Shown: positions 1-52,670 of the stretch, in pieces
Numbering within the stretch: position 1 is the stretch's first letter
Layout of the letters: each line of letters starts with the position of its first letter
Assembly (NCBI GenBank): GCA_902767725.1
Contig: CACXIM010000036.1
Location: 1-52,670, forward strand
Direction: 5' to 3'
Source: an uncultured Bacteroidia bacterium
Lineage (GTDB): Bacteria > Bacteroidota > Bacteroidia > Bacteroidales > F082
Length of the DNA: 52,670 nt
The notes under the pieces: generated by a model
Database searches by the model: none
Seen by the model: the letters and a program-made list of their open reading frames with translations, nothing else
Told to the model about the DNA's origin: nothing
Program-made: the position numbers and the translations under genes

Positions 1-67
1 CGTTCCAGTTCATCAGTTCGTTGAACAGAGTAGGCATGAAGTCTTGGTTTCTTCTGGTTACTAACAT
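1..67 (-). CDS. Small heat-shock protein Hsp20, N-terminal fragment
   Basis: Only the first 22 codons lie in the window; the gene runs off the left edge. Translation from the ATG at 67 gives MLVTRRNQDFMPTLFNELMN followed by WN. This is the typical start of Bacteroidota Hsp20/alpha-crystallin chaperones (basic-Asn-Gln start, then a Phe-rich 'FNEL/FDDF' stretch). An AGGAG ribosome site lies about 8 nt upstream on the minus strand. The family holds unfolding cytosolic proteins until ATP-dependent chaperones refold them. The alpha-crystallin domain is outside the window, so the call rests on the N-terminus alone. The gene diverges from the RNA/porV unit to its right. Confidence 0.6.
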   Translation of the reverse strand, partial: MLVTRRNQDFMPTLFNELMNWN

Positions 68-238
68 GGTTTTGATCTCCTATTTTTTAGTTGTTTGTTA
101 TTTGTGTTCGTTTCACTCAGCAGGGACTCACGTCGCCTGCTTAATGTCCTGCCGTCCCTACGGGACTTTGCTTGGACGACTCCATCTAGTCAAATTCTTT
201 GCCAAGGCCAAAAACGAGCTTAAATACCCTATTTTTAC

Positions 239-295
239 TGACAAAATTTCCGATATTAGGTAGTTTTGTGTAAATATTTATGACAAAATTTCCGA
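239..295 (+). repeat. Two direct copies of a 15-bp motif between hsp20 and the 6S-like RNA
   Basis: TGACAAAATTTCCGA occurs at 239-253 and 281-295, 42 bp apart. A third exact copy is at 7509-7523, upstream of the rhomboid gene. The first is followed at 261-268 by TAGTTTTG, a good -7 element. Three exact copies, all in non-coding DNA next to promoters, suggest an operator or alternative promoter element, but no regulator can be named. The rest of 68-343 holds only a small GTCCC-TAC-GGGAC hairpin at 153-165 and AT-rich DNA. Confidence 0.4.
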
Positions 296-343
296 AATAA
301 CTGTTATTTGCTGTCTTTTTTGGTGAAAAAACCAATTATATGG

Positions 344-372
344 TTTGCATTTAATGTTATTGTTTATCTTTG
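344..372 (+). promoter_or_regulatory. Bacteroidota housekeeping promoter for the 6S-like RNA
   Basis: TTTG at 344-347 (-33) and TATCTTTG at 365-372 (-7), 17 bp apart. This is a near-consensus Bacteroidota primary-sigma promoter. Transcription should begin around 378-380, just before the long hairpin described next and about 250 nt before porV. Confidence 0.6.
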
Positions 373-378
373 CGAAAG

Positions 379-585
379 ATTTGGTTCGCCGAGTCGACAT
401 AATTATTGAAGCGTTATGCTCGTTAAGATTGGGAATGTAGGAGTTTTCAAGAAAGCAACGGACAGGCATAGCGGCTTTCGCGCATTATGCGTGGGCTGCT
501 GTTCCACAAGTTGCTTTAGGTATCCTACAACCTCCAGTCTTCGTGGCATACAGTTCCACGCTTCTTTTATGTTGTCAGTTTTGAA
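379..585 (+). ncRNA. ssrS: Long rod-shaped structured RNA, candidate 6S RNA
   Basis: The stretch folds into one nearly continuous rod. Pairs read from sequence: 398-402 with 567-571; 408-413 (GAAGCG) with 559-564; 415-419 with 546-550; 425-430 with 536-541; 431-433 with 533-535; 437-442 (GTAGGA) with 523-528; 452-459 (AAAGCAAC) with 510-517; 460-465 with 499-505 (one bulge); 466-470 (GCATA) with 486-490; 471-473 with 481-483. An asymmetric internal loop lies at 443-451/518-522. A rod of about 190 nt with internal bulges and its own strong promoter fits 6S RNA, which mimics an open promoter and binds RNA polymerase; Bacteroidales 6S was first described as the 'Bacteroidales-1' motif. It could instead be a structured porV leader. 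No clear terminator follows. The fold is seen; the 6S identity is inference. Confidence 0.55.
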
Positions 586-627
586 TAATCATGTAAACAG
601 TAATAACAAGTTAAAAATCAATTTATT

Positions 628-1845
628 ATGAAAACAAAAAGAATTTTTTTCGCTGCATTGCTTCTCTTGGGCGCCTCCTTGTCGTCTCAAGCGCAAACCA
701 TGCAGGCCAGTCCCATCACAACGGCAGTGCCTTTCCTGACGAATGCCCCTGATGCTCGTGGAGCTGCGCTGGGTTTTAGTGGTGTGGCCACTAGTCCCGA
801 TGCTTTCAGTATGTTCTACAATCCGGCCAAGTATGCCTTTATGTCGAATGACCATACTATGATAGCTTCTGGATTCAATGCGTTCTCTACTTTGGTCTCG
901 GATCAATACCTGTTGTATGATGCTTTCGCACAAAGAATTGGCAACTCGGTCATTGCTGCCACGGCACGTCATTATAGTTGTGGCGATATAAATGTGTATG
1001 ACGTATATAACCAACATCTTGGGTCCTATCGGCCGCAGGAATTTGCCGTGGATGTTGCCTACTCCTATCGTTTTAGCGATTATCTTTCAGCAGGATTGGC
1101 AGCACGTTTTATCCATTCCAACTTGATCTCTGGTTATGGGAATATGGTGGGCGTGGTGTATAATGCAAAGTCCTATTCGCTTGCGGGTGATGTCTCTGTT
1201 TATTACAAACGCCCGTTGGGCAATTTGGTCGACATGTCCTTGGGTGCCGCCATTACTAACATCGGTACAAAGATGTCATACAGTTCTGCGGAGGGTTATA
1301 AGGATTTCATCCCAACCACGCTGCGGCTGGGCTCGGGTTTCAAGTTCAACTTCCATCCCAAGAACACCCTTGCCGTGAATTTGGAGTTCTCCAAATTAAT
1401 GGTGCCTACTCCTCCAATCATTGCAAGAGATGATACTGGAAATCCCATGTACAATGAGGATGGTTCTTATCAGATTCTGTATGGAATGGACAACAATGTT
1501 TCGGTATTCCGCGGCATGTTCCAATCCTTCTACGATGCGCCTGGTTATGCTATGAATTATTCCACAAGAGAATATGAACATGTCGGTTCATTTTACGAGG
1601 AGCTGTGCGAAGTGAATACGGGAATTGGGATAGAATACAATTTGGCCGATCATTTCTTTGTCAGGACAGGTTATTACCATGTTCCAAACTTGAAAGGTGG
1701 CATAGATTGCCTGACCGAAGGCTTGGGTATGAAGTTTGGAATATTTGGCATGGATCTCTCCTATTCGTGGTACATCTTAAATAGGACAGTTAGTCCATTT
1801 GCAGCTAGTAGCCGCCTTCGTTGGGACATGTATTTCGCATTCTAG
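628..1845 (+). CDS. porV: PorV-like type IX secretion outer-membrane protein
   Basis: 405 residues with an N-terminal signal peptide (cleavage about after SSQAQ, residue 23). The mature start has the PorV hallmarks: SPITTAVPFL, then a PDARG segment, GVATSPDAFSMFYNPAKYAF, and a C-terminal run of alternating beta strands ending in an aromatic (YFAF). PorV is a 14-stranded outer-membrane barrel that carries type IX cargo from the translocon to the PorU sortase. porV often follows porU; here it stands alone behind the structured RNA. A cargo with a type A sorting tail is present at 21629-22123. PorQ or another PorV paralogue is a weaker alternative. Confidence 0.8.
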   Translation: MKTKRIFFAALLLLGASLSSQAQTMQASPITTAVPFLTNAPDARGAALGFSGVATSPDAFSMFYNPAKYAFMSNDHTMIASGFNAFSTLVSDQYLLYDAFAQRIGNSVIAATARHYSCGDINVYDVYNQHLGSYRPQEFAVDVAYSYRFSDYLSAGLAARFIHSNLISGYGNMVGVVYNAKSYSLAGDVSVYYKRPLGNLVDMSLGAAITNIGTKMSYSSAEGYKDFIPTTLRLGSGFKFNFHPKNTLAVNLEFSKLMVPTPPIIARDDTGNPMYNEDGSYQILYGMDNNVSVFRGMFQSFYDAPGYAMNYSTREYEHVGSFYEELCEVNTGIGIEYNLADHFFVRTGYYHVPNLKGGIDCLTEGLGMKFGIFGMDLSYSWYILNRTVSPFAASSRLRWDMYFAF

Positions 1846-1879
1846 GCAGTCGATTGTTTTTCCGTGTTGTTTCGGCTCG

Positions 1880-1905
1880 TTGTCTATCTTAATTCCGTAT
1901 TTTTG
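1880..1905 (+). promoter_or_regulatory. Promoter of the MFS gene
   Basis: TATTTTTG at 1898-1905 matches the -7 element; a weak TTG at 1880-1882 may be the -33 part. The start codon of the transporter is 23 nt downstream. Confidence 0.45.
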
Positions 1906-1928
1906 CCGCCCGATAACGAGCCGAAATC

Positions 1929-3122
1929 ATGGAAGAAAAACTGTTCAATAAGAATTATCTCTGCCTTTGCGCAGCCAATTTTTTGTTTTTCTTTTCGTTC
2001 TATCTACTCCTTCCCGTGTTACCTTTCTTCATCATGGAGAAATACAATGCGGGCAATGCCGTTATAGGCACAGTGATTTCATGCTATACGCTGGCCACTT
2101 TGGTGGTTCGTCCTTTCTCGGGCTATATGATGGACACCTTTAAACGCAAACCCTTATATTTATTAGCTTTGTCTATCTTTACGGCCGTGTTTTTCGGTTA
2201 TCTTTTTGCCGCTACCATCACAATATTGATCATCATTCGTATCGTGCATGGCTTGGCATTCGGCCTCACATCAGTGGGCGGCAACACGTTGGTCATTGAT
2301 GTGGTGCCTTCTGAACATAGGGGAGAGGGCATCGGCTATTATGGCGTGGCCAACAACATCGCCATGGCTGTCGGCCCGATGACGGGATTGTTCGTCTACG
2401 AACATTTCAGTTTCAATGCTATCTTTATGGGTTGTATGGGTTGCAGCCTGTTGGCGGCTTTGTTTGCCTCAAGGATTCAGACCAAAGTTAGGCCGCCCGT
2501 CAAGCGTCCACCGATTTCCTTGGACCGTTTCATCTTGTTGAAAGGCTTGTTGGCGGGCATATCGTTTACCTTGTTGGCCTTTGCCTACGGACAGATCTCG
2601 AATTACATCGCCCTCTATGCCAAGGAGATGGGCTTGACTATTAGTAGTGGCTTGTTCTTTTCAGTATATGCCGTCGGCCTGATTGCCTCGCGCTTGTTTG
2701 CCGGCAAGATGGTCGATAAGGGCAAGGTGACGCAGACCATCGCTTTGGGTTTGGGCATCGTCGTTTTGGCCATGTTCGGATTAGGCATGTGCCATCATTG
2801 TAATGCCTTGGGCACAAGCTACACGGCAGCGGCTTTTTTGTTGATTGCTTTGTGTTGTGGCTTGGGCTTCGGGGCGGCTTTCCCGTCGTTCAATGCCTTG
2901 TTTATCAACCTTGGCACCAACGCCCAAAGAGGCACTGCAACATCTACCTATCTAACGACTTGGGACCTGGGACTCGGCATCGGCATCTTCTCGGGCGGTA
3001 TGTTGGCGGAGCATTTCTCATTCTCGGCAGCATATCTGGTGGCCTCGGCTTCCGTGCTGGTGTCGCTGATCTTTTTTGTTATCGTTGTAACGCCTCATTA
3101 TCAGAGAAATAAATTACGTTAA
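1929..3122 (+). CDS. MFS transporter, drug/sugar efflux type
   Basis: 397 residues with about twelve hydrophobic membrane segments in two halves. The loop after the second segment reads GYMMDTFKRKPLYL, a version of the MFS motif A (G-x3-D-x2-R/K-R-x). The second half has the matching GKMVDKGK loop. The protein sits in the inner membrane and probably exports a small molecule by proton antiport; the sequence does not show the substrate. A terminator hairpin follows the stop. It is a single-gene unit. Confidence 0.8.
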   Translation: MEEKLFNKNYLCLCAANFLFFFSFYLLLPVLPFFIMEKYNAGNAVIGTVISCYTLATLVVRPFSGYMMDTFKRKPLYLLALSIFTAVFFGYLFAATITILIIIRIVHGLAFGLTSVGGNTLVIDVVPSEHRGEGIGYYGVANNIAMAVGPMTGLFVYEHFSFNAIFMGCMGCSLLAALFASRIQTKVRPPVKRPPISLDRFILLKGLLAGISFTLLAFAYGQISNYIALYAKEMGLTISSGLFFSVYAVGLIASRLFAGKMVDKGKVTQTIALGLGIVVLAMFGLGMCHHCNALGTSYTAAAFLLIALCCGLGFGAAFPSFNALFINLGTNAQRGTATSTYLTTWDLGLGIGIFSGGMLAEHFSFSAAYLVASASVLVSLIFFVIVVTPHYQRNKLR

Positions 3123-3130
3123 CCGTTGTA

Positions 3131-3184
3131 GAGACGCATTGAAATACACAGTATTCGACGGAGTCAATGTGTCTCCGATTTTTT
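3131..3184 (+). terminator. Terminator/palindrome after the MFS gene
   Basis: Arms GAGACGCATTG (3131-3141) and CAATGTGTCTC (3165-3175) pair fully with G-U allowances and are followed by a T run (3179-3184) that reaches the start of the next gene. The TAGAGACG head is shared with the palindrome at 15773-15798, so this may be a member of a repeat family used as a terminator. Confidence 0.6.
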
Positions 3185-3763
3185 ATGGAAAGAAAGATAT
3201 ACATTCGTGATGCCACATTGGATGATGCACCTTTCATTGCGCGCGTGGTTTTGGCAGGCATCGATATGCTCGACATAGATGCAAAGCTTCCAGATGAGCA
3301 GCGTGACATCTTTGAGCATTTGGTTGGGATTAGCCGCATGGACGATACCTTATATAGCTATCTCAACACACGCATCGCTGAGATTGATGGAAATAGGGTG
3401 GGTGCTTTGGTGGCATACGATGGCGCCCGTTATGCTATGATGCGTGAAAAGACCTTCGGCCTCGTGCAGCAAACATCAGGCATGGACTTGAGTCGCAATG
3501 CAATGGAAACCGGTCCTGGCGAATTCTATCTGGATAGCATGGCCATCCTTTCCGACTACAGAGGCGTTGGCATCGGTAAGATGTTGATGCGCGACCGCAT
3601 GGATTATGCCTTGCGCAATGGTTTTCAAAAGGTTACACTGCTTGTGGACAAAGACAAACCGCGTTTGCAGCAATACTATGAGAGTTTGGGATTTGTCTTC
3701 AGCGAAGAGATGTTTGTGTTTGGGAGTTGGTATAATAAGTTGGGAAAAAGTAAGGGGGAATAA
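3185..3763 (+). CDS. GNAT-family N-acetyltransferase
   Basis: 192 residues from the ATG at 3185 (MERKIYIRDATLDDAP). An upstream in-frame ATG at 3167 lies inside the preceding terminator arm, so I reject it. The N-terminus 'IRDATLDDA' is the typical GNAT first strand. The acetyl-CoA loop is seen as YRGVGIGKMLM (around residues 123-133), and the C-terminal LQQYYESLGF is the usual beta5-alpha4 segment. The family moves an acetyl group from acetyl-CoA to an amine; the acceptor is unknown. The gene begins directly at the T run of the upstream terminator. Confidence 0.8.
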   Translation: MERKIYIRDATLDDAPFIARVVLAGIDMLDIDAKLPDEQRDIFEHLVGISRMDDTLYSYLNTRIAEIDGNRVGALVAYDGARYAMMREKTFGLVQQTSGMDLSRNAMETGPGEFYLDSMAILSDYRGVGIGKMLMRDRMDYALRNGFQKVTLLVDKDKPRLQQYYESLGFVFSEEMFVFGSWYNKLGKSKGE

Positions 3764-3773
3764 GGAATTTTTC

Positions 3774-3781
3774 TACTTTTG
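3774..3781 (+). promoter_or_regulatory. -7 element upstream of the EEP hydrolase
   Basis: TACTTTTG matches TAnnTTTG and lies 20 nt before the ATG at 3802. A clear -33 element is not visible. Confidence 0.4.
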
Positions 3782-3801
3782 CCCCAATAAAACCTTTTTC
3801 T

Positions 3802-4746
3802 ATGAAAAAACTCCTTCTCTTTGCCCTCATTGTGGCTTCTCTACAACTTTCTGCCCAACAAATGCTTGTCGGCTCCTACAATATCCGTTACAAGAACTGG
3901 AACGATAGCGTGCAAGGTGAACAATGGTCTAAGCGCTGTCAGGTCATCTGCGACCAGGTGAACTTCTTGGCGCCTGAGATTTTCGGAACGCAGGAAGTGC
4001 TATATGTCCAACTGCAAGATATGAAGAAGGCTTTGGATGGCTATGATTATATCGGCATCGGACGTGACGATGGAATACGCGGTGGAGAACATGAGGCCAT
4101 CTTTTATAAAAAGGACAAGCTGCAGCTTCTTGACCACGGTGACTTCTGGCTCAGTGAGACCCCTGACAAGCCTGGCTTGGGCTGGGACGCGGTCTGCATC
4201 CGCATTTGCACTTGGGGCAAATTTGCAGTGAAAGACCAAGAACAACGTCATGGCTTGTTCAATCGGAGGAAAAGTACAAAAGTGTTTTATTTCTTCAACC
4301 TCCACATGGACCATGTGGGTGTGGTTGCACGACGTGAGGCAGCCAAACTGGTGGTGCAGCGCATTCGCGAGATGGCAGAAGGATTCCCCGTCATTCTAAC
4401 TGGCGACTTCAACGTGGACCAAAACGATGAAATCTATACCATTTTTACGGATTCAGGTCTGCTGAAGGACTCATACGATGCCGCCCGCATCCGCTTTGCG
4501 GAGAACGGCACATTCAATGCCTTCAAAACCAACTATTTCACTACGAGCCGCATCGACCATGTGTTTGTTTCGCCTAGCACGACCGTCGAGGCATACGGCG
4601 TCTTTACCAACAGTTATTGGACGCCCGACGAAGATCCGGACGATACCATCAAGGCCTCGGATGCGCCGCAGCAAATTTCATTCGACACCTACATTCGCCA
4701 TAATCCCTCAGACCATTATCCGGTATTTGTTAGAATAAAACTGTGA
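3802..4746 (+). CDS. Secreted endonuclease/exonuclease/phosphatase-family hydrolase
   Basis: 314 residues with a signal peptide (MKKLLLFALIVASLQLSAQ). EEP-fold motifs are in order: SYNIR near the N-terminus, FGTQEV (metal-binding Glu), NLHMDHVG, LTGDFNVDQND (Asp/Asn metal site), and a C-terminal SDHYPV (catalytic Asp-His). Secreted members in Bacteroidales act on nucleic acids, sphingomyelin or sugar phosphates; the substrate cannot be read from the sequence. The protein is periplasmic or exported. The gene is convergent with the EamA transporter across a palindromic repeat. Confidence 0.8.
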   Translation: MKKLLLFALIVASLQLSAQQMLVGSYNIRYKNWNDSVQGEQWSKRCQVICDQVNFLAPEIFGTQEVLYVQLQDMKKALDGYDYIGIGRDDGIRGGEHEAIFYKKDKLQLLDHGDFWLSETPDKPGLGWDAVCIRICTWGKFAVKDQEQRHGLFNRRKSTKVFYFFNLHMDHVGVVARREAAKLVVQRIREMAEGFPVILTGDFNVDQNDEIYTIFTDSGLLKDSYDAARIRFAENGTFNAFKTNYFTTSRIDHVFVSPSTTVEAYGVFTNSYWTPDEDPDDTIKASDAPQQISFDTYIRHNPSDHYPVFVRIKL

Positions 4747-4756
4747 TTGTTTTTGT

Positions 4757-4887
4757 CACAAAACAAGCAAAACTATCAAAACTTAAAGAGAGAAGTATGG
4801 AAGCGGCCAACAGGCTCGCTTCCTGACGGCATCCCAGTTGGGTGCTGTCCTTCCAAATCATTGGTTTTGCAAGTTTTGTGGGTTTTG
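4757..4887. repeat. Inverted repeat with 9-nt periodic GTTTTG arms
   Basis: Left arm 4757-4782 and right arm 4864-4889 are inverted copies, each made of three GTTTTG/CAAAAC units at 9-nt spacing. Between them lies a GGAAGCG/CGCTTCC hairpin (4799-4823). The right arm overlaps the 3' end of the EamA gene and encodes its Gln/Asn-rich tail. It looks like a REP-type element and probably also ends transcription of the two convergent genes. Confidence 0.5.
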
Positions 4888-5766
4888 TGATATAGCGTTT
4901 CGTCTCCTTATAATCTCGCTCCAAGTCTGCAAAACAACGGAGATGATAATCAGCGCGATGCCAATGCAGAACGAGAAATTCAACTCCTTGTACTCGCTGA
5001 AGATGAACATCGATAAGATGATGCTGTACACCGGTTCCAAGTTGTAGGTCAAATTGACGGTGAAGGCAGGTATTTTCTGCAATACGATAATTTGCAGTAG
5101 GCAAAGCCCAATGGTGCAAACCACAACCATGAAGGCCAAATAAGGATAGTCCATCCCGACAGGATAGAGCCTCCCGACGGGGATGAACGCATTATATATA
5201 GGTATGAGGCAGGTCAGGCCGATGAGGCCGCCAACCATTTCCCAAAGCAACATGTTCTTGGCTTCGTAGTGCTTGCCAACTCGCTGGTTGGTGATGGCAA
5301 ACAAGGCATACAATGCCGAAGAGACCACACCCAGGGCGATACCCAGACGGTAGCGTGCGTCGAATTGGAAGATAAGGTAGATGCCGAGGATGGTGAGTAG
5401 GCTGAAGAGGAATTCGCGTCCCGAGAATTTGTGCCTGTTGATGATGGGCTCAAGCAAGGCGGTGAAGAATCCAACCAATGAGAAGCACACCACGCCAATG
5501 CTGACATTGGAGGCCTTGATGCTGGCATAGAAGAACACCCAATGCAGACACAATAACATACCTACGCCGCCCATCTGCACAATGTCCTTGAATTGGTAAC
5601 GGTTCACCCCCTTCTTGATGGCAAGGAATGCCCACATCAACACTGCTGCCGCAGCCATACGCCACCATACCAAGATGGCCGAATCCAAGGTAATGAGTCG
5701 CCCCAACACGCCTGTGAATCCGGCGATGAAGACGGAGAGATGTAGCAGCAGATAGTCCTTTTTCAT
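4858..5766 (-). CDS. EamA/DMT-family transporter
   Basis: 302 residues, ten hydrophobic segments in two EamA repeats (first from about residue 5, second from about 150). The family exports amino acids or other metabolites across the inner membrane; the substrate is unknown. Its start overlaps the stop of the methyltransferase gene by 4 bp (ATGA), so the two are co-translated. The C-terminal tail ISQNPQNLQNQ is encoded by the right arm of a palindromic repeat and is probably not part of the ancestral protein. Confidence 0.8.
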   Translation of the reverse strand: MKKDYLLLHLSVFIAGFTGVLGRLITLDSAILVWWRMAAAAVLMWAFLAIKKGVNRYQFKDIVQMGGVGMLLCLHWVFFYASIKASNVSIGVVCFSLVGFFTALLEPIINRHKFSGREFLFSLLTILGIYLIFQFDARYRLGIALGVVSSALYALFAITNQRVGKHYEAKNMLLWEMVGGLIGLTCLIPIYNAFIPVGRLYPVGMDYPYLAFMVVVCTIGLCLLQIIVLQKIPAFTVNLTYNLEPVYSIILSMFIFSEYKELNFSFCIGIALIIISVVLQTWSEIIRRRNAISQNPQNLQNQ

Positions 5767-6533
5767 GGCTTTCTCCTTTGGCGGATAGCCTCGAAGGTGA
5801 CGATGGCGGTAGTCACCGACACGTTGAGGGAGTCGGCAATGCCGTTCATGGGAATGATAATATTCTGGTCGGCGGCCTCGACCCAGGCATCGGAGATGCC
5901 TGTGGCCTCGGTGCCCATCACAAGGGCAGAGGCTTTTGTGAAGTCGGCATTAAGGTAGTTGATGGAGGCTTTGAGGTAGGTGCAGTAAATCGTTATTCCG
6001 TTCATTTTCAGCCAACTGATGCATTCTTCGGTGGAGCAGGCATACACCGGCACGCTGAAGATGCAACCGATGCTGGAACGGATGGCGTTGGGGTTGTAGA
6101 GGTCGGTGGCGGGATCGGCCACAATGACGGCATCTACACCTGCAGCGTCGGCGGTGCGCATCACGGCACCGAGGTTACCTGGCTTCTCCACAGTTTCCAA
6201 CACAATAATCAAAGCGTCTTTCTTCGGCTTGAACTCGTTGAGGCTCTTGTATTTGGGTATGGCTACAGCCAGCAGCCCATCGCTGCCTTCCCGGTAGGCG
6301 ATCTTGTCGAACACCTCTTCCGTGACGGTCTCAATGAACTCCGCTTTGATGGCAAGTGGCTCACGCAGCAACGACTCGCAGACATACAACTGCTCAATTA
6401 CAAAGCCACACTTTTGTGCACGCTCAATCTCGCGCTGCCCTTCGATGAGGATGCGGTTCTGCTCGCGACGCTCGGCAGCCTTTTGTAGCCTAACGAGATT
6501 TTTTATCTTGGGGTTGGTTTTACTGGTAATCAT
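5763..6533 (-). CDS. SpoU/TrmH-family 2'-O-ribose RNA methyltransferase
   Basis: 256 residues. The N-terminal substrate-binding part starts MITSKTNPKIKNLVRLQKAA. The SPOUT motifs follow: motif 1 ALIIVLETVEKPGNLGAVMRTADAAG (N and R catalytic), motif 2 ALVMGTEATGIS, and motif 3 IIIPMNGIADSLNVSVTTAI. It is SAM-dependent and uses a trefoil knot, most likely on 23S rRNA (RlmB/TsnR-like). It lies between two EamA genes and overlaps the downstream one by 4 bp. Confidence 0.85.
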   Translation of the reverse strand: MITSKTNPKIKNLVRLQKAAERREQNRILIEGQREIERAQKCGFVIEQLYVCESLLREPLAIKAEFIETVTEEVFDKIAYREGSDGLLAVAIPKYKSLNEFKPKKDALIIVLETVEKPGNLGAVMRTADAAGVDAVIVADPATDLYNPNAIRSSIGCIFSVPVYACSTEECISWLKMNGITIYCTYLKASINYLNADFTKASALVMGTEATGISDAWVEAADQNIIIPMNGIADSLNVSVTTAIVTFEAIRQRRKP

Positions 6534-6537
6534 GGAT

Positions 6538-7428
6538 TTAGGACTTAGGACTTGTCTTCATTTGTGACAACACCAAACCAATCACCACTACCAAGATGCC
6601 AATGATTTTGAATGCCGTCATCTCTTCTATGGCGAGAAGATAACTGAAGATGGCCGTGAATACTGGAATGAGGTTGGAGTAAACGTTGGCTTTTGAGGCC
6701 CCCAGCTTGCTGAAAGCAAAAGCCCATAGGGCGTAGGCACCAGCACTGCAGAAGATACCCAAACAGACCAACGGAACGATGTAGGCGCTCACATTGGCAA
6801 AGTTTGAAGGCTCGAAACGCTCCATGATAAAGACCATAGGGATGAAGTAGATCATTCCGACGATGTTCTGCATCCATGTGATGGTCAATGGCTTATATAG
6901 TTTGGTGAGACGTATCAAAGCGATGGAATAGCCTACGGCTACGATCACCGACCCACAGAGGAAAAGTATGCCTTTGGGTGAGGCGGTAAGTTCAAGGTTC
7001 TTGTTGAGCAGCATAACAATGACGCCGGCGAATGAGATGATAAATCCCACAATGTTCATTGGTGTCAGTCGTTCTTTGAGGAAGATACGCGCTGCGATTG
7101 GGGTGACTAAAGGAATCAAGGCGATGATGCCTGCGCCAATCACGGGGGAGGAGTTCTTCAGCCCATAGCCCTCGAAAATGAAGTAAAGGAAAGGCTCGAA
7201 CATAGCTGCTATGGCAAACAGCCCGAGGTGCTTTTTTTGGATTTTCTCGTTGAGGCGGAAGACAAACAAAATTGTCGTTAGGAAAATGGTGGCAATAACA
7301 AGCCGCAAAAAGATGGTCGCCGTTGGGTTGAGACTCTGATAGACCTGCGTCGACCAAACGAACGACATGCCCCAGAAGATCATGGCTATGACTCCAGCGA
7401 TATGTACGATGTAACTCCTGTTTTTCAT
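6538..7428 (-). CDS. EamA/DMT-family transporter
   Basis: 296 residues from MKNRSYIV at 7428. A longer reading to 7482 would start inside the promoter, so I reject it. It has ten membrane segments in two EamA repeats. It ends 4 bp before the methyltransferase start, so 7428-4858 looks like a three-gene unit. The -7 element lies only 4 nt before the ATG, which implies a leaderless or almost leaderless transcript. Substrate unknown. Confidence 0.8.
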   Translation of the reverse strand: MKNRSYIVHIAGVIAMIFWGMSFVWSTQVYQSLNPTATIFLRLVIATIFLTTILFVFRLNEKIQKKHLGLFAIAAMFEPFLYFIFEGYGLKNSSPVIGAGIIALIPLVTPIAARIFLKERLTPMNIVGFIISFAGVIVMLLNKNLELTASPKGILFLCGSVIVAVGYSIALIRLTKLYKPLTITWMQNIVGMIYFIPMVFIMERFEPSNFANVSAYIVPLVCLGIFCSAGAYALWAFAFSKLGASKANVYSNLIPVFTAIFSYLLAIEEMTAFKIIGILVVVIGLVLSQMKTSPKS

Positions 7429-7432
7429 GCCG

Positions 7433-7462
7433 CAAAAGTACAAAATATTGTATTTCGTCCAA
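7433..7462 (-). promoter_or_regulatory. Promoter of the transporter-methyltransferase unit
   Basis: On the minus strand, TTGG at 7462-7459 and TACTTTTG at 7440-7433 are 18 bp apart. The start codon begins at 7428, so transcription should start at or next to the A of the ATG. Confidence 0.5.
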
Positions 7463-7508
7463 TGACTGGAAGATGAAGCCACAATTCTTGGCCGTATGGG
7501 TCTTAATC

Positions 7509-7523
7509 TGACAAAATTTCCGA
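7509..7523 (+). promoter_or_regulatory. Third copy of the 15-bp motif TGACAAAATTTCCGA
   Basis: Exact match to the pair at 239-253 and 281-295. It lies 40 nt before the rhomboid start and overlaps a GACCTTTG -7-like sequence (7522-7529). Confidence 0.35.
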
Positions 7524-7562
7524 CCTTTGTCTGCGGAATGATTCTTGAACGACCTCAGCATT

Positions 7563-8324
7563 ATGGATAACAAAGCGGAAAGACGGAAGTTTCTGGGTAG
7601 CCTCATCGTGCCTCTGCTCATCGTGACAACGATGTGGGTGGTGAAGATTGTTGAGGTTTCGTTGGGTGTCAACTTGGGCCGTTGGGGTGTCACACCGCAT
7701 TCCTTGCATGGCTTGGTTGGTGTCTTTACCTTGCCTTTTCTGCATGCCAATTGGGAACACTTGCTTTCCAATTCCGTTCCCATCCTCGTGTTAGGGACGG
7801 CCTTGTACTATTGTTATCCCACCCTCGCCAACCGCGTCTTGCTCATCACCTATCTTGCGAGTGGCTTGATTACATGGTGCATCGGCAATCCCAACTCAAC
7901 CCACATAGGTGCGAGTGCGCTCGTTTATGGCCTTAACCTCTTCCTTATCACGAGCGGTTTTATCCGAGGCAACCGCTTTCTTATTGTCGTATCGCTTATC
8001 ATGGTGTTCCTCTATGGAAGCTTTATCTGGGGCATGATTCCGTCGTTGGCCATACCTCAAAACATCTCATGGGAAGGCCACCTCAGTGGAGCTATCATAG
8101 GCGTGTTGTTGGCTTTCTTTTTGCGCAAGGAGGGACCACAGAAAGAGGTGTATCATTGGGATGAAGAGGATGAAGAGGATGACACTTCGACAGGCTCAGC
8201 GACAGGCTCAGCGACAGGCTCAGTGTCCGATGTTTCAACAGACTCAACGACTGAAAAACCTTATTGGGATGTTCCTACCCCGAGTGATGAAGAGTTGACG
8301 GTGCGTTACCGTTTCAGACATTAA
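7563..8324 (+). CDS. Rhomboid-family intramembrane serine protease
   Basis: 253 residues from MDNKAERRKF. About six membrane segments. HANWEHLLSN (61-70) is the rhomboid H-x-x-W-x-H-L-x-x-N motif of TM2. The catalytic serine is S118 in IGASALVYG, and the catalytic histidine is H173 in EGHLSGAIIG. The family cleaves membrane proteins within the bilayer. After the last helix comes an acidic tail of about 60 residues with three TGSA units, encoded by a 12-bp tandem repeat related to a palindromic repeat at 14733-14791. The stop shares its TTAA with the convergent SGNH gene. Confidence 0.85.
   Translation: MDNKAERRKFLGSLIVPLLIVTTMWVVKIVEVSLGVNLGRWGVTPHSLHGLVGVFTLPFLHANWEHLLSNSVPILVLGTALYYCYPTLANRVLLITYLASGLITWCIGNPNSTHIGASALVYGLNLFLITSGFIRGNRFLIVVSLIMVFLYGSFIWGMIPSLAIPQNISWEGHLSGAIIGVLLAFFLRKEGPQKEVYHWDEEDEEDDTSTGSATGSATGSVSDVSTDSTTEKPYWDVPTPSDEELTVRYRFRH
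8185..8223 (+). repeat. 12-bp tandem repeat inside the rhomboid tail
   Basis: Three copies of GACAGGCTCAGC/G, preceded by CTTC. The TTCGACAGGCTCA start is identical to the left arm of the palindrome at 14733-14745, so the tail appears to come from an expanded repeat arm. It encodes TGSATGSATGSV. Confidence 0.6.
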
Positions 8325-9043
8325 ACCGGCTCAATGGTGATATAGTCCAGCACCTGCTCGGCAATGTCTTTTTGTCCTTCTGCGTTAGGATGCCATTGGC
8401 TTTTGTGAATTCCTGTCAGGTCGATGCAATCCACGTCATAATGATTGGCTATACGGTGAATTGATGAAAGGAATTCGGCGCGTCTTAATTCAGTCACACC
8501 GCCGGTGCCGAGGTTCATGTCGAGCAGGAAATACAGCTTGGCTTTGGGATAAAGCGCTTGGAGTTTCTCAAATAGATAAGCCAGGGCTGGACGGAACTCG
8601 CATAGCTGCTCCTCGGTCCAGTCGGAATAGATGTAATCGCCCAGAGACACTATTGGTCCCTCATCGTCATGGGCGCAGGCATCGTTGGTGGCACCGAAGA
8701 TGAAAATCACATCGGGATGGCCTAAGTCGTCCATGCGGCGAATGAAGGAGTATTGTCCATAATAGTCCACATAGTCGTAATTGCACATCAAAGCGCCTGA
8801 AAACGAGTTGTTTCTTTCGAGAATCCAGCCAGTAGAATCTGCTACTTGTGCCCACCACATCTGTTCAACGCCTGTAAGGCCAATATTATGGTAGGGATAA
8901 ACATTGTTTGAGTCGGGATGTACATAGCCTTCGTATGACGAATAGCTGTCGCCCAATATCGAGAAACGGATGGGTTCGGGTGTCTTTACGCAGGCCGACA
9001 TGATGATGGCCAATGCAAATAAAAGTAATATTATCTTTTTCAT
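8321..9043 (-). CDS. SGNH/GDSL-hydrolase lipoprotein
   Basis: 240 residues from the ATG at 9043; an in-frame TTG at 9049 overlaps the upstream stop. It has a lipoprotein signal with lipobox IMSAC. Block I is FSILGDSYSSYEG (nucleophile Ser in GDS), block III is FGATNDA (oxyanion Asn), and the C-terminal block is DLTGIHKSQWHPN with the catalytic D-x-x-H (DLTGIH or HPN). It is probably an esterase or acetylxylan-type deacetylase on the cell surface or in the periplasm. It is the last gene of the 11618-8321 operon. Confidence 0.75.
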   Translation of the reverse strand: MKKIILLLFALAIIMSACVKTPEPIRFSILGDSYSSYEGYVHPDSNNVYPYHNIGLTGVEQMWWAQVADSTGWILERNNSFSGALMCNYDYVDYYGQYSFIRRMDDLGHPDVIFIFGATNDACAHDDEGPIVSLGDYIYSDWTEEQLCEFRPALAYLFEKLQALYPKAKLYFLLDMNLGTGGVTELRRAEFLSSIHRIANHYDVDCIDLTGIHKSQWHPNAEGQKDIAEQVLDYITIEPV

Positions 9044-9045
9044 AT

Positions 9046-10698
9046 TCAATTGATTATAATCATTTCTGTCCTGCGGTTCAAGGCGCGATGCTCTTCAGTG
9101 TCGTTGGCGACTATGGGCTTTGTGGCGCCATAGCCTTTGGCTGTCAACCGTGATTCTTCGATACCGTTGGCAATCAAGGCTTTCTTGACCGATTCGGCTC
9201 GGTCGGAGGAAAGTTTCAAGTTGTAGTTGTCGTTGCCTACATTGTCGGTATGGCCGGCAAGCTCCACCTTCAAGTCGGGATTGCGCTTGAGGAAGGTAGT
9301 CAAAATCTGAATGCCCGACTCTGAGTCAGCCGTCAAAGCAGCACTGTTGAATTCAAACTGTATGTTTTGCAACACAACGGCATCGCCAGGTGTAAGCTCT
9401 ACCACATCGACGGAGGCGAGGTAATTTGCCGAGTCGGGACGAATTTCTTCGGGCAACTCGAAGGTGTAGATGTCGTATCCACCTTTACTTCCCTCGCGTT
9501 GCGAGGAGATAAATGCCGTTTTGCCATCTGCAGCCACAAAGAAGTTAATCTCGTCGCCGTTTGTGTTGATAGGAAAACCGAGATTGACTGGCTCCTGCCA
9601 TTGTTCGTCGGTGCCACGGCGGCTCATGAAGAGGTCGAAACCGCCCATGCCGATGTGCTTGTCCGAAGAGAAATAGAGTGTGCGTCCATCAGGATGCAGG
9701 AAAGGAGCCATCTCAGTGCCTTGCGTGTTGATGGGTGAGCCCACATTCTGGGGCTCGCCCCAACTGCCGTCTGTGTTGCGCTTGGCGCAATAGATGTCGG
9801 CATTGCCGTTTCGGCGCGACACGAAATAGAGTTCCTTGCCGTCGCTGCTTACGCAAGGCTGCGACTCCCAGCTCCTCGTGTTGATGCCTTCTGACAAACG
9901 TCTTGGCATGGCCCATTGTCCGTCTTTCCATTCCGAGACATAGATGTCGCAGCTGCTGTCGCGTGTCCAGCCGCAACCAGTAAGGTAGAGCTTTTTGCCA
10001 TCTGCGGAAATGAACGCTGCACCAGGGTCGACGTCCTGCGGGAAATCGGCAAAGGCAAGCTGTTGAGGCTCGGACCATTGTTCGCCATCCCATTGCGAAA
10101 CGAATAGGAATTCTTTTTGGTAGCCGTTGCCCATGGGCATCTTGCGTGTAAACAAAAGCTGCGCTCCGTCAAACGAAAGCATGTTCACATATTCGTCATC
10201 GTTGGTGTTGACGGCATCTCCTAAACTCTTTGGTGTGAAAGCAACAGGGTGGGAGATGGCGTTGTCGCGGAAAGTGGCCAATTCAAGCATCTCAGCCACA
10301 GTAGCATTGTTGGCCGCTTGCGGGAATCCCTTTGATTGGTACCACCGCAACAACGTGACTTCGCGTTTGTATGAACCTTGCCTGTCGAATAATCTTGCCA
10401 AAGTGATGGCGGCAGGAGGGAAGGCCATCGAGTCGTTGGCCAAGGCTTTCTCATAGCCTAGCATAGCCAAGTCAAAATCTTGGGTCTCCATTCCGATTTC
10501 CCCTTGCAAGAGCCAAGCTTCGGCATAGTTCGGGTCTTCCACGATGGCTTTGAGGACTTGTTGGTATGCCTTCTTGTAGTCGCGTTTCATAAAAGACTCT
10601 TCTGCTGCTTCGTAAGCCTTCACGGCTTTCTTTGGGTGTTGTGCGAAGGCTGTAGATGCCAAGGCGATGAAAAACAGTATGGCTGCCAAACGTTTCAT
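9046..10698 (-). CDS. OmpA-family envelope protein with TPR and PD40 propeller (PorE-like)
   Basis: 550 residues with a signal peptide cut after about STAFAQ (residue 19). Order of domains: TPR helices (about 20-110, 'AYEAAEESFMKRDYKKAYQ' and following), a PD40/WD40-like beta-propeller (about 150-420, repeated 'G.. LYF.S.. GGFDIY' units), and a C-terminal OmpA peptidoglycan-binding domain (about 440-550, with the GHTDN and NRRTE motifs). This resembles the type IX protein PorE but has no lipobox and no carboxypeptidase-regulatory insert, so it may be a paralogue. It overlaps the upstream gene by 4 bp; the SGNH gene follows 2 bp after its stop. Confidence 0.75.
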   Translation of the reverse strand: MKRLAAILFFIALASTAFAQHPKKAVKAYEAAEESFMKRDYKKAYQQVLKAIVEDPNYAEAWLLQGEIGMETQDFDLAMLGYEKALANDSMAFPPAAITLARLFDRQGSYKREVTLLRWYQSKGFPQAANNATVAEMLELATFRDNAISHPVAFTPKSLGDAVNTNDDEYVNMLSFDGAQLLFTRKMPMGNGYQKEFLFVSQWDGEQWSEPQQLAFADFPQDVDPGAAFISADGKKLYLTGCGWTRDSSCDIYVSEWKDGQWAMPRRLSEGINTRSWESQPCVSSDGKELYFVSRRNGNADIYCAKRNTDGSWGEPQNVGSPINTQGTEMAPFLHPDGRTLYFSSDKHIGMGGFDLFMSRRGTDEQWQEPVNLGFPINTNGDEINFFVAADGKTAFISSQREGSKGGYDIYTFELPEEIRPDSANYLASVDVVELTPGDAVVLQNIQFEFNSAALTADSESGIQILTTFLKRNPDLKVELAGHTDNVGNDNYNLKLSSDRAESVKKALIANGIEESRLTAKGYGATKPIVANDTEEHRALNRRTEMIIIN

Positions 10699-11618
10699 TT
10701 TTTCTTGTTTTTCAGTTCTTTCTCAATCCATTTGCGGTAGTCCACCACCCATGCTCTTGCAGTCATGGAGGGGGAGGTCTCAGCGGTGACGAAGCATCGT
10801 CCATAATCGAAGAAGCAGATGCCTTCAATTTGTGCTCCAGCCAGTTGGGACATCTCAAAGCGATGGTTGGGGAGCTCCGTTCCTGCCTCGTCGAAGTCGA
10901 AGATAATAAACAGGAAGGGTTTCCAAATGCTCTTGACATAGCCTACCAGGACTAAGATCCGATTTTCACGGTCGTAGTCGGCGCCTGTAATCAGTCCTTG
11001 TGAGTCGAAGCCGTTGACCACTTCTGCTACCTGTTCCTTCCTATTTTTCGAGAGGCGATACAGCCGCGTTGTGCCCGTCTCCCAGCCTTTGCTTAAAAGG
11101 TAAAGATAATCCTTGGTGGCAAAAACGGCTTCGCAATCAAAATCATGAGCCTGTTTCCTTTTCTCAAAGCTCGTCTGGTCGGCAAAGCTGAAACGGATTG
11201 AATCGGCCTGTATGGAAGTGTCGCCTTCGGCTGGAATGGATGATAAGGGAAAAGTATAGATTCTCAAATTCTTTCGACTGCCTTTATTGTTGCCAAAGTC
11301 ACCGACAAATACCGTCTCGCCATCAGTGCAAACATCTTCCCAGTCCTTGTTTTTTACATTGGATAATGTGATTTTTTGGACGACTTGGAAGTTAGTGGTG
11401 TCGAGTGCGAATAAGATGGGCTTGCCACCGCTGTCATTATGGGTCCAAAGGCGTCCGTTATGGAAGAAAAGCCCTGAAGTCTCACTCACTTCCTTGGGCA
11501 ACTCGGCTTTGAGTTGCGGGAGATAGATAGGGGAGTGGGTCGCTATGCCATTTTCCTGGGCTTTGGCCCAAGGAAGAAAAGCAAATATTATTAGGATGAG
11601 AAACAATCCTTTTTTCAT
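10695..11618 (-). CDS. Secreted beta-propeller protein, SdiA-regulated/phytase-like
   Basis: 307 residues with a signal peptide (about 1-20, ending KAQ). The body has repeated short beta blades. LPKEVSETSGLFFHNGRLWTHNDSGG and DWEDVCTDGETVFVGDFGNN resemble esterase-like-phytase or SdiA-regulated propellers. No catalytic residues can be assigned with confidence, and no C-terminal sorting domain is seen. First gene of the operon with the OmpA-family and SGNH genes (ATGA overlap). Confidence 0.55.
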   Translation of the reverse strand: MKKGLFLILIIFAFLPWAKAQENGIATHSPIYLPQLKAELPKEVSETSGLFFHNGRLWTHNDSGGKPILFALDTTNFQVVQKITLSNVKNKDWEDVCTDGETVFVGDFGNNKGSRKNLRIYTFPLSSIPAEGDTSIQADSIRFSFADQTSFEKRKQAHDFDCEAVFATKDYLYLLSKGWETGTTRLYRLSKNRKEQVAEVVNGFDSQGLITGADYDRENRILVLVGYVKSIWKPFLFIIFDFDEAGTELPNHRFEMSQLAGAQIEGICFFDYGRCFVTAETSPSMTARAWVVDYRKWIEKELKNKKK

Positions 11619-11639
11619 GAGTCAAGAATTATTAAGGTG

Positions 11640-11647
11640 CAAAACTA
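11640..11647 (-). promoter_or_regulatory. -7 element of the propeller/OmpA/SGNH operon
   Basis: Minus-strand TAGTTTTG, 21 nt before the ATG at 11618. A -33 TTTG is not obvious. Confidence 0.45.
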
Positions 11648-11673
11648 AGCATTTTTGTTGGAATATGGGTGAC

Positions 11674-11710
11674 AAAAAAACGGGGCTGCCTTTTCGTGGC
11701 GTCCCCGTTT
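11674..11710 (-). terminator. Intrinsic terminator of ffh-folD
   Basis: AAACGGGG (11678-11685) pairs with CCCCGTTT (11703-11710). On the minus strand the hairpin is followed by a run of seven Ts. It lies 22 nt after the folD stop. Confidence 0.8.
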
Positions 11711-11732
11711 CCATTAAAAACCATGAAAAACT

Positions 11733-12617
11733 TTATTTTGGATACACTTCGCCTTTTGCGGCTTTCAGTGTGTTTTGCAATAGCGAAACGATGGTCATAG
11801 GACCTACGCCACCAGGGACGGGCGTGATTTTGGATGCCACCTTGTAGACTTCGTCATAGTCCACATCGCCCATGATTTTGTAACCCTTCGGACTGGTTGG
11901 GTCGTCAATGCGGTGGATGCCCACGTCGATGACCACGGCGCCGGGTTTCACCATGTCGGCGGTCACAAAGCCCTGCTTGCCGATGGCAGCCACGAGGATG
12001 TCGGCATTGCGGCAAATCTCAGGTAGGTTCTTCGTGCGGCTATGGCACAGCGTCACCGTTGAGTCGATGCCCTTGCGCGACATGAGGATGGCCATGGGCG
12101 TACCTACGATGTTGGAACGACCCAATACGACGACATTTTTGCCAACGGTTTCAATGCCAGAACGTTTGATGAGTTCCATGATGCCATTGGGCGTGGCAGG
12201 GATGTAGCAAGGATGTCCAAGCTGCATGCGACCTGCGTTGATACTAGTGAAGCCATCCACGTCCTTCTTCGGGTTGATGGCGTTGATGACCTTGTTTTCG
12301 TCGATGTGCTTCGGCAAAGGCAGCTGGATGATGTAGCCGTCAATCTCAGGGTCGTTGTTGAGGAATTCCACCATGTCGAGCATCTCTTTCTCGGTTGTGG
12401 TTTCGGGCAGACGATACACCGAAGAGGTCATGCCCACTGAGTGGCAGGCTTTCTCCTTTGATGCTACGTATGTCTTGCTGGCGCCATCTTCGCCCACGAT
12501 AACAGCAGCCAGATGTGGGGCAGCGATGCCATGGTCAATCATGTCAGCGACTTCTGCCGCAATCTCTTTCTTAATCTGTTCGGAAATTAGTTTTCCATCT
12601 ATAATCTTGTTATCCAT
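11733..12617 (-). CDS. folD: Bifunctional methylene-THF dehydrogenase/methenyl-THF cyclohydrolase
   Basis: 294 residues from MDNKIIDGKLIS at 12617. A longer open frame to 12791 overlaps the end of ffh and is not the real start. FolD signatures: YVASKEKAC (catalytic Lys region), DGYIIQLPLPKHID, VVVLGRSNIVGTPMA (NADP site) and PVPGGVGPMT. The enzyme interconverts 5,10-methylene- and 10-formyl-THF in the cytosol, feeding purine and fMet synthesis. It also matches the glycine-cleavage gene gcvT elsewhere in the window. It follows ffh by 11 bp in the same operon and ends at an intrinsic terminator. Confidence 0.95.
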   Translation of the reverse strand: MDNKIIDGKLISEQIKKEIAAEVADMIDHGIAAPHLAAVIVGEDGASKTYVASKEKACHSVGMTSSVYRLPETTTEKEMLDMVEFLNNDPEIDGYIIQLPLPKHIDENKVINAINPKKDVDGFTSINAGRMQLGHPCYIPATPNGIMELIKRSGIETVGKNVVVLGRSNIVGTPMAILMSRKGIDSTVTLCHSRTKNLPEICRNADILVAAIGKQGFVTADMVKPGAVVIDVGIHRIDDPTSPKGYKIMGDVDYDEVYKVASKITPVPGGVGPMTIVSLLQNTLKAAKGEVYPK

Positions 12618-12628
12618 AGTGTTGGTGT

Positions 12629-13941
12629 TTATCTTCTTCTCATTGCGTTGGCCATGCGCATCATCTTTTTGCCACCGCCGGTGGTCATCATGCGCATCAT
12701 CTTCGAGGTTTCCTCGAACTGCTTCACGAGTCGGTTCACTTCCACGATGCTCGTGCCACTGCCATGCCGTTGAGCAGTTTAGGATTCTCACGTTCGGCAG
12801 GTGTCATCGAATAGATGATGGCCTCAATGCTCTTGAAGGCGTCGTCGTCGATTTCCTCTCCCTTCATGGCTTTGTCCATGCCAGGAATCATGCTGGCCAA
12901 GTCCTTGAGGTTACCCATCTTCTTGATTTGCTGGATCTGCTTCAGGAAGTCGTTGTAGTTGAACTCGTTTTTGGCGAGTTTCTTCTGCAACTTGCGGGCT
13001 TCCTCTTCGTCGAACTGTTCTTGGGCGCGCTCCACGAGTGAGACGATGTCGCCCATGCCGAGGATACGGTCGGCCATGCGTTTGGGATGGAACACGTCCA
13101 AGGCGTCCATCTTCTCGCCGATACCGACGAACTTGATGGGTTTCTCCACCACCGTGCGGATGGTAAGAGCAGCACCGCCGCGGGTGTCGCCGTCCAACTT
13201 GGTCAGCACCACGCCGTCGAAGTCCAAGCGGTCGTTGAAGGCTTTGGCCGTGTTCACGGCATCCTGACCCGTCATGGCATCCACCACAAACAAGGTCTCA
13301 TGCGGATGTACAGATTCCTTGATATTGGCGATCTCGTTCATCATTTCCTCGTCGACAGCTAAACGACCGGCAGTATCGATGATGACCACGTTCTTGCCTT
13401 GACTCTGAGCATGCTTGATGGCATTTTGTGCAATCTGTACGGGATTCTTGTTGCCTTCTTCACTATAGACCTCAACTTCCACCTGCTGCCCCAACACCTT
13501 CAACTGCTCGATAGCGGCGGGACGGTACACGTCACCAGCCACCAGCAAGACTTGCTTGCTGCGTTTACGCTTCAGATAAGAAGCTAATTTAGCTGAAAAA
13601 GTGGTCTTACCCGAACCTTGCAGACCTGCAATCAAAATGATGCTCGGCTGGCCTTTCAGGTTGATGTCGACAGCGTCGCCACCCATGAGTTCGGCCAACT
13701 CGTCGTGGACGATTTTGACCATCATGTCGCCCGGTTTCACCGAGGTGAGAATCTCTTGTCCGAGGGCCTTCTCCTTGATGTTGTTGGTGACATCCTTGGC
13801 AATTTTATAGCTGACGTCGGCATCCAACAGGGCGCGACGGATCTCTTTCATCGTATCGGCAATGTTCACCTCAGTGATATATGCCTGTCCTCTAAGGACT
13901 TTGAACGAACGTTCTAGTTTTTCGCTTAAACCTTCAAACAT
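12629..13941 (-). CDS. ffh: Signal recognition particle protein Ffh, with an apparent C-terminal frameshift
   Basis: The N and G domains are intact: GLQGSGKTTFSAKL (P-loop), DTAGRLAVDEEMM, TKLDGDTRGG. Translation from 13941 leaves the Ffh sequence after NPKLLNG (near 12766) and stops at 12736. The expected remainder continues in another frame from 12763: GSGTSIVEVNRLVKQFEE, then the Met-rich tail, ending RRR at a TAA at 12629. At the join only AT separates GGC from GGC, where other Ffh proteins carry about eight residues (SRRxRIAx). So roughly 22 nt seem deleted in the RNA-binding loop of the M domain. Ffh is normally essential, so a sequencing or assembly error is likely; a real truncation would remove 4.5S RNA binding. 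Operon with folD. Confidence 0.85.
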
Positions 13942-13961
13942 AGTTTTTCTAAATTTGGGCG

Positions 13962-13969
13962 CAAAGGTA
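13962..13969 (-). promoter_or_regulatory. -7 element of ffh-folD
   Basis: Minus-strand TACCTTTG, 20 nt before the ffh ATG. The -33 part would fall in the TTGTTGAATTG repeat. Confidence 0.45.
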
Positions 13970-13975
13970 AGAATT

Positions 13976-14016
13976 ATTGTTGAATTGTTTGAATGTTTAA
14001 TTGTTGAATTGTTTGG
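13976..14016. repeat. AT-rich TTGTTGAATTGTTTG direct repeat
   Basis: Two copies of TTGTTGAATTGTTTG separated by AATGTTTAA, lying between the divergent ffh and yggS promoters. Related sequence occurs at 17619-17650 and, as a large hairpin, inside the uvrA-like gene at 22962-23048. Confidence 0.55.
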
Positions 14017-14030
14017 AATGCGTATTTTTG
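14001..14030 (+). promoter_or_regulatory. Promoter of the YggS-family gene
   Basis: TTG at 14001-14003, 19 bp spacer, and TATTTTTG at 14023-14030. The -33 part lies within the TTGTTGAATTG repeat. Confidence 0.5.
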
Positions 14031-14052
14031 CACCATCAAAATTAGCTTAATC

Positions 14053-14724
14053 ATGATCAAGGAAAACTTGGAAAAAATCAGGGCAACGCTGCCCGAGTCA
14101 GTGACTTTGGTCGCCGTCAGCAAGACCAAGCCCGTTAGCGACTTGCAGGAAGCCTACGATGCAGGTCAGCGTATTTTCGGTGAAAACCATGCCCTTGAGA
14201 TGCGCGACAAGCACGAAGTCCTGCCAAAAGATATCCAATGGCACTTCATCGGTCACCTGCAGACCAACAAAATCAAATATATCATACCTTTCGTTACGCT
14301 CATCCATAGCATCGACTCGGCCAACTTGCTTGAAGCTGTCAACAAGGAAGCCAAAAAGCACGATCGCATAGTCGATTGTCTGCTGCAGTTCCACATTGCG
14401 ATGGAAGAGACGAAGTTCGGCCTCGATATGGATGAAGCCCGCCAGCTGCTTGATTCGGAAGCATTCAAGCAGATGCAGAATGTACGTATCTGTGGTGTGA
14501 TGGGTATGGCGACTTTTACTGACGATGAGGCTGAAGTCCGCAAGGAATTCAAACACCTGAAAGACATATTTGAAACCCTCAGGAAAGATTATTTTGCTGA
14601 CCAAATGCAATTCAAGCAGATTTCGATGGGCATGTCCGACGACTATCCGATTGCCGTTGAAGAAGGAGCAACTTTGGTGAGGGTGGGCAGCAAGATTTTC
14701 GGAGCAAGAAACTATAATGTTTAA
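14053..14724 (+). CDS. YggS/PROSC-family PLP homeostasis protein
   Basis: 223 residues. LVAVSKTKPV contains the PLP-binding Lys (about residue 19). FGENHALEM, WHFIGHLQTNKIKY, and the C-terminal ISMGMSDDYPIAVEEGATLVRVGSKIFG are family signatures. It is a single-domain TIM barrel that binds and buffers pyridoxal phosphate; no enzyme activity is established for the family. Cytosolic. A palindromic repeat follows the stop. Confidence 0.9.
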   Translation: MIKENLEKIRATLPESVTLVAVSKTKPVSDLQEAYDAGQRIFGENHALEMRDKHEVLPKDIQWHFIGHLQTNKIKYIIPFVTLIHSIDSANLLEAVNKEAKKHDRIVDCLLQFHIAMEETKFGLDMDEARQLLDSEAFKQMQNVRICGVMGMATFTDDEAEVRKEFKHLKDIFETLRKDYFADQMQFKQISMGMSDDYPIAVEEGATLVRVGSKIFGARNYNV

Positions 14725-14732
14725 TTCGGCCC

Positions 14733-14791
14733 TTCGACAGGCTCAGGGACCTTGACAAAACATGAAAGCCAAGGTCGTTGAGCCCGTCGAA
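14733..14791. repeat. REP-like palindrome with TTCGACAGGCTCA arms
   Basis: TTCGACAGGCTCA (14733-14745) pairs with TGAGCCCGTCGAA (14779-14791), and the inner ACCTTG pairs with CAAGGT. It fills the gap between yggS and the antiporter. The same left-arm sequence is read as coding repeat units in the rhomboid gene at 8185-8223. Confidence 0.65.
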
Positions 14792-14810
14792 ACGCCGCCA
14801 AGACAAGGAT

Positions 14811-15767
14811 ATGACTTCTTTAATACCTCTTTTATTACTCGCCGCAGGCTTCGTTGCCCTCATATTAGGTGCCAACTGGCTTGTCAACGGAGCCACTAGT
14901 GTGGGTATTCGTGCCAAGTTGTCGCCCCTCATCATCGGCCTGACCATCGTGGCTTTCGGCACCTCGTTGCCCGAGATGATTGTCAACGTGTTTTCCTGCG
15001 CCAAAGGTAGTCCAGGACTGGCCATCGGCAACATCATCGGGAGCAACACGATGAACATCTTGCTCATCTTGGGTGTGAGTGCCCTTGTGTGGCCTATCGA
15101 CGTGAGTCGCATCTCCATTCGTCGTGACATCCCGGTGGGCTTCGTCGCCACTCTCGCCATCACTTTGATGGCCAATTATTTCTTTACCGAAAAGGCTCAC
15201 ACCATCAATTGGATTGAAGGCATCATCCTTCTTGCGTTGGGCATCGGTTATCTGTTGCTGACCTTTATGAAAAAGGATCCACTGGAAGAAAGAGAAGAGG
15301 CACAACAAGCCATGCCTTGGGGAAAGACCATCCTGTCGCTTGTTTTTGGTATTGCTGGATTGTGGCTGGGCGGTGAACTTGTCTCTAACAATGCGCAGAT
15401 TTTGGCTCGCAACTGGGGCATGAGCGAAAGCACCATAGGCTTGACCATTGTGGCTACTGCCACCTCTTTGCCCGAACTCATCACTTCCTTTGTGGCTGCA
15501 TTGAAGAAGAATTCTGGCATTGCTATAGGTAATGTGTTGGGGTCAAATATCATGAATATTTTCATGGTGTTGGGTGTCAGTGCACTCATTACGCCATTGC
15601 CATTCGAGCCGATGATGAACAAACAGCTGCTGATACTCTTTGCTGCCAACGTGTTAATGCTGCTGTTCGTCTTTACTGGCAAAGGCCGCAAAATCTCACG
15701 TTGGGAAGGTGCCTTGCTCACCTTGGGCTATGTGGGATTCATGTGGTTCTCGTTGGTGATGCAATAA
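14811..15767 (+). CDS. Na+(K+)/Ca2+ exchanger-family antiporter, YrbG type
   Basis: 318 residues from MTSLIPLLLL at 14811; upstream starts lie inside the palindromic repeat. Ten membrane segments form two inverted halves, each with the alpha-repeat: GLTIVAFGTSLPEMIVN and GNIIGSNTMNILLILG in the first half, GLTIVATATSLPELITS and GNVLGSNIMNIFMVLG in the second. The Glu in each SLPE and the Asn in each GSN bind the ions. The family exports calcium in exchange for sodium at the inner membrane. Confidence 0.9.
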   Translation: MTSLIPLLLLAAGFVALILGANWLVNGATSVGIRAKLSPLIIGLTIVAFGTSLPEMIVNVFSCAKGSPGLAIGNIIGSNTMNILLILGVSALVWPIDVSRISIRRDIPVGFVATLAITLMANYFFTEKAHTINWIEGIILLALGIGYLLLTFMKKDPLEEREEAQQAMPWGKTILSLVFGIAGLWLGGELVSNNAQILARNWGMSESTIGLTIVATATSLPELITSFVAALKKNSGIAIGNVLGSNIMNIFMVLGVSALITPLPFEPMMNKQLLILFAANVLMLLFVFTGKGRKISRWEGALLTLGYVGFMWFSLVMQ

Positions 15768-15772
15768 AACAA

Positions 15773-15798
15773 TAGAGACGATGCATGCACCGTCTCTA
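15773..15798. terminator. Palindromic terminator between convergent genes
   Basis: TAGAGACG (15773-15780) and CGTCTCTA (15791-15798) flank a self-complementary TGCATGCA. It sits between the antiporter and the convergent lipoprotein gene and can serve both. The TAGAGACG head matches the terminator at 3131-3175. Confidence 0.55.
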
Positions 15799-15826
15799 CC
15801 TGTATGATTCATTTATTTTGTGGTCT

Positions 15827-16360
15827 TTAATCTTCAGCCAGCTGGAAGGCGGTCTTCACGGCGTTGTAATTGCTGTAGTCCACGTCGCTGCGGGTTGCAT
15901 ATACCGATGCTTCGATGGCCACAATCTTGAAGTCGTGGGTATCCGGACGCATTCCATCGTAAAAGTCGCTCTCTGTCCAGAAGAGGCGGATGCCACCATC
16001 GCTCAAGGTAGCCACTTCAATGGAAGCCTCGCAGTTGATGAGTATTTGTTGGCCGTTCTCGTCCGTACCCCAGTCTTGATAATAGTAGGTCAAAGGCACT
16101 TGCGACCAAGCTCCGTCTACGTCCATGTAAACGAGCACGGCACCATGGTTGAACACGTTGTTGTTGATGGCTGGATAGTCGATTTCAACCATCCATTGGC
16201 TATTATTGGCCTGCCATTGCCAATCGGAAGATTTGATGGTCAGGGTCGAAGAAGCCACGTTGGCGTTGCCATCATGTCCGGCAGGGCCTTGCGGTCCGCG
16301 GCATGAAGCCATGAATGAGATGGCTAGGATGGTCATGCAGATTAAACTTAACTTTTTCAT
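15827..16360 (-). CDS. Collagen-motif lipoprotein of unknown function
   Basis: 177 residues. Lipoprotein signal with lipobox FMASC (Cys at about 20), directly followed by a short collagen-like GPQGPAGHDG run, then a beta-rich domain of about 130 residues with many Trp and Tyr. This layout is common among Bacteroidales surface lipoproteins, but no function is known to me. It has its own promoter, whose -33 part overlaps the gcvT terminator. Confidence 0.65.
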   Translation of the reverse strand: MKKLSLICMTILAISFMASCRGPQGPAGHDGNANVASSTLTIKSSDWQWQANNSQWMVEIDYPAINNNVFNHGAVLVYMDVDGAWSQVPLTYYYQDWGTDENGQQILINCEASIEVATLSDGGIRLFWTESDFYDGMRPDTHDFKIVAIEASVYATRSDVDYSNYNAVKTAFQLAED

Positions 16361-16410
16361 TTTGAGAGAATTTTAATTATTAGACTTTATTATGCTTTCC
16401 TTTTCCGCTG

Positions 16411-16440
16411 CAAAACTACAAAAATCCTGCCAAAAAACAA
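16411..16440 (-). promoter_or_regulatory. Promoter of the collagen-motif lipoprotein
   Basis: Minus strand: TTG at 16440-16438, 19 bp, TAGTTTTG at 16418-16411. The -33 region is part of the T tract after the gcvT terminator, so terminator and promoter overlap, as they do in the hairpin elements of the 30-47 kb island. Confidence 0.5.
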
Positions 16441-16469
16441 GCCGTCCCCTTTTTTTCGGGAACGGCTTA
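16431..16469 (-). terminator. Intrinsic terminator of gcvT
   Basis: On the minus strand AAGCCGTTCCC pairs with GGGGACGGCTT around a poly-A loop, followed by TGTTTTTTGG. It lies 26 nt after the gcvT stop. Confidence 0.75.
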
Positions 16470-16494
16470 AACTTTTCCTATACTTTCCTAATGT

Positions 16495-17613
16495 TTATGG
16501 CAGGAACGGCATCTTGACCACAACGGCTTTGATGAGTTTGTTGCGGATCTTGATGAAGATTTCGGTGTCCTTCTTGCTGAAGGCCTTCTTTACCAAAGCG
16601 GTGCCGATGTTCTTGCCAGTTGAAGGTGAGGGGCTACCCGAGCGCACCATACCGATGCAGTTGCCTTCGGCGTCGCACACTTCGTAGCCATTGCGCGGGA
16701 TACCGCGGTCGATCATCTCGAAGCCAACGATCTTCTGGCTCACGCCATTGGCTTTCTGAGCGGCGAAGATTTCGCGGTTGAGGAAGTCGTTGCCATCAAC
16801 GAACTTGGTAATCCAGCCGAGACCAGCCTCGATGGGGCTGATGGTGTCGTCGATTTCGTGACCGTAGAGACAGAAGCCCTTTTCGAGACGGAGGGTGTCG
16901 CGGCAGCCCAGACCTGCGGGCATGATGCCGAACTCCTTGCCAGCCTCAAAGACAGCGTCCCAAACTTCTTTGGCGTGGGCAACGGGGATGTAGATCTCGC
17001 AGCCGCCTGAGCCTGTGTAACCCGTGGTCGAGAAGATGATGTTGTCGACACCGGCGAAGTTGATGATTTGGAAGGTGTAGTATTCCATGTCCACCACATT
17101 GGCCTTGGTGAGCTTCTGCATGGCTTTCAGGGCGTTGGGGCCTTGCACGGCCAACTGAGCCCATTCTTCGCTCTCGTTCTTGAAGTCTTCGCCAAGGGTC
17201 ATGCCGAATTTCTCGGCAATCTGGCTCATCCAAGCCCAGTCCTTGTCGATGTTGGCGGCGTTGGGCACCATAAAGTAGTGGTCATCGGCGATACGATAGA
17301 CGAGCATGTCGTCCACGATACCGCCCTTGCCGTTAGGCAGGCAAGTGTATTGCACTTTACCGTCACTCAAGGCGGCCACGTCGTTGACGGTGCAATATTG
17401 CATGAACTGCTTGGCCATGGGGCCTTTGGCGCGGAACTCGCCCATGTGGCTCACGTCGAACACGCCAACGTTGTTGCGGACGTTGTTGTGCTCTTCAACG
17501 AGACCGGTGTATTGGATCGGCATGTCGTAACCGGCGAATTCAGCCATCTTGGCGCCCAGGTCGTGATGGATCTGGTTGTAAGGGGTTTTCTTTAATTCGA
17601 TGTTTTCCATCAT
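16495..17613 (-). CDS. gcvT: Glycine cleavage system aminomethyltransferase (T protein)
   Basis: 372 residues; two ATGs in a row at 17613 and 17610. Signatures: KTPYNQIHHDLGAKMAEFAGYDMP, VFDVSHMGEF, GGIVDDMLVYR (catalytic Asp and folate contact), TGYTGSGGCEIY and GLGCRDTLRLEKG. It moves the methylene group from the lipoylated H protein to tetrahydrofolate and releases ammonia. The product, methylene-THF, is the substrate of the FolD encoded nearby. A secreted-protein gene lies 40 bp upstream on the same strand with a repeat between them; no gcvH or gcvP is in the window. Confidence 0.95.
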   Translation of the reverse strand: MMENIELKKTPYNQIHHDLGAKMAEFAGYDMPIQYTGLVEEHNNVRNNVGVFDVSHMGEFRAKGPMAKQFMQYCTVNDVAALSDGKVQYTCLPNGKGGIVDDMLVYRIADDHYFMVPNAANIDKDWAWMSQIAEKFGMTLGEDFKNESEEWAQLAVQGPNALKAMQKLTKANVVDMEYYTFQIINFAGVDNIIFSTTGYTGSGGCEIYIPVAHAKEVWDAVFEAGKEFGIMPAGLGCRDTLRLEKGFCLYGHEIDDTISPIEAGLGWITKFVDGNDFLNREIFAAQKANGVSQKIVGFEMIDRGIPRNGYEVCDAEGNCIGMVRSGSPSPSTGKNIGTALVKKAFSKKDTEIFIKIRNKLIKAVVVKMPFLP

Positions 17614-17618
17614 GTTAT

Positions 17619-17650
17619 GTTTAATTGTTTATTGTTGAATTATTGAACTG
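17619..17650. repeat. Short copy of the GTTTAATTGTTGAATTG repeat
   Basis: GTTTAATTGTTTATTGTTGA and neighbours fill the 40-bp gap upstream of gcvT. It resembles the units at 13976-14016 and 22962-23048. Confidence 0.45.
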
Positions 17651-17653
17651 TTG

Positions 17654-18544
17654 TTATCTTGTTATGTCATGCAGGCCTTTCTTGAAGCTGGGACCGAAGT
17701 ACAGACGGTTGTACTTGAGGTCATACACGGTGACCACCTTGGCGGGGTCGGCGTTGATTTGGCGCTTCAGCGTGCAGCCGTTGGCAGGGTCGACCCAGTA
17801 TTGGATGACGGTGCCGTCCTCGTAGTCGACAAAGAAACGCCAGCAGTCGATTTCAAAGGGTTTTTCAGAACCGCCGACCGTGAGTTTTTCGGTACCGACA
17901 AAGTAGTTGGAGAGGTTGTCTTTGTTCACCTCGTTGGCGAAAGAGTTGATGATGGGGAAGCTCTCACCGAAAGCTTCAAACTCCCAGTCGACATCGTCGG
18001 TCCAGCCTTGGGCGTCGGGACGGTAGTACCAGTTCTTGCCGGTCTTGACGTTCCAGAAACGGTCTACGCCTTGGCCATCGTTGTATGCCTCATCGTCACC
18101 GTGTTTCATGTAAGTCTCGTTGAATCCGCTACCCATGTCGTTGATAGTGATGAAATAATTGTTGGTGGGCGGAACGAACTTATAAGTGCCCGTAAAGGTC
18201 TGTGTGGCGGGCTTCACTGGTTTCTCCACGATGACTTGGACTTCGTTCGGGTCATAGACGATGAAATTGGCCACGGCTTCGGTATCATTGTCTTGGCAAG
18301 TGGCAACGATGCTACTATTACCGACTTTTTGGGCTATGACTTGGATTTTCTCTCCCCAGTGAATAGGTTTGTAATTGATGACTTTTGGCCCTTTAACGTT
18401 GTAGCCAAGGGCATCGCATTTCTCAAAGGGTTTCCATACGATGGTGTCGCCAATGGCCATTTTGAATTCCGTCTCGTTGGCTTCTTGAGCCATGGCAAGG
18501 CTGGCGAAGCAAAGAGCCATAAGGGTAAGTAACGTCTTTTTCAT
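17654..18544 (-). CDS. Secreted protein of unknown function
   Basis: 296 residues with a clear signal peptide (MKKTLLTLMALCFASLAMAQ). The mature part is beta-rich and Trp/Tyr-rich, with a small Ig-like first half (about 25-110) and a second half that includes WNVKTGKNWYYRPDAQGW and FEIDCWRFFVDYEDGTVIQYW. No known motif or sorting tail is seen. The product should be periplasmic or surface-exposed. A long open frame antisense to it (17651-18532) is rejected as a shadow. Confidence 0.6.
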   Translation of the reverse strand: MKKTLLTLMALCFASLAMAQEANETEFKMAIGDTIVWKPFEKCDALGYNVKGPKVINYKPIHWGEKIQVIAQKVGNSSIVATCQDNDTEAVANFIVYDPNEVQVIVEKPVKPATQTFTGTYKFVPPTNNYFITINDMGSGFNETYMKHGDDEAYNDGQGVDRFWNVKTGKNWYYRPDAQGWTDDVDWEFEAFGESFPIINSFANEVNKDNLSNYFVGTEKLTVGGSEKPFEIDCWRFFVDYEDGTVIQYWVDPANGCTLKRQINADPAKVVTVYDLKYNRLYFGPSFKKGLHDITR

Positions 18545-18567
18545 ACTAAAAGGAATTAATTTGGACG

Positions 18568-18575
18568 CAAAAATA
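18568..18575 (-). promoter_or_regulatory. -7 element of the secreted-protein gene
   Basis: Minus-strand TATTTTTG, 23 nt before the ATG at 18544. The -33 part is not clear. Confidence 0.4.
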
Positions 18576-18600
18576 CAAAATATATGTATTCCGTGGCATT

Positions 18601-19215
18601 TTATTGTGGAAATAGTTGTTCAAATGCCTCTCGGGTTTTGTTTTCGTCGCGAATGATTTTTCTCAGCTCTTCCAATCGCGCTGCATTGTTCGACTCTGGA
18701 ATCCAGAGGCGGAGGTAGCCTGTGTCGGAGTATTTCTCCAATAGGTGCTCTCGAAAACGCTGGTATTGTTGTTCCTTGTCGTAATCGGGGAAGTGGTCTT
18801 GGGTGAATTGTATGGTACGACGCATGACTTTATCGGGTGAGATGAGTCGATCGGCTTCAGCCACGATTTTTCCGTAGATACTGCGAGGCTCGTGTCCGCT
18901 TGAGGCTCGGTGGTCCTCGGCGGCTTGTGCCATCGTTTCAATTTGTTCTTCGTTAAACCATTCGTGTAGTTTCATATCTTCACGGATGATGTGGCCTGAA
19001 ACAAGATGATGTGTGTCGCGGCCTTCGCAAAGCCCCGTGTCGTGGTAGGCAGCGATGGCATAGACCATGTCCTCGTTCACGTCATAATGCTCGGCCAAGG
19101 CCAGACTCCGTTCGATGACTTCCTCGGCATGGTTGCGGCGATGGGCAGTGTCGAAGTGGTCGTAGCAGGGGAGGATTTCCTGTTCGATGTATGCTATGAT
19201 TGTGGGATTTACCAT
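18601..19215 (-). CDS. HD-domain hydrolase
   Basis: 204 residues from MVNPTIIAYIEQEI. The HD metal site is seen as HRRNHAEEV (His at about 30), AIAAYHDTGL (HD at about 60), and later DHR/DRL residues. The family removes phosphates from nucleotides or cyclic nucleotides; the substrate is unknown. It overlaps the end of the beta-helix gene by 7 bp and is the last gene of a three-gene unit starting at 22123. Its link to the surface proteins upstream is not obvious. Confidence 0.75.
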   Translation of the reverse strand: MVNPTIIAYIEQEILPCYDHFDTAHRRNHAEEVIERSLALAEHYDVNEDMVYAIAAYHDTGLCEGRDTHHLVSGHIIREDMKLHEWFNEEQIETMAQAAEDHRASSGHEPRSIYGKIVAEADRLISPDKVMRRTIQFTQDHFPDYDKEQQYQRFREHLLEKYSDTGYLRLWIPESNNAARLEELRKIIRDENKTREAFEQLFPQ

Positions 19216-21632
19216 CCTCCACCTCCTGCGTTCACCGTGGTGACCATTGAATTGACATTGACGTTGGTGCTTTGTCCGCCTGAATAGGTGACGTTGCCTG
19301 TGTAGTAGCCGTTCCAGTTGGTGCCTCCACTGATGTTGCCGTTGTATTTCACGATATAGCTTTGGCCAGTCTGGAGCTGCGGGTCTGTAAAGAGCATGAC
19401 CATGTTGTTGCCGCCACCTGGCCAACCGCCTCCTCCACCACCAGTGAAAGTGGGGCATTGGTAGGTGCAGATGACCGTGCCATCCGACTTAAGTATTTGT
19501 ATAGCGTAGCCCTGTTGTGTGTTGATTTTCAGCGAAGGCTGGGTGCAGACATTCGTGCTTGGGTTGCTTGTGCCGCCGCCCGTGCCGATGCTGGTGCTCC
19601 CTGTGATTTTGAACTGGTTGTTGTCGCAGTCAAAGCCTTCCTCGGGCGAGCGTGCACCATTGGAGATATTGAGTCCACCGTTGATGAACATGGTTCCATT
19701 CGAGTCGGTGCCGTCGTTGGCGTCGCTGTGGGCATAATAGATGCCGCCGTTGATGGTGAGGTTTTGTGCCGCGTTCACAGCGTCGTCTTTCACCGAATAG
19801 GCTTCGATATTACCGCCGTTGATGGTCAGTGTGGCCTTGCTCTCGATGCACTCGCCGCCTTCGTTTTGGCTTTGTGTGCAGTGAACGGTGATGTTGCCAC
19901 TGTTGATGGTTAGGTTGCCCTGTGCCTTGATGCCTTTTGGGTTGGCGTAGTCGCCGCCGCCCCAAGGACCGCCACCGCCTTGTGTGATGGTGATGCGCTC
20001 ACCGCTGGTGGTGACGTTGAGGATGAGGTCGTCGTTACTGGCACCTTGCTGGCCGATGAGCAGCGCGCCTCCTACGTTGATGCCTTTGCCGCCCGTTCCC
20101 GAACTGCTGAGGGTGAGGTTGCCAGCCAAGATTTGCATGTTGCCGTCGCACTTGAGGCACGATGAGGTGTAGGCGTCTTTTGTGCTGCCACTGACAGTGT
20201 AGGAAGCGCCGTTGCCTTGTGTGGTGATGGTGAAGTCGCCGTTGTTGATGGTTAGGTTACCATCTGCACTGATTGCCTTGCCGCCGTGGTTGGTGGTGGG
20301 CAAGGTGATATGGAAGGTCCCTCCCGATATGTTGATGTCCGCATCGCTTTTGATGGCGGTGCAATAGGCAGGCACGTTTTGGTTGTTGACATTTTCAAGT
20401 ATAGTACTACCTGATGCGGTGATCGTGATATTGCCGCTAGCAATGGTCACATTACCTGTGGAAGTGATGCCTTTTGAAATGTCTCCGGAGTGGGTGAGAT
20501 TGAGAGTCCCGCCATTGATGTGAACGGTGCCGTCGCTCTTGATACACTTGCCGTCTTGAGATGAGGAAACGACGGTAACGTCAGCCGAGCCTCCGATGAC
20601 AACATCGGTGTCGGACGAGATGCCGTGCGATCCTGTGCCAGAAACTTGCACAACTACGGTACCGCCGCTGATATTGATGTCGGCATCACCTTTGATGCCC
20701 TTGCAGTCGTTTCCCGTGACATTGAGGTTGAGCGTACCACCAGTCATATTAAAAGCTTGGGTCACTTTGATGCTTCTTTGGCTTTCAGCAGTGGTGTTGA
20801 TGGTGAGGTCGCCGTTGACAATGGTGACGGCACCCGAGAAGTCGAGGCCGTCAGAACCAGCCGCAACGATGTCGAGCGTGCCACCATTCCATTGCAGGTT
20901 GCTACTGCCATGGATGCCGTCGCTGTCGGTGTCAATGATGCGGATAGTGCCCGAGTTGACGGTCATCGTGCCTTCAACACTTATGCCATGCTTGGCATTG
21001 CCCGTCACATCCAAAGTGCCCATGCCGCCACAGGTGAGGCTACCAGCCACATAGAGTGCTGCGTTGAGGCTGCTGTTGGCTCCATCGGCAAGGGAAGAGG
21101 TGCCTCTCAAAGCAAGGGTTACGCCGACGTTCGAAGCCAAATTAATGGCCGCAGTGTTTGTGCTGGTTAGCGACAAAGAGCTGAGTGCCAAATAGAAAGA
21201 AGACGTGCTGTAAACTGTCAATGAGCCATTACTTGAGCTGCCTGACACCACGTAGGGCACATTGGCCATGGTGGAGTTCACCGTGACGTTAGCTCCGCTG
21301 GTACTCACCGTCACGCCATTGTTGGAGAACGGGTTGACGACATTCACACTAGTTCCATTATAGATAATGTAAACCGTGTCGCCCTCAGGAGGGAGTTCCT
21401 CTTTGACAAAAGTGATGCTGTCGAAAACGGAGAGCGGGAAGGTCAAGGTGCCATTCTGCCCGTTGATGAGCATATTGGCAGGCTGATGGCCTTGAAAACG
21501 TATTTCGTCGATGGCGTTAACATCGTTATCGTAGATCACAGAACCGTTATTGTGTAGGTTGATGTGATAGTTTTGTGCACTGAGGCCCATGCAAGCTAGC
21601 AGAAGGGCCATTAATAATAAGGTCTTTCTCAT
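19209..21632 (-). CDS. Secreted right-handed beta-helix protein, Cthe_2159-like carbohydrate-binding family
   Basis: 807 residues with signal peptide MRKTLLLMALLLACMGLSAQ. The centre (about 150-650) is a long series of about 25-residue beta-helix coils with the pattern 'GI..G.. ITINGG.ITI....' (for example GISVEGTMTVNSG, CIKSDGTVHINGG, AISADGNLTINNG). This matches the Cthe_2159 (DUF4353) family, which binds acidic plant polysaccharides and calcium. Gly/Trp-rich C-terminus, no sorting domain. It overlaps both neighbours. It is probably displayed or secreted together with the type IX cargo gene upstream. Confidence 0.75.
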   Translation of the reverse strand: MRKTLLLMALLLACMGLSAQNYHINLHNNGSVIYDNDVNAIDEIRFQGHQPANMLINGQNGTLTFPLSVFDSITFVKEELPPEGDTVYIIYNGTSVNVVNPFSNNGVTVSTSGANVTVNSTMANVPYVVSGSSSNGSLTVYSTSSFYLALSSLSLTSTNTAAINLASNVGVTLALRGTSSLADGANSSLNAALYVAGSLTCGGMGTLDVTGNAKHGISVEGTMTVNSGTIRIIDTDSDGIHGSSNLQWNGGTLDIVAAGSDGLDFSGAVTIVNGDLTINTTAESQRSIKVTQAFNMTGGTLNLNVTGNDCKGIKGDADINISGGTVVVQVSGTGSHGISSDTDVVIGGSADVTVVSSSQDGKCIKSDGTVHINGGTLNLTHSGDISKGITSTGNVTIASGNITITASGSTILENVNNQNVPAYCTAIKSDADINISGGTFHITLPTTNHGGKAISADGNLTINNGDFTITTQGNGASYTVSGSTKDAYTSSCLKCDGNMQILAGNLTLSSSGTGGKGINVGGALLIGQQGASNDDLILNVTTSGERITITQGGGGPWGGGDYANPKGIKAQGNLTINSGNITVHCTQSQNEGGECIESKATLTINGGNIEAYSVKDDAVNAAQNLTINGGIYYAHSDANDGTDSNGTMFINGGLNISNGARSPEEGFDCDNNQFKITGSTSIGTGGGTSNPSTNVCTQPSLKINTQQGYAIQILKSDGTVICTYQCPTFTGGGGGGWPGGGNNMVMLFTDPQLQTGQSYIVKYNGNISGGTNWNGYYTGNVTYSGGQSTNVNVNSMVTTVNAGGGGW

Positions 21633-22123
21633 AGCTTGATCATTTTAAGGGTATGGTGCTCGGTTTTGACAAGATAAAGCCCGATGGGCAGGTCGGAGAT
21701 GTCAATTAATTGTCCTTCCGAGGCTTCAACCGACTTCATTAATCGACCGTCGAGAGCATAGATTTGAAGTGCCTCCTTGCTCTTGAGGTTGCGGAGCGAT
21801 ACGACGTCATGAACAGGATTAGGGGTGAGGTATACCGAAGTGCTAGACGTTTCTGAAACGCTTTCTGTCTCTGCGCAAGTGATTTTGCGGATGTCGGCAA
21901 GGTTGAACCGTTCGGAGGTTTCACCTCTACCGTACACGGCAATTTCGACTACAAGTTTCTCATTGTCTTCAAAATATACACGGTCGTTTTCGGTCATGGA
22001 ATAAGTGCGTTCCGTGCCGTCGTTCATCTGGATGGTCATCAGGGTGGATTGCGCCGAAAGGTGGAATAACAGCCCCATTGTGAAGGCCATTAGCAGCAAT
22101 CCGCGTTTGAAAATGCTTTTCAT
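21629..22123 (-). CDS. Small secreted protein with type IX (type A) sorting domain
   Basis: 164 residues from MKSIFKRGLL at 22123. Signal peptide ends near LSAQ. The middle (about 28-75) is a beta segment (MTIQMNDGTERTYSMTENDR). The last 70 residues are a textbook type A sorting tail: YLTPNPVHDVVSLRN, IYALDGRLMKS, DISDLPIGLYLVK. Such tails direct export by the type IX system, to which porV at 628 belongs. The mature domain is tiny, so the protein may be a scaffold or anchor for the beta-helix protein it overlaps by 4 bp. Confidence 0.85.
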   Translation of the reverse strand: MKSIFKRGLLLMAFTMGLLFHLSAQSTLMTIQMNDGTERTYSMTENDRVYFEDNEKLVVEIAVYGRGETSERFNLADIRKITCAETESVSETSSTSVYLTPNPVHDVVSLRNLKSKEALQIYALDGRLMKSVEASEGQLIDISDLPIGLYLVKTEHHTLKMIKL

Positions 22124-22216
22124 TGGTGTAAAATAAGTTTGCAAAATGTTGAAAGATGCAAAAATACAATTTTTTGCAATACTATGGTCTCCGCTATGGC
22201 GAAAAAAGTTGCGCGG

Positions 22217-24550
22217 CTAATGCGTTGAAAGGTATGGTGCAGTAACTGAATCTTTGCATTCTAACATCTGTTTAGGTGTGCCCCTAAAGATGACTTTGCC
22301 ACCCATGGCGCCGCCTCCGGGACCGAGTTCAATGAGATAGTCGCACTGCTTCAACATTTCCAAATTGTGTTCAATGAGGAAGATAGTGTTGCCTGCTTCG
22401 ACCATGGTGTCGAAGAGGTCAAGGATACGCTTGATGTCATTGAGATGGAGACCATCGGATGGCTCGTCCATGATGAAAATCTTGCCTGCGTCGCGAAGGT
22501 AGGAAGCCAATTTGATGCGTTGCAATTCGCCGCCTGAGAGGGTCGAAAGCGATTGGTTCAGATGTAGATAGCCCAAACCGACCTTACGCAAAGGCTCCAG
22601 CTTCTCGGCGATGACCGTGCCGGCAAACATTTCTGAGGCCTTGTTGGCGGTCATGTCCATCACTTCGGCGATGTTCATGCCGTTTACCTTATAAGATAGG
22701 ACTTCGTTGCTGTAGCGTAGTCCACCACAGGCCTCGCAAGTGGTCTCGATGGCATCCATGAAAGCCATGTCGCTGACAATCACGCCTTTGCCTTGGCAGA
22801 CTGGACAACCGCCTTTGCCGTTGAAAGAGAACAAGTCAGCTTTGGTTTTATTCATTTTGGCAAAGAGTTTGCGGATGTCGTCGGCCACTTCGAGATAGGT
22901 GGCGGGAGTGGAGCGTAGGCTGATGCCGATGTTCTTTTGGCTGATGTAGACGATGTCTGATGGTTTAATTGTTGGGTTGTTTAATTGTTGAATTGTTGGA
23001 TTGTTGTCACGACAACAGTTCAACAATTCAACATTCAACGATTCAACATCCTTTACAAAGCACTCCATAAGTGAGCTCTTGCCCGATCCAGCCACGCCCG
23101 CGATGCCGCACATCACTCCTAAGGGTAAATCTACAGAAAGGTTTTTGATATTGTGCAGGGTGGCGTTTCCCAAATGGAAAAAAGACTTGGGCTGACGAAC
23201 TTGTTTCTTAATGGAACTGGTTGCGCTGAGTGAAATGCCAGTGAGGGTTTGGCTGTGTAATAGTTCGTCATAGCTGCCTTCAAAGACGACTTCGCCGCCT
23301 TTCATGCCCGCACCAGGACCCATGTCGATGATGTGGTCGGCGATTTTGATCATGTCCTTGTGGTGCTCGACGAGGATGACGGTGTTGCCATGGTTTTTCA
23401 GCTTCTGCACCGACTTCTGCATGAGCAGGATGTCGTGGTTGTGAAGGCCTACGCTGGGCTCGTCGAGGATGTACATCACGTCGGAGAGGGGAGAGTTGAT
23501 GTATTTGGCAATCTTGCAGCGTTGCGCCTCGCCGCCCGAAAGCGTGCCAATGGCGCGTTCGAGAGTGAGGTAGCCGAGACCGATTTCTTCCAAGGCGGCC
23601 AGTCTCTCGATGGTGGCGTGCTTGATGTCCTCAGCTAGGGGATTATTAATGGTTTCCATCCATTGGCGGCAGTCGGCGATGCTCATGGCAGTGACCTCAG
23701 CGATGTTGACCCCATTAATCTTGCAGGAGCGTATCTTCTCGTTGAGGCGGGTGCCGCCACAGTCGGGACAGGTACCCATGGTCAGCATGGGGTTGAGCAC
23801 GGCGGCATGGAGCAGGCCTTCCTCCGAGTTGATAATGCTGCGGTACATGCGGGGGATGAGACCTTCGTATTTGGCGCTCTTCGGCCAATTCGATGGCGGG
23901 TTTTTCAGCTTGATTTGAGGTGAGTTGAGGAAGAGATCGAGTTCTTCGGGCGAGTAGTCCTTGATTTTCTTGTCTAGGTCAAAAAGGCCACTGTGGGCAT
24001 AACGGATCCAGCGCCAGCCACCTTTGCCGAAGGCGATGTAGTGTATGGTGTCCTCGTCGTTGAGCGACTTGTCGAAATCGACGAGTTTATGGATGTCCAA
24101 CTCGCGGATTTCACCCAAACCTGCGCAGCGCGGACAACTCCCCGATGGATGGTTGAACGAGAAGGCGTCGGAATAGCCCACGAAAGGCTGGCCGATGCGT
24201 GAAAACAATAGGCGCAGCAAGGCATAGATGTCGGTGTAGGTGCCAACGGTCGACCTGGAGTTTGAAGTTGGTTTCCTTTGTTCGATGACGATGGCGATAG
24301 GCAGGTTTTCGATGTCGCCGACGTGGGGACGGCCGTATTTGGGCAGATATTGTTGCGTGAAGGAAGGGAAAGTGTCGTTCAGTTCACGGCGTGACTTGGC
24401 TGCGATGGTATCCAACACCAACGATGACTTGCCCGAGCCTGAGACTCCCGTCACCACGGTGATCTGTCGCTTAGGAATGTTGACGGATACATGCTTCAGA
24501 TTGTTTTCGGTAGCGTCTTTGATGATGATTTGGTCAAAATTAATTGGCAT
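22217..24550 (-). CDS. Short UvrA paralogue (UvrA2-like excinuclease ATPase)
   Basis: 777 residues from MPINFDQIIIKDATENNLK; full UvrA is about 940. It has two ABC ATPase modules with GVSGSGKSSL and GVAGSGKSSL P-loops, two LSGGE signatures and two zinc modules (CPRCAGLG/CPDCGG and CPVCQGKG/CEACGG). The UvrB-binding and insertion domains that normally follow the first RLLFSRIG segment are missing, as in UvrA2 proteins linked to drug tolerance rather than core repair. About 29 residues (about 501-529) just after the second P-loop helix come from a palindromic repeat. Divergent from the NlpC gene. Confidence 0.8.
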   Translation of the reverse strand: MPINFDQIIIKDATENNLKHVSVNIPKRQITVVTGVSGSGKSSLVLDTIAAKSRRELNDTFPSFTQQYLPKYGRPHVGDIENLPIAIVIEQRKPTSNSRSTVGTYTDIYALLRLLFSRIGQPFVGYSDAFSFNHPSGSCPRCAGLGEIRELDIHKLVDFDKSLNDEDTIHYIAFGKGGWRWIRYAHSGLFDLDKKIKDYSPEELDLFLNSPQIKLKNPPSNWPKSAKYEGLIPRMYRSIINSEEGLLHAAVLNPMLTMGTCPDCGGTRLNEKIRSCKINGVNIAEVTAMSIADCRQWMETINNPLAEDIKHATIERLAALEEIGLGYLTLERAIGTLSGGEAQRCKIAKYINSPLSDVMYILDEPSVGLHNHDILLMQKSVQKLKNHGNTVILVEHHKDMIKIADHIIDMGPGAGMKGGEVVFEGSYDELLHSQTLTGISLSATSSIKKQVRQPKSFFHLGNATLHNIKNLSVDLPLGVMCGIAGVAGSGKSSLMECFVKDVESLNVELLNCCRDNNPTIQQLNNPTIKPSDIVYISQKNIGISLRSTPATYLEVADDIRKLFAKMNKTKADLFSFNGKGGCPVCQGKGVIVSDMAFMDAIETTCEACGGLRYSNEVLSYKVNGMNIAEVMDMTANKASEMFAGTVIAEKLEPLRKVGLGYLHLNQSLSTLSGGELQRIKLASYLRDAGKIFIMDEPSDGLHLNDIKRILDLFDTMVEAGNTIFLIEHNLEMLKQCDYLIELGPGGGAMGGKVIFRGTPKQMLECKDSVTAPYLSTH
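22962..23048. repeat. Palindromic repeat inserted in frame in the UvrA paralogue
   Basis: The left arm is a series of GTTTAATTGTTG/GAATTGTTG units, the right arm the inverse (GTTCAACAATTCAACATTC...), around GTTGTCACGACAAC. The unit matches repeats at 13976-14016 and 17619-17650. The reading frame stays open and encodes an Asn/Leu-rich insert. Confidence 0.65.
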
Positions 24551-24572
24551 AAATGCACTTTTTTTGGTGTGG

Positions 24573-24596
24573 CAAAGGTAAAAATTATTATTTTTG
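24573..24596. promoter_or_regulatory. Divergent promoters for the UvrA paralogue and the NlpC gene
   Basis: Minus-strand TACCTTTG at 24580-24573 serves the UvrA paralogue. Plus-strand TATTTTTG at 24589-24596 serves the NlpC gene, only 7 nt before its ATG, so that transcript should be nearly leaderless. The -33 region of each overlaps the other. Confidence 0.5.
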
Positions 24597-24603
24597 CCGC
24601 ACA

Positions 24604-25254
24604 ATGAAAGACGAAAAGAAGACATTTGTATATAAAATGTCGTTTCCCTTTGTATTTATTTTGCTTGTATTCCTCGGTGGTTGCACCTTGGTTTCGCAAG
24701 TGGTACGTGGGAACGATGATAGGGCCGACTGCGACGATACGAGGTTGCAGGAGTTGCCAGCTATTGACTATTGTGACGGCTTGTTTGTGACGCAATGGGA
24801 CTCCATTAGATATGATTTGCCTGATCCGGCAAAATACTGCAAGAACCATACGGTTGCCGACAGCATTATCGACTATGCCATGCGGTTTATGCGCGTTCCG
24901 TATGTGCCTGCCGGCCATGGTCCCGACAAGTTCGACTGCTCGGGCTTTACCCACTTCGTTTTCAGCCGTTTTGGCTATAACTTGAGCTATTATGCTCCTG
25001 ACCAATTGCATCAAGGATGGCGCGTGATTCACAAGCCTGAAGAGCTGAAAAGAGGCGATTTAGTGTTTTACGGCGGCCGTCGCAACACGAGGGAAATAGG
25101 CCATGTGGCTATTGTGGTGAACAACGATCCCGGCAACCATAGCTTTACTTTCATTCATGCAACCGTGCATTTGGGCGTGACCGTTTCAACCTCGACAGAG
25201 GCATATTATGCCCAGAGGTACATCACTGCATGTAGAGTATTACCCGATAATTAA
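24604..25254 (+). CDS. NlpC/P60 peptidoglycan hydrolase lipoprotein
   Basis: 216 residues from MKDEKKTFVY; upstream in-frame ATGs lie before the promoter. Lipobox LGGC at 24-27. The catalytic triad is visible: Cys112 in FDCSGFTHF, His in EIGHVAIVV, and a third His in FIHATV. The family cuts peptide stems of peptidoglycan. It is anchored to a membrane facing the periplasm. The next gene starts 1 nt after the stop, so the two are translated together. Confidence 0.85.
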   Translation: MKDEKKTFVYKMSFPFVFILLVFLGGCTLVSQVVRGNDDRADCDDTRLQELPAIDYCDGLFVTQWDSIRYDLPDPAKYCKNHTVADSIIDYAMRFMRVPYVPAGHGPDKFDCSGFTHFVFSRFGYNLSYYAPDQLHQGWRVIHKPEELKRGDLVFYGGRRNTREIGHVAIVVNNDPGNHSFTFIHATVHLGVTVSTSTEAYYAQRYITACRVLPDN

Positions 25255-25255
25255 T

Positions 25256-26542
25256 ATGAAAACCAAAGTCTTCCTGTTTGTCCTGTTGGCTTTTGCCTTT
25301 CCTTTTGGAGCAATTGCCCAATTTGTGCATCCTCCCATTGGCAAAACCGTATCGTCGGAAGATGGCGCATTTACCATTACCTTGGTGGGGAAAAAGCAGC
25401 AATATTCCGCCACCGAAAAAGACACTTGGGACACGGACGTCCGTTCGCCCAAGTCGGTCAATATCCATCCTAAGGGGACAAAGTATTACGTCAATTCCTT
25501 GGAAGCCTGCAAGACGGTGGTCTATGAGGCGGGCAGCAACAATAAACTGAAGGTTATCCTTCATAAGTTTTCGGAAGCTGATTCGGCCTTGTGGAGCAAG
25601 CCTTCGGGGTTGTTTGAGTTTACGCATTACAAGAAAAACCTCAATAATTTCATGGGGAAGCCTGTCGAGAGTGCTTTCTCGCATGAAGGACGTTACCTTT
25701 GGATACCTTATTACCGTCGTAGCTATGACATCAATGCCCAAGACCCTTCGGCGGTGGCCATTATCGATACGGAGACGGATAGCATCATCCGCTTGATGGA
25801 AACCGGTCCGCTGCCCAAGATGATTGCGGTTTCGCCCGACAACAGGTATGTCGCCATCACGCATTGGGGCAACAATACCGTGGGTATCATTGATATTATG
25901 AGCGACTCACCAGAGAAATGGCATTATGTTTCGTGCATCGAGGTAGGGAAGAAGTTAACCTTGAATTTCAGCCTCACCCATTCCGTCGACCGCGATGTGA
26001 ATAGCGGACTGTGCTTGCGCGGTACGGTGTTTACCAAAGACAGCCGTTACCTTTTGGTTGGATGCATGGGTGGCAATGGCGGTATCGCTGTGATCGACGT
26101 GCCCAATGCCAATTATCTTGGCACCGTGTATGGCATGATGACGAATCTGCGCCATCTGGTCATTCGAGGCGGTTACTTGTATCTGAGCATCAATAAGTTC
26201 GGCTATGTACAACGCATCCCGTTGAAAGACTTTATGCGGGTTGCCACTCAGATGGAGAACAAGAAAGCCACCATTAATGGATGGGAGAATTGCAAGGTCG
26301 GCTCTGGCACCCGAACGATTGAAATCACGCCCAATGGACGTTATGTTGTGGCGGCCTGCAACTCGAGCAACTGCCTTTCTATTGTAGACACCAAAACGAT
26401 GAAAAACATCGCCACCATTCCCGCCGATTCGTTCCCTGTCGGGCTCGACATCTCCAAGGACGGCAAGTATGTCTACACCACCTCCCAAGGCCACTCGGGC
26501 CACGGTGGCAACTGCGTCGACATCTATCGGATGGATTATTGA
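25256..26542 (+). CDS. Secreted YVTN-type beta-propeller protein
   Basis: 428 residues from MKTKVFLFVLL with a signal peptide ending AIAQ. Blades carry the propeller pattern: KSVNIHPKGTKYYVNSL, KMIAVSPDNRYVAITHW, VFTKDSRYLLVGCM, IEITPNGRYVVAACN and LDISKDGKYVYTTS. Such proteins bind partners or ligands at the envelope. No enzyme motif is seen. It is coupled to the NlpC gene, so it may help place that hydrolase. Convergent with the amidohydrolase. Confidence 0.7.
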   Translation: MKTKVFLFVLLAFAFPFGAIAQFVHPPIGKTVSSEDGAFTITLVGKKQQYSATEKDTWDTDVRSPKSVNIHPKGTKYYVNSLEACKTVVYEAGSNNKLKVILHKFSEADSALWSKPSGLFEFTHYKKNLNNFMGKPVESAFSHEGRYLWIPYYRRSYDINAQDPSAVAIIDTETDSIIRLMETGPLPKMIAVSPDNRYVAITHWGNNTVGIIDIMSDSPEKWHYVSCIEVGKKLTLNFSLTHSVDRDVNSGLCLRGTVFTKDSRYLLVGCMGGNGGIAVIDVPNANYLGTVYGMMTNLRHLVIRGGYLYLSINKFGYVQRIPLKDFMRVATQMENKKATINGWENCKVGSGTRTIEITPNGRYVVAACNSSNCLSIVDTKTMKNIATIPADSFPVGLDISKDGKYVYTTSQGHSGHGGNCVDIYRMDY

Positions 26543-26570
26543 TCTTCCCTTTGTAAGGTTATTACATTAA

Positions 26571-28199
26571 TCAGTGAATGTGGCAGGTCTTGACCTTGGC
26601 CTTAGGGATTTCGTTTTCCGCTACCGTCATTAAGTCTTGGTCGAGGATAACGAAATCAGCGTCTTTCCCAACTTCAATACTCCCTTTGCGGTCTTCGAGG
26701 AAACAGCCTTTGGCCACCCAAATCGTGATGGAACGCAAGGCTTGCTCACGGGATAATGCATTCTCCATGTGGAATCCCTCGCCAGGCGTGCCGTCCAAGT
26801 GTTTGCGGGCCACGGCGGAATAGAAAGTATAAATGGGGCTGATGTCCTCGATGGGGAAGTCGGTGCCATTGATGACCCAGCCGTTTTGCTGTAGTAACTG
26901 CTGGTAAGCGTATGCGTTTTTGATTCGTTCGCCAAGACGCTCGTCTGCCCAGTCCATGTCGGAAGTGCAGTGCGTGGTCTGGATAGAGGGAATGACAGAG
27001 AATTCACCAAAGCGTTGAAAGTCTGCGTCAGCCACTGTTTGCGAGTGTTCGATGCGCCAGCGGAGGTCGTTTTGGCCTTTGAGGTATTCGGAATAGATGT
27101 CCAAAATGTGATGTACACCGCCGTCGCCGATGGCATGGCAACAAACTTGGTAACCAGCATTGTAGGCTTTCTGGCAGACGTGATGGTAGAACTCGTCGCT
27201 TTCAAGAATCAAGCCGTCGTTGGTTGGGTCGTCGGTGTAGGGCTCAAGCAGTTTCGCACCACGTGAGCCTAAGGCACCGTCGGCGTAGATTTTCACGCTG
27301 CGGACGGTGAGTCTTTCCTTGTCGATGACGCCTTGCCGCATGAAATGGTCCATCGTCTCGTCGTCAGGGTTGACCATCGCGTTGACGTGTATCTTGAGTT
27401 GACCAGCTTGTTGCAAACTGTCGATGAGTTCGATGGTGGTGATGTCTTGTCCTGCATCAGTGACGCTGGTCAGGCCAATCGCCATGCAGTTTTCTTGTGC
27501 CTTGAGTAGGGCTTGGATGCTTTGGGTGGTCTCCATCTTAGGCACTAACGTCTTGGCAGCGTCGGCGAGGTTGTCCAACAGCACACCCGTGCAACGACCG
27601 TCTTTGACGATGGCCATGCCGCCGTCTATCTTCGTGTTGGCATCGATGTTGGCCAGATCAAGTACTTCCTTAGAAACTAACACTGCATGACCATCCACGC
27701 GAGTCAACAGGACTTTCTTGTTTGGGAAGACTTCAGCAAGCATTTCGTTATTGGGGAACTCGGCTACTTCCCAGAGGTTTTGGTCCCAGCCGCGACCCAA
27801 AAGCCATTCGGCAGGGTAGAGGCTGTCGTGTACTTTGAGGCGTTCGATGACTTCGTCGTAGGAGCGGCAGCCTTTCAGGTCAGCCCAGCGGACAAGGTTC
27901 TCACCATAGCCCGTGAAGTGGCTATGTCCGTCCATGAAACCAGGATACACCGCGCAGCCTTGGGCGTCGATGGTTTCGTTGGCGGCGTATCGACGCATGA
28001 TGCTCTCTTCGTCGCCGACGGCAACGAATTTACCGTCTTTCACGGCAAAGGCTTGGACTTTGGAGAAGTCGTCGTCGACGGTGTAAATATTGCCATTGTG
28101 GACGATAAGGTCGACGGGCGTTTTTGGGTTGCAGGCGGTCATAAAGGTCAGAATTGTGGCGATGAATGCTAAAGCAATTTGTTTTGTATGTGTTTTCAT
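26571..28199 (-). CDS. YtcJ-like metal-dependent amidohydrolase lipoprotein
   Basis: 542 residues. Lipobox FMTAC near residue 23. Amidohydrolase motifs in order: VYPGFMDGHSHF (metal HxH), GALGSRGAKL, CCHAIGDGGV, RIEHSQTV, NGTDFPIEDISP and GKDADFVILDQD. The family hydrolyses amides such as formamides or exoenzyme substrates; the real substrate is unknown. Probably periplasmic and lipid-anchored. Single gene with its own promoter. Confidence 0.85.
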   Translation of the reverse strand: MKTHTKQIALAFIATILTFMTACNPKTPVDLIVHNGNIYTVDDDFSKVQAFAVKDGKFVAVGDEESIMRRYAANETIDAQGCAVYPGFMDGHSHFTGYGENLVRWADLKGCRSYDEVIERLKVHDSLYPAEWLLGRGWDQNLWEVAEFPNNEMLAEVFPNKKVLLTRVDGHAVLVSKEVLDLANIDANTKIDGGMAIVKDGRCTGVLLDNLADAAKTLVPKMETTQSIQALLKAQENCMAIGLTSVTDAGQDITTIELIDSLQQAGQLKIHVNAMVNPDDETMDHFMRQGVIDKERLTVRSVKIYADGALGSRGAKLLEPYTDDPTNDGLILESDEFYHHVCQKAYNAGYQVCCHAIGDGGVHHILDIYSEYLKGQNDLRWRIEHSQTVADADFQRFGEFSVIPSIQTTHCTSDMDWADERLGERIKNAYAYQQLLQQNGWVINGTDFPIEDISPIYTFYSAVARKHLDGTPGEGFHMENALSREQALRSITIWVAKGCFLEDRKGSIEVGKDADFVILDQDLMTVAENEIPKAKVKTCHIH

Positions 28200-28224
28200 G
28201 TTTTGTTGTCTCTGGATTGGGCGA

Positions 28225-28232
28225 CAAAAGTA
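28225..28232 (-). promoter_or_regulatory. -7 element of the amidohydrolase
   Basis: Minus-strand TACTTTTG, 25 nt before the ATG. Confidence 0.4.
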
Positions 28233-28244
28233 AGGAAAACCTCG

Positions 28245-28790
28245 TTACAACCATTCCACTTTTCCACTTTGGAGATCGTAGAAAGCCGCAACGACTTTGG
28301 CGCCAACATGATGGACGATTTCATCTTCTTCAATCAGTTGTGCCATCTTTCGGGCATGTCGTTTCGCATTGTCGTCGATGCAGCAGTTTGTTTCAATAGA
28401 AGGTTTGATGCGTTTGGCTAGGTTGGCGATATGGCCGGGCAAGTCACCACCTTGACAGGTCGCTGTGACCGCACCGCAAGATGCGTGTCCCATGACGACC
28501 ACCAAAGGCGTCTCCAGATGCTCAACGGCATATTCTATGGAGCCAAGGACTTCCTCGTCCACTATGTTGCCAGCGTTGCGGATGACAAAGAGGTCGCCGA
28601 GCTTTTGGTCAAAGATGATTTCGGGCGCCACGCGGCTGTCGGAGCAGCAGAGGACCACGGCGAAAGGGTGTTGGCCTTCGCAGAGTTTCTTTCGGTCTTC
28701 GATGTACGAGTCTTTATCGGACAATGTTCCCGTAACAAAGCGTTCGTTGCCTTCTTTGAGAGTTTGGAAAGCGGATTCAAACTGTTCCAT
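28245..28790 (-). CDS. Beta-class carbonic anhydrase
   Basis: 181 residues from MEQFESAFQT. Zinc site: Cys49, with the Asp-Arg pair of CSDSR just after it, then His102 and Cys105 in MGHASCGAV. The family hydrates CO2 to bicarbonate in the cytosol, supplying carboxylases. Length and motifs are normal. Its stop lies close to the promoter of the amidohydrolase downstream. Confidence 0.9.
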   Translation of the reverse strand: MEQFESAFQTLKEGNERFVTGTLSDKDSYIEDRKKLCEGQHPFAVVLCCSDSRVAPEIIFDQKLGDLFVIRNAGNIVDEEVLGSIEYAVEHLETPLVVVMGHASCGAVTATCQGGDLPGHIANLAKRIKPSIETNCCIDDNAKRHARKMAQLIEEDEIVHHVGAKVVAAFYDLQSGKVEWL

Positions 28791-28851
28791 TTTCAAAGCG
28801 TATTTTCGGAATAAATCCTATTTGGTGTTGAAAGGTTTGTTTGATAAGCGT

Positions 28852-29049
28852 TTAAGGTTTCTTTAATGTTTGCTCGGGCTTGATCTCGGCTGATTTTATG
28901 TTTTGAGGTGAGATTTTCTCAGGAGGGCTCTTTGGCTTTCTGGTTTCTTTGTTAGGCCCGGGTTTGGTTCTTGTAGTAGCCAAGGTCGCATCGCAGCTTG
29001 TCATGCCAAAGAATGCGACTAATACAAGCAATGATAATAGTTTCTTCAT
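28852..29049 (-). CDS. Small Lys/Pro-rich lipoprotein
   Basis: 65 residues from MKKLLSLLVLVAF. Lipobox GMTSC (Cys at about 19). The mature 45 residues are low-complexity Lys, Pro, Glu and Thr (for example KSPPEKISPQNIKSAEIKPE). No family recognised. It is preceded by a -7 element at 29097-29090 and is separate from the carbonic anhydrase gene. Confidence 0.55.
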   Translation of the reverse strand: MKKLLSLLVLVAFFGMTSCDATLATTRTKPGPNKETRKPKSPPEKISPQNIKSAEIKPEQTLKKP

Positions 29050-29089
29050 CGTTCGGATTTTTTTGTAGGTATGCATGAATGAGACGATG

Positions 29090-29097
29090 CAAAAATA
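29090..29097 (-). promoter_or_regulatory. -7 element of the small lipoprotein
   Basis: Minus-strand TATTTTTG, 40 nt before the ATG at 29049. Confidence 0.4.
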
Positions 29098-29125
29098 TTA
29101 GCTTTATTCAACAAAAGCAAGTTTT

Positions 29126-29620
29126 TCACAAAATCTCTCGTGCAATCCATGCGCATGCCTCGGCATCGGCCAAAGCGTTATGGTGGTTGACCAAATTGTA
29201 GCCGCAGGCTGCCGCTACGGTGTGAAGTTGATGATTAGGTAGTAGCTTACCGAAGTGTTTACGTGAGGCGCGGCAGGTGCAGTAGAACTGGTAGTCGGGA
29301 TAATCCATCTGGTAGCAGCGCATCACGGCCTTGAGGCAACCTTCGTCGAAAGGACTGTTGTGCGCCACCAAAGGCAAGCCTTCGATAAGTGGCTCGATCT
29401 TCTGCCAGACGTAGGGAAACACGGGCGCATCTTCGGTGTCATCCTTGGTAATGCCATGGACAAGGGTGTTCCAATAGAGGTAATAATTGGGCTCAGGCTG
29501 AATAAGGGAATAGAATGAGTCCACGAACTCGCCTTCGCGAACAATGACCACACCCACGCTGCACACGCTAGTGCGTTCATTGTTGGCGGTTTCGAAGTCT
29601 ATGGCGGCGAAGGAGTTCAT
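29126..29620 (-). CDS. DEDD-family 3'-5' exonuclease (DnaQ/epsilon-like)
   Basis: 164 residues from MNSFAAIDFETANNERTSVC. ExoI (DFET: Asp8, Glu10), ExoII (AHNSPFDEG, Asp) and ExoIII (HHNALADAEACA, His and Asp) are all present. It trims single-strand DNA or RNA 3' ends; no polymerase or BRCT domain is attached. It overlaps the WYL regulator by 4 bp (ATGA), so it is the likely effector of that pair. It is the last gene of the island on the downstream side. Confidence 0.85.
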   Translation of the reverse strand: MNSFAAIDFETANNERTSVCSVGVVIVREGEFVDSFYSLIQPEPNYYLYWNTLVHGITKDDTEDAPVFPYVWQKIEPLIEGLPLVAHNSPFDEGCLKAVMRCYQMDYPDYQFYCTCRASRKHFGKLLPNHQLHTVAAACGYNLVNHHNALADAEACAWIAREIL

Positions 29621-30525
29621 TTCTTGCTGTAATTGTTCCACATCCGTTTTACCATGCCGGCCATTTCCTTTCGCAGCCAAAGCGGTTCCAGCACTTCAAG
29701 TGCATCGCCGTTCCAGAGGAGTTCTTGCTGGAAGTCGAAGGTGGGACGCACCTCGACGGAGAAGATGCTGTATTCGCCCGTGTGCACCAGCTCCTTTTGT
29801 GAAGGATGCAAAGGCAAGGAACGCAAGTAGTTGGCTTGGTCGGCGCTCACTTTCAGCTTAACGGTTTCGATGGGGCAATTCTCATCGCGAATGATCCCGA
29901 AACAACCTTTGAAATAGCTCTCAGGGCTGAATTTCTTGGGGTATTTGAAGGTCTCCTCCGACAGCTGGGCTTCTTGTACGCGATCCAAGGAATAGATTCG
30001 GATTTTATTTTCATATACACTGTCACCCACCATGTACCACCGCTGCCGGAACAGCTTCACGCAATAGGGCGCTACGGGAAATGTGTGCTCGCTTTCGCTC
30101 CAAAAGCCTTTATAGGTGATTTCAAGCAATCGGTTTTTCTTCATGGCTTCCATGACCGTGGCGAGGAAGTCTTGGCCTGAGGGGATGCTTTCCAAAAGGA
30201 TACGGTCGCTGAGCGACTTGTTTTCCAACAGCGTGTTGTTGACCGACATAGTGCTGAGCAGCCAGCGTTGCAGACCGTCGTCCTCAAGCACCTCGCGGTT
30301 CTCGATGTAATAGCGGTCGCCGTCGCTCTTGTCGCACATAATGACGAGGCCAAACATCTCTTCCACCGCATTTTTCCAAGTGTGGAACGTGCGGCGTGGA
30401 ATCTCCAGACCTTCGCTCAAATCGGTGTCGAGCCACCTGCGGTTGATTTCCTTCAGCGTGATTTTCTTGGCCTGGTAAAGCGTCTCTACAAGCCAGACGT
30501 ATTTGTTGATTTGGTTTTTGGACAT
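29617..30525 (-). CDS. WYL-domain transcriptional regulator
   Basis: 302 residues. An N-terminal winged helix (about 1-75, with LKEINRRWLDTDLSEGLEIPRRTFHTWK) is followed by a WYL domain (about 125-200: LLEITYKGFWSESEHTFPVAPYCVKLFRQRWYMVGD) and a WCX-like C-terminus. WYL proteins sense nucleic acid or nucleotide ligands and often repress phage-defence genes. Coupled to the exonuclease and placed at the end of a nuclease-rich island, it may regulate part of the island. Preceded by hairpin element H1 and a small open frame. Confidence 0.85.
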   Translation of the reverse strand: MSKNQINKYVWLVETLYQAKKITLKEINRRWLDTDLSEGLEIPRRTFHTWKNAVEEMFGLVIMCDKSDGDRYYIENREVLEDDGLQRWLLSTMSVNNTLLENKSLSDRILLESIPSGQDFLATVMEAMKKNRLLEITYKGFWSESEHTFPVAPYCVKLFRQRWYMVGDSVYENKIRIYSLDRVQEAQLSEETFKYPKKFSPESYFKGCFGIIRDENCPIETVKLKVSADQANYLRSLPLHPSQKELVHTGEYSIFSVEVRPTFDFQQELLWNGDALEVLEPLWLRKEMAGMVKRMWNNYSKK

Positions 30526-30530
30526 GGTTT

Positions 30531-30641
30531 TTAGTTTTTCTGATTGATAAGGTTTACCACCATTTTCACTATCCTTTTCCCTTCTGTTTGAACTTGTGCT
30601 ATTTTTGCACAGGTTGCCTCGCGCTCTAACTCTTCATCCAA
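30531..30641 (-). CDS. Possible 36-residue peptide in the WYL leader
   Basis: An open frame between promoter H1 and the WYL gene, from a TTG at 30641 to a TAA 5 nt before the WYL ATG. It reads LDEELEREATCAKIAQVQTE, then GKRIVKMVVNLINQKN: charged and helical-looking. No good ribosome site precedes the TTG and there is no ATG. The frame also contains a hairpin (30592-30614). It may be a leader peptide, a small protein or chance. Confidence 0.25.
   Translation of the reverse strand: MDEELEREATCAKIAQVQTEGKRIVKMVVNLINQKN
30592..30614 (-). other. Hairpin in the WYL leader resembling the H elements
   Basis: ACTTGTGC (30592-30599) pairs with GCACAGGT (30607-30614) around a 7-nt loop, with one G-T pair. 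The stem core TGTGC/GCACA is the same as in the H elements, but the TTTTGTTTTCTTTGC tail is missing. It could be a degraded copy or an attenuator for the WYL operon. Confidence 0.4.
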
Positions 30642-30655
30642 GGGATTGGTTTTAT

Positions 30656-30699
30656 GCGGCAAAGATAACAAAAAGATTGTGCCAAATTAATGCACAGGC
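30656..30699 (-). promoter_or_regulatory. H1: hairpin-promoter element
   Basis: Minus strand: GCCTGTGC (30699-30692), loop containing TTTGG, GCACAATC (30682-30675), then TTTTTGTTATCTTTGCCGC. TATCTTTG is a perfect -7 box and the loop TTTG can be the -33 box. The stop codon of the upstream gene (30687) lies inside the hairpin loop. Next gene: WYL, 131 nt away. Confidence 0.6.
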
Positions 30700-31115
30700 A
30701 AAACTTTTGTAAGCCAAACTCTTCTTTGAAAAGATTGGGCATACCCTGTCAGCTCTTTGCGAAGCTCAGGCTGCAACGAAGTGTACCGGATGCAGGCGGC
30801 AAGCCAATCAAGAATCACTTGACGATAAGCTTCATCTTTGTATTCGATGCGTGCGGAAGCCTCGCTTCGTTGGTCGTTGAGGATTAAACTAAGCCGATTG
30901 CCCCTATGCTCAACGGCAATGCTTCTTCCTTGGTTGTCAACAATCATCAAGTCGGGGCTTACTTGGGCGGATTCACAATCGAATGGGAATGGTCGTTTCT
31001 GTCGTATCACTTCATTGAGGAAAGCATACATGAAGACACGCCCCATTCCGTGCTCGTCCTCGTGACCGAGCAGACGGGCGATAGTGGCCGTGTCAATGGC
31101 TTTGCTGTGCTTCAT
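30687..31115 (-). CDS. Island gene of unknown function (142 aa)
   Basis: 142 residues from MKHSKAIDTATIARLLGHED at 31115; the start lies inside the end of the upstream gene (23-bp overlap). The N-terminus looks like a short helical DNA-binding segment ('TATIARLLGHEDEHGMGRVF'). The middle (about 60-95) has alternating strands, DLMIVDNQGRSIAVEHRGNRLSLILND. No family recognised. The final codons (encoding PVH) and the stop are made by the left arm of hairpin H1. Second gene of module M7. Confidence 0.5.
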   Translation of the reverse strand: MKHSKAIDTATIARLLGHEDEHGMGRVFMYAFLNEVIRQKRPFPFDCESAQVSPDLMIVDNQGRSIAVEHRGNRLSLILNDQRSEASARIEYKDEAYRQVILDWLAACIRYTSLQPELRKELTGYAQSFQRRVWLTKVLPVH

Positions 31116-31698
31116 TACGGAACTCAACTTTGATTTCGTAGTAAAAATCACGGCAATAGATGAAGTCAGTGATGGCAAAATCGGTGTGGTCGAACAGGTT
31201 GTGAAAGGCTTGTGTCAAGTGCAGGTCTTTGGTCAGCTCCTGGTCGAGGCCTTCGTTCCAGTTGGGCGGCGGACACTTCATACCGATGAATTCTTCAAAA
31301 TCGTTGGAATTAGGGTCGCCGTTCCCTCTCAATTGGAGAGGAAAGGCAACGCCGCCTTCATACAGCAGGTTCCATCCCGAATCCTGCAAAGCATTCCAAA
31401 GCTCTTGGCGGTCCTCACCCTGCACGGGGTGCATTGCCGGATAGTCATTGCTGAGGTAGCAGCAAGCCTCGACTTCCACATCTTCACCGAAGCCTTTGTT
31501 GGCTTCATACACGGCGTGGGCTTTGTCGAACATCTCGCGCAAGGCCTCCCGCATCGCGTCGTTGAAGGCTATGATGTCGGGCAACATCATTACTTGTTCG
31601 TGCTTCAACACCTTGCTCCAAAGCCCTTCAAACGACATGATGATTTGGTCTTCAAGTGCCTTTAAGGCATCGTCTTGTAATAAGTCTTTGATGTTCAT
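31093..31698 (-). CDS. Island gene of unknown function (201 aa)
   Basis: 201 residues from MNIKDLLQDDALKALEDQI at 31698, 21 nt after hairpin H2. Acidic helical N-terminal half (KVLKHEQVMMLPDIIAFNDA). The C-terminal half has MKCPPPNWNEGLDQELTKDL and a strand-rich end DFAITDFIYCRDFYYEIKVEF. No motif known to me. First gene of a two-gene module. Confidence 0.5.
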   Translation of the reverse strand: MNIKDLLQDDALKALEDQIIMSFEGLWSKVLKHEQVMMLPDIIAFNDAMREALREMFDKAHAVYEANKGFGEDVEVEACCYLSNDYPAMHPVQGEDRQELWNALQDSGWNLLYEGGVAFPLQLRGNGDPNSNDFEEFIGMKCPPPNWNEGLDQELTKDLHLTQAFHNLFDHTDFAITDFIYCRDFYYEIKVEFRNEAQQSH

Positions 31699-31718
31699 GG
31701 TGTTTTGTGTTGAAATTT

Positions 31719-31761
31719 GCTGCAAAGAAAACAAAAGCCTGTGCCGAATTGAAGCACAGGC
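31719..31761 (-). promoter_or_regulatory. H2: hairpin terminator-promoter element
   Basis: Minus strand: GCCTGTGC (31761-31754), loop TTCAATTCG, GCACAGGC (31744-31737), then TTTTGTTTTCTTTGCAGC. It is 17 nt after the stop of the gene at 31779 and 21 nt before the next start. Perfect 8-bp stem. Confidence 0.65.
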
Positions 31762-31778
31762 TTTGAGAGATTCACAGA

Positions 31779-32096
31779 TTATGAAAAAAATTGAGGATTT
31801 GGAACAAGCCTATGTCTTCTCAACTTTGACTCCAGAAATCTCATTTCCTCAACAATTTGGTCAACTTCCATCATATCGCTGGCATCTTTCCAATAATACC
31901 ACCAATCGTTGTTTGTAATTTTCTCATATCCATCAATGCTTAAATCGGCTACTTTATCCAACTTTTCTTTGGTAATCATGGTTTCTGGATTCTTTCTGAT
32001 ACCAATTTCAACATCAATCGGTTTTCCTTCATTTTTTCTTGCATCCCATTCACAGCATACAAAGTAATCACTTATTTCAATCCCACTCCTATCCAT
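31779..32096 (-). CDS. Small partner of the DUF262-HNH gene (105 aa), unknown
   Basis: 105 residues from MDRSGIEISDYFVCCEWDAR at 32096, overlapping the end of the DUF262 gene by 25 bp. Charged, one domain, with a cluster of Trp (NNDWWYYWKDASDMM) and a helical end. No known family. The overlap indicates translational coupling, so it is probably part of the same complex or its immunity/control partner. Confidence 0.55.
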   Translation of the reverse strand: MDRSGIEISDYFVCCEWDARKNEGKPIDVEIGIRKNPETMITKEKLDKVADLSIDGYEKITNNDWWYYWKDASDMMEVDQIVEEMRFLESKLRRHRLVPNPQFFS

Positions 32097-34153
32097 TCTC
32101 GTGCCCAATCTTGTTCTCTTGTAAGCAGATGGTCCTTTAAGTCTGATGCAGCAAAACAGAACGCCGAGTCAGGAAGTTGCTCCTTTATTTTCATAAACAA
32201 GTCTTTTCGTTGTTGCAATGTGTTTGAAAGAAGCGTGCTTTCCAAAAGAGCTTTCATCATGTCGTATGTGACACCATAGATATTGCAGAATCGCTTGTAG
32301 GTAATGTTTGCAAAATCACCACTTTCAGACTGATAGCGCGTGATTTCAAATGGCAAAGCTTCGATCCGCCTATCATATAACAAAGCATCTTCATTGCTTT
32401 GATATTCATCAAATTGCAATCCATTGTTCTTGCTTCGGTTGGCCTCGAATGAAATGGCAGCAATGTTTCCTATGCTATTCAACCAAATCTTGTCAAATTC
32501 TCGATATTTCTCTCGTTTACCAACAATCCGGTCTTGTGCAACTATATGATCGTAATCCCAAGGACGATTGTATTCTGCCCACATATCCTGTCTGGCCGGG
32601 TCATAATTTGAGAAATGGGTGTTTAAATACTGGCGTTGCGCATACAGCAGCATTTCTTTAGCTTCCATAGCCCCATACCAGAAAACCCTGTTGAAAAACT
32701 CATGCGCTGGAGCAGGCATACTTTGCCCCAACTGCCATTTTTCCGATGCCTCGATTTTTATGAAATGCTTGACATCTTCAAGGGTATAAATATGTAATAA
32801 CTTGCCATCGTGCATCAAGCGACTCAATGCCGTTTGAATGTTCGCAACATTTATTCCATTCTTGCATCTTGTGAACACTTCTTGGACACAGCCTTTTTTG
32901 TCGTTTGAAAACCAGTGCAGACAAAAAGCAAGCGCTTTGATTTCATCAGACTTCAAATCAATTCCAGTTTGTAAATCCTTGTATGCAAAGTACATAAGCA
33001 ACAAGTAAATGTCAGGAGAATTACGTGCAATCAAAGTGCGCAACAAACTTGGCGTTTTCATATCTGACTTGTCATTAACGCCCAACCATTCATCCACTTT
33101 TGTTAGTACTTGTTCGAGGTTTTTGTTATACAATTCTTCTATTGACTTGCTTCCCCATTCATCTTTAGCGACATTTCTAATTTCTTTGATGCTCAATTCC
33201 GGTTTAAGACCCTTGTCTTCATCCTTGGTTAGTGCCAAGCGAAAAGCCAACATGGCCATTTTTGACGGATTCATATAGTGTTGGGCAAGACAGTCATTTG
33301 TTTCTTTTATGGAGGGCCAATACGCCTTGATTGCCGAATAGTTTAAATCATCTCTTGATATTGCTGTTCCGCCCGTATTAAGTCTTGTAAATAACACTTC
33401 GAGAGTCGTCTGTTCATTTGTTTCGGTCATTGTTTCTTTTTCTATCACGGCCTTCGATAGATGGTTGCAATTAACTTGATACTCTTTGATCCTTTGAAAT
33501 GCAGGATAAATCGCTCCAATGTAGTCCTTCTCTTGATCAGAAATCTTAAGGTCTTTGCAAGCGAAATCAGACTTTCTGAAATTATCCAGGGATTCTTCAA
33601 GAAATGTTTCGCAATTCTCTGTTCCAGCTTTCAAAAGACAATAAAGAGGTATAGGCGCTCCGGCCTCAATAGGCCATGTTCTTTTCAGTGAAAACTCATT
33701 ATTGTAGATGTTCCCCATAAGACCGAATCTGTCCAACGCTTCCCGCTTTTCAGATGCATTCAGTCTTGTACATTCATCATCATTTTTGAACCCCCATGGA
33801 TGTGGAATCGTTGTAGTTTTAATCCAAAAACTTCGAGTCGAGTTTTTCACTTGTGGAGGATTTAGGTCAAGCCAAAGTATCGCCCTGGCGTTTTCAACAG
33901 TGTTAAAGCCAAGACTGATGGCATTAAACCGTTGCTGTCCGTCCATCAGGTAATACTTTCCTTTGTTTTGATCATCGGTAATGTCCGAAAGCAAAAAAGA
34001 CCCAATGGGAAATCCCCGAAGAATAGAATCCCATAGCAATTCAACTTGGCTGGGCTTCCAAACCAAGCCTCTCTGTAGGGCTGGAATTGTGACTAAAGAA
34101 TTGCCTTTTGCCCAATCAGCTATTTCTGACAATGTATATTTTAGGTTTTCCAT
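32072..34153 (-). CDS. DUF262 (GmrS-type) protein with C-terminal HNH-like nuclease motif
   Basis: 693 residues from MENLKYTLSEIADWAK. The N-terminal DUF262/ParB-like domain has IPALQRGLVWK (23-33) and MDGQQRFNAIS (70-80), the DGQQR nucleotide site. A long helical middle follows. Near the C-terminus YDHIVAQ (His536) and NSIGNIAAISFEANRSKNN (559-577) form an HNH/DUF1524-type nuclease motif. In type IV GmrSD restriction, the DUF262 part uses NTP and the DUF1524 part cuts modified (glucosylated) DNA. Here both are fused. Module M6: H3, S1, this gene, then the 105-aa gene. Confidence 0.75.
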   Translation of the reverse strand: MENLKYTLSEIADWAKGNSLVTIPALQRGLVWKPSQVELLWDSILRGFPIGSFLLSDITDDQNKGKYYLMDGQQRFNAISLGFNTVENARAILWLDLNPPQVKNSTRSFWIKTTTIPHPWGFKNDDECTRLNASEKREALDRFGLMGNIYNNEFSLKRTWPIEAGAPIPLYCLLKAGTENCETFLEESLDNFRKSDFACKDLKISDQEKDYIGAIYPAFQRIKEYQVNCNHLSKAVIEKETMTETNEQTTLEVLFTRLNTGGTAISRDDLNYSAIKAYWPSIKETNDCLAQHYMNPSKMAMLAFRLALTKDEDKGLKPELSIKEIRNVAKDEWGSKSIEELYNKNLEQVLTKVDEWLGVNDKSDMKTPSLLRTLIARNSPDIYLLLMYFAYKDLQTGIDLKSDEIKALAFCLHWFSNDKKGCVQEVFTRCKNGINVANIQTALSRLMHDGKLLHIYTLEDVKHFIKIEASEKWQLGQSMPAPAHEFFNRVFWYGAMEAKEMLLYAQRQYLNTHFSNYDPARQDMWAEYNRPWDYDHIVAQDRIVGKREKYREFDKIWLNSIGNIAAISFEANRSKNNGLQFDEYQSNEDALLYDRRIEALPFEITRYQSESGDFANITYKRFCNIYGVTYDMMKALLESTLLSNTLQQRKDLFMKIKEQLPDSAFCFAASDLKDHLLTREQDWAREWIGVGLK

Positions 34154-34201
34154 ATCTATATGGTGTTGATATTGCAAAATACTTCTTTGTTTATGAATAA
34201 A

Positions 34202-34423
34202 TCAATCCAACGCCACAAAATCAAAATCCGACGGATAGCAGTTGGCTTTCTTGTAGTCGAACTGATAGATGCGCATGTAGGTTTCCTTGATCTCCTTGGC
34301 ACCATTGCTGAAGGGATTGGAAACATGCATGGGGACGGTCACGATGATGACCATTTCGGGCGTAAGCACCGTGCCGTTTACTCTTTTGACCCGCTTGGGC
34401 CATACTTTGAATACTTTGCTCAT
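34202..34423 (-). CDS. S1: 73-residue island protein, copy 1
   Basis: 73 residues from MSKVFKVWPKRVKRVNGTVL, 13 nt after hairpin H3. Basic N-terminus, a short strand-rich core (TPEMVIIVTVPMH), SNPFSNGAKEIK, MRIYQFDYKKANC and a C-terminal ALD. Family unknown to me. Two paralogues without gaps are at 39430-39651 (S2) and 44301-44522 (S3). The 5' half of S1 is almost identical in DNA to S2. It lies 49 nt upstream of the DUF262-HNH gene and may be its regulator or small subunit. Confidence 0.7.
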   Translation of the reverse strand: MSKVFKVWPKRVKRVNGTVLTPEMVIIVTVPMHVSNPFSNGAKEIKETYMRIYQFDYKKANCYPSDFDFVALD

Positions 34424-34435
34424 GTTTGTTAGTTT

Positions 34436-34474
34436 CAAAGAAAACAAAAGCCTGTGCTGGATTGAAGCACAGGC
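34436..34474 (-). promoter_or_regulatory. H3: hairpin terminator-promoter element
   Basis: Minus strand: GCCTGTGC (34474-34467), loop TTCAATCCA, GCACAGGC (34457-34450), then TTTTGTTTTCTTTGAAAC. An extra AAAACAAAAG before the left arm makes the stem longer. It is 30 nt after the stop at 34505 and 13 nt before S1. Confidence 0.65.
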
Positions 34475-34504
34475 TTTTGTTTTTAAATAACTTGCCCTGA
34501 GAAA

Positions 34505-35227
34505 CTATATCGGATTCAGTTTGTAAATACCCGAAAACAAATATTCAATTATTGGTGATGTTGTACTTTCCCCTTTCCAATAATTACTGGCGATTTGTAT
34601 CATTTGGTCAAAAGAACATTGAACAGGAATGTCATTCAGCCACTTCATATCATGATGTTCTATATCTCTTGTTTCTATCAATTCTGCCTTGCAAATAATT
34701 CTATTGTGCAAAGGATCAACAGTTTGTTGGAAATCTTTTACATGATGAAGTTCGTCGAATAAAAAAATGCTTTTAAATCGATCTAGTTTACTTGGGTAAA
34801 AATTCGTTCTTACAATAAACCATAGATATTCCCAAATAGAAGACAAATCTTTATGTTCCAAGACCTTACCCGTTTTTTCATACAAGTCACAATAAGGAAA
34901 AATCAACTTTTTCATTGTCGTCAATGAAACATATTTTTTTGTTTCTTTAATATTGATAATACTTGTTGGTACACTTGTTTCGCCACTTGCTTCAATTCTC
35001 TTAACTTCATCCAAATAAAGAGAAAGGTTTAGAAATCCGTAACACACCGTGTCTAATTGCAAACCACTTTCCTGCCAAAACGACAACAAAATGTTGAAAA
35101 TAGGCATTAAGTCAATAACCTTTTTCATTCTCGGTGGCATTTCGGCAATATCCGTATCAATCATAGTGCTTATTGGCTCATGATTTGGATCTACAAGGCG
35201 ATAGTACGTTTTGTCCTGTAAACTCAT
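34505..35227 (-). CDS. Island gene of unknown function (240 aa)
   Basis: 240 residues from MSLQDKTYYRLVDPNHEPIS. Mixed alpha/beta. A central DLYEKTGKVLEHKDLSSIWE stretch is followed by YPSKLDRFKSIFLFDELHHV, which loosely recalls ADP-ribosyltransferase-like DUF2441 proteins, and then DIPVQCSFDQMIQIASNYWK. I cannot assign catalytic residues, so the resemblance is a hint only. Last gene of module M5, 61 nt after the PD-(D/E)XK gene. Confidence 0.5.
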   Translation of the reverse strand: MSLQDKTYYRLVDPNHEPISTMIDTDIAEMPPRMKKVIDLMPIFNILLSFWQESGLQLDTVCYGFLNLSLYLDEVKRIEASGETSVPTSIINIKETKKYVSLTTMKKLIFPYCDLYEKTGKVLEHKDLSSIWEYLWFIVRTNFYPSKLDRFKSIFLFDELHHVKDFQQTVDPLHNRIICKAELIETRDIEHHDMKWLNDIPVQCSFDQMIQIASNYWKGESTTSPIIEYLFSGIYKLNPI

Positions 35228-35288
35228 TTTAGTCTTTGGGAAAGAATTGTTTTTTACGAGCTATATTGAATAGAGATGTTTGATATAA

Positions 35289-36650
35289 CTATTTCATCGG
35301 AAGTTGATATTCATCTATCTGGTGCAAAATCTCTTTTACTCTCCGCTCAAGATAGATTTCAAAACCGCCATTTTCAATGGCTCTTTTTAATTCATCGGGT
35401 TTTTGATTGTACTCATTGTCATATTCCCAACCATAAGGATGTTCATTGGGATAACTTCTATTACTAAATAGTTGGCCCTTGTTCAGGTATCTAGAATCAA
35501 CTGCATTTTCTCCAAAAATTCCAATATAAGTGAAGAAAGAACTATTCGCAATTAGACCATACTTTTCAAACAAGATCGACAAAGCCCAATCCTCTCTATA
35601 GAATCTTATAAAAATATAAGAATCATTTTTGTTATCTGGATTTACAAACCCCACCTCTCCCATTAATTCAAGTTTTTGAGCCACAACTGCAACCACTTCT
35701 TTTATTTTGGGTATATAGGAATTCCAACTATTCCAGTCTATTCGATTGTTTAAAGACGTTTTAATCTCATTCATTTGATTTAGGAGCCGTTGGATTTCAT
35801 CCGTCTTATTATTCAATATTTCCAGCTGTTGTTCATCAGTTTTATTAGCTAACTGAAGTTTTTCGATTAAATATTCTCGCAATTCCATATTCATCTTTTT
35901 GTTTATTGTTCGTAAATCAAAGTAGCCATTTAAATAATCAAGATATTGCATGGCTGCGGTATAGAGATATGTCTCCTTTTGTCTGCAATTGGGAATCACA
36001 TCCTCTTCAAGCCAAGCAATGATGTCTTCTCTGAAGGTAATGATTTTAAACCTGTCTTCAAATTCAGCTTTCAAAGAATTCTTATTTGGACACTTTGCCG
36101 CATCACAGCAAGTTTCACATTCCCCTATTGGAACTTTCCAACTACAATCAGTTGGATCGTATTTCTGAGGAGGTAAAAACACAACGTAGATTTGTTCTGG
36201 ATCAAAGTCCTCGTTACGCATTTTTATGATGTAACGAGCAAGTTGATTCTTTTGAAGAATAGCATCATAAATCTTGTTCTCAAAAATGATAGCATATTTG
36301 CCTTTTTCTCGCACCAACAAATCAATCCGCCAATCTTCTGAGGATATTTGTGGTTCAGACACATCAATATCCCAGTCGCTTAATTTATTTCTTATAAAGC
36401 TTTTGAGCAGAGTGTATTCGCCATTTTCGTTGTATTGAAGCAAGGACGCAAGAATACGACTATTGGCGTTTTCGTTTACATGTAATTCATCAATCACGTT
36501 TATGTGATACGGAAGCTTCTGCTTCAAATGTTTATAACGCCTCGTGAATTCTTCCAATAACTGAAAGAAGCCATCAGCTTCAGCACGATTACTTGCTTCA
36601 AATTGAGTCAAGAGGTCTTGACATTCATTATATGTTTCGATGTAGTCCAT
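35289..36650 (-). CDS. PD-(D/E)XK superfamily nuclease (PDDEXK_4-like)
   Basis: 453 residues. N-terminal HVNENANSRILASLLQY (57-73) is the conserved Glu/Ser entry motif of this family. The nuclease core is DWRIDLLVREKGKYAIIFEN (106-125) followed by K126: Asp110 and the ENK triad (124-126), then Q136-x3-Y140. A CDAAKCPN Cys-rich bit lies near 180, a coiled coil at about 265-305 and a unique C-terminal half. Likely a DNA endonuclease; in defence islands such proteins stand alone or with a control protein. The acidic gene upstream ends exactly where it starts. Confidence 0.75.
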   Translation of the reverse strand: MDYIETYNECQDLLTQFEASNRAEADGFFQLLEEFTRRYKHLKQKLPYHINVIDELHVNENANSRILASLLQYNENGEYTLLKSFIRNKLSDWDIDVSEPQISSEDWRIDLLVREKGKYAIIFENKIYDAILQKNQLARYIIKMRNEDFDPEQIYVVFLPPQKYDPTDCSWKVPIGECETCCDAAKCPNKNSLKAEFEDRFKIITFREDIIAWLEEDVIPNCRQKETYLYTAAMQYLDYLNGYFDLRTINKKMNMELREYLIEKLQLANKTDEQQLEILNNKTDEIQRLLNQMNEIKTSLNNRIDWNSWNSYIPKIKEVVAVVAQKLELMGEVGFVNPDNKNDSYIFIRFYREDWALSILFEKYGLIANSSFFTYIGIFGENAVDSRYLNKGQLFSNRSYPNEHPYGWEYDNEYNQKPDELKRAIENGGFEIYLERRVKEILHQIDEYQLPMK

Positions 36651-36896
36651 TTAAAACTCGTTTTCCCAATCTCCATTGTCAAAGAAATTGTCCATCTCAT
36701 CAAACGATTCCATGATGTCTTCTATGATTTCTCTTTCTGATTGGAAATAATCATCATCAACATACATTTCAATGTCATCTTCCAGTTGGTCTGCAATTCT
36801 GTCAAACAAGGCGCATTTGTCTGCACCATATTTCATTTCTTTGTCGCTCATCCGACGATACTTGGCGACAATTTCTAATAATTCTTCTTTAGTCAT
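36651..36896 (-). CDS. Acidic 81-residue protein paired with the PD-(D/E)XK nuclease
   Basis: 81 residues, strongly acidic (DQLEDDIEMYVDDDYFQSE, then many Glu/Asp to the end DNGDWENEF). Helical. No family recognised. Its TAA is followed directly by the nuclease ATG (0 nt gap), and a very good promoter precedes the pair. An acidic co-encoded partner suggests a DNA-mimic inhibitor or antitoxin; this is inference from charge and layout. Confidence 0.6.
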   Translation of the reverse strand: MTKEELLEIVAKYRRMSDKEMKYGADKCALFDRIADQLEDDIEMYVDDDYFQSEREIIEDIMESFDEMDNFFDNGDWENEF

Positions 36897-36919
36897 ACTA
36901 CAAGTATTTAATTGACTGG

Positions 36920-36951
36920 CAAAACTACATATTTTGTTTCAATTCACCAAA
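36920..36951 (-). promoter_or_regulatory. Strong internal promoter for the acidic protein-nuclease pair
   Basis: Minus strand: TTTG at 36951-36948, 20-bp spacer, TAGTTTTG at 36927-36920; start codon 24 nt further at 36896. The same -33/-7 pair and spacing precede the DUF262 pair at 44261-44292. Confidence 0.65.
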
Positions 36952-36955
36952 ACAA

Positions 36956-37393
36956 TCAATCCCACCATCCCCGCATCCGGCGTTCCAGATATAGAAACAA
37001 CACATGCCAGGCTTTTTCTTTGCGCAGCGAATGGCAGGAATAAAACCGCTTTTCATAGCGTTTGTAGTTCTTCGTGTTGACGTATGGCGCGTCTTCGTCG
37101 TCGTCAAAGAAAGCATCCTTACCTTGGGCAATGCTGATGAGTCGCATGGCAACCTCCATTTGCTTTGCAATTTTTTTGGCATCAGCACAATGCGTATGCT
37201 TGCTTAAGAAGAAGTCTCTCATGCTTTCAAGTTTATAGTAAATCATATCCAACAAACAGCCATAGTCGTAATCGACCAATTTGGCCACTTCTTCATCTGT
37301 GTATTGGGGTCTTTCAGAGCAGTCTGCCACACGGCGTTTTTGTCCTTTTACCTTGGCTGCTTCTTGCAGCTTCATTTTGTGTCTGTATTTCAT
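36956..37393 (-). CDS. Island gene of unknown function (145 aa)
   Basis: 145 residues, basic N-terminus (MKYRHKMKLQEAAKVKGQKR) and a helical body with DYDYGCLLDMIYYKLESMRD and KKIAKQMEVAMRLISIAQG, ending in YLERRMRGWWD. It recalls small phage-type helical proteins, but I cannot name a family. Its start overlaps the upstream gene by 4 bp. Confidence 0.5.
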   Translation of the reverse strand: MKYRHKMKLQEAAKVKGQKRRVADCSERPQYTDEEVAKLVDYDYGCLLDMIYYKLESMRDFFLSKHTHCADAKKIAKQMEVAMRLISIAQGKDAFFDDDEDAPYVNTKNYKRYEKRFYSCHSLRKEKAWHVLFLYLERRMRGWWD

Positions 37394-38094
37394 AGTTTAG
37401 AAGATTGGGGGGTGTTTTCTGTTGGTTGTTTGAGGGAGGACATGTAGTCGCCAAGCAGAAATGCCTCTTGGCGGTATTTATATGTTGTCATCTGAAGCAC
37501 ATCGGGAATGCTATATGCTTTGAAGCTGATTAAGTTCCAAAAAGTATAGCATGGCTGGACTTCGGGTGCCATTGAAAAAGATGCATTGTCGTATTCTCGC
37601 CAGCCATCAGAATAAGGTGTGTAACCTTCATCGTTACAATCATACAAAACGCAATCATACATGTAGATATGGTCGATAATGTCCAACATTCGATTCCATC
37701 TGGATCCATAAAAAGCATCATCGTCCAAAGGTTCCAGTTGTGGGTTTTTATCATCGTGCCAGTATTCTATTAAGCTGCAAAATAAGTATCGCTTGTCAAT
37801 GGCCTGCAACATGGCGTACATTCTGGCATGCTCAGCCTCTAAATCGTGCTCGTAGGTTTCGAGCAAGGAATTGACTTTAGACAGTCTAACAAGATCATCA
37901 TCATTAAAATGCAACTCAAACAATCGATTAAGTATCTCTGCTCTTTTATTAAGTTTTTTCCAGATTTCTTGATTGTTGCTGATGCAATAATACTCTTGCC
38001 CTTTTTGAAAACTACAGGCAAGCTTTTCAATTTCCGACTCACACTTTGTGAGCATCATACGGAGTTGGTCGGCGTTTGTAATTGAACTAATCAT
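37390..38094 (-). CDS. Island gene of unknown function (234 aa)
   Basis: 234 residues from MISSITNADQLRMMLTKC, 18 nt after hairpin H4. Long helices in the first 110 residues (KKLNKRAEILNRLFELHF, SLLETYEHDLEAEHARMYAM), then an aromatic second half (WREYDNASFSMAPEVQPCYT). No family recognised. First gene of module M5; couples to the next by ATGA overlap. Confidence 0.5.
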   Translation of the reverse strand: MISSITNADQLRMMLTKCESEIEKLACSFQKGQEYYCISNNQEIWKKLNKRAEILNRLFELHFNDDDLVRLSKVNSLLETYEHDLEAEHARMYAMLQAIDKRYLFCSLIEYWHDDKNPQLEPLDDDAFYGSRWNRMLDIIDHIYMYDCVLYDCNDEGYTPYSDGWREYDNASFSMAPEVQPCYTFWNLISFKAYSIPDVLQMTTYKYRQEAFLLGDYMSSLKQPTENTPQSSKL

Positions 38095-38111
38095 TTATTA
38101 TTGGGTTTTAC

Positions 38112-38154
38112 GCTGCGAAGAAAGCAAAAGCCTGTGCCGAATTGAAGCACAGGC
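38112..38154 (-). promoter_or_regulatory. H4: hairpin terminator-promoter element
   Basis: Minus strand: GCCTGTGC (38154-38147), TTCAATTCG loop, GCACAGGC (38137-38130), then TTTTGCTTTCTTCGCAGC. Two changes in the tail (G>C context and TTCG in the -7 box) may weaken it. It is 29 nt after the FtsK-like stop and 18 nt before the next start. Confidence 0.6.
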
Positions 38155-38183
38155 TAAAAATTGTTTATGAAGGTGATGAAATA

Positions 38184-39389
38184 CTAAATAAGATTGCCCT
38201 GACCGTTCAAATACTCAACAACGGCTTTGACTTCGTCTTCTTCAATGTTTGTTGCTTGAATTCGGATGGATTCTGCTCCATTACTGAACAGCATGTCGCC
38301 ATCAAAAAACTGAGTTTCACCTTCATCACTGTCAAGAATTACAAGGGATTCTTCTTCGTCTAATAAACCTACTGCAATTCTTCCAGGAAAATTGGCTTTG
38401 ATGCGACCGGTTACGAAATGGAAAGAAGGGCTTTCGGTGGCAATGATTAAATGGATGCCTACTTTATGCGCGCTTTCTGCTATTCGTATCAAAGGCATCT
38501 CGTATTTACCTCCAGCATTTCTTTTAAGGTCGGCAAATTCAGATATAATTACGACCCAATATGGTAATTGTTTGCAAATCTCAGAGTCTGGGATCTGACC
38601 TGACCTGTTTTTTTGGTTGTATTCTGAAAAATGGCGACAACTTGCAGTTTTGAGAAGATCGTAACGTGCTTCCATCTCTTCACAGACTGCTTTGAGAGCT
38701 TCGATTCCTTTGCTCGGTTCTGTTATAACAGCGCTTTCATTATTTGTTAATGTTGCCAAATACCGTTGGCCAATCCAGTCAAAAAGTTGGAAATGGCTTT
38801 GATTATAAGGGGCAATCAGAACAAATTTTAATTCCGATGGAAGCCTACTGTAGAGCAGTGATGTGATGATTGAATGAAGGCAGGGCGTTAATCTAAAGCC
38901 GATGCTTTCGCCAATCAGAACATGATGTATCTTTGCGAGATCAAAAACGAAATAACCGTCATAAGATTTGCCAATCACACATGGCAGTTCATAACTTGAG
39001 TTCAAATAGTCTTCAGATTCGAGTGCTTCTCTCATAAGAACCTGTTCTGGGCTTTCTTTGGGAAACTCGATGTCAATGGCACTACCCCAAAAGTTGGTTG
39101 TTATTCGAGCACTATTTGAAACAAAACCCAAAGGAGGATCAGATTCCAATTCTTTGATTGCCGACATTTTTGTCGTTGATGGAATTGTTACTCTAAAAAG
39201 GCATTTGGAAGGACCTTCCTTTACTACAATATCATTGACAAGGATACCATACTCTTTGAGCAGCATGGTAATATCTGCTTTCCTTTGAATGATTTCGGCT
39301 TCAGAGAGCCCTTTCCCTTTGTTTCCCGGAGGAGCCTGTAGTAATTCAAGCGGAAACAACTTTTTGATTTTACTGTTTTCGTTTTCCAT
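38184..39389 (-). CDS. FtsK/SpoIIIE-derived protein with destroyed ATPase motifs
   Basis: 401 residues with no membrane domain and no gamma domain. Residues about 35-110 match the FtsK alpha domain (ITMLLKEYGILVNDIVVKEG, KEGPSKCLFRVTIP). Residues 115-400 follow the FtsK motor (LESEDYLNSSYELPCVIGKS, SAHKVGIHLIIATESPS, IKANFPGRIAV, DGDMLF) to its end. But the Walker A segment (157-174) reads LIGESIGFRLTPC: the P-loop Lys aligns with Leu. Walker B reads VVIISEFADL, with Ser283 for the first Asp. So it probably cannot hydrolyse ATP. It lies 40 nt after S2. A structural or DNA-binding role in defence is inferred. Confidence 0.7.
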   Translation of the reverse strand: MENENSKIKKLFPLELLQAPPGNKGKGLSEAEIIQRKADITMLLKEYGILVNDIVVKEGPSKCLFRVTIPSTTKMSAIKELESDPPLGFVSNSARITTNFWGSAIDIEFPKESPEQVLMREALESEDYLNSSYELPCVIGKSYDGYFVFDLAKIHHVLIGESIGFRLTPCLHSIITSLLYSRLPSELKFVLIAPYNQSHFQLFDWIGQRYLATLTNNESAVITEPSKGIEALKAVCEEMEARYDLLKTASCRHFSEYNQKNRSGQIPDSEICKQLPYWVVIISEFADLKRNAGGKYEMPLIRIAESAHKVGIHLIIATESPSFHFVTGRIKANFPGRIAVGLLDEEESLVILDSDEGETQFFDGDMLFSNGAESIRIQATNIEEDEVKAVVEYLNGQGNLI

Positions 39390-39429
39390 TTTGTTGACCT
39401 TTTGATGATCTAATGTCTTTTCAACTATG

Positions 39430-39651
39430 CTAATCTAATGCCTTATAGTTGAAGTCAGACGGATAGCAGTTGGCTTTCTGGTAGTCGAACTGGTAAATGC
39501 GCATGTAAGTTTCCTTGATTTCTTTGGCTCCATTGCTGAAGGGATTGGAGACATGCATTGGGATGGTCACGATGATGACCATTTCGGGCGTAAGCACCGT
39601 GCCGTTTACTCTTTTGACCCGCTTGGGCCATACTTTGAATACTTTGCTCAT
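39430..39651 (-). CDS. S2: 73-residue island protein, copy 2
   Basis: 73 residues, near-identical to S1: it differs mainly at TIPMH for TVPMH, FDYQKAN for FDYKKAN, and the last six residues (FNYKALD). The DNA from the leader (AAACTAACAAACATG) through codon 30 is almost identical to S1, pointing to a recent copy or gene conversion. Its upstream hairpin is reduced to half (H5), so it probably depends on read-through from the DUF262 pair. It precedes the FtsK-like gene by 40 nt. Confidence 0.7.
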   Translation of the reverse strand: MSKVFKVWPKRVKRVNGTVLTPEMVIIVTIPMHVSNPFSNGAKEIKETYMRIYQFDYQKANCYPSDFNYKALD

Positions 39652-39664
39652 GTTTGTTAGTTTA

Positions 39665-39672
39665 GCACAGGC
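39665..39672 (-). repeat. H5: half of a hairpin element
   Basis: Only the left arm GCCTGTGC (39672-39665) remains, followed at once by the S-gene leader TAAACTAACAAACATG. The right arm, T tract and -7 box are gone. It lies 32 nt after the DUF262 stop, where a full element would be. Confidence 0.55.
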
Positions 39673-39704
39673 TTAAGGAAAAAAGAGTTTTTGTGTTACA
39701 GATT

Positions 39705-42302
39705 CTATTCGGTTTGCTCGCAAATCTTTTCTTGATAGTTTTGGCAAATCAATTTTTCAGAGTCACTTGTTCCAACTTGGGCAACTAGGCCATCGAGTTT
39801 TTCTATGAAGGAAGAGGAATCGTCTATGCCATTAGTATAAAAGAAATACCAATTCTCTTTTTTGTCTCCATCTTCGATGTTTCTTAGAATAGGTTTGCAT
39901 GCACTAGTCTCGTCAATGATTCGAACAAAACCGTTACTATGCCATTGGAAACGTTTATTTTTGAAAACGAACTGAATGTCCCATCCCCACCAAAAATTAC
40001 CTGCTTTTTCATTTTGTATTACGAACCGAAATCCTTCGTTTCTTGAACGTTCTATTAATTCCCATAATATTTTGTTTCGATGGGAACCACCCCAATCAAA
40101 TGTGATTGCATATTGACCATATGGTTTATAATAGCCTAGAATCCCATTCCATCTAAATCTTCCTGTGGGCTCTGTCTCAATAAATACTTTGTATGGTAAA
40201 GCATCTAGTATTGGTACGATAAATTGATTAGCATTTGAATCATTTAAAGAATTGGAAGGTTTGATATCATCCAAACTATTAGCTAATAGTATATTGTGGA
40301 CACTATTCTTCCATGTTGAAGAGCATAAAATCCATTTCCATGTACTTGCATTTGGATTGAAAACTTGTTTGTCGTACAATTGATCATTCCAATTGTTGCA
40401 TTGAATAACCAATGATTTCGTGAGAAAAACCTTATAATCTTCTTTTACACCTATACCATTCTTATCAAAATACTTTTGAACATTTCTCCATTTTTTGTCA
40501 AAACTGTTCCAACTGTCTTGTGTTACATTACCTTTTTCATCTTGAAACAGGAATCGTATTGCACCCTTGAAAAACGCATATTTCTCGGCATCTTCGATGA
40601 TTTCTTCCCATGTCTGGTAATTTGAACCATCTTGCTTCTTGTTGCTGCCCTTGTATTCGCGAGGCTTTCTGGCTTCATCAACGATTTGCTTGGCTTTGGC
40701 TATTTCTTCGGCTACTTGTTCCATAGCATGATATTGTCCTTTTAAATCGAAATCATCAACATGATTTGCCAACGCATCATAAATGTTGTGGCTTTTATTT
40801 GATAGCTTTTCTATTAACCTCAATGCAGCGTGATATGTATCAGAACTATCAATCGTTGAGTTTTCAATTATATTCCAAACAACACGCATCCATCGTGCCA
40901 AGGTTTCGCTGGAATTTTCATCATTTTCTTTAAAAAATTTCAGTAAGGCATAAAACGCAATACGGGAAGGATAGGTTTCTCTATTGTTATTGTTGGTAAT
41001 ACCTGTGTAAAAATTCCACAGTTTCTTTTCTTCAACACTGGTTCCTCTATTCCAAACTGCTTGGCAACAATTGTTGTAATTGAATCTCTTTTCGCACAAA
41101 ATATCCCAAATGTTGAAGATAGGAATCAAGCACTCTTCTACACCACATTTATTTAATATTTCATTGTAAACATCCCACGAGACAAAATCGTCTTTTGTAG
41201 GATACAAAGGCATTTCATCTATAATCTTCCTGTTAATTTTGTCATTATCAGCGTTTTGATGCTGGACAAACCAACACCTCCAAACATTCATGAAATGACG
41301 ATTGAAGAAACTCATCAACAAAGTGTCTGGCAATTCTTTCTCTGTTCTATTAATGTTTGCGACCTCCCAAAACAATTCCAGCCATGTACCGTCGATACCT
41401 GTATATTTATTAGTGATTGGGTCATATTGTCCTTTTAGTCTGTTGAGTAAGACGTCGTATGTCTTTTGTTTGCCTTCATCTTCTTTTTTCTTTTCTTCAA
41501 TATACTGTTCCAAACTTGCCTTGAAATTCTCAAATGGCGTAAGTTGCTTGCCGCGAGCATTCATTTTTACATAAGTTTCGTCGGATAACTTATGCTCTCC
41601 CATATCGACAAAATGGAATGTAATAGGACAATTGCAACCACTTGTTAGTTTTTCCGCGAAGTTTTTGAATCGGTCCTTGCCTTTAATTTGATTGTGAATT
41701 TCATCCAGCATCGTGAGCATGCCCATGACAGTTGGGTCTTTTTGCCAATCCGGATAGAACCAAGGTTGATTCGTGATAAAACGATAAATCCAGTTGTCTA
41801 TGGAATCAATATAATTCTTTGTTTTCTCGTCTTTTTCTTTGTCGTCTTCTTTCAATCTACTCTTATAGTTTTCTTCTAACAGTTTCCTATAAGCGTTGTC
41901 TGGGATAACATCGTGTTTCACCAATTCTTCACAAAACTCGCGGGAAGATTGTCGTGTCGCGTATGAGAATCGACCGAGTATGTCTTTGCAAATGCAATTG
42001 CCTTTATGACGGCAATCCGATACGGACTGGCATTTCTCAAAAACATATTTGTGAAACAAGAACAACGTAGTGAGTCTTTGTTGTCCATCAAACGGTATGA
42101 ACTTGTTTTCGTCAACACGCCCATAAACGAAATCGAAAAACAATGTTTCATTTTCAACTGTGTTTACCAATTTCCCAACAAGAGATTTTCTTACATCGGC
42201 GGCTTTTACATTATCGCGGCCTTGTGCATAGTCTCGTTGAATGATTGGTATCTCTATCCGATATTTGCTAATCAACTGATAGAATGAATATATATCGTTC
42301 AT
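39705..42302 (-). CDS. Large DUF262 (GmrS-type) protein
   Basis: 865 residues. DUF262 start: IEIPIIQRDYAQGR (16-29) and PFDGQQRLTTLFLF (70-83). VYGRVDENKF precedes the DGQQR site. The remaining about 700 residues have no motif I recognise; they include a charged helical middle and an aromatic beta-rich end (GNFWWGWDIQFVFKNKRFQW). No HNH motif is seen, so it may supply the NTP-dependent sensor to the nuclease encoded just upstream, whose stop it overlaps by 4 bp. Confidence 0.7.
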   Translation of the reverse strand: MNDIYSFYQLISKYRIEIPIIQRDYAQGRDNVKAADVRKSLVGKLVNTVENETLFFDFVYGRVDENKFIPFDGQQRLTTLFLFHKYVFEKCQSVSDCRHKGNCICKDILGRFSYATRQSSREFCEELVKHDVIPDNAYRKLLEENYKSRLKEDDKEKDEKTKNYIDSIDNWIYRFITNQPWFYPDWQKDPTVMGMLTMLDEIHNQIKGKDRFKNFAEKLTSGCNCPITFHFVDMGEHKLSDETYVKMNARGKQLTPFENFKASLEQYIEEKKKEDEGKQKTYDVLLNRLKGQYDPITNKYTGIDGTWLELFWEVANINRTEKELPDTLLMSFFNRHFMNVWRCWFVQHQNADNDKINRKIIDEMPLYPTKDDFVSWDVYNEILNKCGVEECLIPIFNIWDILCEKRFNYNNCCQAVWNRGTSVEEKKLWNFYTGITNNNNRETYPSRIAFYALLKFFKENDENSSETLARWMRVVWNIIENSTIDSSDTYHAALRLIEKLSNKSHNIYDALANHVDDFDLKGQYHAMEQVAEEIAKAKQIVDEARKPREYKGSNKKQDGSNYQTWEEIIEDAEKYAFFKGAIRFLFQDEKGNVTQDSWNSFDKKWRNVQKYFDKNGIGVKEDYKVFLTKSLVIQCNNWNDQLYDKQVFNPNASTWKWILCSSTWKNSVHNILLANSLDDIKPSNSLNDSNANQFIVPILDALPYKVFIETEPTGRFRWNGILGYYKPYGQYAITFDWGGSHRNKILWELIERSRNEGFRFVIQNEKAGNFWWGWDIQFVFKNKRFQWHSNGFVRIIDETSACKPILRNIEDGDKKENWYFFYTNGIDDSSSFIEKLDGLVAQVGTSDSEKLICQNYQEKICEQTE

Positions 42303-44239
42303 TTTTTACTCTCCTTTAATTTTACACCATAAGACTTAAGTTCATCGTTCTCTTTTAGTAGAAATGCATCAAGTTGTAGATACGCTGCGACTACTTTTGT
42401 CATCGCAGTAACATACTCTATCCCCGCTTGCTTGTCCCATAATAGTGGGTTTGTGGAATATGGCGAATAATGTTTGAAAAACACATTTCTTGTACAAATC
42501 GGAACAAACAAAGATTCTTTTTCGACATTTTCGTATTCTGCCAATTTCGCTCTCTTTTCTGGATATAGTTTGTTGTTAAAAGCAGCATTCTTATCGCCTT
42601 GCAAAAGAGCCATATTGGTTAGATGGTCATCTTTTTCGAATTCTTTTTCTAATACAAAAGTGTTATTTAACCTCTTTATAGATATTCCCATCATAGCACC
42701 GACAACAACCTTGTATAAGGGATATTGCTCATTTTCATCTTTTGCAACGATTGATTCTTTATTAATTGAATTTACGAAATCCGTCGACATTTTATCAACT
42801 GTATCTGGTTCGTTGGCTGTAAATCGAAATGATTTTGCAAATTGCTTGAGTTGGTTTATTTCATCGTCCAACCATTCCGTTTTAGGCTTTTCGTTTTGTG
42901 CATGAATATGTTCTAATGACCATTTCTTTTTTGCAGCCTCAAAGTGTTTGTCAAATGGATAACGAGACACTTCGCTTATTTGGTTTTGGGTAGTGGCAAG
43001 GTTGAATAGTAACAAAACATTGTGTATCTCATCGTTGTTGGGGCCATATTTCCAGCTTGCAAAATTAACTTCCACAATCACTTTGTCTTTGGGTTTTTCG
43101 CCAATGCCCAATGATTTCTGGCAACGACTTATCAAAGAAGACAGGAAAGTGTCTTTGGGGTTTTCTGCATCGCACAGCAAGTCTCGAAGCATTGACATGT
43201 TGTCACTTCCTTTCTGATTCATCAAATAGCCTATGTAATGGTATAATTGTCTGTTGTCGTACCATGCCTTCATTATTCGGAAAAACCTTTGAATGCTGCT
43301 CCATTGTATTTCCCAGCCTTCTTTTGCTATGGTTTCTGAATAAGTTGAGAAAATGAAATAATCATTTAGTCTTAACTCTTTTTCAATGTCATATTTGTAT
43401 TCCTTTTTGTCATTCTTTTTGCTACGCAGAATCATTTCCAACAAGAAATCGATTCTTGTGCATTCAAATCTTGCATCTTCTGGCTGTGGATTGATAAAAT
43501 ACCAGAAGGAATTGTCGTGCAGGGTTTGTTCCATTCTATCCCATTCTCCAGCCATTTCCAATTGCTTCAGACGCATGGCATCAGCATTCATCCCAGTGAA
43601 ATTGTCATCTTTCAACAGAAGGGCTTTTACTAATTCTGCATTGCTCAACGATATTTTACCGGAATTAAGACGTTTGAAGACCTCGTAGGCATTGTCTTGT
43701 GTTTCATACCAAATGACCTTGCATGAGTTCTTTATTTTATCAACAAAGTCGGGTTTCAAAGGATCTTCCTTTGCATTTTTTTTTGCATTGACAACATTTT
43801 TCGTTGAAAGCATGAAGTGAAAGTCAATATTAGCCCCGTCGTTCTCATTTATTATATTAGCTAAAAACTCGCTGCTTTTTGGCCGTGTTTGGTATTGAAC
43901 GGTTGGTAATGTTGTATTTTCAGACAGTATTTTCAAAATGATATAAATTGTTGTCAGCCTTTGTTGTCCATCAATCACTTCATACCATTGTTCCGAATCA
44001 AGAATAGCGCATTCTTTTTTTCTTTCAGAATCCATTTCTTTCACAACCAATGGCTGCAAACAATACCATGTTTTTTCTTTTGAATCTTGTAATTCTTGCG
44101 GTTTAAATTCATTTAAATCATCCAACAAGTCCTTTACCTGTCGCTCTGTCCAACGATAACCTCTTTGGTAACTTGGAACAAAGAACTTCATACCAAGAAG
44201 TTCGTTCACCGATTTCAATTCAATCTTGTTCTCTGTCAT
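42299..44239 (-). CDS. DUF262-DUF1524 (GmrSD-type) restriction protein
   Basis: 646 residues. DUF262: FFVPSYQRGYRWT (19-31) and VIDGQQRLTTIYII (88-101), then YEVFKRLNSGKISLSNAELV. DUF1524/HNH end: WSLEHIHAQN (His444, His446), HLTNMALLQGDKNAAFNNKL (539-558) and the closing KR (562-563). GmrSD proteins are type IV restriction enzymes that cut DNA with sugar-modified hydroxymethylcytosine. It has its own near-perfect promoter at 44261-44292 and overlaps the second DUF262 gene by 4 bp. Confidence 0.8.
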   Translation of the reverse strand: MTENKIELKSVNELLGMKFFVPSYQRGYRWTERQVKDLLDDLNEFKPQELQDSKEKTWYCLQPLVVKEMDSERKKECAILDSEQWYEVIDGQQRLTTIYIILKILSENTTLPTVQYQTRPKSSEFLANIINENDGANIDFHFMLSTKNVVNAKKNAKEDPLKPDFVDKIKNSCKVIWYETQDNAYEVFKRLNSGKISLSNAELVKALLLKDDNFTGMNADAMRLKQLEMAGEWDRMEQTLHDNSFWYFINPQPEDARFECTRIDFLLEMILRSKKNDKKEYKYDIEKELRLNDYFIFSTYSETIAKEGWEIQWSSIQRFFRIMKAWYDNRQLYHYIGYLMNQKGSDNMSMLRDLLCDAENPKDTFLSSLISRCQKSLGIGEKPKDKVIVEVNFASWKYGPNNDEIHNVLLLFNLATTQNQISEVSRYPFDKHFEAAKKKWSLEHIHAQNEKPKTEWLDDEINQLKQFAKSFRFTANEPDTVDKMSTDFVNSINKESIVAKDENEQYPLYKVVVGAMMGISIKRLNNTFVLEKEFEKDDHLTNMALLQGDKNAAFNNKLYPEKRAKLAEYENVEKESLFVPICTRNVFFKHYSPYSTNPLLWDKQAGIEYVTAMTKVVAAYLQLDAFLLKENDELKSYGVKLKESKK

Positions 44240-44260
44240 TTTTGACTCAGTTTAGATTTG

Positions 44261-44292
44261 CAAAACTACAAATGTTCTTCAACTTGACCAAA
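44261..44292 (-). promoter_or_regulatory. Promoter of the two-gene DUF262 operon
   Basis: Minus strand: TTTG at 44292-44289, 20-bp spacer, TAGTTTTG at 44268-44261, ATG at 44239. It partly sits between the S3 stop and the operon, so S3 and the DUF262 pair may be separate transcripts. Confidence 0.65.
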
Positions 44293-44300
44293 TAGAATTG

Positions 44301-44522
44301 CTAATCCAACGCCACATAATTAAAACCCGACTGTCCGCAACAGGCTTTTTTGTAGTTGAACCCGTAGATTCGCATGTGGGTGTCCTTGATTTCCTGGGCT
44401 TCATTGTAAAAAGGATTCGAGGTGCCGATTTTCGTGGTCACGACAATTTCCATTTCTGGTGTCAATACGGTTCCGTTTACTCTCTTGACCCTCTTGGACA
44501 TTACTTTGGATACTCTACTCAT
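44301..44522 (-). CDS. S3: 73-residue island protein, copy 3
   Basis: 73 residues from MSRVSKVMSKRVKRVNGTVL, aligned without gaps to S1 and S2 but clearly diverged (EIVVTTKIGTSNPFYNEAQE, MRIYGFNYKKACCGQSGFNY). It shares the RVKRVNGTVLTPEM core, SNPF, MRIY, YKKA and the final ALD. Starts 22 nt after hairpin H6 and is followed by the DUF262-DUF1524 gene after 61 nt. Unknown family; recurrent position in front of nuclease or ATPase genes is the main clue. Confidence 0.7.
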   Translation of the reverse strand: MSRVSKVMSKRVKRVNGTVLTPEMEIVVTTKIGTSNPFYNEAQEIKDTHMRIYGFNYKKACCGQSGFNYVALD

Positions 44523-44543
44523 AATGATTTGTTTTAAGTTTGC

Positions 44544-44586
44544 GCTGCAAAGAAAACAAAAGCCTGTGCCGAATTGAAGCACAGGC
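44544..44586 (-). promoter_or_regulatory. H6: hairpin terminator-promoter element
   Basis: Minus strand: GCCTGTGC (44586-44579), TTCAATTCG loop, GCACAGGC (44569-44562), then TTTTGTTTTCTTTGCAGC. It lies 28 nt after the PLD stop and 22 nt before S3. Confidence 0.65.
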
Positions 44587-44614
44587 TGTAATCATTTTCT
44601 TATTTCTGAAACAA

Positions 44615-45127
44615 TCAGGCTATTGGATCCCCGCAAAAATCTCTCCGTTTACATGCCTTGCAGTGCTTCCCAATCCAAACCGCATCAAATTGGTTCATGG
44701 CTTGCTCGACCAGCTCAGGATTGTCGGTGAGGATGCCGGCCTCGAAGTTGCGCGTACCCTCGCCTTTCATGCCGATGCCTGCACCTGTGAGGTTGGCGCT
44801 GCCAATATAGGCCACTTGGCCATCGAAGACCAAAATCTTGAAATGTACCCTTGGACAAAGCGCCCTCTCCAAACCATCAAACAAGGCCGGGTATTTGTCG
44901 AAGTCCTCACGAAACGCTGGACCCGGCTCTTTGGCGTGGATAAGCCGTACCTCAACGCCTTTTTTGATGAGCTGCGCCAAGACCGCAAGGAAGGGCATCG
45001 TTTGAGCTCCGACCTTGACATACAGGTCTTTGATGTCGGCGGTGCCAATCCAGAGGCTGCGTTTGACCTTGGGGACTCGAGCGAGTACTTCGGTGTAATG
45101 GGCAGAATCGGTGATGAGTTTCAGCAT
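44615..45127 (-). CDS. Single-HKD phospholipase D-family nuclease
   Basis: 170 residues from MLKLITDSAHYTEVLARV. One HKD motif: HFKILVFDGQ (His95, Lys97, Asp102) then AYIGSANLTGAG (Ser/Asn). Single-HKD proteins of this length (Nuc-like) dimerise to form the active site and cut DNA without metal. A C-terminal C-x2-C-x5-C (Cys156, 159, 165) after IGKH may bind zinc or an Fe-S group, an unusual addition. Module M2: hairpin H7, this gene alone, hairpin H6. Confidence 0.8.
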   Translation of the reverse strand: MLKLITDSAHYTEVLARVPKVKRSLWIGTADIKDLYVKVGAQTMPFLAVLAQLIKKGVEVRLIHAKEPGPAFREDFDKYPALFDGLERALCPRVHFKILVFDGQVAYIGSANLTGAGIGMKGEGTRNFEAGILTDNPELVEQAMNQFDAVWIGKHCKACKRRDFCGDPIA

Positions 45128-45199
45128 GGTTGTTGTATGTTTAGTAATGCAAAAATAACACAAGTTCTTTGAATGTGGAGGTCGCGGTTGCTGTTTTCC

Positions 45200-45242
45200 G
45201 CTGCAAAGAAAACAAAAGACTGTGCCAAATCACGGCACAGTC
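45200..45242 (-). promoter_or_regulatory. H7: hairpin element with compensated stem
   Basis: Minus strand: GACTGTGCC (45242-45234), loop, GGCACAGTC (45226-45218), then TTTTGTTTTCTTTGCAGC. The stem pair C-G of the other copies is A-T here on both arms, so pairing is kept. It is 22 nt after the AAA stop and 73 nt before the PLD start. Confidence 0.65.
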
Positions 45243-45264
45243 TCAATAATCTTTACATTGTTCT

Positions 45265-46926
45265 CTAAAAATACTTAAAGCCAATCTTATGGCTTTCTTT
45301 CTGTTCCAAACGCTCGCTGTCGCAATGCGCCATCAACTTCTCCAAGGAAGAAGCCGCATCGCCGTGCAGCACGGTGTCGATGGCATAGTGACGGGCTACA
45401 TTCTCGATTTGGCCACCGCTGAAGTCGTACTTCTCGGCCAAGACTTGAATGTCGGACTCCTGCAACTCGGGCAGCATCGAATGCCAAATTTGCATCCTTG
45501 CCTCCAACGTAGGCTTGTTGAACTTGATTTTGTAGAGGAAACGGCGTTCGAAAGCCTTGTCCATGTTTTGGGCGAGGTTGGTGGTGGCGATGAGGATGCC
45601 TTCGAGAGTCTCCATTTCCTGAAGGATGATGTTCTGGATGGAGTTCTCCATCTTCTCCACGGCACGCTCCGCTCCCTCCTGACGCTTGCCAATGATGGCG
45701 TCAGCCTCGTTGAAGAGCAGGATGGGGGTGATGGACTGCTGTGCGACCTTCTCACGATACTGGTCGAACACCGCCTTGATGTTCTTCTCACTCTCTCCAA
45801 CCCACATGCTCTTGATTTCCGAAATGTTGACCTGCATGATGTCGCGTCCCGTCTGACGCGCCAGCTGCAACACGGTTTCGGTCTTACCCGTACCAGGTGC
45901 ACCGTAGAACAAGCAGGTGAAGCCACTGCGATAGCCCTTGCCTTTCAAGCGTTCGCAAATCTCACGATAGTGCTCTTCCTCCAGCAACTGGCCCAAATCG
46001 GTCACTTGTGCTGCAACACCCTTGTCGTAAAAGAGTTGCTTCTCAACGATGTCCTCGTTTTTAATCAGGCCTTTCCTGTTGACATCCTGCCTCATCGAAG
46101 CCAAGTTCAACTCGGGAAACAGCATCTGTTTGGCTTTCCATGTCATACGGAACGACTCGCGGTTAACGAAACCGTCATCGTTGTTGTATTCAATCATCTT
46201 GATGTCGAGCAAGACATGCGTGTTGTTGACCAAACGGCTCCTGATGTAGTTCCACTCGTACCTCTTGTCGTAGAAAAAGTTCAAGTCGTGATAGCCGATG
46301 TTGTCGTCATTGTTGTTGACAAACAGGTGCGAGAACAAAAGCAGCAGCATCTCGTCCTTCTCATAAAGGTTGAAACCCTTCAGCTTTTGGACGAAAATCA
46401 AATGTTGGTTGCTGTCGAGCAGGTCGCGGAGTTTTCTTTCTGCAGCATCGGTGCTCAACTCGTTGTCGTCGCGCATTTCCATGATATCGTCGATGAGGCC
46501 AAACAACTCGGTGCAAGTCAAGCCGGAGCAATCGTGAGGCACGAATTTCTCATCGTTCTTAAAAGCATTGACTACCTCCAAGGGCACATGGTAAGTGATG
46601 CCGCTACGGGTGCGGCTGCAGTTCACCAAGCCACGGCATTCCAACTCGTCAACATCCTTCATGAGACGGATGACACGGGTGGTGCTGCACTGGAGGTGCT
46701 CGGAGAAATCACTAATGCGGATGGTGTCGTTGCTCTTGTCGATAAACAGCGACATCATCACCGACTGTTCCTTGGTGAGTTCCATCATGTCCATAAGGTA
46801 CTTGATGGGTCGCGCCGCCTTGCGGTAAAACTCCGTGTTCAGTTGCGATCCTTTCGAGAGGTCCACAATCTTTTCCACTGCGGTCAGCAGGTCCATTTTC
46901 TTGGTCGTTTTTTTCTCTGGTTCCAT
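45265..46926 (-). CDS. AAA+ ATPase of unknown partner
   Basis: 553 residues from MEPEKKTTKKMDLL with a GGAG site just upstream. The first about 300 residues are an all-helical region with a winged-helix look (SDFSEHLQCSTTRVIRLMKD). AAA+ domain: Walker A YGAPGTGKT (341-349), Walker B ILLFNEADAI (402-411, Asn for the usual first Asp, Glu kept), sensor 1 ATTN (447-450), and arginine finger FERRF (459-463). Close in style to island AAA proteins that remodel a DNA-bound partner. A long open antisense frame (45289-46944) is a shadow. Module M1. Confidence 0.8.
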   Translation of the reverse strand: MEPEKKTTKKMDLLTAVEKIVDLSKGSQLNTEFYRKAARPIKYLMDMMELTKEQSVMMSLFIDKSNDTIRISDFSEHLQCSTTRVIRLMKDVDELECRGLVNCSRTRSGITYHVPLEVVNAFKNDEKFVPHDCSGLTCTELFGLIDDIMEMRDDNELSTDAAERKLRDLLDSNQHLIFVQKLKGFNLYEKDEMLLLLFSHLFVNNNDDNIGYHDLNFFYDKRYEWNYIRSRLVNNTHVLLDIKMIEYNNDDGFVNRESFRMTWKAKQMLFPELNLASMRQDVNRKGLIKNEDIVEKQLFYDKGVAAQVTDLGQLLEEEHYREICERLKGKGYRSGFTCLFYGAPGTGKTETVLQLARQTGRDIMQVNISEIKSMWVGESEKNIKAVFDQYREKVAQQSITPILLFNEADAIIGKRQEGAERAVEKMENSIQNIILQEMETLEGILIATTNLAQNMDKAFERRFLYKIKFNKPTLEARMQIWHSMLPELQESDIQVLAEKYDFSGGQIENVARHYAIDTVLHGDAASSLEKLMAHCDSERLEQKESHKIGFKYF

Positions 46927-47022
46927 AGCTTTCTCCTTCCATAATCTTTCAACAATAATTATAGAACACAAACCGTGTTTTTTCAACCCCGGGGCGAAAA
47001 AAATTCTTCGCGCTCGGTTCAC

Positions 47023-47065
47023 GCTGCAAAGAAAAAGAAAGCCTGTGCCAAATTATTGCACAGGC
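47023..47065 (-). promoter_or_regulatory. H8: hairpin element at the upstream edge of the island
   Basis: Minus strand: GCCTGTGC (47065-47058), loop with TTTGG, GCACAGGC (47048-47041), then TTTCTTTTTCTTTGCAGC. It precedes the AAA gene by 97 nt and lies 21 nt after the stop of the gene remnant at 47087. Confidence 0.65.
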
Positions 47066-47086
47066 AAATCTGAACCGCAGAATTTT

Positions 47087-47182
47087 TTAATATCCAATTA
47101 TCGCCACATCCTCAATCAACTTTGTTAGGGTGTATTTCCCCTCGAACTCGAATAAGATGAGTATAGCAAAATTGATGGATTT
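47087..47182 (-). pseudogene. Possible 3' remnant of a lost island gene
   Basis: AT-rich open frame on the minus strand ending LFEFEGKYTLTKLIEDVAII-GY at a TAA (47089-47087), with no start codon before the frame runs into the psuK promoter. The stop lies 21 nt from H8, the same distance as true gene ends elsewhere in the island. It may be what is left of the gene that once preceded H8. Confidence 0.3.
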
Positions 47183-47207
47183 TTTAAAATGAAAAGCCCC
47201 TTTTTCG

Positions 47208-47215
47208 TATTTTTG
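47208..47215 (+). promoter_or_regulatory. -7 element of psuK
   Basis: TATTTTTG, 21 nt before the ATG at 47237; no clear -33 box. Confidence 0.45.
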
Positions 47216-47236
47216 CACCAAACAAAGCATTAGAAC

Positions 47237-48139
47237 ATGAGAATCTGTGTGATCGGCGGAGCGAATGCCGACATCATCGCCACGAGCTTCAGTGCCTTTG
47301 TGCCTTGCGACTCCAACCCTGGCACGGTGCGCCTGATGGCGGGTGGGGTAGGGCGCAACATCGCCCATAACCTTGCGCTGCTGGGCGACGAGGTCGTTTT
47401 CTTGACCTTGTTCGGAGGCGATGACTTCGGTCGTTTCACTGCCGAGAGTTGCAGTAAAGCCCATATCGACATCAGCCTCTGCGATTATGCCGCCCCGGGT
47501 GCATGCTCTTGTTTCTTGAGCATCAACGACTGCGATGGCGAGATGGTCGGTGGCGTGGCGGATATGGCTGCTGCCGATGGCATCACTCCCGAATGGCTGG
47601 CCCCAAAAATGGAACAGTTGGGCGATGTCGATGCCTTCGTGGCCGATGCCAATATCCCCGTGGAAACTTTGGCCTATCTCGTTGATCATACCGACAAGCC
47701 GCTATATGTGGATGCCGTTTCGGGGGCCAAGGCCATCAAAATCAAAGAGGCCATGGCGATGTCTGTCAAAAAACATTTCTTCACGTTGAAATGCAATCAG
47801 ATCGAAAATACCATCCTTGCCGACTTGCAAGGCATCGATAGAAGATTTGTCAGCCTCGGAGCAGATGGGTTGGATGTCGTTGAAGACGACACCAAACACC
47901 ATTTTCCTGCTCTGTCTTGCCATGTGGTGAATGCTACAGGAGCTGGCGACGCACTTATGGCCGGCATCATCCACGCTGCTCCCGAAGCCACTATCGTAGA
48001 AGCCGCGCACATCGGCCTGCTCTGCGCAAAGCATAACATTGAAAGTCCTGATACCGTAAATCCACATTGGACGCGAGACTGCGGGACTATGACTTGTGAC
48101 TATGACAATGACCACGTCAACCAAAAGCTGAGATTTTAG
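47237..48139 (+). CDS. psuK: Pseudouridine kinase (PfkB family)
   Basis: 300 residues. PfkB motif 1 is GGVGRNIAHNLALLG (about 36-50); motif 2 is NATGAGDALMAGII (Asp is the base). Pseudouridine kinase makes pseudouridine 5'-phosphate, the substrate of psuG next door; the adjacency supports the choice over other sugar kinases. The normal protein ends near VNPHW; the last about 20 residues (TRDCGTMTCDYDNDHVNQKL) come from the left arm of a palindromic repeat. Confidence 0.85.
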   Translation: MRICVIGGANADIIATSFSAFVPCDSNPGTVRLMAGGVGRNIAHNLALLGDEVVFLTLFGGDDFGRFTAESCSKAHIDISLCDYAAPGACSCFLSINDCDGEMVGGVADMAAADGITPEWLAPKMEQLGDVDAFVADANIPVETLAYLVDHTDKPLYVDAVSGAKAIKIKEAMAMSVKKHFFTLKCNQIENTILADLQGIDRRFVSLGADGLDVVEDDTKHHFPALSCHVVNATGAGDALMAGIIHAAPEATIVEAAHIGLLCAKHNIESPDTVNPHWTRDCGTMTCDYDNDHVNQKLRF

Positions 48140-48206
48140 CATTTTCGTGAAAGCGGTCATGGTCATGGTCAATGGTCATGGTCAAAAAGTCCCGAAGTCC
48201 CGCGTC
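48070..48206. repeat. Palindromic GGTCATGGTCA repeat overlapping the psuK end
   Basis: Left arm GACGCGAGACTGCGGGACT and following TGACTATGACAATGACC inside psuK; right arm with four GGTCATGGTCA-type units and ending AGTCCCGCGTC (48196-48206). A second copy with similar units is at 49458-49586. The two enclose psuG and the 85-aa gene. Confidence 0.6.
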
Positions 48207-48237
48207 AAACAATTGAAGTTTAATATAACCAAATAAT

Positions 48238-49146
48238 ATGAACAAATACCTTGATCTCTCGCCCGAAGTGGCTGAAGCATTGCAAAACGGGAAGCCTGTC
48301 GTGGCTCTCGAATCGACCATCATATCTCACGGAATGCCATACCCACAGAATGTGGAGACGGCGTTGCGGGTGGAGCAGACCATCCGTGATGAAGGGGCAG
48401 TGCCTGCCACCATCGCCGTCATTGGAGGCCGCCTGAAGGCAGGCTTGACCCCATCGGAGATTGAATATCTGGGCAAAAAAGGCACCGCTGTCACCAAGGC
48501 CTCGCGTCGTGACCTGCCTGTGCTCGTGGCCCGCGGACAAGATGGCGCCACAACGGTGGCCACGACGATGATCATTGCTGCATTGGCTGGCATCCGCGTG
48601 TTTGCCACAGGTGGCGTGGGGGGTGTGCACCGTGGTGCAGAGACCACCATGGACATCTCCGCTGACCTAGAGGAGCTGGCTCGCACTCCCGTCATGGTCA
48701 TCTGTGCCGGAGCCAAGTCGATTCTCGACCTAGGGCTCACCCTTGAGTATCTCGAGACCAAGGGCGTGCCAGTGATCGGCTATGGCACGGAGGAGTTGCC
48801 CGCTTTCTACACCCGAAAGAGTGGCTTCAAGGTGGATTACCGCCTCGACACACCCGAGGAGGTGGCCAAGGCCTTCATCGCCAAACAGGAGATGGGACTC
48901 GGTGGTGGCATGTTGGTCACCAACCCCATCCCAGAAGAGTATTCCATGGATGCCGACTGCATCAATGCCGCTATCGACGAAGCCGTGGCCGATGCCAAGA
49001 GGTTAGGCATCCACGGCAAAGAGACGACTCCTTATCTGTTGGCGCGCATCAAAGACCTCACGGGCGGCGACAGCCTCGCATCGAATATCCAGCTGGTGCT
49101 GAACAATGCCCGCTTGGCGGCGCGTGTGGCGAAGGAAATGAGATGA
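48238..49146 (+). CDS. psuG: Pseudouridine-5'-phosphate glycosidase
   Basis: 302 residues. Signature stretches: VVALESTIISHGMPYP, GLTPSEIEYL, KASRRDLP (catalytic Lys), GGVGGVHRGAE, YGTEELPAFYTR and GGGMLVTNPIPEE. It splits the C-C bond of pseudouridine 5'-phosphate to uracil and ribose 5-phosphate in the cytosol. Together with psuK it forms the full pseudouridine breakdown route, probably for RNA salvage. 98 nt of repeat DNA separates it from psuK. Confidence 0.95.
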   Translation: MNKYLDLSPEVAEALQNGKPVVALESTIISHGMPYPQNVETALRVEQTIRDEGAVPATIAVIGGRLKAGLTPSEIEYLGKKGTAVTKASRRDLPVLVARGQDGATTVATTMIIAALAGIRVFATGGVGGVHRGAETTMDISADLEELARTPVMVICAGAKSILDLGLTLEYLETKGVPVIGYGTEELPAFYTRKSGFKVDYRLDTPEEVAKAFIAKQEMGLGGGMLVTNPIPEEYSMDADCINAAIDEAVADAKRLGIHGKETTPYLLARIKDLTGGDSLASNIQLVLNNARLAARVAKEMR

Positions 49147-49150
49147 TTGT

Positions 49151-49408
49151 TTATTTCCATTCAGCAATCCATCTCTCGATTTCCTTCACCCGCTGTGCAT
49201 ATTTTTCCAGCTGTCCTTCTATGAAATCGTCGCTGTATTTGCGGTTGCAGAAGCCGTTGCCACGTGCCACGTAGTCGTCGTCTTCAAGCGAGCTGAGGAC
49301 TTCCTCGTAGTTGTCGTAATACTGTTGGTTCTCCTGCAAAAGCCTTTGCAAATCCTCAAGATCGGCCTCGATGTGCTCGCCGGTTGAAAAGGTAAAACGC
49401 TTTTTCAT
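49151..49408 (-). CDS. Small helical protein of unknown function (85 aa)
   Basis: 85 residues, MKKRFTFSTGEHIEADLEDL then coiled-coil-like helices (LLQENQQYYDNYEEVLSSLE, LEKYAQRVKEIERWIAEWK). No signal peptide. Convergent with psuG with a 4-nt gap. Family not recognised. Confidence 0.5.
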   Translation of the reverse strand: MKKRFTFSTGEHIEADLEDLQRLLQENQQYYDNYEEVLSSLEDDDYVARGNGFCNRKYSDDFIEGQLEKYAQRVKEIERWIAEWK

Positions 49409-49457
49409 AATTAGATAAGCCTATTTGGTTGGCATGTTTGAAGCAAGTTTTTATTAC

Positions 49458-49586
49458 AATGGCTTCTGACTATGACCATGACTATTCCATCGAATGTTTG
49501 GTATCTTGTCTGTGAAGAAGTGAAGACTGTCCAAATCGTAATAAATGGTCATAGTCATGGTCAATGGTCATAGTTAAAAAGCCATT
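49458..49586. repeat. Second GGTCATGGTCA-type palindrome
   Basis: AATGGCTT (49458-49465) pairs with AAGCCATT (49579-49586). Inside, ACTATGACCATGACTATT pairs with AATGGTCATAGTCATGG. It fills the 200-bp gap between the 85-aa gene and the ABC exporter; nothing else is seen there. Confidence 0.6.
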
Positions 49587-49608
49587 AGTTTTTGAATAGA
49601 TATATAAC

Positions 49609-51444
49609 TTAACCAATCGACTGCAAGTCAGTGAGTTTCTTGTAAACGCCGCCAAGGGCAATCAAGTCGTCGTGTTTGCCGCGTTCGATGATCTGACCTT
49701 TTTGCAGCACCACGATTTCGTCGGCGTATTGTATCGTCGACAGGCGGTGGGCGATGACGATGGAGGTGCGCTGGCTCATCACTTTGGCCAAGGCGTCCTG
49801 CACCAGGCGCTCGCTCTCGGTGTCCAACGACGAAGTGGCCTCGTCGAGGATGAGAATAGGCGGGTTCTTCAGCACGGCGCGGGCAATGCTCAAGCGTTGG
49901 CGCTGGCCACCAGAAAGGTTCATGCCTCGGTCGCCAATGCGGGTGTCATAGCCGTGCTCCAGCTCCATGATGAAGTCATGCGCGTTGGCGATCTTGGCAG
50001 CTTCTATGACCTGTTCTTTCGAGACATCCTTCATGCCGAAAGCGATGTTGTTGAACACGGTGTCGTTGAAGAGGATGGTCTCTTGCGACACCACACCCAT
50101 CAGGTTGCGCAGGTCGCCAATTTTGTAATCGCGAATATCGTGGCCATCAATGCAGACTGCTCCTGCGTCCACTTCGTAGAAGCGCGGTAGGAGGTCGGCC
50201 ATGGTCGACTTGCCGCCACCGCTTTCACCCACGAGGGCGACGAACTTGCCTTTAGGAATCTTCAAGTCGATACCCTTCAAGACCTCGTCCTTGCCGTAGC
50301 TGAAATGCACATCCTTATATTCAATGCTGTCCTTGAAGTCTTTGATTTCAATGGCATTCTCTTTCTCGGTGATGACCTCTTCAGCATCCAGAATCTCAAA
50401 GATGCGTTCGGCCGAGGCGATGCCTTTCTGCACATTATAATAGCCTTGCGAGAATGACTTGGCTGGGGTGATGATTTGCGAAAATACCACGATGTAGCTG
50501 ATGAAACTGCCAGCGTCGATGTGGTTGCCGCCACCGAGAATCAGTTTTCCACCGAACCACAACACGAGGATGACCACGGCGGAGGAGAGGAATTCACTCA
50601 TCGGCGAACTCATGTCGCGCTTGCGATGGATGCCACGCAACACCTTGGTGTAGTTGCTGTTTTGTTCTTCAAACTTGTCGCTGGAATAGCGAATAGCGTT
50701 GAAAGCCTTGATGATTCGCAAACCGGAAATGGTTTCCTCCACAGTGGAGATGATGCCCGCCAGTTTGGCCTGTCCTTCCTTCGACTCTTTTTTCAGCATC
50801 TTGCCGACCTTGCCGATGAGTAGTCCGGCCAACGGCAAGACAATCAGCACGAAAAGGGTCAGTTTTGGGCTTAAAGTCACCATGAAGAAGAAGAAAAACA
50901 GGATGGTCAGCGGGTCTTTGATGAGCATCTCCAGATAGTTCAAGATCGAGACCTCGACTTCCTGCACATCGGTCGTGATGCGGGCGATGGTGTCGCCTTT
51001 CTGACGACTGTGGTAGAAGGAGAGGGGCAGGATGAGGATCTTGTTGTAGACATCGCGGCGCAGGTCGTGGACGGCTCCCACGCGCACATTGGCCATGAAA
51101 TAACAGGCGAAGAATCTACCGAGGTTGCGGAAGAAGAAGGCAGCAAGCAGCAACAGGCACATGAAGACCAACGCATGGTATTTGCCTCCACTGGCGATGA
51201 GGCTGCTCATAAACCAGTTGAGATAGCCCATTAGGTAGTCTGAGGTGAAAGAGAACTCGGGTTTGGCCACAACTTCCACCGCGCCTTCCTTGAATAATAA
51301 GGTGAGGAACGGTCCTACCAAGGCAAAGGAAAACAGCGAGAAGAAAATGGTTATCAGATTGAAGACCAGATTCAGTACGATGCTGCCCCAATAGGGTTTA
51401 ACGTAAGTGAGGACACGGGAGAAAGTTTTGGGCTGCTTTGGCAT
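49609..51444 (-). CDS. ABC exporter, MsbA-like (fused membrane and ATPase domains)
   Basis: 611 residues. Six membrane segments in the first about 320 residues, including the coupling-region NYLEMLIKDPLTILF. ATPase: Walker A LVGESGGGKSTMADL, Q-loop VSQETILFND, signature LSGGQRQRLSIARA, Walker B PILILDEATSSLD, H-loop IVIAHRLST. MsbA-type exporters flip lipid A core or lipids across the inner membrane, but drug exporters look the same. Follows the four-helix-bundle gene by 51 bp on the same strand. Confidence 0.85.
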   Translation of the reverse strand: MPKQPKTFSRVLTYVKPYWGSIVLNLVFNLITIFFSLFSFALVGPFLTLLFKEGAVEVVAKPEFSFTSDYLMGYLNWFMSSLIASGGKYHALVFMCLLLLAAFFFRNLGRFFACYFMANVRVGAVHDLRRDVYNKILILPLSFYHSRQKGDTIARITTDVQEVEVSILNYLEMLIKDPLTILFFFFFMVTLSPKLTLFVLIVLPLAGLLIGKVGKMLKKESKEGQAKLAGIISTVEETISGLRIIKAFNAIRYSSDKFEEQNSNYTKVLRGIHRKRDMSSPMSEFLSSAVVILVLWFGGKLILGGGNHIDAGSFISYIVVFSQIITPAKSFSQGYYNVQKGIASAERIFEILDAEEVITEKENAIEIKDFKDSIEYKDVHFSYGKDEVLKGIDLKIPKGKFVALVGESGGGKSTMADLLPRFYEVDAGAVCIDGHDIRDYKIGDLRNLMGVVSQETILFNDTVFNNIAFGMKDVSKEQVIEAAKIANAHDFIMELEHGYDTRIGDRGMNLSGGQRQRLSIARAVLKNPPILILDEATSSLDTESERLVQDALAKVMSQRTSIVIAHRLSTIQYADEIVVLQKGQIIERGKHDDLIALGGVYKKLTDLQSIG

Positions 51445-51462
51445 AGTTGATTTGTTGTTAGT

Positions 51463-51507
51463 TGGTCGATATAGGTCTTATAGGTCCTTTAGGACTTATT
51501 CCGACCT
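51463..51507. repeat. Palindromic repeat at the end of the four-helix-bundle gene
   Basis: GGTCGATATAGGTCTTATAG and the inverted TTATTCCGACC around AGGTCCTTTAGGACT. The stop of the four-helix-bundle gene (51496) lies within it, so the final residues (KKDRSE) are repeat-derived. Confidence 0.45.
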
Positions 51508-52143
51508 ATCCTTTTTCTCATTATTGTCGTCTTGTGGGGTGGACTTCTCGTTGTTTTCTTTGTTATGTGATGTTTCTTGTAATGGAAGAGGGTTGTCCCT
51601 GTAGTTTTTTCTTGCCTGATACATCCTTTCTCTTAAACCTCCGCTTTTGATAAAATCTTCTTCCAATCTCCTAATTTGTTGGTCAAGGAGATAGTTGCAT
51701 TGGTGGATTAGGCATAGGATGATGTTGGCACAAACTACTCCACTACGGGTTTCAATAAATTGCTCATAGGTGTTTTCATAAGACTCATCTTTTGTATAGG
51801 CGAGTTTTCTGACATACAAAGCTTCTTTACTATCTTTGTCCCAAATAATCTCTTTTCTGTTTTTAATATAATCTTTGTAATCCTCCAACAACTCTTCCAA
51901 ACTAGCCCTTGCTACATTTGTAAGTTTAATTTCGGTTTCTTTGGATGTCCCAGATGCTTTTGAGCCTTCAATGATGTTTTGTTTTCCCGAACGAGCGGCC
52001 TGTACCATTTGGTCATAAGTTCTGTCCTTGATGCTGATAAACCTCTCGCAAAACTTGACTGTTGCAGAATACACAATAGCCGATTTCTTATAAGAAAGCA
52101 GCTCTTGATAGTGCCCATGAGGTGGAATGAAACCGTTGTCCAT
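51496..52143 (-). CDS. Four-helix-bundle protein (23S rRNA intervening-sequence type) with suffix domain
   Basis: 215 residues. Core four-helix fold: YKKSAIVYSATVKFCERFI, DQMVQAARSGKQNIIEGSKA (the IVS family motif), LTNVARASLEELLEDYKDYI, and ANIILCLIHQCNYLLDQQI. The length and the two extra parts match four-helix-bundle proteins with a 'suffix' domain seen in Bacteroidota. Function unknown; relatives lie in rRNA intervening sequences or next to housekeeping genes. 10 nt after purB, so likely co-transcribed. Low-complexity tail of Asn, Glu, Lys. Confidence 0.75.
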   Translation of the reverse strand: MDNGFIPPHGHYQELLSYKKSAIVYSATVKFCERFISIKDRTYDQMVQAARSGKQNIIEGSKASGTSKETEIKLTNVARASLEELLEDYKDYIKNRKEIIWDKDSKEALYVRKLAYTKDESYENTYEQFIETRSGVVCANIILCLIHQCNYLLDQQIRRLEEDFIKSGGLRERMYQARKNYRDNPLPLQETSHNKENNEKSTPQDDNNEKKDRSE

Positions 52144-52153
52144 CTTTGCAGTT

Positions 52154-52670
52154 TTAGTAGTTGTAACCAGTATAGTTTTCTGGTGTAATAGCTAACAATT
52201 CTTCTTTTATTTTATTGTTCACAGGCAATGTTTCAATAAAAGCATCAATGGCAGCCTTGTCAATGTGCTTGTTCGTGCGGGTGAGCCCTTTCAGCAATTC
52301 GTAAGCACCGTCGATTTGCTCACGGCGGAGGATGGTCTGTATGGCTTCGGCCACCACGGCATAGTTCTGCTTTAGGTCTTGGCGGATCTTGTCCTCGTTG
52401 AGCAGGAGCTTGTCCAAGCCTTTCATCAGCGATTTGAGAGCAATCAGCGTATGGGCAATCGGCACGCCGATGTTGCGAGTGACGGTGGAGTCGGTGAGGT
52501 CGCGCTGCAGGCGGCTGATGGGCAGCTTAGTGCTCAAGAAAGTGAGGATGGCATTGGCCATGCCGAGGTTACCTTCGGCGTTCTCGAAGTCGATGGGGTT
52601 CACCTTGTGGGGCATCGCCGACGAGCCGACTTCGCCCGCCTTGATCTTCTGCTTGAAGTATTCCATCGAG
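52154..52670 (-). CDS. purB: Adenylosuccinate lyase, C-terminal fragment
   Basis: The last about 172 residues; the gene enters from the right edge. The fumarase-superfamily signature GSSAMPHKVNPIDFENAEGN is at the start of the fragment and carries the catalytic Ser in the mobile loop. The C-terminal helices (LSTKLPISRLQRDLTDSTVT) are typical of PurB. The enzyme acts twice in purine synthesis, releasing fumarate from SAICAR and adenylosuccinate. Confidence 0.9.
   Translation of the reverse strand, partial: SMEYFKQKIKAGEVGSSAMPHKVNPIDFENAEGNLGMANAILTFLSTKLPISRLQRDLTDSTVTRNIGVPIAHTLIALKSLMKGLDKLLLNEDKIRQDLKQNYAVVAEAIQTILRREQIDGAYELLKGLTRTNKHIDKAAIDAFIETLPVNNKIKEELLAITPENYTGYNY

Follow-up and report, generated by a model that had tools for sequence, protein, structure and literature searches.

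A repeated palindromic promoter unit in a Bacteroidales defence island, a candidate operator of the island-end WYL-WCX regulator

RESULTS AND DISCUSSION

Repeat units and gene modules of the island

The window, i.e. the whole stretch of 52,670 nt analysed here, comes from a rumen bacterium and contains an island whose minus-strand genes are separated by copies of a short unit. The eight hairpin copies of the preliminary description are real repeats, but they are not uniform. Seven of them (H1-H4 and H6-H8) carry a palindrome of 25 bp (8-9-8), the centre of which lies 18.5 bp upstream of a Bacteroidota -7 box in H2-H4 and H6-H8, and 19.5 bp upstream in H1. The palindrome is perfect, GCCTGTGC-N9-GCACAGGC, in five copies, all on the minus strand: H2 (31723..31761; palindrome 31737-31761, -7 box 31723-31730), H3 (34436..34474; palindrome 34450-34474, -7 box 34436-34443), H4 (38116..38154; palindrome 38130-38154, -7 box 38116-38123, reading TTTCTTCG), H6 (44548..44586; palindrome 44562-44586, -7 box 44548-44555) and H8 (47027..47065; palindrome 47041-47065, -7 box 47027-47034); none occurred in 100 dinucleotide shuffles of the window. 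H7 (45204..45242, minus strand; palindrome 45218-45242, -7 box 45204-45211) has the arms GACTGTGC..GCACAGTC, a compensated change that places GAC/GTC in the outer arms. H1 (30660..30699, minus strand), a candidate operator-promoter of a regulator-operon type, has the arms GCCTGTGC..GCACAATC, with two broken pairs and 6 of 8 kept (palindrome 30675-30699), and a gap of 10 bp to its -7 box (30660-30667; consensus TATCTTTG). The half copy H5 (39665..39672, minus strand) is dead: it is reduced to the 5′ arm, the spacer, 3′ arm and -7 box having gone in a 30-nt deletion relative to H3. The -7 boxes expected at the unit ends are present as TTTCTTTG/TATCTTTG. A position 17-32 nt past a gene stop was correctly reported for H2-H7, but H8 follows no gene: the ORF upstream of it (47087-47689, minus) runs antisense to a plus-strand PfkB kinase gene (47237-48139), so that H8 lies in a divergent intergenic region with nothing to terminate.

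All the modules behind these units are on the minus strand, and the gene calls are mechanical ORFs. H8 precedes an AAA ATPase of 553 aa (45265..46926; Pfam AAA, 1.6e-25; PADLOC IetA, 1e-31) and H7 a PLD-type nuclease of 170 aa (44615..45127; Pfam PLDc_2, 5.5e-15). The module of H6, fused with that of H5 (38184..44522), has five genes, encoding two DUF6140 proteins (44301-44522 and 39432-39651), two GmrSD_N proteins (42299-44239 and 39705-42302) and an FtsK-like protein (38184-39389). With its promoter deleted, H5 probably leaves the DUF6140 and FtsK genes that follow dependent on the H6 operon; in a related genome, G029, a DUF6140-FtsK module has an intact operator (L068:7969). Behind H4 (34505..38094) stand genes of 234, 145, 81, 453 and 240 aa, that of 453 aa being a PDDEXK_4 gene (35289-36650), while the H3 module (31779..34423) comprises a DUF6140 gene (34202-34423), a gene for a GmrSD_N protein (32072-34153) and a gene of 105 aa, and the H2 module (30687..31698) genes of 201 and 142 aa. 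The scan of 18 island proteins revealed no integrase or recombinase family and named no CBASS enzyme; no paper on DUF6140 was found in the open-licence PMC literature. Over all the loci, 30 ORF families were found behind sites, 15 of them in at least two loci.

The regulator gene at the island end

H1, at the end of the island, precedes a gene that had been left unnamed and that encodes a WYL-WCX transcription regulator of 302 aa (29617..30525, minus; Pfam WYL 2.1e-13, WCX 1.4e-11). Between the two lies a remnant of 36 codons (30531..30641, minus), assigned by blastp to a RhuM-Fic family (Pfam RhuM 3e-21, Fic 2e-11). Relatives have a full RhuM-Fic gene between operator and WYL gene, the family being found in 16 of 61 loci. 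WYL is the next gene within 200 nt at 13 sites, and a WYL or RhuM-WYL operon stands behind 25 of the 128 sites of 39 loci.

At E<=1e-20 the only own-genome homologue of the island WYL protein is itself. Its best matches in sequence and fold are DriD and PafBC. A phmmer search gave 11 hits at E<=1, namely DriD, PafBC, unnamed WYL chains and two unrelated enzymes, and none was labelled BrxR or CapW. In a fold search with the predicted model, which is weak (pLDDT 64), the 32 PDB matches at E<=0.001 were DriD, PafBC, CapW and BrxR entries and two CRISPR-related protein chains, the match to BrxR/CapW appearing weaker than that to DriD. The N-terminal part, in which Pfam finds nothing, is modelled at low confidence as helices and wing-like strands; the protein as predicted has the layout of WYL regulators, with a putative N-terminal wHTH followed by a WYL and a WCX domain.

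Promoter geometry

A de novo scan of 39 loci (L148 and L149 included), which is the geometry test without gap bias, returned a single palindrome-to--7 geometry, with 91 sites versus 1 in shuffled sequence, and so bears out the earlier view of the unit as the promoter of the next gene. In the list of 148 sites, gaps are confined to 8-10 by the search, and seven entries are of other palindrome types (L122/L123). For site context, boxes, wobble and T counts, L086 (a WYL fragment) and L087 (a 55% WYL) replace L148/L149 among the 39 loci; the swap-place analysis and the first T-tract comparison used 38 loci.

The suggestion that TTTG or TTCG in the loop is the -33 box did not hold. The loop motif starts 18 nt upstream of the -7 box, where there is no TTG peak, whereas a set of 428 other promoters, with no filter for orthologues, has its peak starting 22-23 nt upstream, at about 9-10% for each of the two positions. 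At the -33 place TTG occurs in 0 of 103 module promoters and 2 of 25 own promoters. The candidate sites thus keep a constant spacing to the -7 box over a poor -33 region, as in DriD/PafBC-type control, and an inverted repeat in the size range of BrxR/CapW-type operators, about 19-27 bp, stands at the promoter of the regulator's own operon. The box TAnnTTTG is found in 25/25 own promoters versus 5/103 module promoters. The TT of the module boxes belongs mainly to clade A, and TA is present in 15 of 23 B/C sites, which weakens a reading of the regulator as an activator.

Distribution and co-variation with the WYL gene

A search of the whole own genome (3.06 Mb, 79.6% complete) with a 27-base pattern and up to 2 mismatches placed every match inside the island, without scatter, and no perfect copy beyond the five turned up. 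The absence of copies outside the island thus applies to complete units; a match to core plus box exists at one other place (G000:C31:40014). A search of the window with the core alone (TGTGC-N9-GCACA, 2 mismatches) gave 28 matches versus 28.4 by chance, so that only core plus arms or core plus box is specific.

Exact matches to core plus box were present in 56 of 99 genomes from the genus, and a reversed-pattern control gave 0 in all. Sites were found in 36 of the 38 genomes having a WYL protein at least 75% identical (some of these partial), in 11 of 23 with one of 50-61%, and in 9 of 38 with neither class (Fisher test of the first group versus the last, 1.2e-10; the genomes are not independent). 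Of 15 genomes having both this WYL protein and a site with at most one mismatch, 13 carried such a site on the WYL contig. As to the nine genomes lacking a WYL protein of at least 50%, G016 carries another palindrome type, G071 has its last site 0.9 kb from a contig end, and G089 (56%) and G008 (about 50%) have the C-terminal part of a WYL on the contig of the site; G077, G103, G107, G115 and G119 stand as plain exceptions. Of the 36 site-bearing genomes, G012 shows only another palindrome type; the core-plus-box matches of G030 and G033 are also of other types, near-canonical sites being found in L083 and L078. Four loci (L084, L085, L093 and L094) have this WYL gene, whole or partial, and no site in the stretch analysed.

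The arms differ by WYL clade, with changes compensated on both sides and the -7 register kept: GCCTGTGC, ACATGTGC, AGGTRTGC, RCTTGTGC and AGGTGYGC. WYL paralogs of 40-44% go with TGTAC/GRACA arms. An exception is G070, in which a WYL protein of the ACATGTGC clade accompanies ACATCTGC sites. At the position equivalent to T49, in the recognition-helix region, K stands in those groups whose arms are xGG (B2, C and P. ihumii).

Exchange of modules at the unit

The islands of relatives are mosaics, and the changes of neighbour between genomes fall at the unit. The left flank of a unit tracks the upstream gene (0.588, null 0.353, 0/300 shuffles) and the right flank the downstream gene (0.610, null 0.446, 0/300 shuffles). 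This comparison of gene content agrees with the role of module boundary proposed earlier, the sequence switching at the unit. The island differs from an integron-type cassette array in that no integrase family is among the 18 proteins scanned and the palindromes sit in promoter register. We may speculate, although on balance we consider it unlikely, that the modules are integrase-free cassettes, for which about 40 bp of operator-promoter would serve both as a control address for the WYL sensor and as a short homology for exchange between genomes. If this were true, any module arriving with the unit would at once come under the island alarm, and regulator and address would co-evolve, separating the module pools of different clades.

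A probable operator-promoter with a possible terminator role

The units are most likely operator-promoters. With a probability of roughly 0.8, in our view, the repeat is a promoter into which a 25-bp operator for the island-end WYL-WCX regulator is built. Geometry, co-distribution, co-variation of the arms and swaps at the operator together suggest that one WYL protein probably controls a multi-promoter regulon, and the operator probably doubles as module boundary. A WYL dimer would read the two 8-bp half-sites of a palindrome that would span the -33 region, with constant spacing to the -7 box, at the modules as well as at the regulator's own operon, and this single regulator would jointly set how strongly the nuclease and ATPase modules are expressed. 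Precedent suggests that the signal may be ssDNA or another damage or infection ligand bound in the WYL domain. As the modules share the unit, their gain, loss or exchange at it could leave the control intact. There is about an even chance that the modules are activated, as by DriD/PafBC, and this is slightly favoured over repression of the BrxR/CapW kind, for which we would put the odds a little below even.

An intrinsic terminator had also been proposed, and the hairpin and T-tract do have the form of one, but they are not specific to sites after genes. Eight sites, H8 among them, are backed by an opposite-strand ORF of at least 200 aa; these come from 19 sites having any opposite-strand ORF within 200 nt (the eight are from the clade-A list, two others are of another palindrome type, and the rest face short ORFs that may not be genes). 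The eight divergent sites average -14.7 kcal/mol and 6.6 T in 8, about the same as 84 tandem sites (-15.7 kcal/mol, 6.6 T in 8); hairpin and T-tract are thus independent of a gene to terminate. At other -7-like boxes (n=451), this register has 4.0 T in 8, and the copy type of the regulator operon has a weak hairpin, at about -5 kcal/mol (n=16). We rejected a loss of the T-tract in other clades, where it is merely thinner (5.4 T in 8, n=23, versus 6.6); these 23 sites were chosen for at least 7/8 pairs, and their folding energy of -15.7 is thus not independent. The T count was 3.9 in 8 in a mixed group (n=21) that pooled sites outside islands, sites of diverged clades and other types of palindrome. 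Terminator as the main function was likewise rejected, a conserved role being visible neither from context and T-tract nor from clade and wobble asymmetry.

Nevertheless, the units at tandem sites may plausibly act as terminators as well. Stem pairs beyond the 8 bp are formed in 135/252 cases at tandem versus 6/24 at strictly divergent sites (106/201 versus 25/72 in a wider grouping, p=0.009), which fits such a role. The unit might then be a dual element, both operator-promoter of the next module and intrinsic terminator of the previous one, insulating against read-through, and we give this somewhat less than an even chance. The position of H2-H7 shortly after stops and the T-richness of tandem sites speak for it, as does an excess of wobble-compatible changes over those of the opposite-strand kind (29 versus 13, p=0.02). 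Against it stand the equally strong divergent sites, the weak hairpin of the regulator operon and the fact that 17 of the 29 wobble changes fall at one pair, the excess being no larger at tandem sites (18:9) than at others (11:4).

That the unit is purely a terminator-promoter repeat, spread by copying and having no dedicated regulator, we hold to be improbable. Hairpin, T-tract and promoter are directly visible and the copies are near-identical within islands, as this would predict, but compensated arm changes that track WYL clades in an unchanged -7 register, co-distribution with WYL, an H8 with no gene to terminate and the weak regulator-operon hairpin all argue against it. Hardly better placed, and if anything a shade less probable, is a reader other than the WYL protein, i.e. 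a core regulator or another island protein such as RhuM, the WYL gene being a hitch-hiker. RhuM-Fic lies between operator and WYL gene in many islands, has by inspection a putative HTH-like N-terminus, and has three RhuM-like genes for company elsewhere in the own genome; however, 13 sites have WYL as next gene and the arms co-vary with the WYL clade. Against RhuM in particular speaks its deletion in the window, where seven operators remain. A mobile repeat of REP/MITE type or a site-specific recombination site, short, palindromic and multi-copy as the unit is and with neighbours changing at its copies, is very improbable given the fixed promoter register, the lack of scattered or free copies away from promoters in the own genome and the lack of a recombinase family among the 18 proteins scanned.

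Comparison with known regulators

The operator-promoter that we favour has several relatives, compared here through the available excerpts of the respective reports. BrxR has imperfect inverted repeats near its own promoter, of 25 bp in Acinetobacter and 27 bp on plasmid pEFER (PMC9122589, PMC9122601); the 25-bp pseudo-palindrome overlaps the predicted -35 at the tip of a predicted stem-loop (PMC9122589). The island protein would share with it the wHTH-WYL-WCX layout, the location in an island and an inverted repeat near the own promoter. However, the excerpts give two boxes in the pEFER island and half-sites and spacer of 10/11-5-10/11, whereas here there are 7 sites in the window and 11 in G029 (L068+L069), built as 8-9-8, and the distance to the -7 box is rigid. 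CapW, the WYL repressor of CBASS, is similar in its homodimer layout, defence-promoter palindrome and autoregulation (PMC9122588), all predicted here, but its palindromes are described as overlapping the -10 element from which CBASS is transcribed. For DriD, several promoters have the site over a poor -35, always equally far from the -10, and another site lies at its own gene (PMC12340889), much as the candidate sites here lie over the -33 region at one distance from the -7 box, at several promoters and the own operon. DriD and PafBC are reported as ssDNA-triggered WYL activators of DNA-damage genes (PMC12340889, PMC11804915), whereas the targets predicted here are defence modules that cluster beside the regulator gene. 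RptR, which represses a restriction-modification island, is likewise a small regulator dedicated to a defence island, but in the part of the report available it is not described as a WYL protein and acts through three direct repeats at one promoter (PMC12255303).

The joint control of many unrelated defence systems is little understood. According to these excerpts, the WYL regulators compared here serve either a single defence island, with one or two of its promoters, or DNA-damage genes, and the open-licence PMC literature yielded no case of a WYL regulon with multiple operators in a defence island of Bacteroidota. Here, as many as eleven promoters of a mosaic island seem to answer to one WYL protein, through an operator that can be read from the sequence, and regulon, signal and module exchange thereby become testable; the operator may also serve as a sequence tag for finding unknown defence genes behind it. 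In Prevotella ihumii, which is a cultured relative, GmrSD, PLD and AAA genes accompany a related WYL gene (55%); the AAA gene is preceded by a perfect palindrome and the WYL gene, as judged by eye, by an imperfect one.

Probable operator-promoter units and the modules behind them

The mosaic, putative defence island whose repeat units span 30656-47065 is probably split into modules by an array of operator-promoters under the predicted control of its own WYL-WCX regulator (WYL; 29617..30525, minus strand). Among the units, H1 to H8, perfect GCCTGTGC-N9-GCACAGGC palindromes occur five times in the window and never in 100 shuffles; H7 is a compensated copy, H1 has two broken pairs, and H5 is a half copy which, compared with H3, lacks 30 nt comprising the spacer, the 3′ arm and the -7 box. 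All modules are read along the minus strand: an AAA ATPase behind H8, a PLD nuclease behind H7, DUF6140 and two GmrSD_N proteins behind H6 followed, past the dead H5, by DUF6140 and an FtsK-like protein (a module which still has its operator in the related genome G029), five genes including a PDDEXK_4 nuclease behind H4, DUF6140, a GmrSD_N protein and a 105-aa gene behind H3, two small genes behind H2, and WYL behind H1. Since the PADLOC matches are only partial (IetA, PDC-S26, Orf5/HEC, SspE, SspH, DrmC), it is the domains that suggest a role in defence. Between H1 and WYL, a RhuM-Fic gene of the kind present in 16 of 61 loci is reduced to a 36-codon remnant. DUF6140, a 73-aa protein with three copies in the window (34202-34423, 39432-39651 and 44301-44522), is the first gene behind the operator at seven counted sites; no mention of the family was found in the open-licence PMC literature.

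The preliminary description had H8 following a gene, but the supposed upstream ORF is antisense to an opposite-strand PfkB kinase gene, so that H8 lies between divergent genes. It had also seen no copy of the unit outside the island. In the window's own genome (79.6% complete) this holds for the perfect palindrome and for the 27-base pattern at two mismatches, all matches of which are inside the island, but not for one core-plus-box match at G000:C31:40014-40049 (L110:7015). The latter is kept in three genomes (counterparts at L111:6240 and L112:6760), 87-93 nt ahead of an energy-transducer-like gene (TonB C-terminal-like, by eye) and, in L110 and L111, with an rRNA methyltransferase-like gene upstream; it is possibly a regulon member in trans. 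Also outside the island, a pair of GGTCATGGTCAT-type repeats (48155-48189 and 49547-49581) flanks psuG and an 85-aa ORF at 49151.

Promoter geometry

Both strands of 39 loci (relatives and the window, 1.41 Mb) were scanned for 8-bp arms (at least 7/8), with every gap of 0-15 and a spacer of 3-15, upstream of T[AT]NNTTTG. Gap 6 with spacer 9 dominated (91 sites versus 1 in shuffled sequence), the runner-up with a different centre having 10 sites; the palindrome centre lies 18.5 bp upstream of the -7 box. TGTGC-N9-GCACA-N9-TWNNTTTG is present in 56 of 99 genomes of the genus and the reversed pattern in none of the 99. In 428 other promoters of the same loci a TTG peak begins 22-23 nt upstream of the box, whereas TTG stands at the -33 place in 0/103 module promoters and 2/25 regulator-operon promoters. 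Because it is nearly absent there, the -33 element is, judging from sequence, covered or replaced by the palindrome.

The regulator and its probable sites

In its own genome WYL is the sole protein of its kind found at E≤1e-20. Among the 99 genomes, the exact site was present in 36 of the 38 with a WYL of at least 75% identity (some partial), 11 of the 23 with one of 50-61%, and 9 of the 38 with neither (Fisher test, first class versus last, 1.2e-10, an optimistic value since the genomes are related). In the two exceptions of the first class, G010 and G028, the WYL gene is at a contig start; one of the 36, G012, has palindromes of another type only. Among the nine genomes with sites and no WYL of at least 50%, the contig of G071 ends 0.9 kb past the last site, G089 and G008 carry a WYL fragment on the site's contig, G016 has another palindrome type, and five are left without explanation. 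A site with at most one mismatch is on the WYL contig in 13 of the 15 genomes having both a window-type WYL and such a site. Other palindrome types (TGTGCAA-N5-TTGCACA and similar) stand ahead of -7 boxes at L122:6822-10341, L123:3189-11714, G012:C75, G100:C7 and G112:C15, in L122 and L123 near a gene clustering with WYL; they are perhaps the operator of a different regulator. In the cultured relative Prevotella ihumii (L202:10001-17785), WYL (55%), exonuclease, two GmrSD, PLD and AAA genes occur together, with a perfect palindrome ahead of AAA and an imperfect one, by eye, ahead of WYL.

Where WYL has diverged, both arms are altered and their position is unchanged. Arms ACATGTGC..GCACATGT accompany 58-61% WYLs, AGGTATGC or AGGTGTGC those of G087/G088, ACTTGTGC or GCTTGTGC those of G020/G075, AGGTGYGC..GCACACCT 50-52% WYLs, and TGTAC..GRACA 40-44% paralogs. 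These groups are tree clades: the paralogs and each of the four diverged groups have a support of 1.0, and the clade that holds the window's WYL has 0.89. One exception is G070, whose WYL belongs to the ACATGTGC clade and yet both its sites are ACATCTGC..GCGGATGT; in addition, some diverged loci have no recognisable site. The recognition-helix region varies by clade, a lysine in FHKW/FIKW pairing, by eye, with xGG arms in clades B2 and C and P. ihumii.

Sign of control

We would give about even odds to activation of the modules by WYL. By sequence and fold, its nearest solved relatives are DriD and PafBC. According to excerpts of the DriD study (PMC12340889), DriD promoters have their binding site across a poor -35, a single distance away from the -10, and DriD's own gene is absent from the activated genes; like the promoters described there, the module sites have rigid spacing, a missing -33 and non-consensus boxes. 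TAnnTTTG is found at 25/25 regulator-operon sites (10-bp gap in 16/25) and at 5/103 module sites (9-bp gap in 101/103). Against activation count the TA boxes in 15/23 sites of other clades. Repression, the mode of BrxR and CapW, WYL regulators tested in defence islands (PMC9122601 and PMC9122588, as excerpted), is a serious candidate at somewhat less than even odds. In kind, WYL belongs with the regulators BrxR, CapW and DriD; as far as our searches of the open-licence PMC literature show, the novelty lies in how many operators one island has, in a promoter register that is rigid, in the co-variation of operators clade by clade and in their role as swap points.

A possible second role as terminator

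The unit had been read as an intrinsic terminator, a hairpin with a T-tract. The form is present: at tandem GGC-type sites (n=84) the folding energy averages -15.7 kcal/mol and the T content 6.6 in 8. However, the means are similar (-14.7 kcal/mol, 6.6 T in 8) at eight sites that lie behind an ORF of 200 aa or more on the opposite strand, so that hairpin and T-tract are both independent of there being a gene to terminate; regulator-operon sites (n=16) reach about -5 kcal/mol. At the 23 diverged-clade sites the mean is 5.4 T in 8, versus a background of 4.0 (n=451), the tract being thinner there, not lost. Further stem pairs number 135/252 at tandem sites versus 6/24 behind an opposite-strand ORF, and wobble-compatible changes exceed the opposite-strand kind (29 versus 13); these longer stems and the wobble excess make termination plausible as a second role of the unit.

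Neighbour changes at the putative operator

Across the 39 loci, 128 sites precede 30 ORF families, 15 of which are behind a site in at least two loci; they include AAA, WYL, RhuM-Fic, PLD, DUF6140, tubulin/FtsZ-like, HAD, YgjP-like peptidase and unknowns, and UDG-like proteins occur within some modules. Maps of 13 loci are mosaics, with psuG or psuK at the edge in 8. Flanks (25 nt on the left) were compared between 89 tandem sites, in pairs from different genomes, against 300 shuffles. With the same upstream and a different downstream family (123 pairs), identity was 0.588 on the left (null 0.353; 0/300) and 0.457 on the right (null 0.445; 67/300); with a different upstream and the same downstream family (197 pairs), it was 0.354 on the left (null 0.353; 145/300) and 0.610 on the right (null 0.446; 0/300). 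The left flank thus tracks the upstream family and the right flank the downstream one, which indicates that neighbours change at the operator. This agrees with the swapping of modules at units proposed earlier; the route may be homologous recombination within the unit or insertion of a unit plus gene. Spacer identity was raised in both pair classes (1/300 and 0/300 shuffles).
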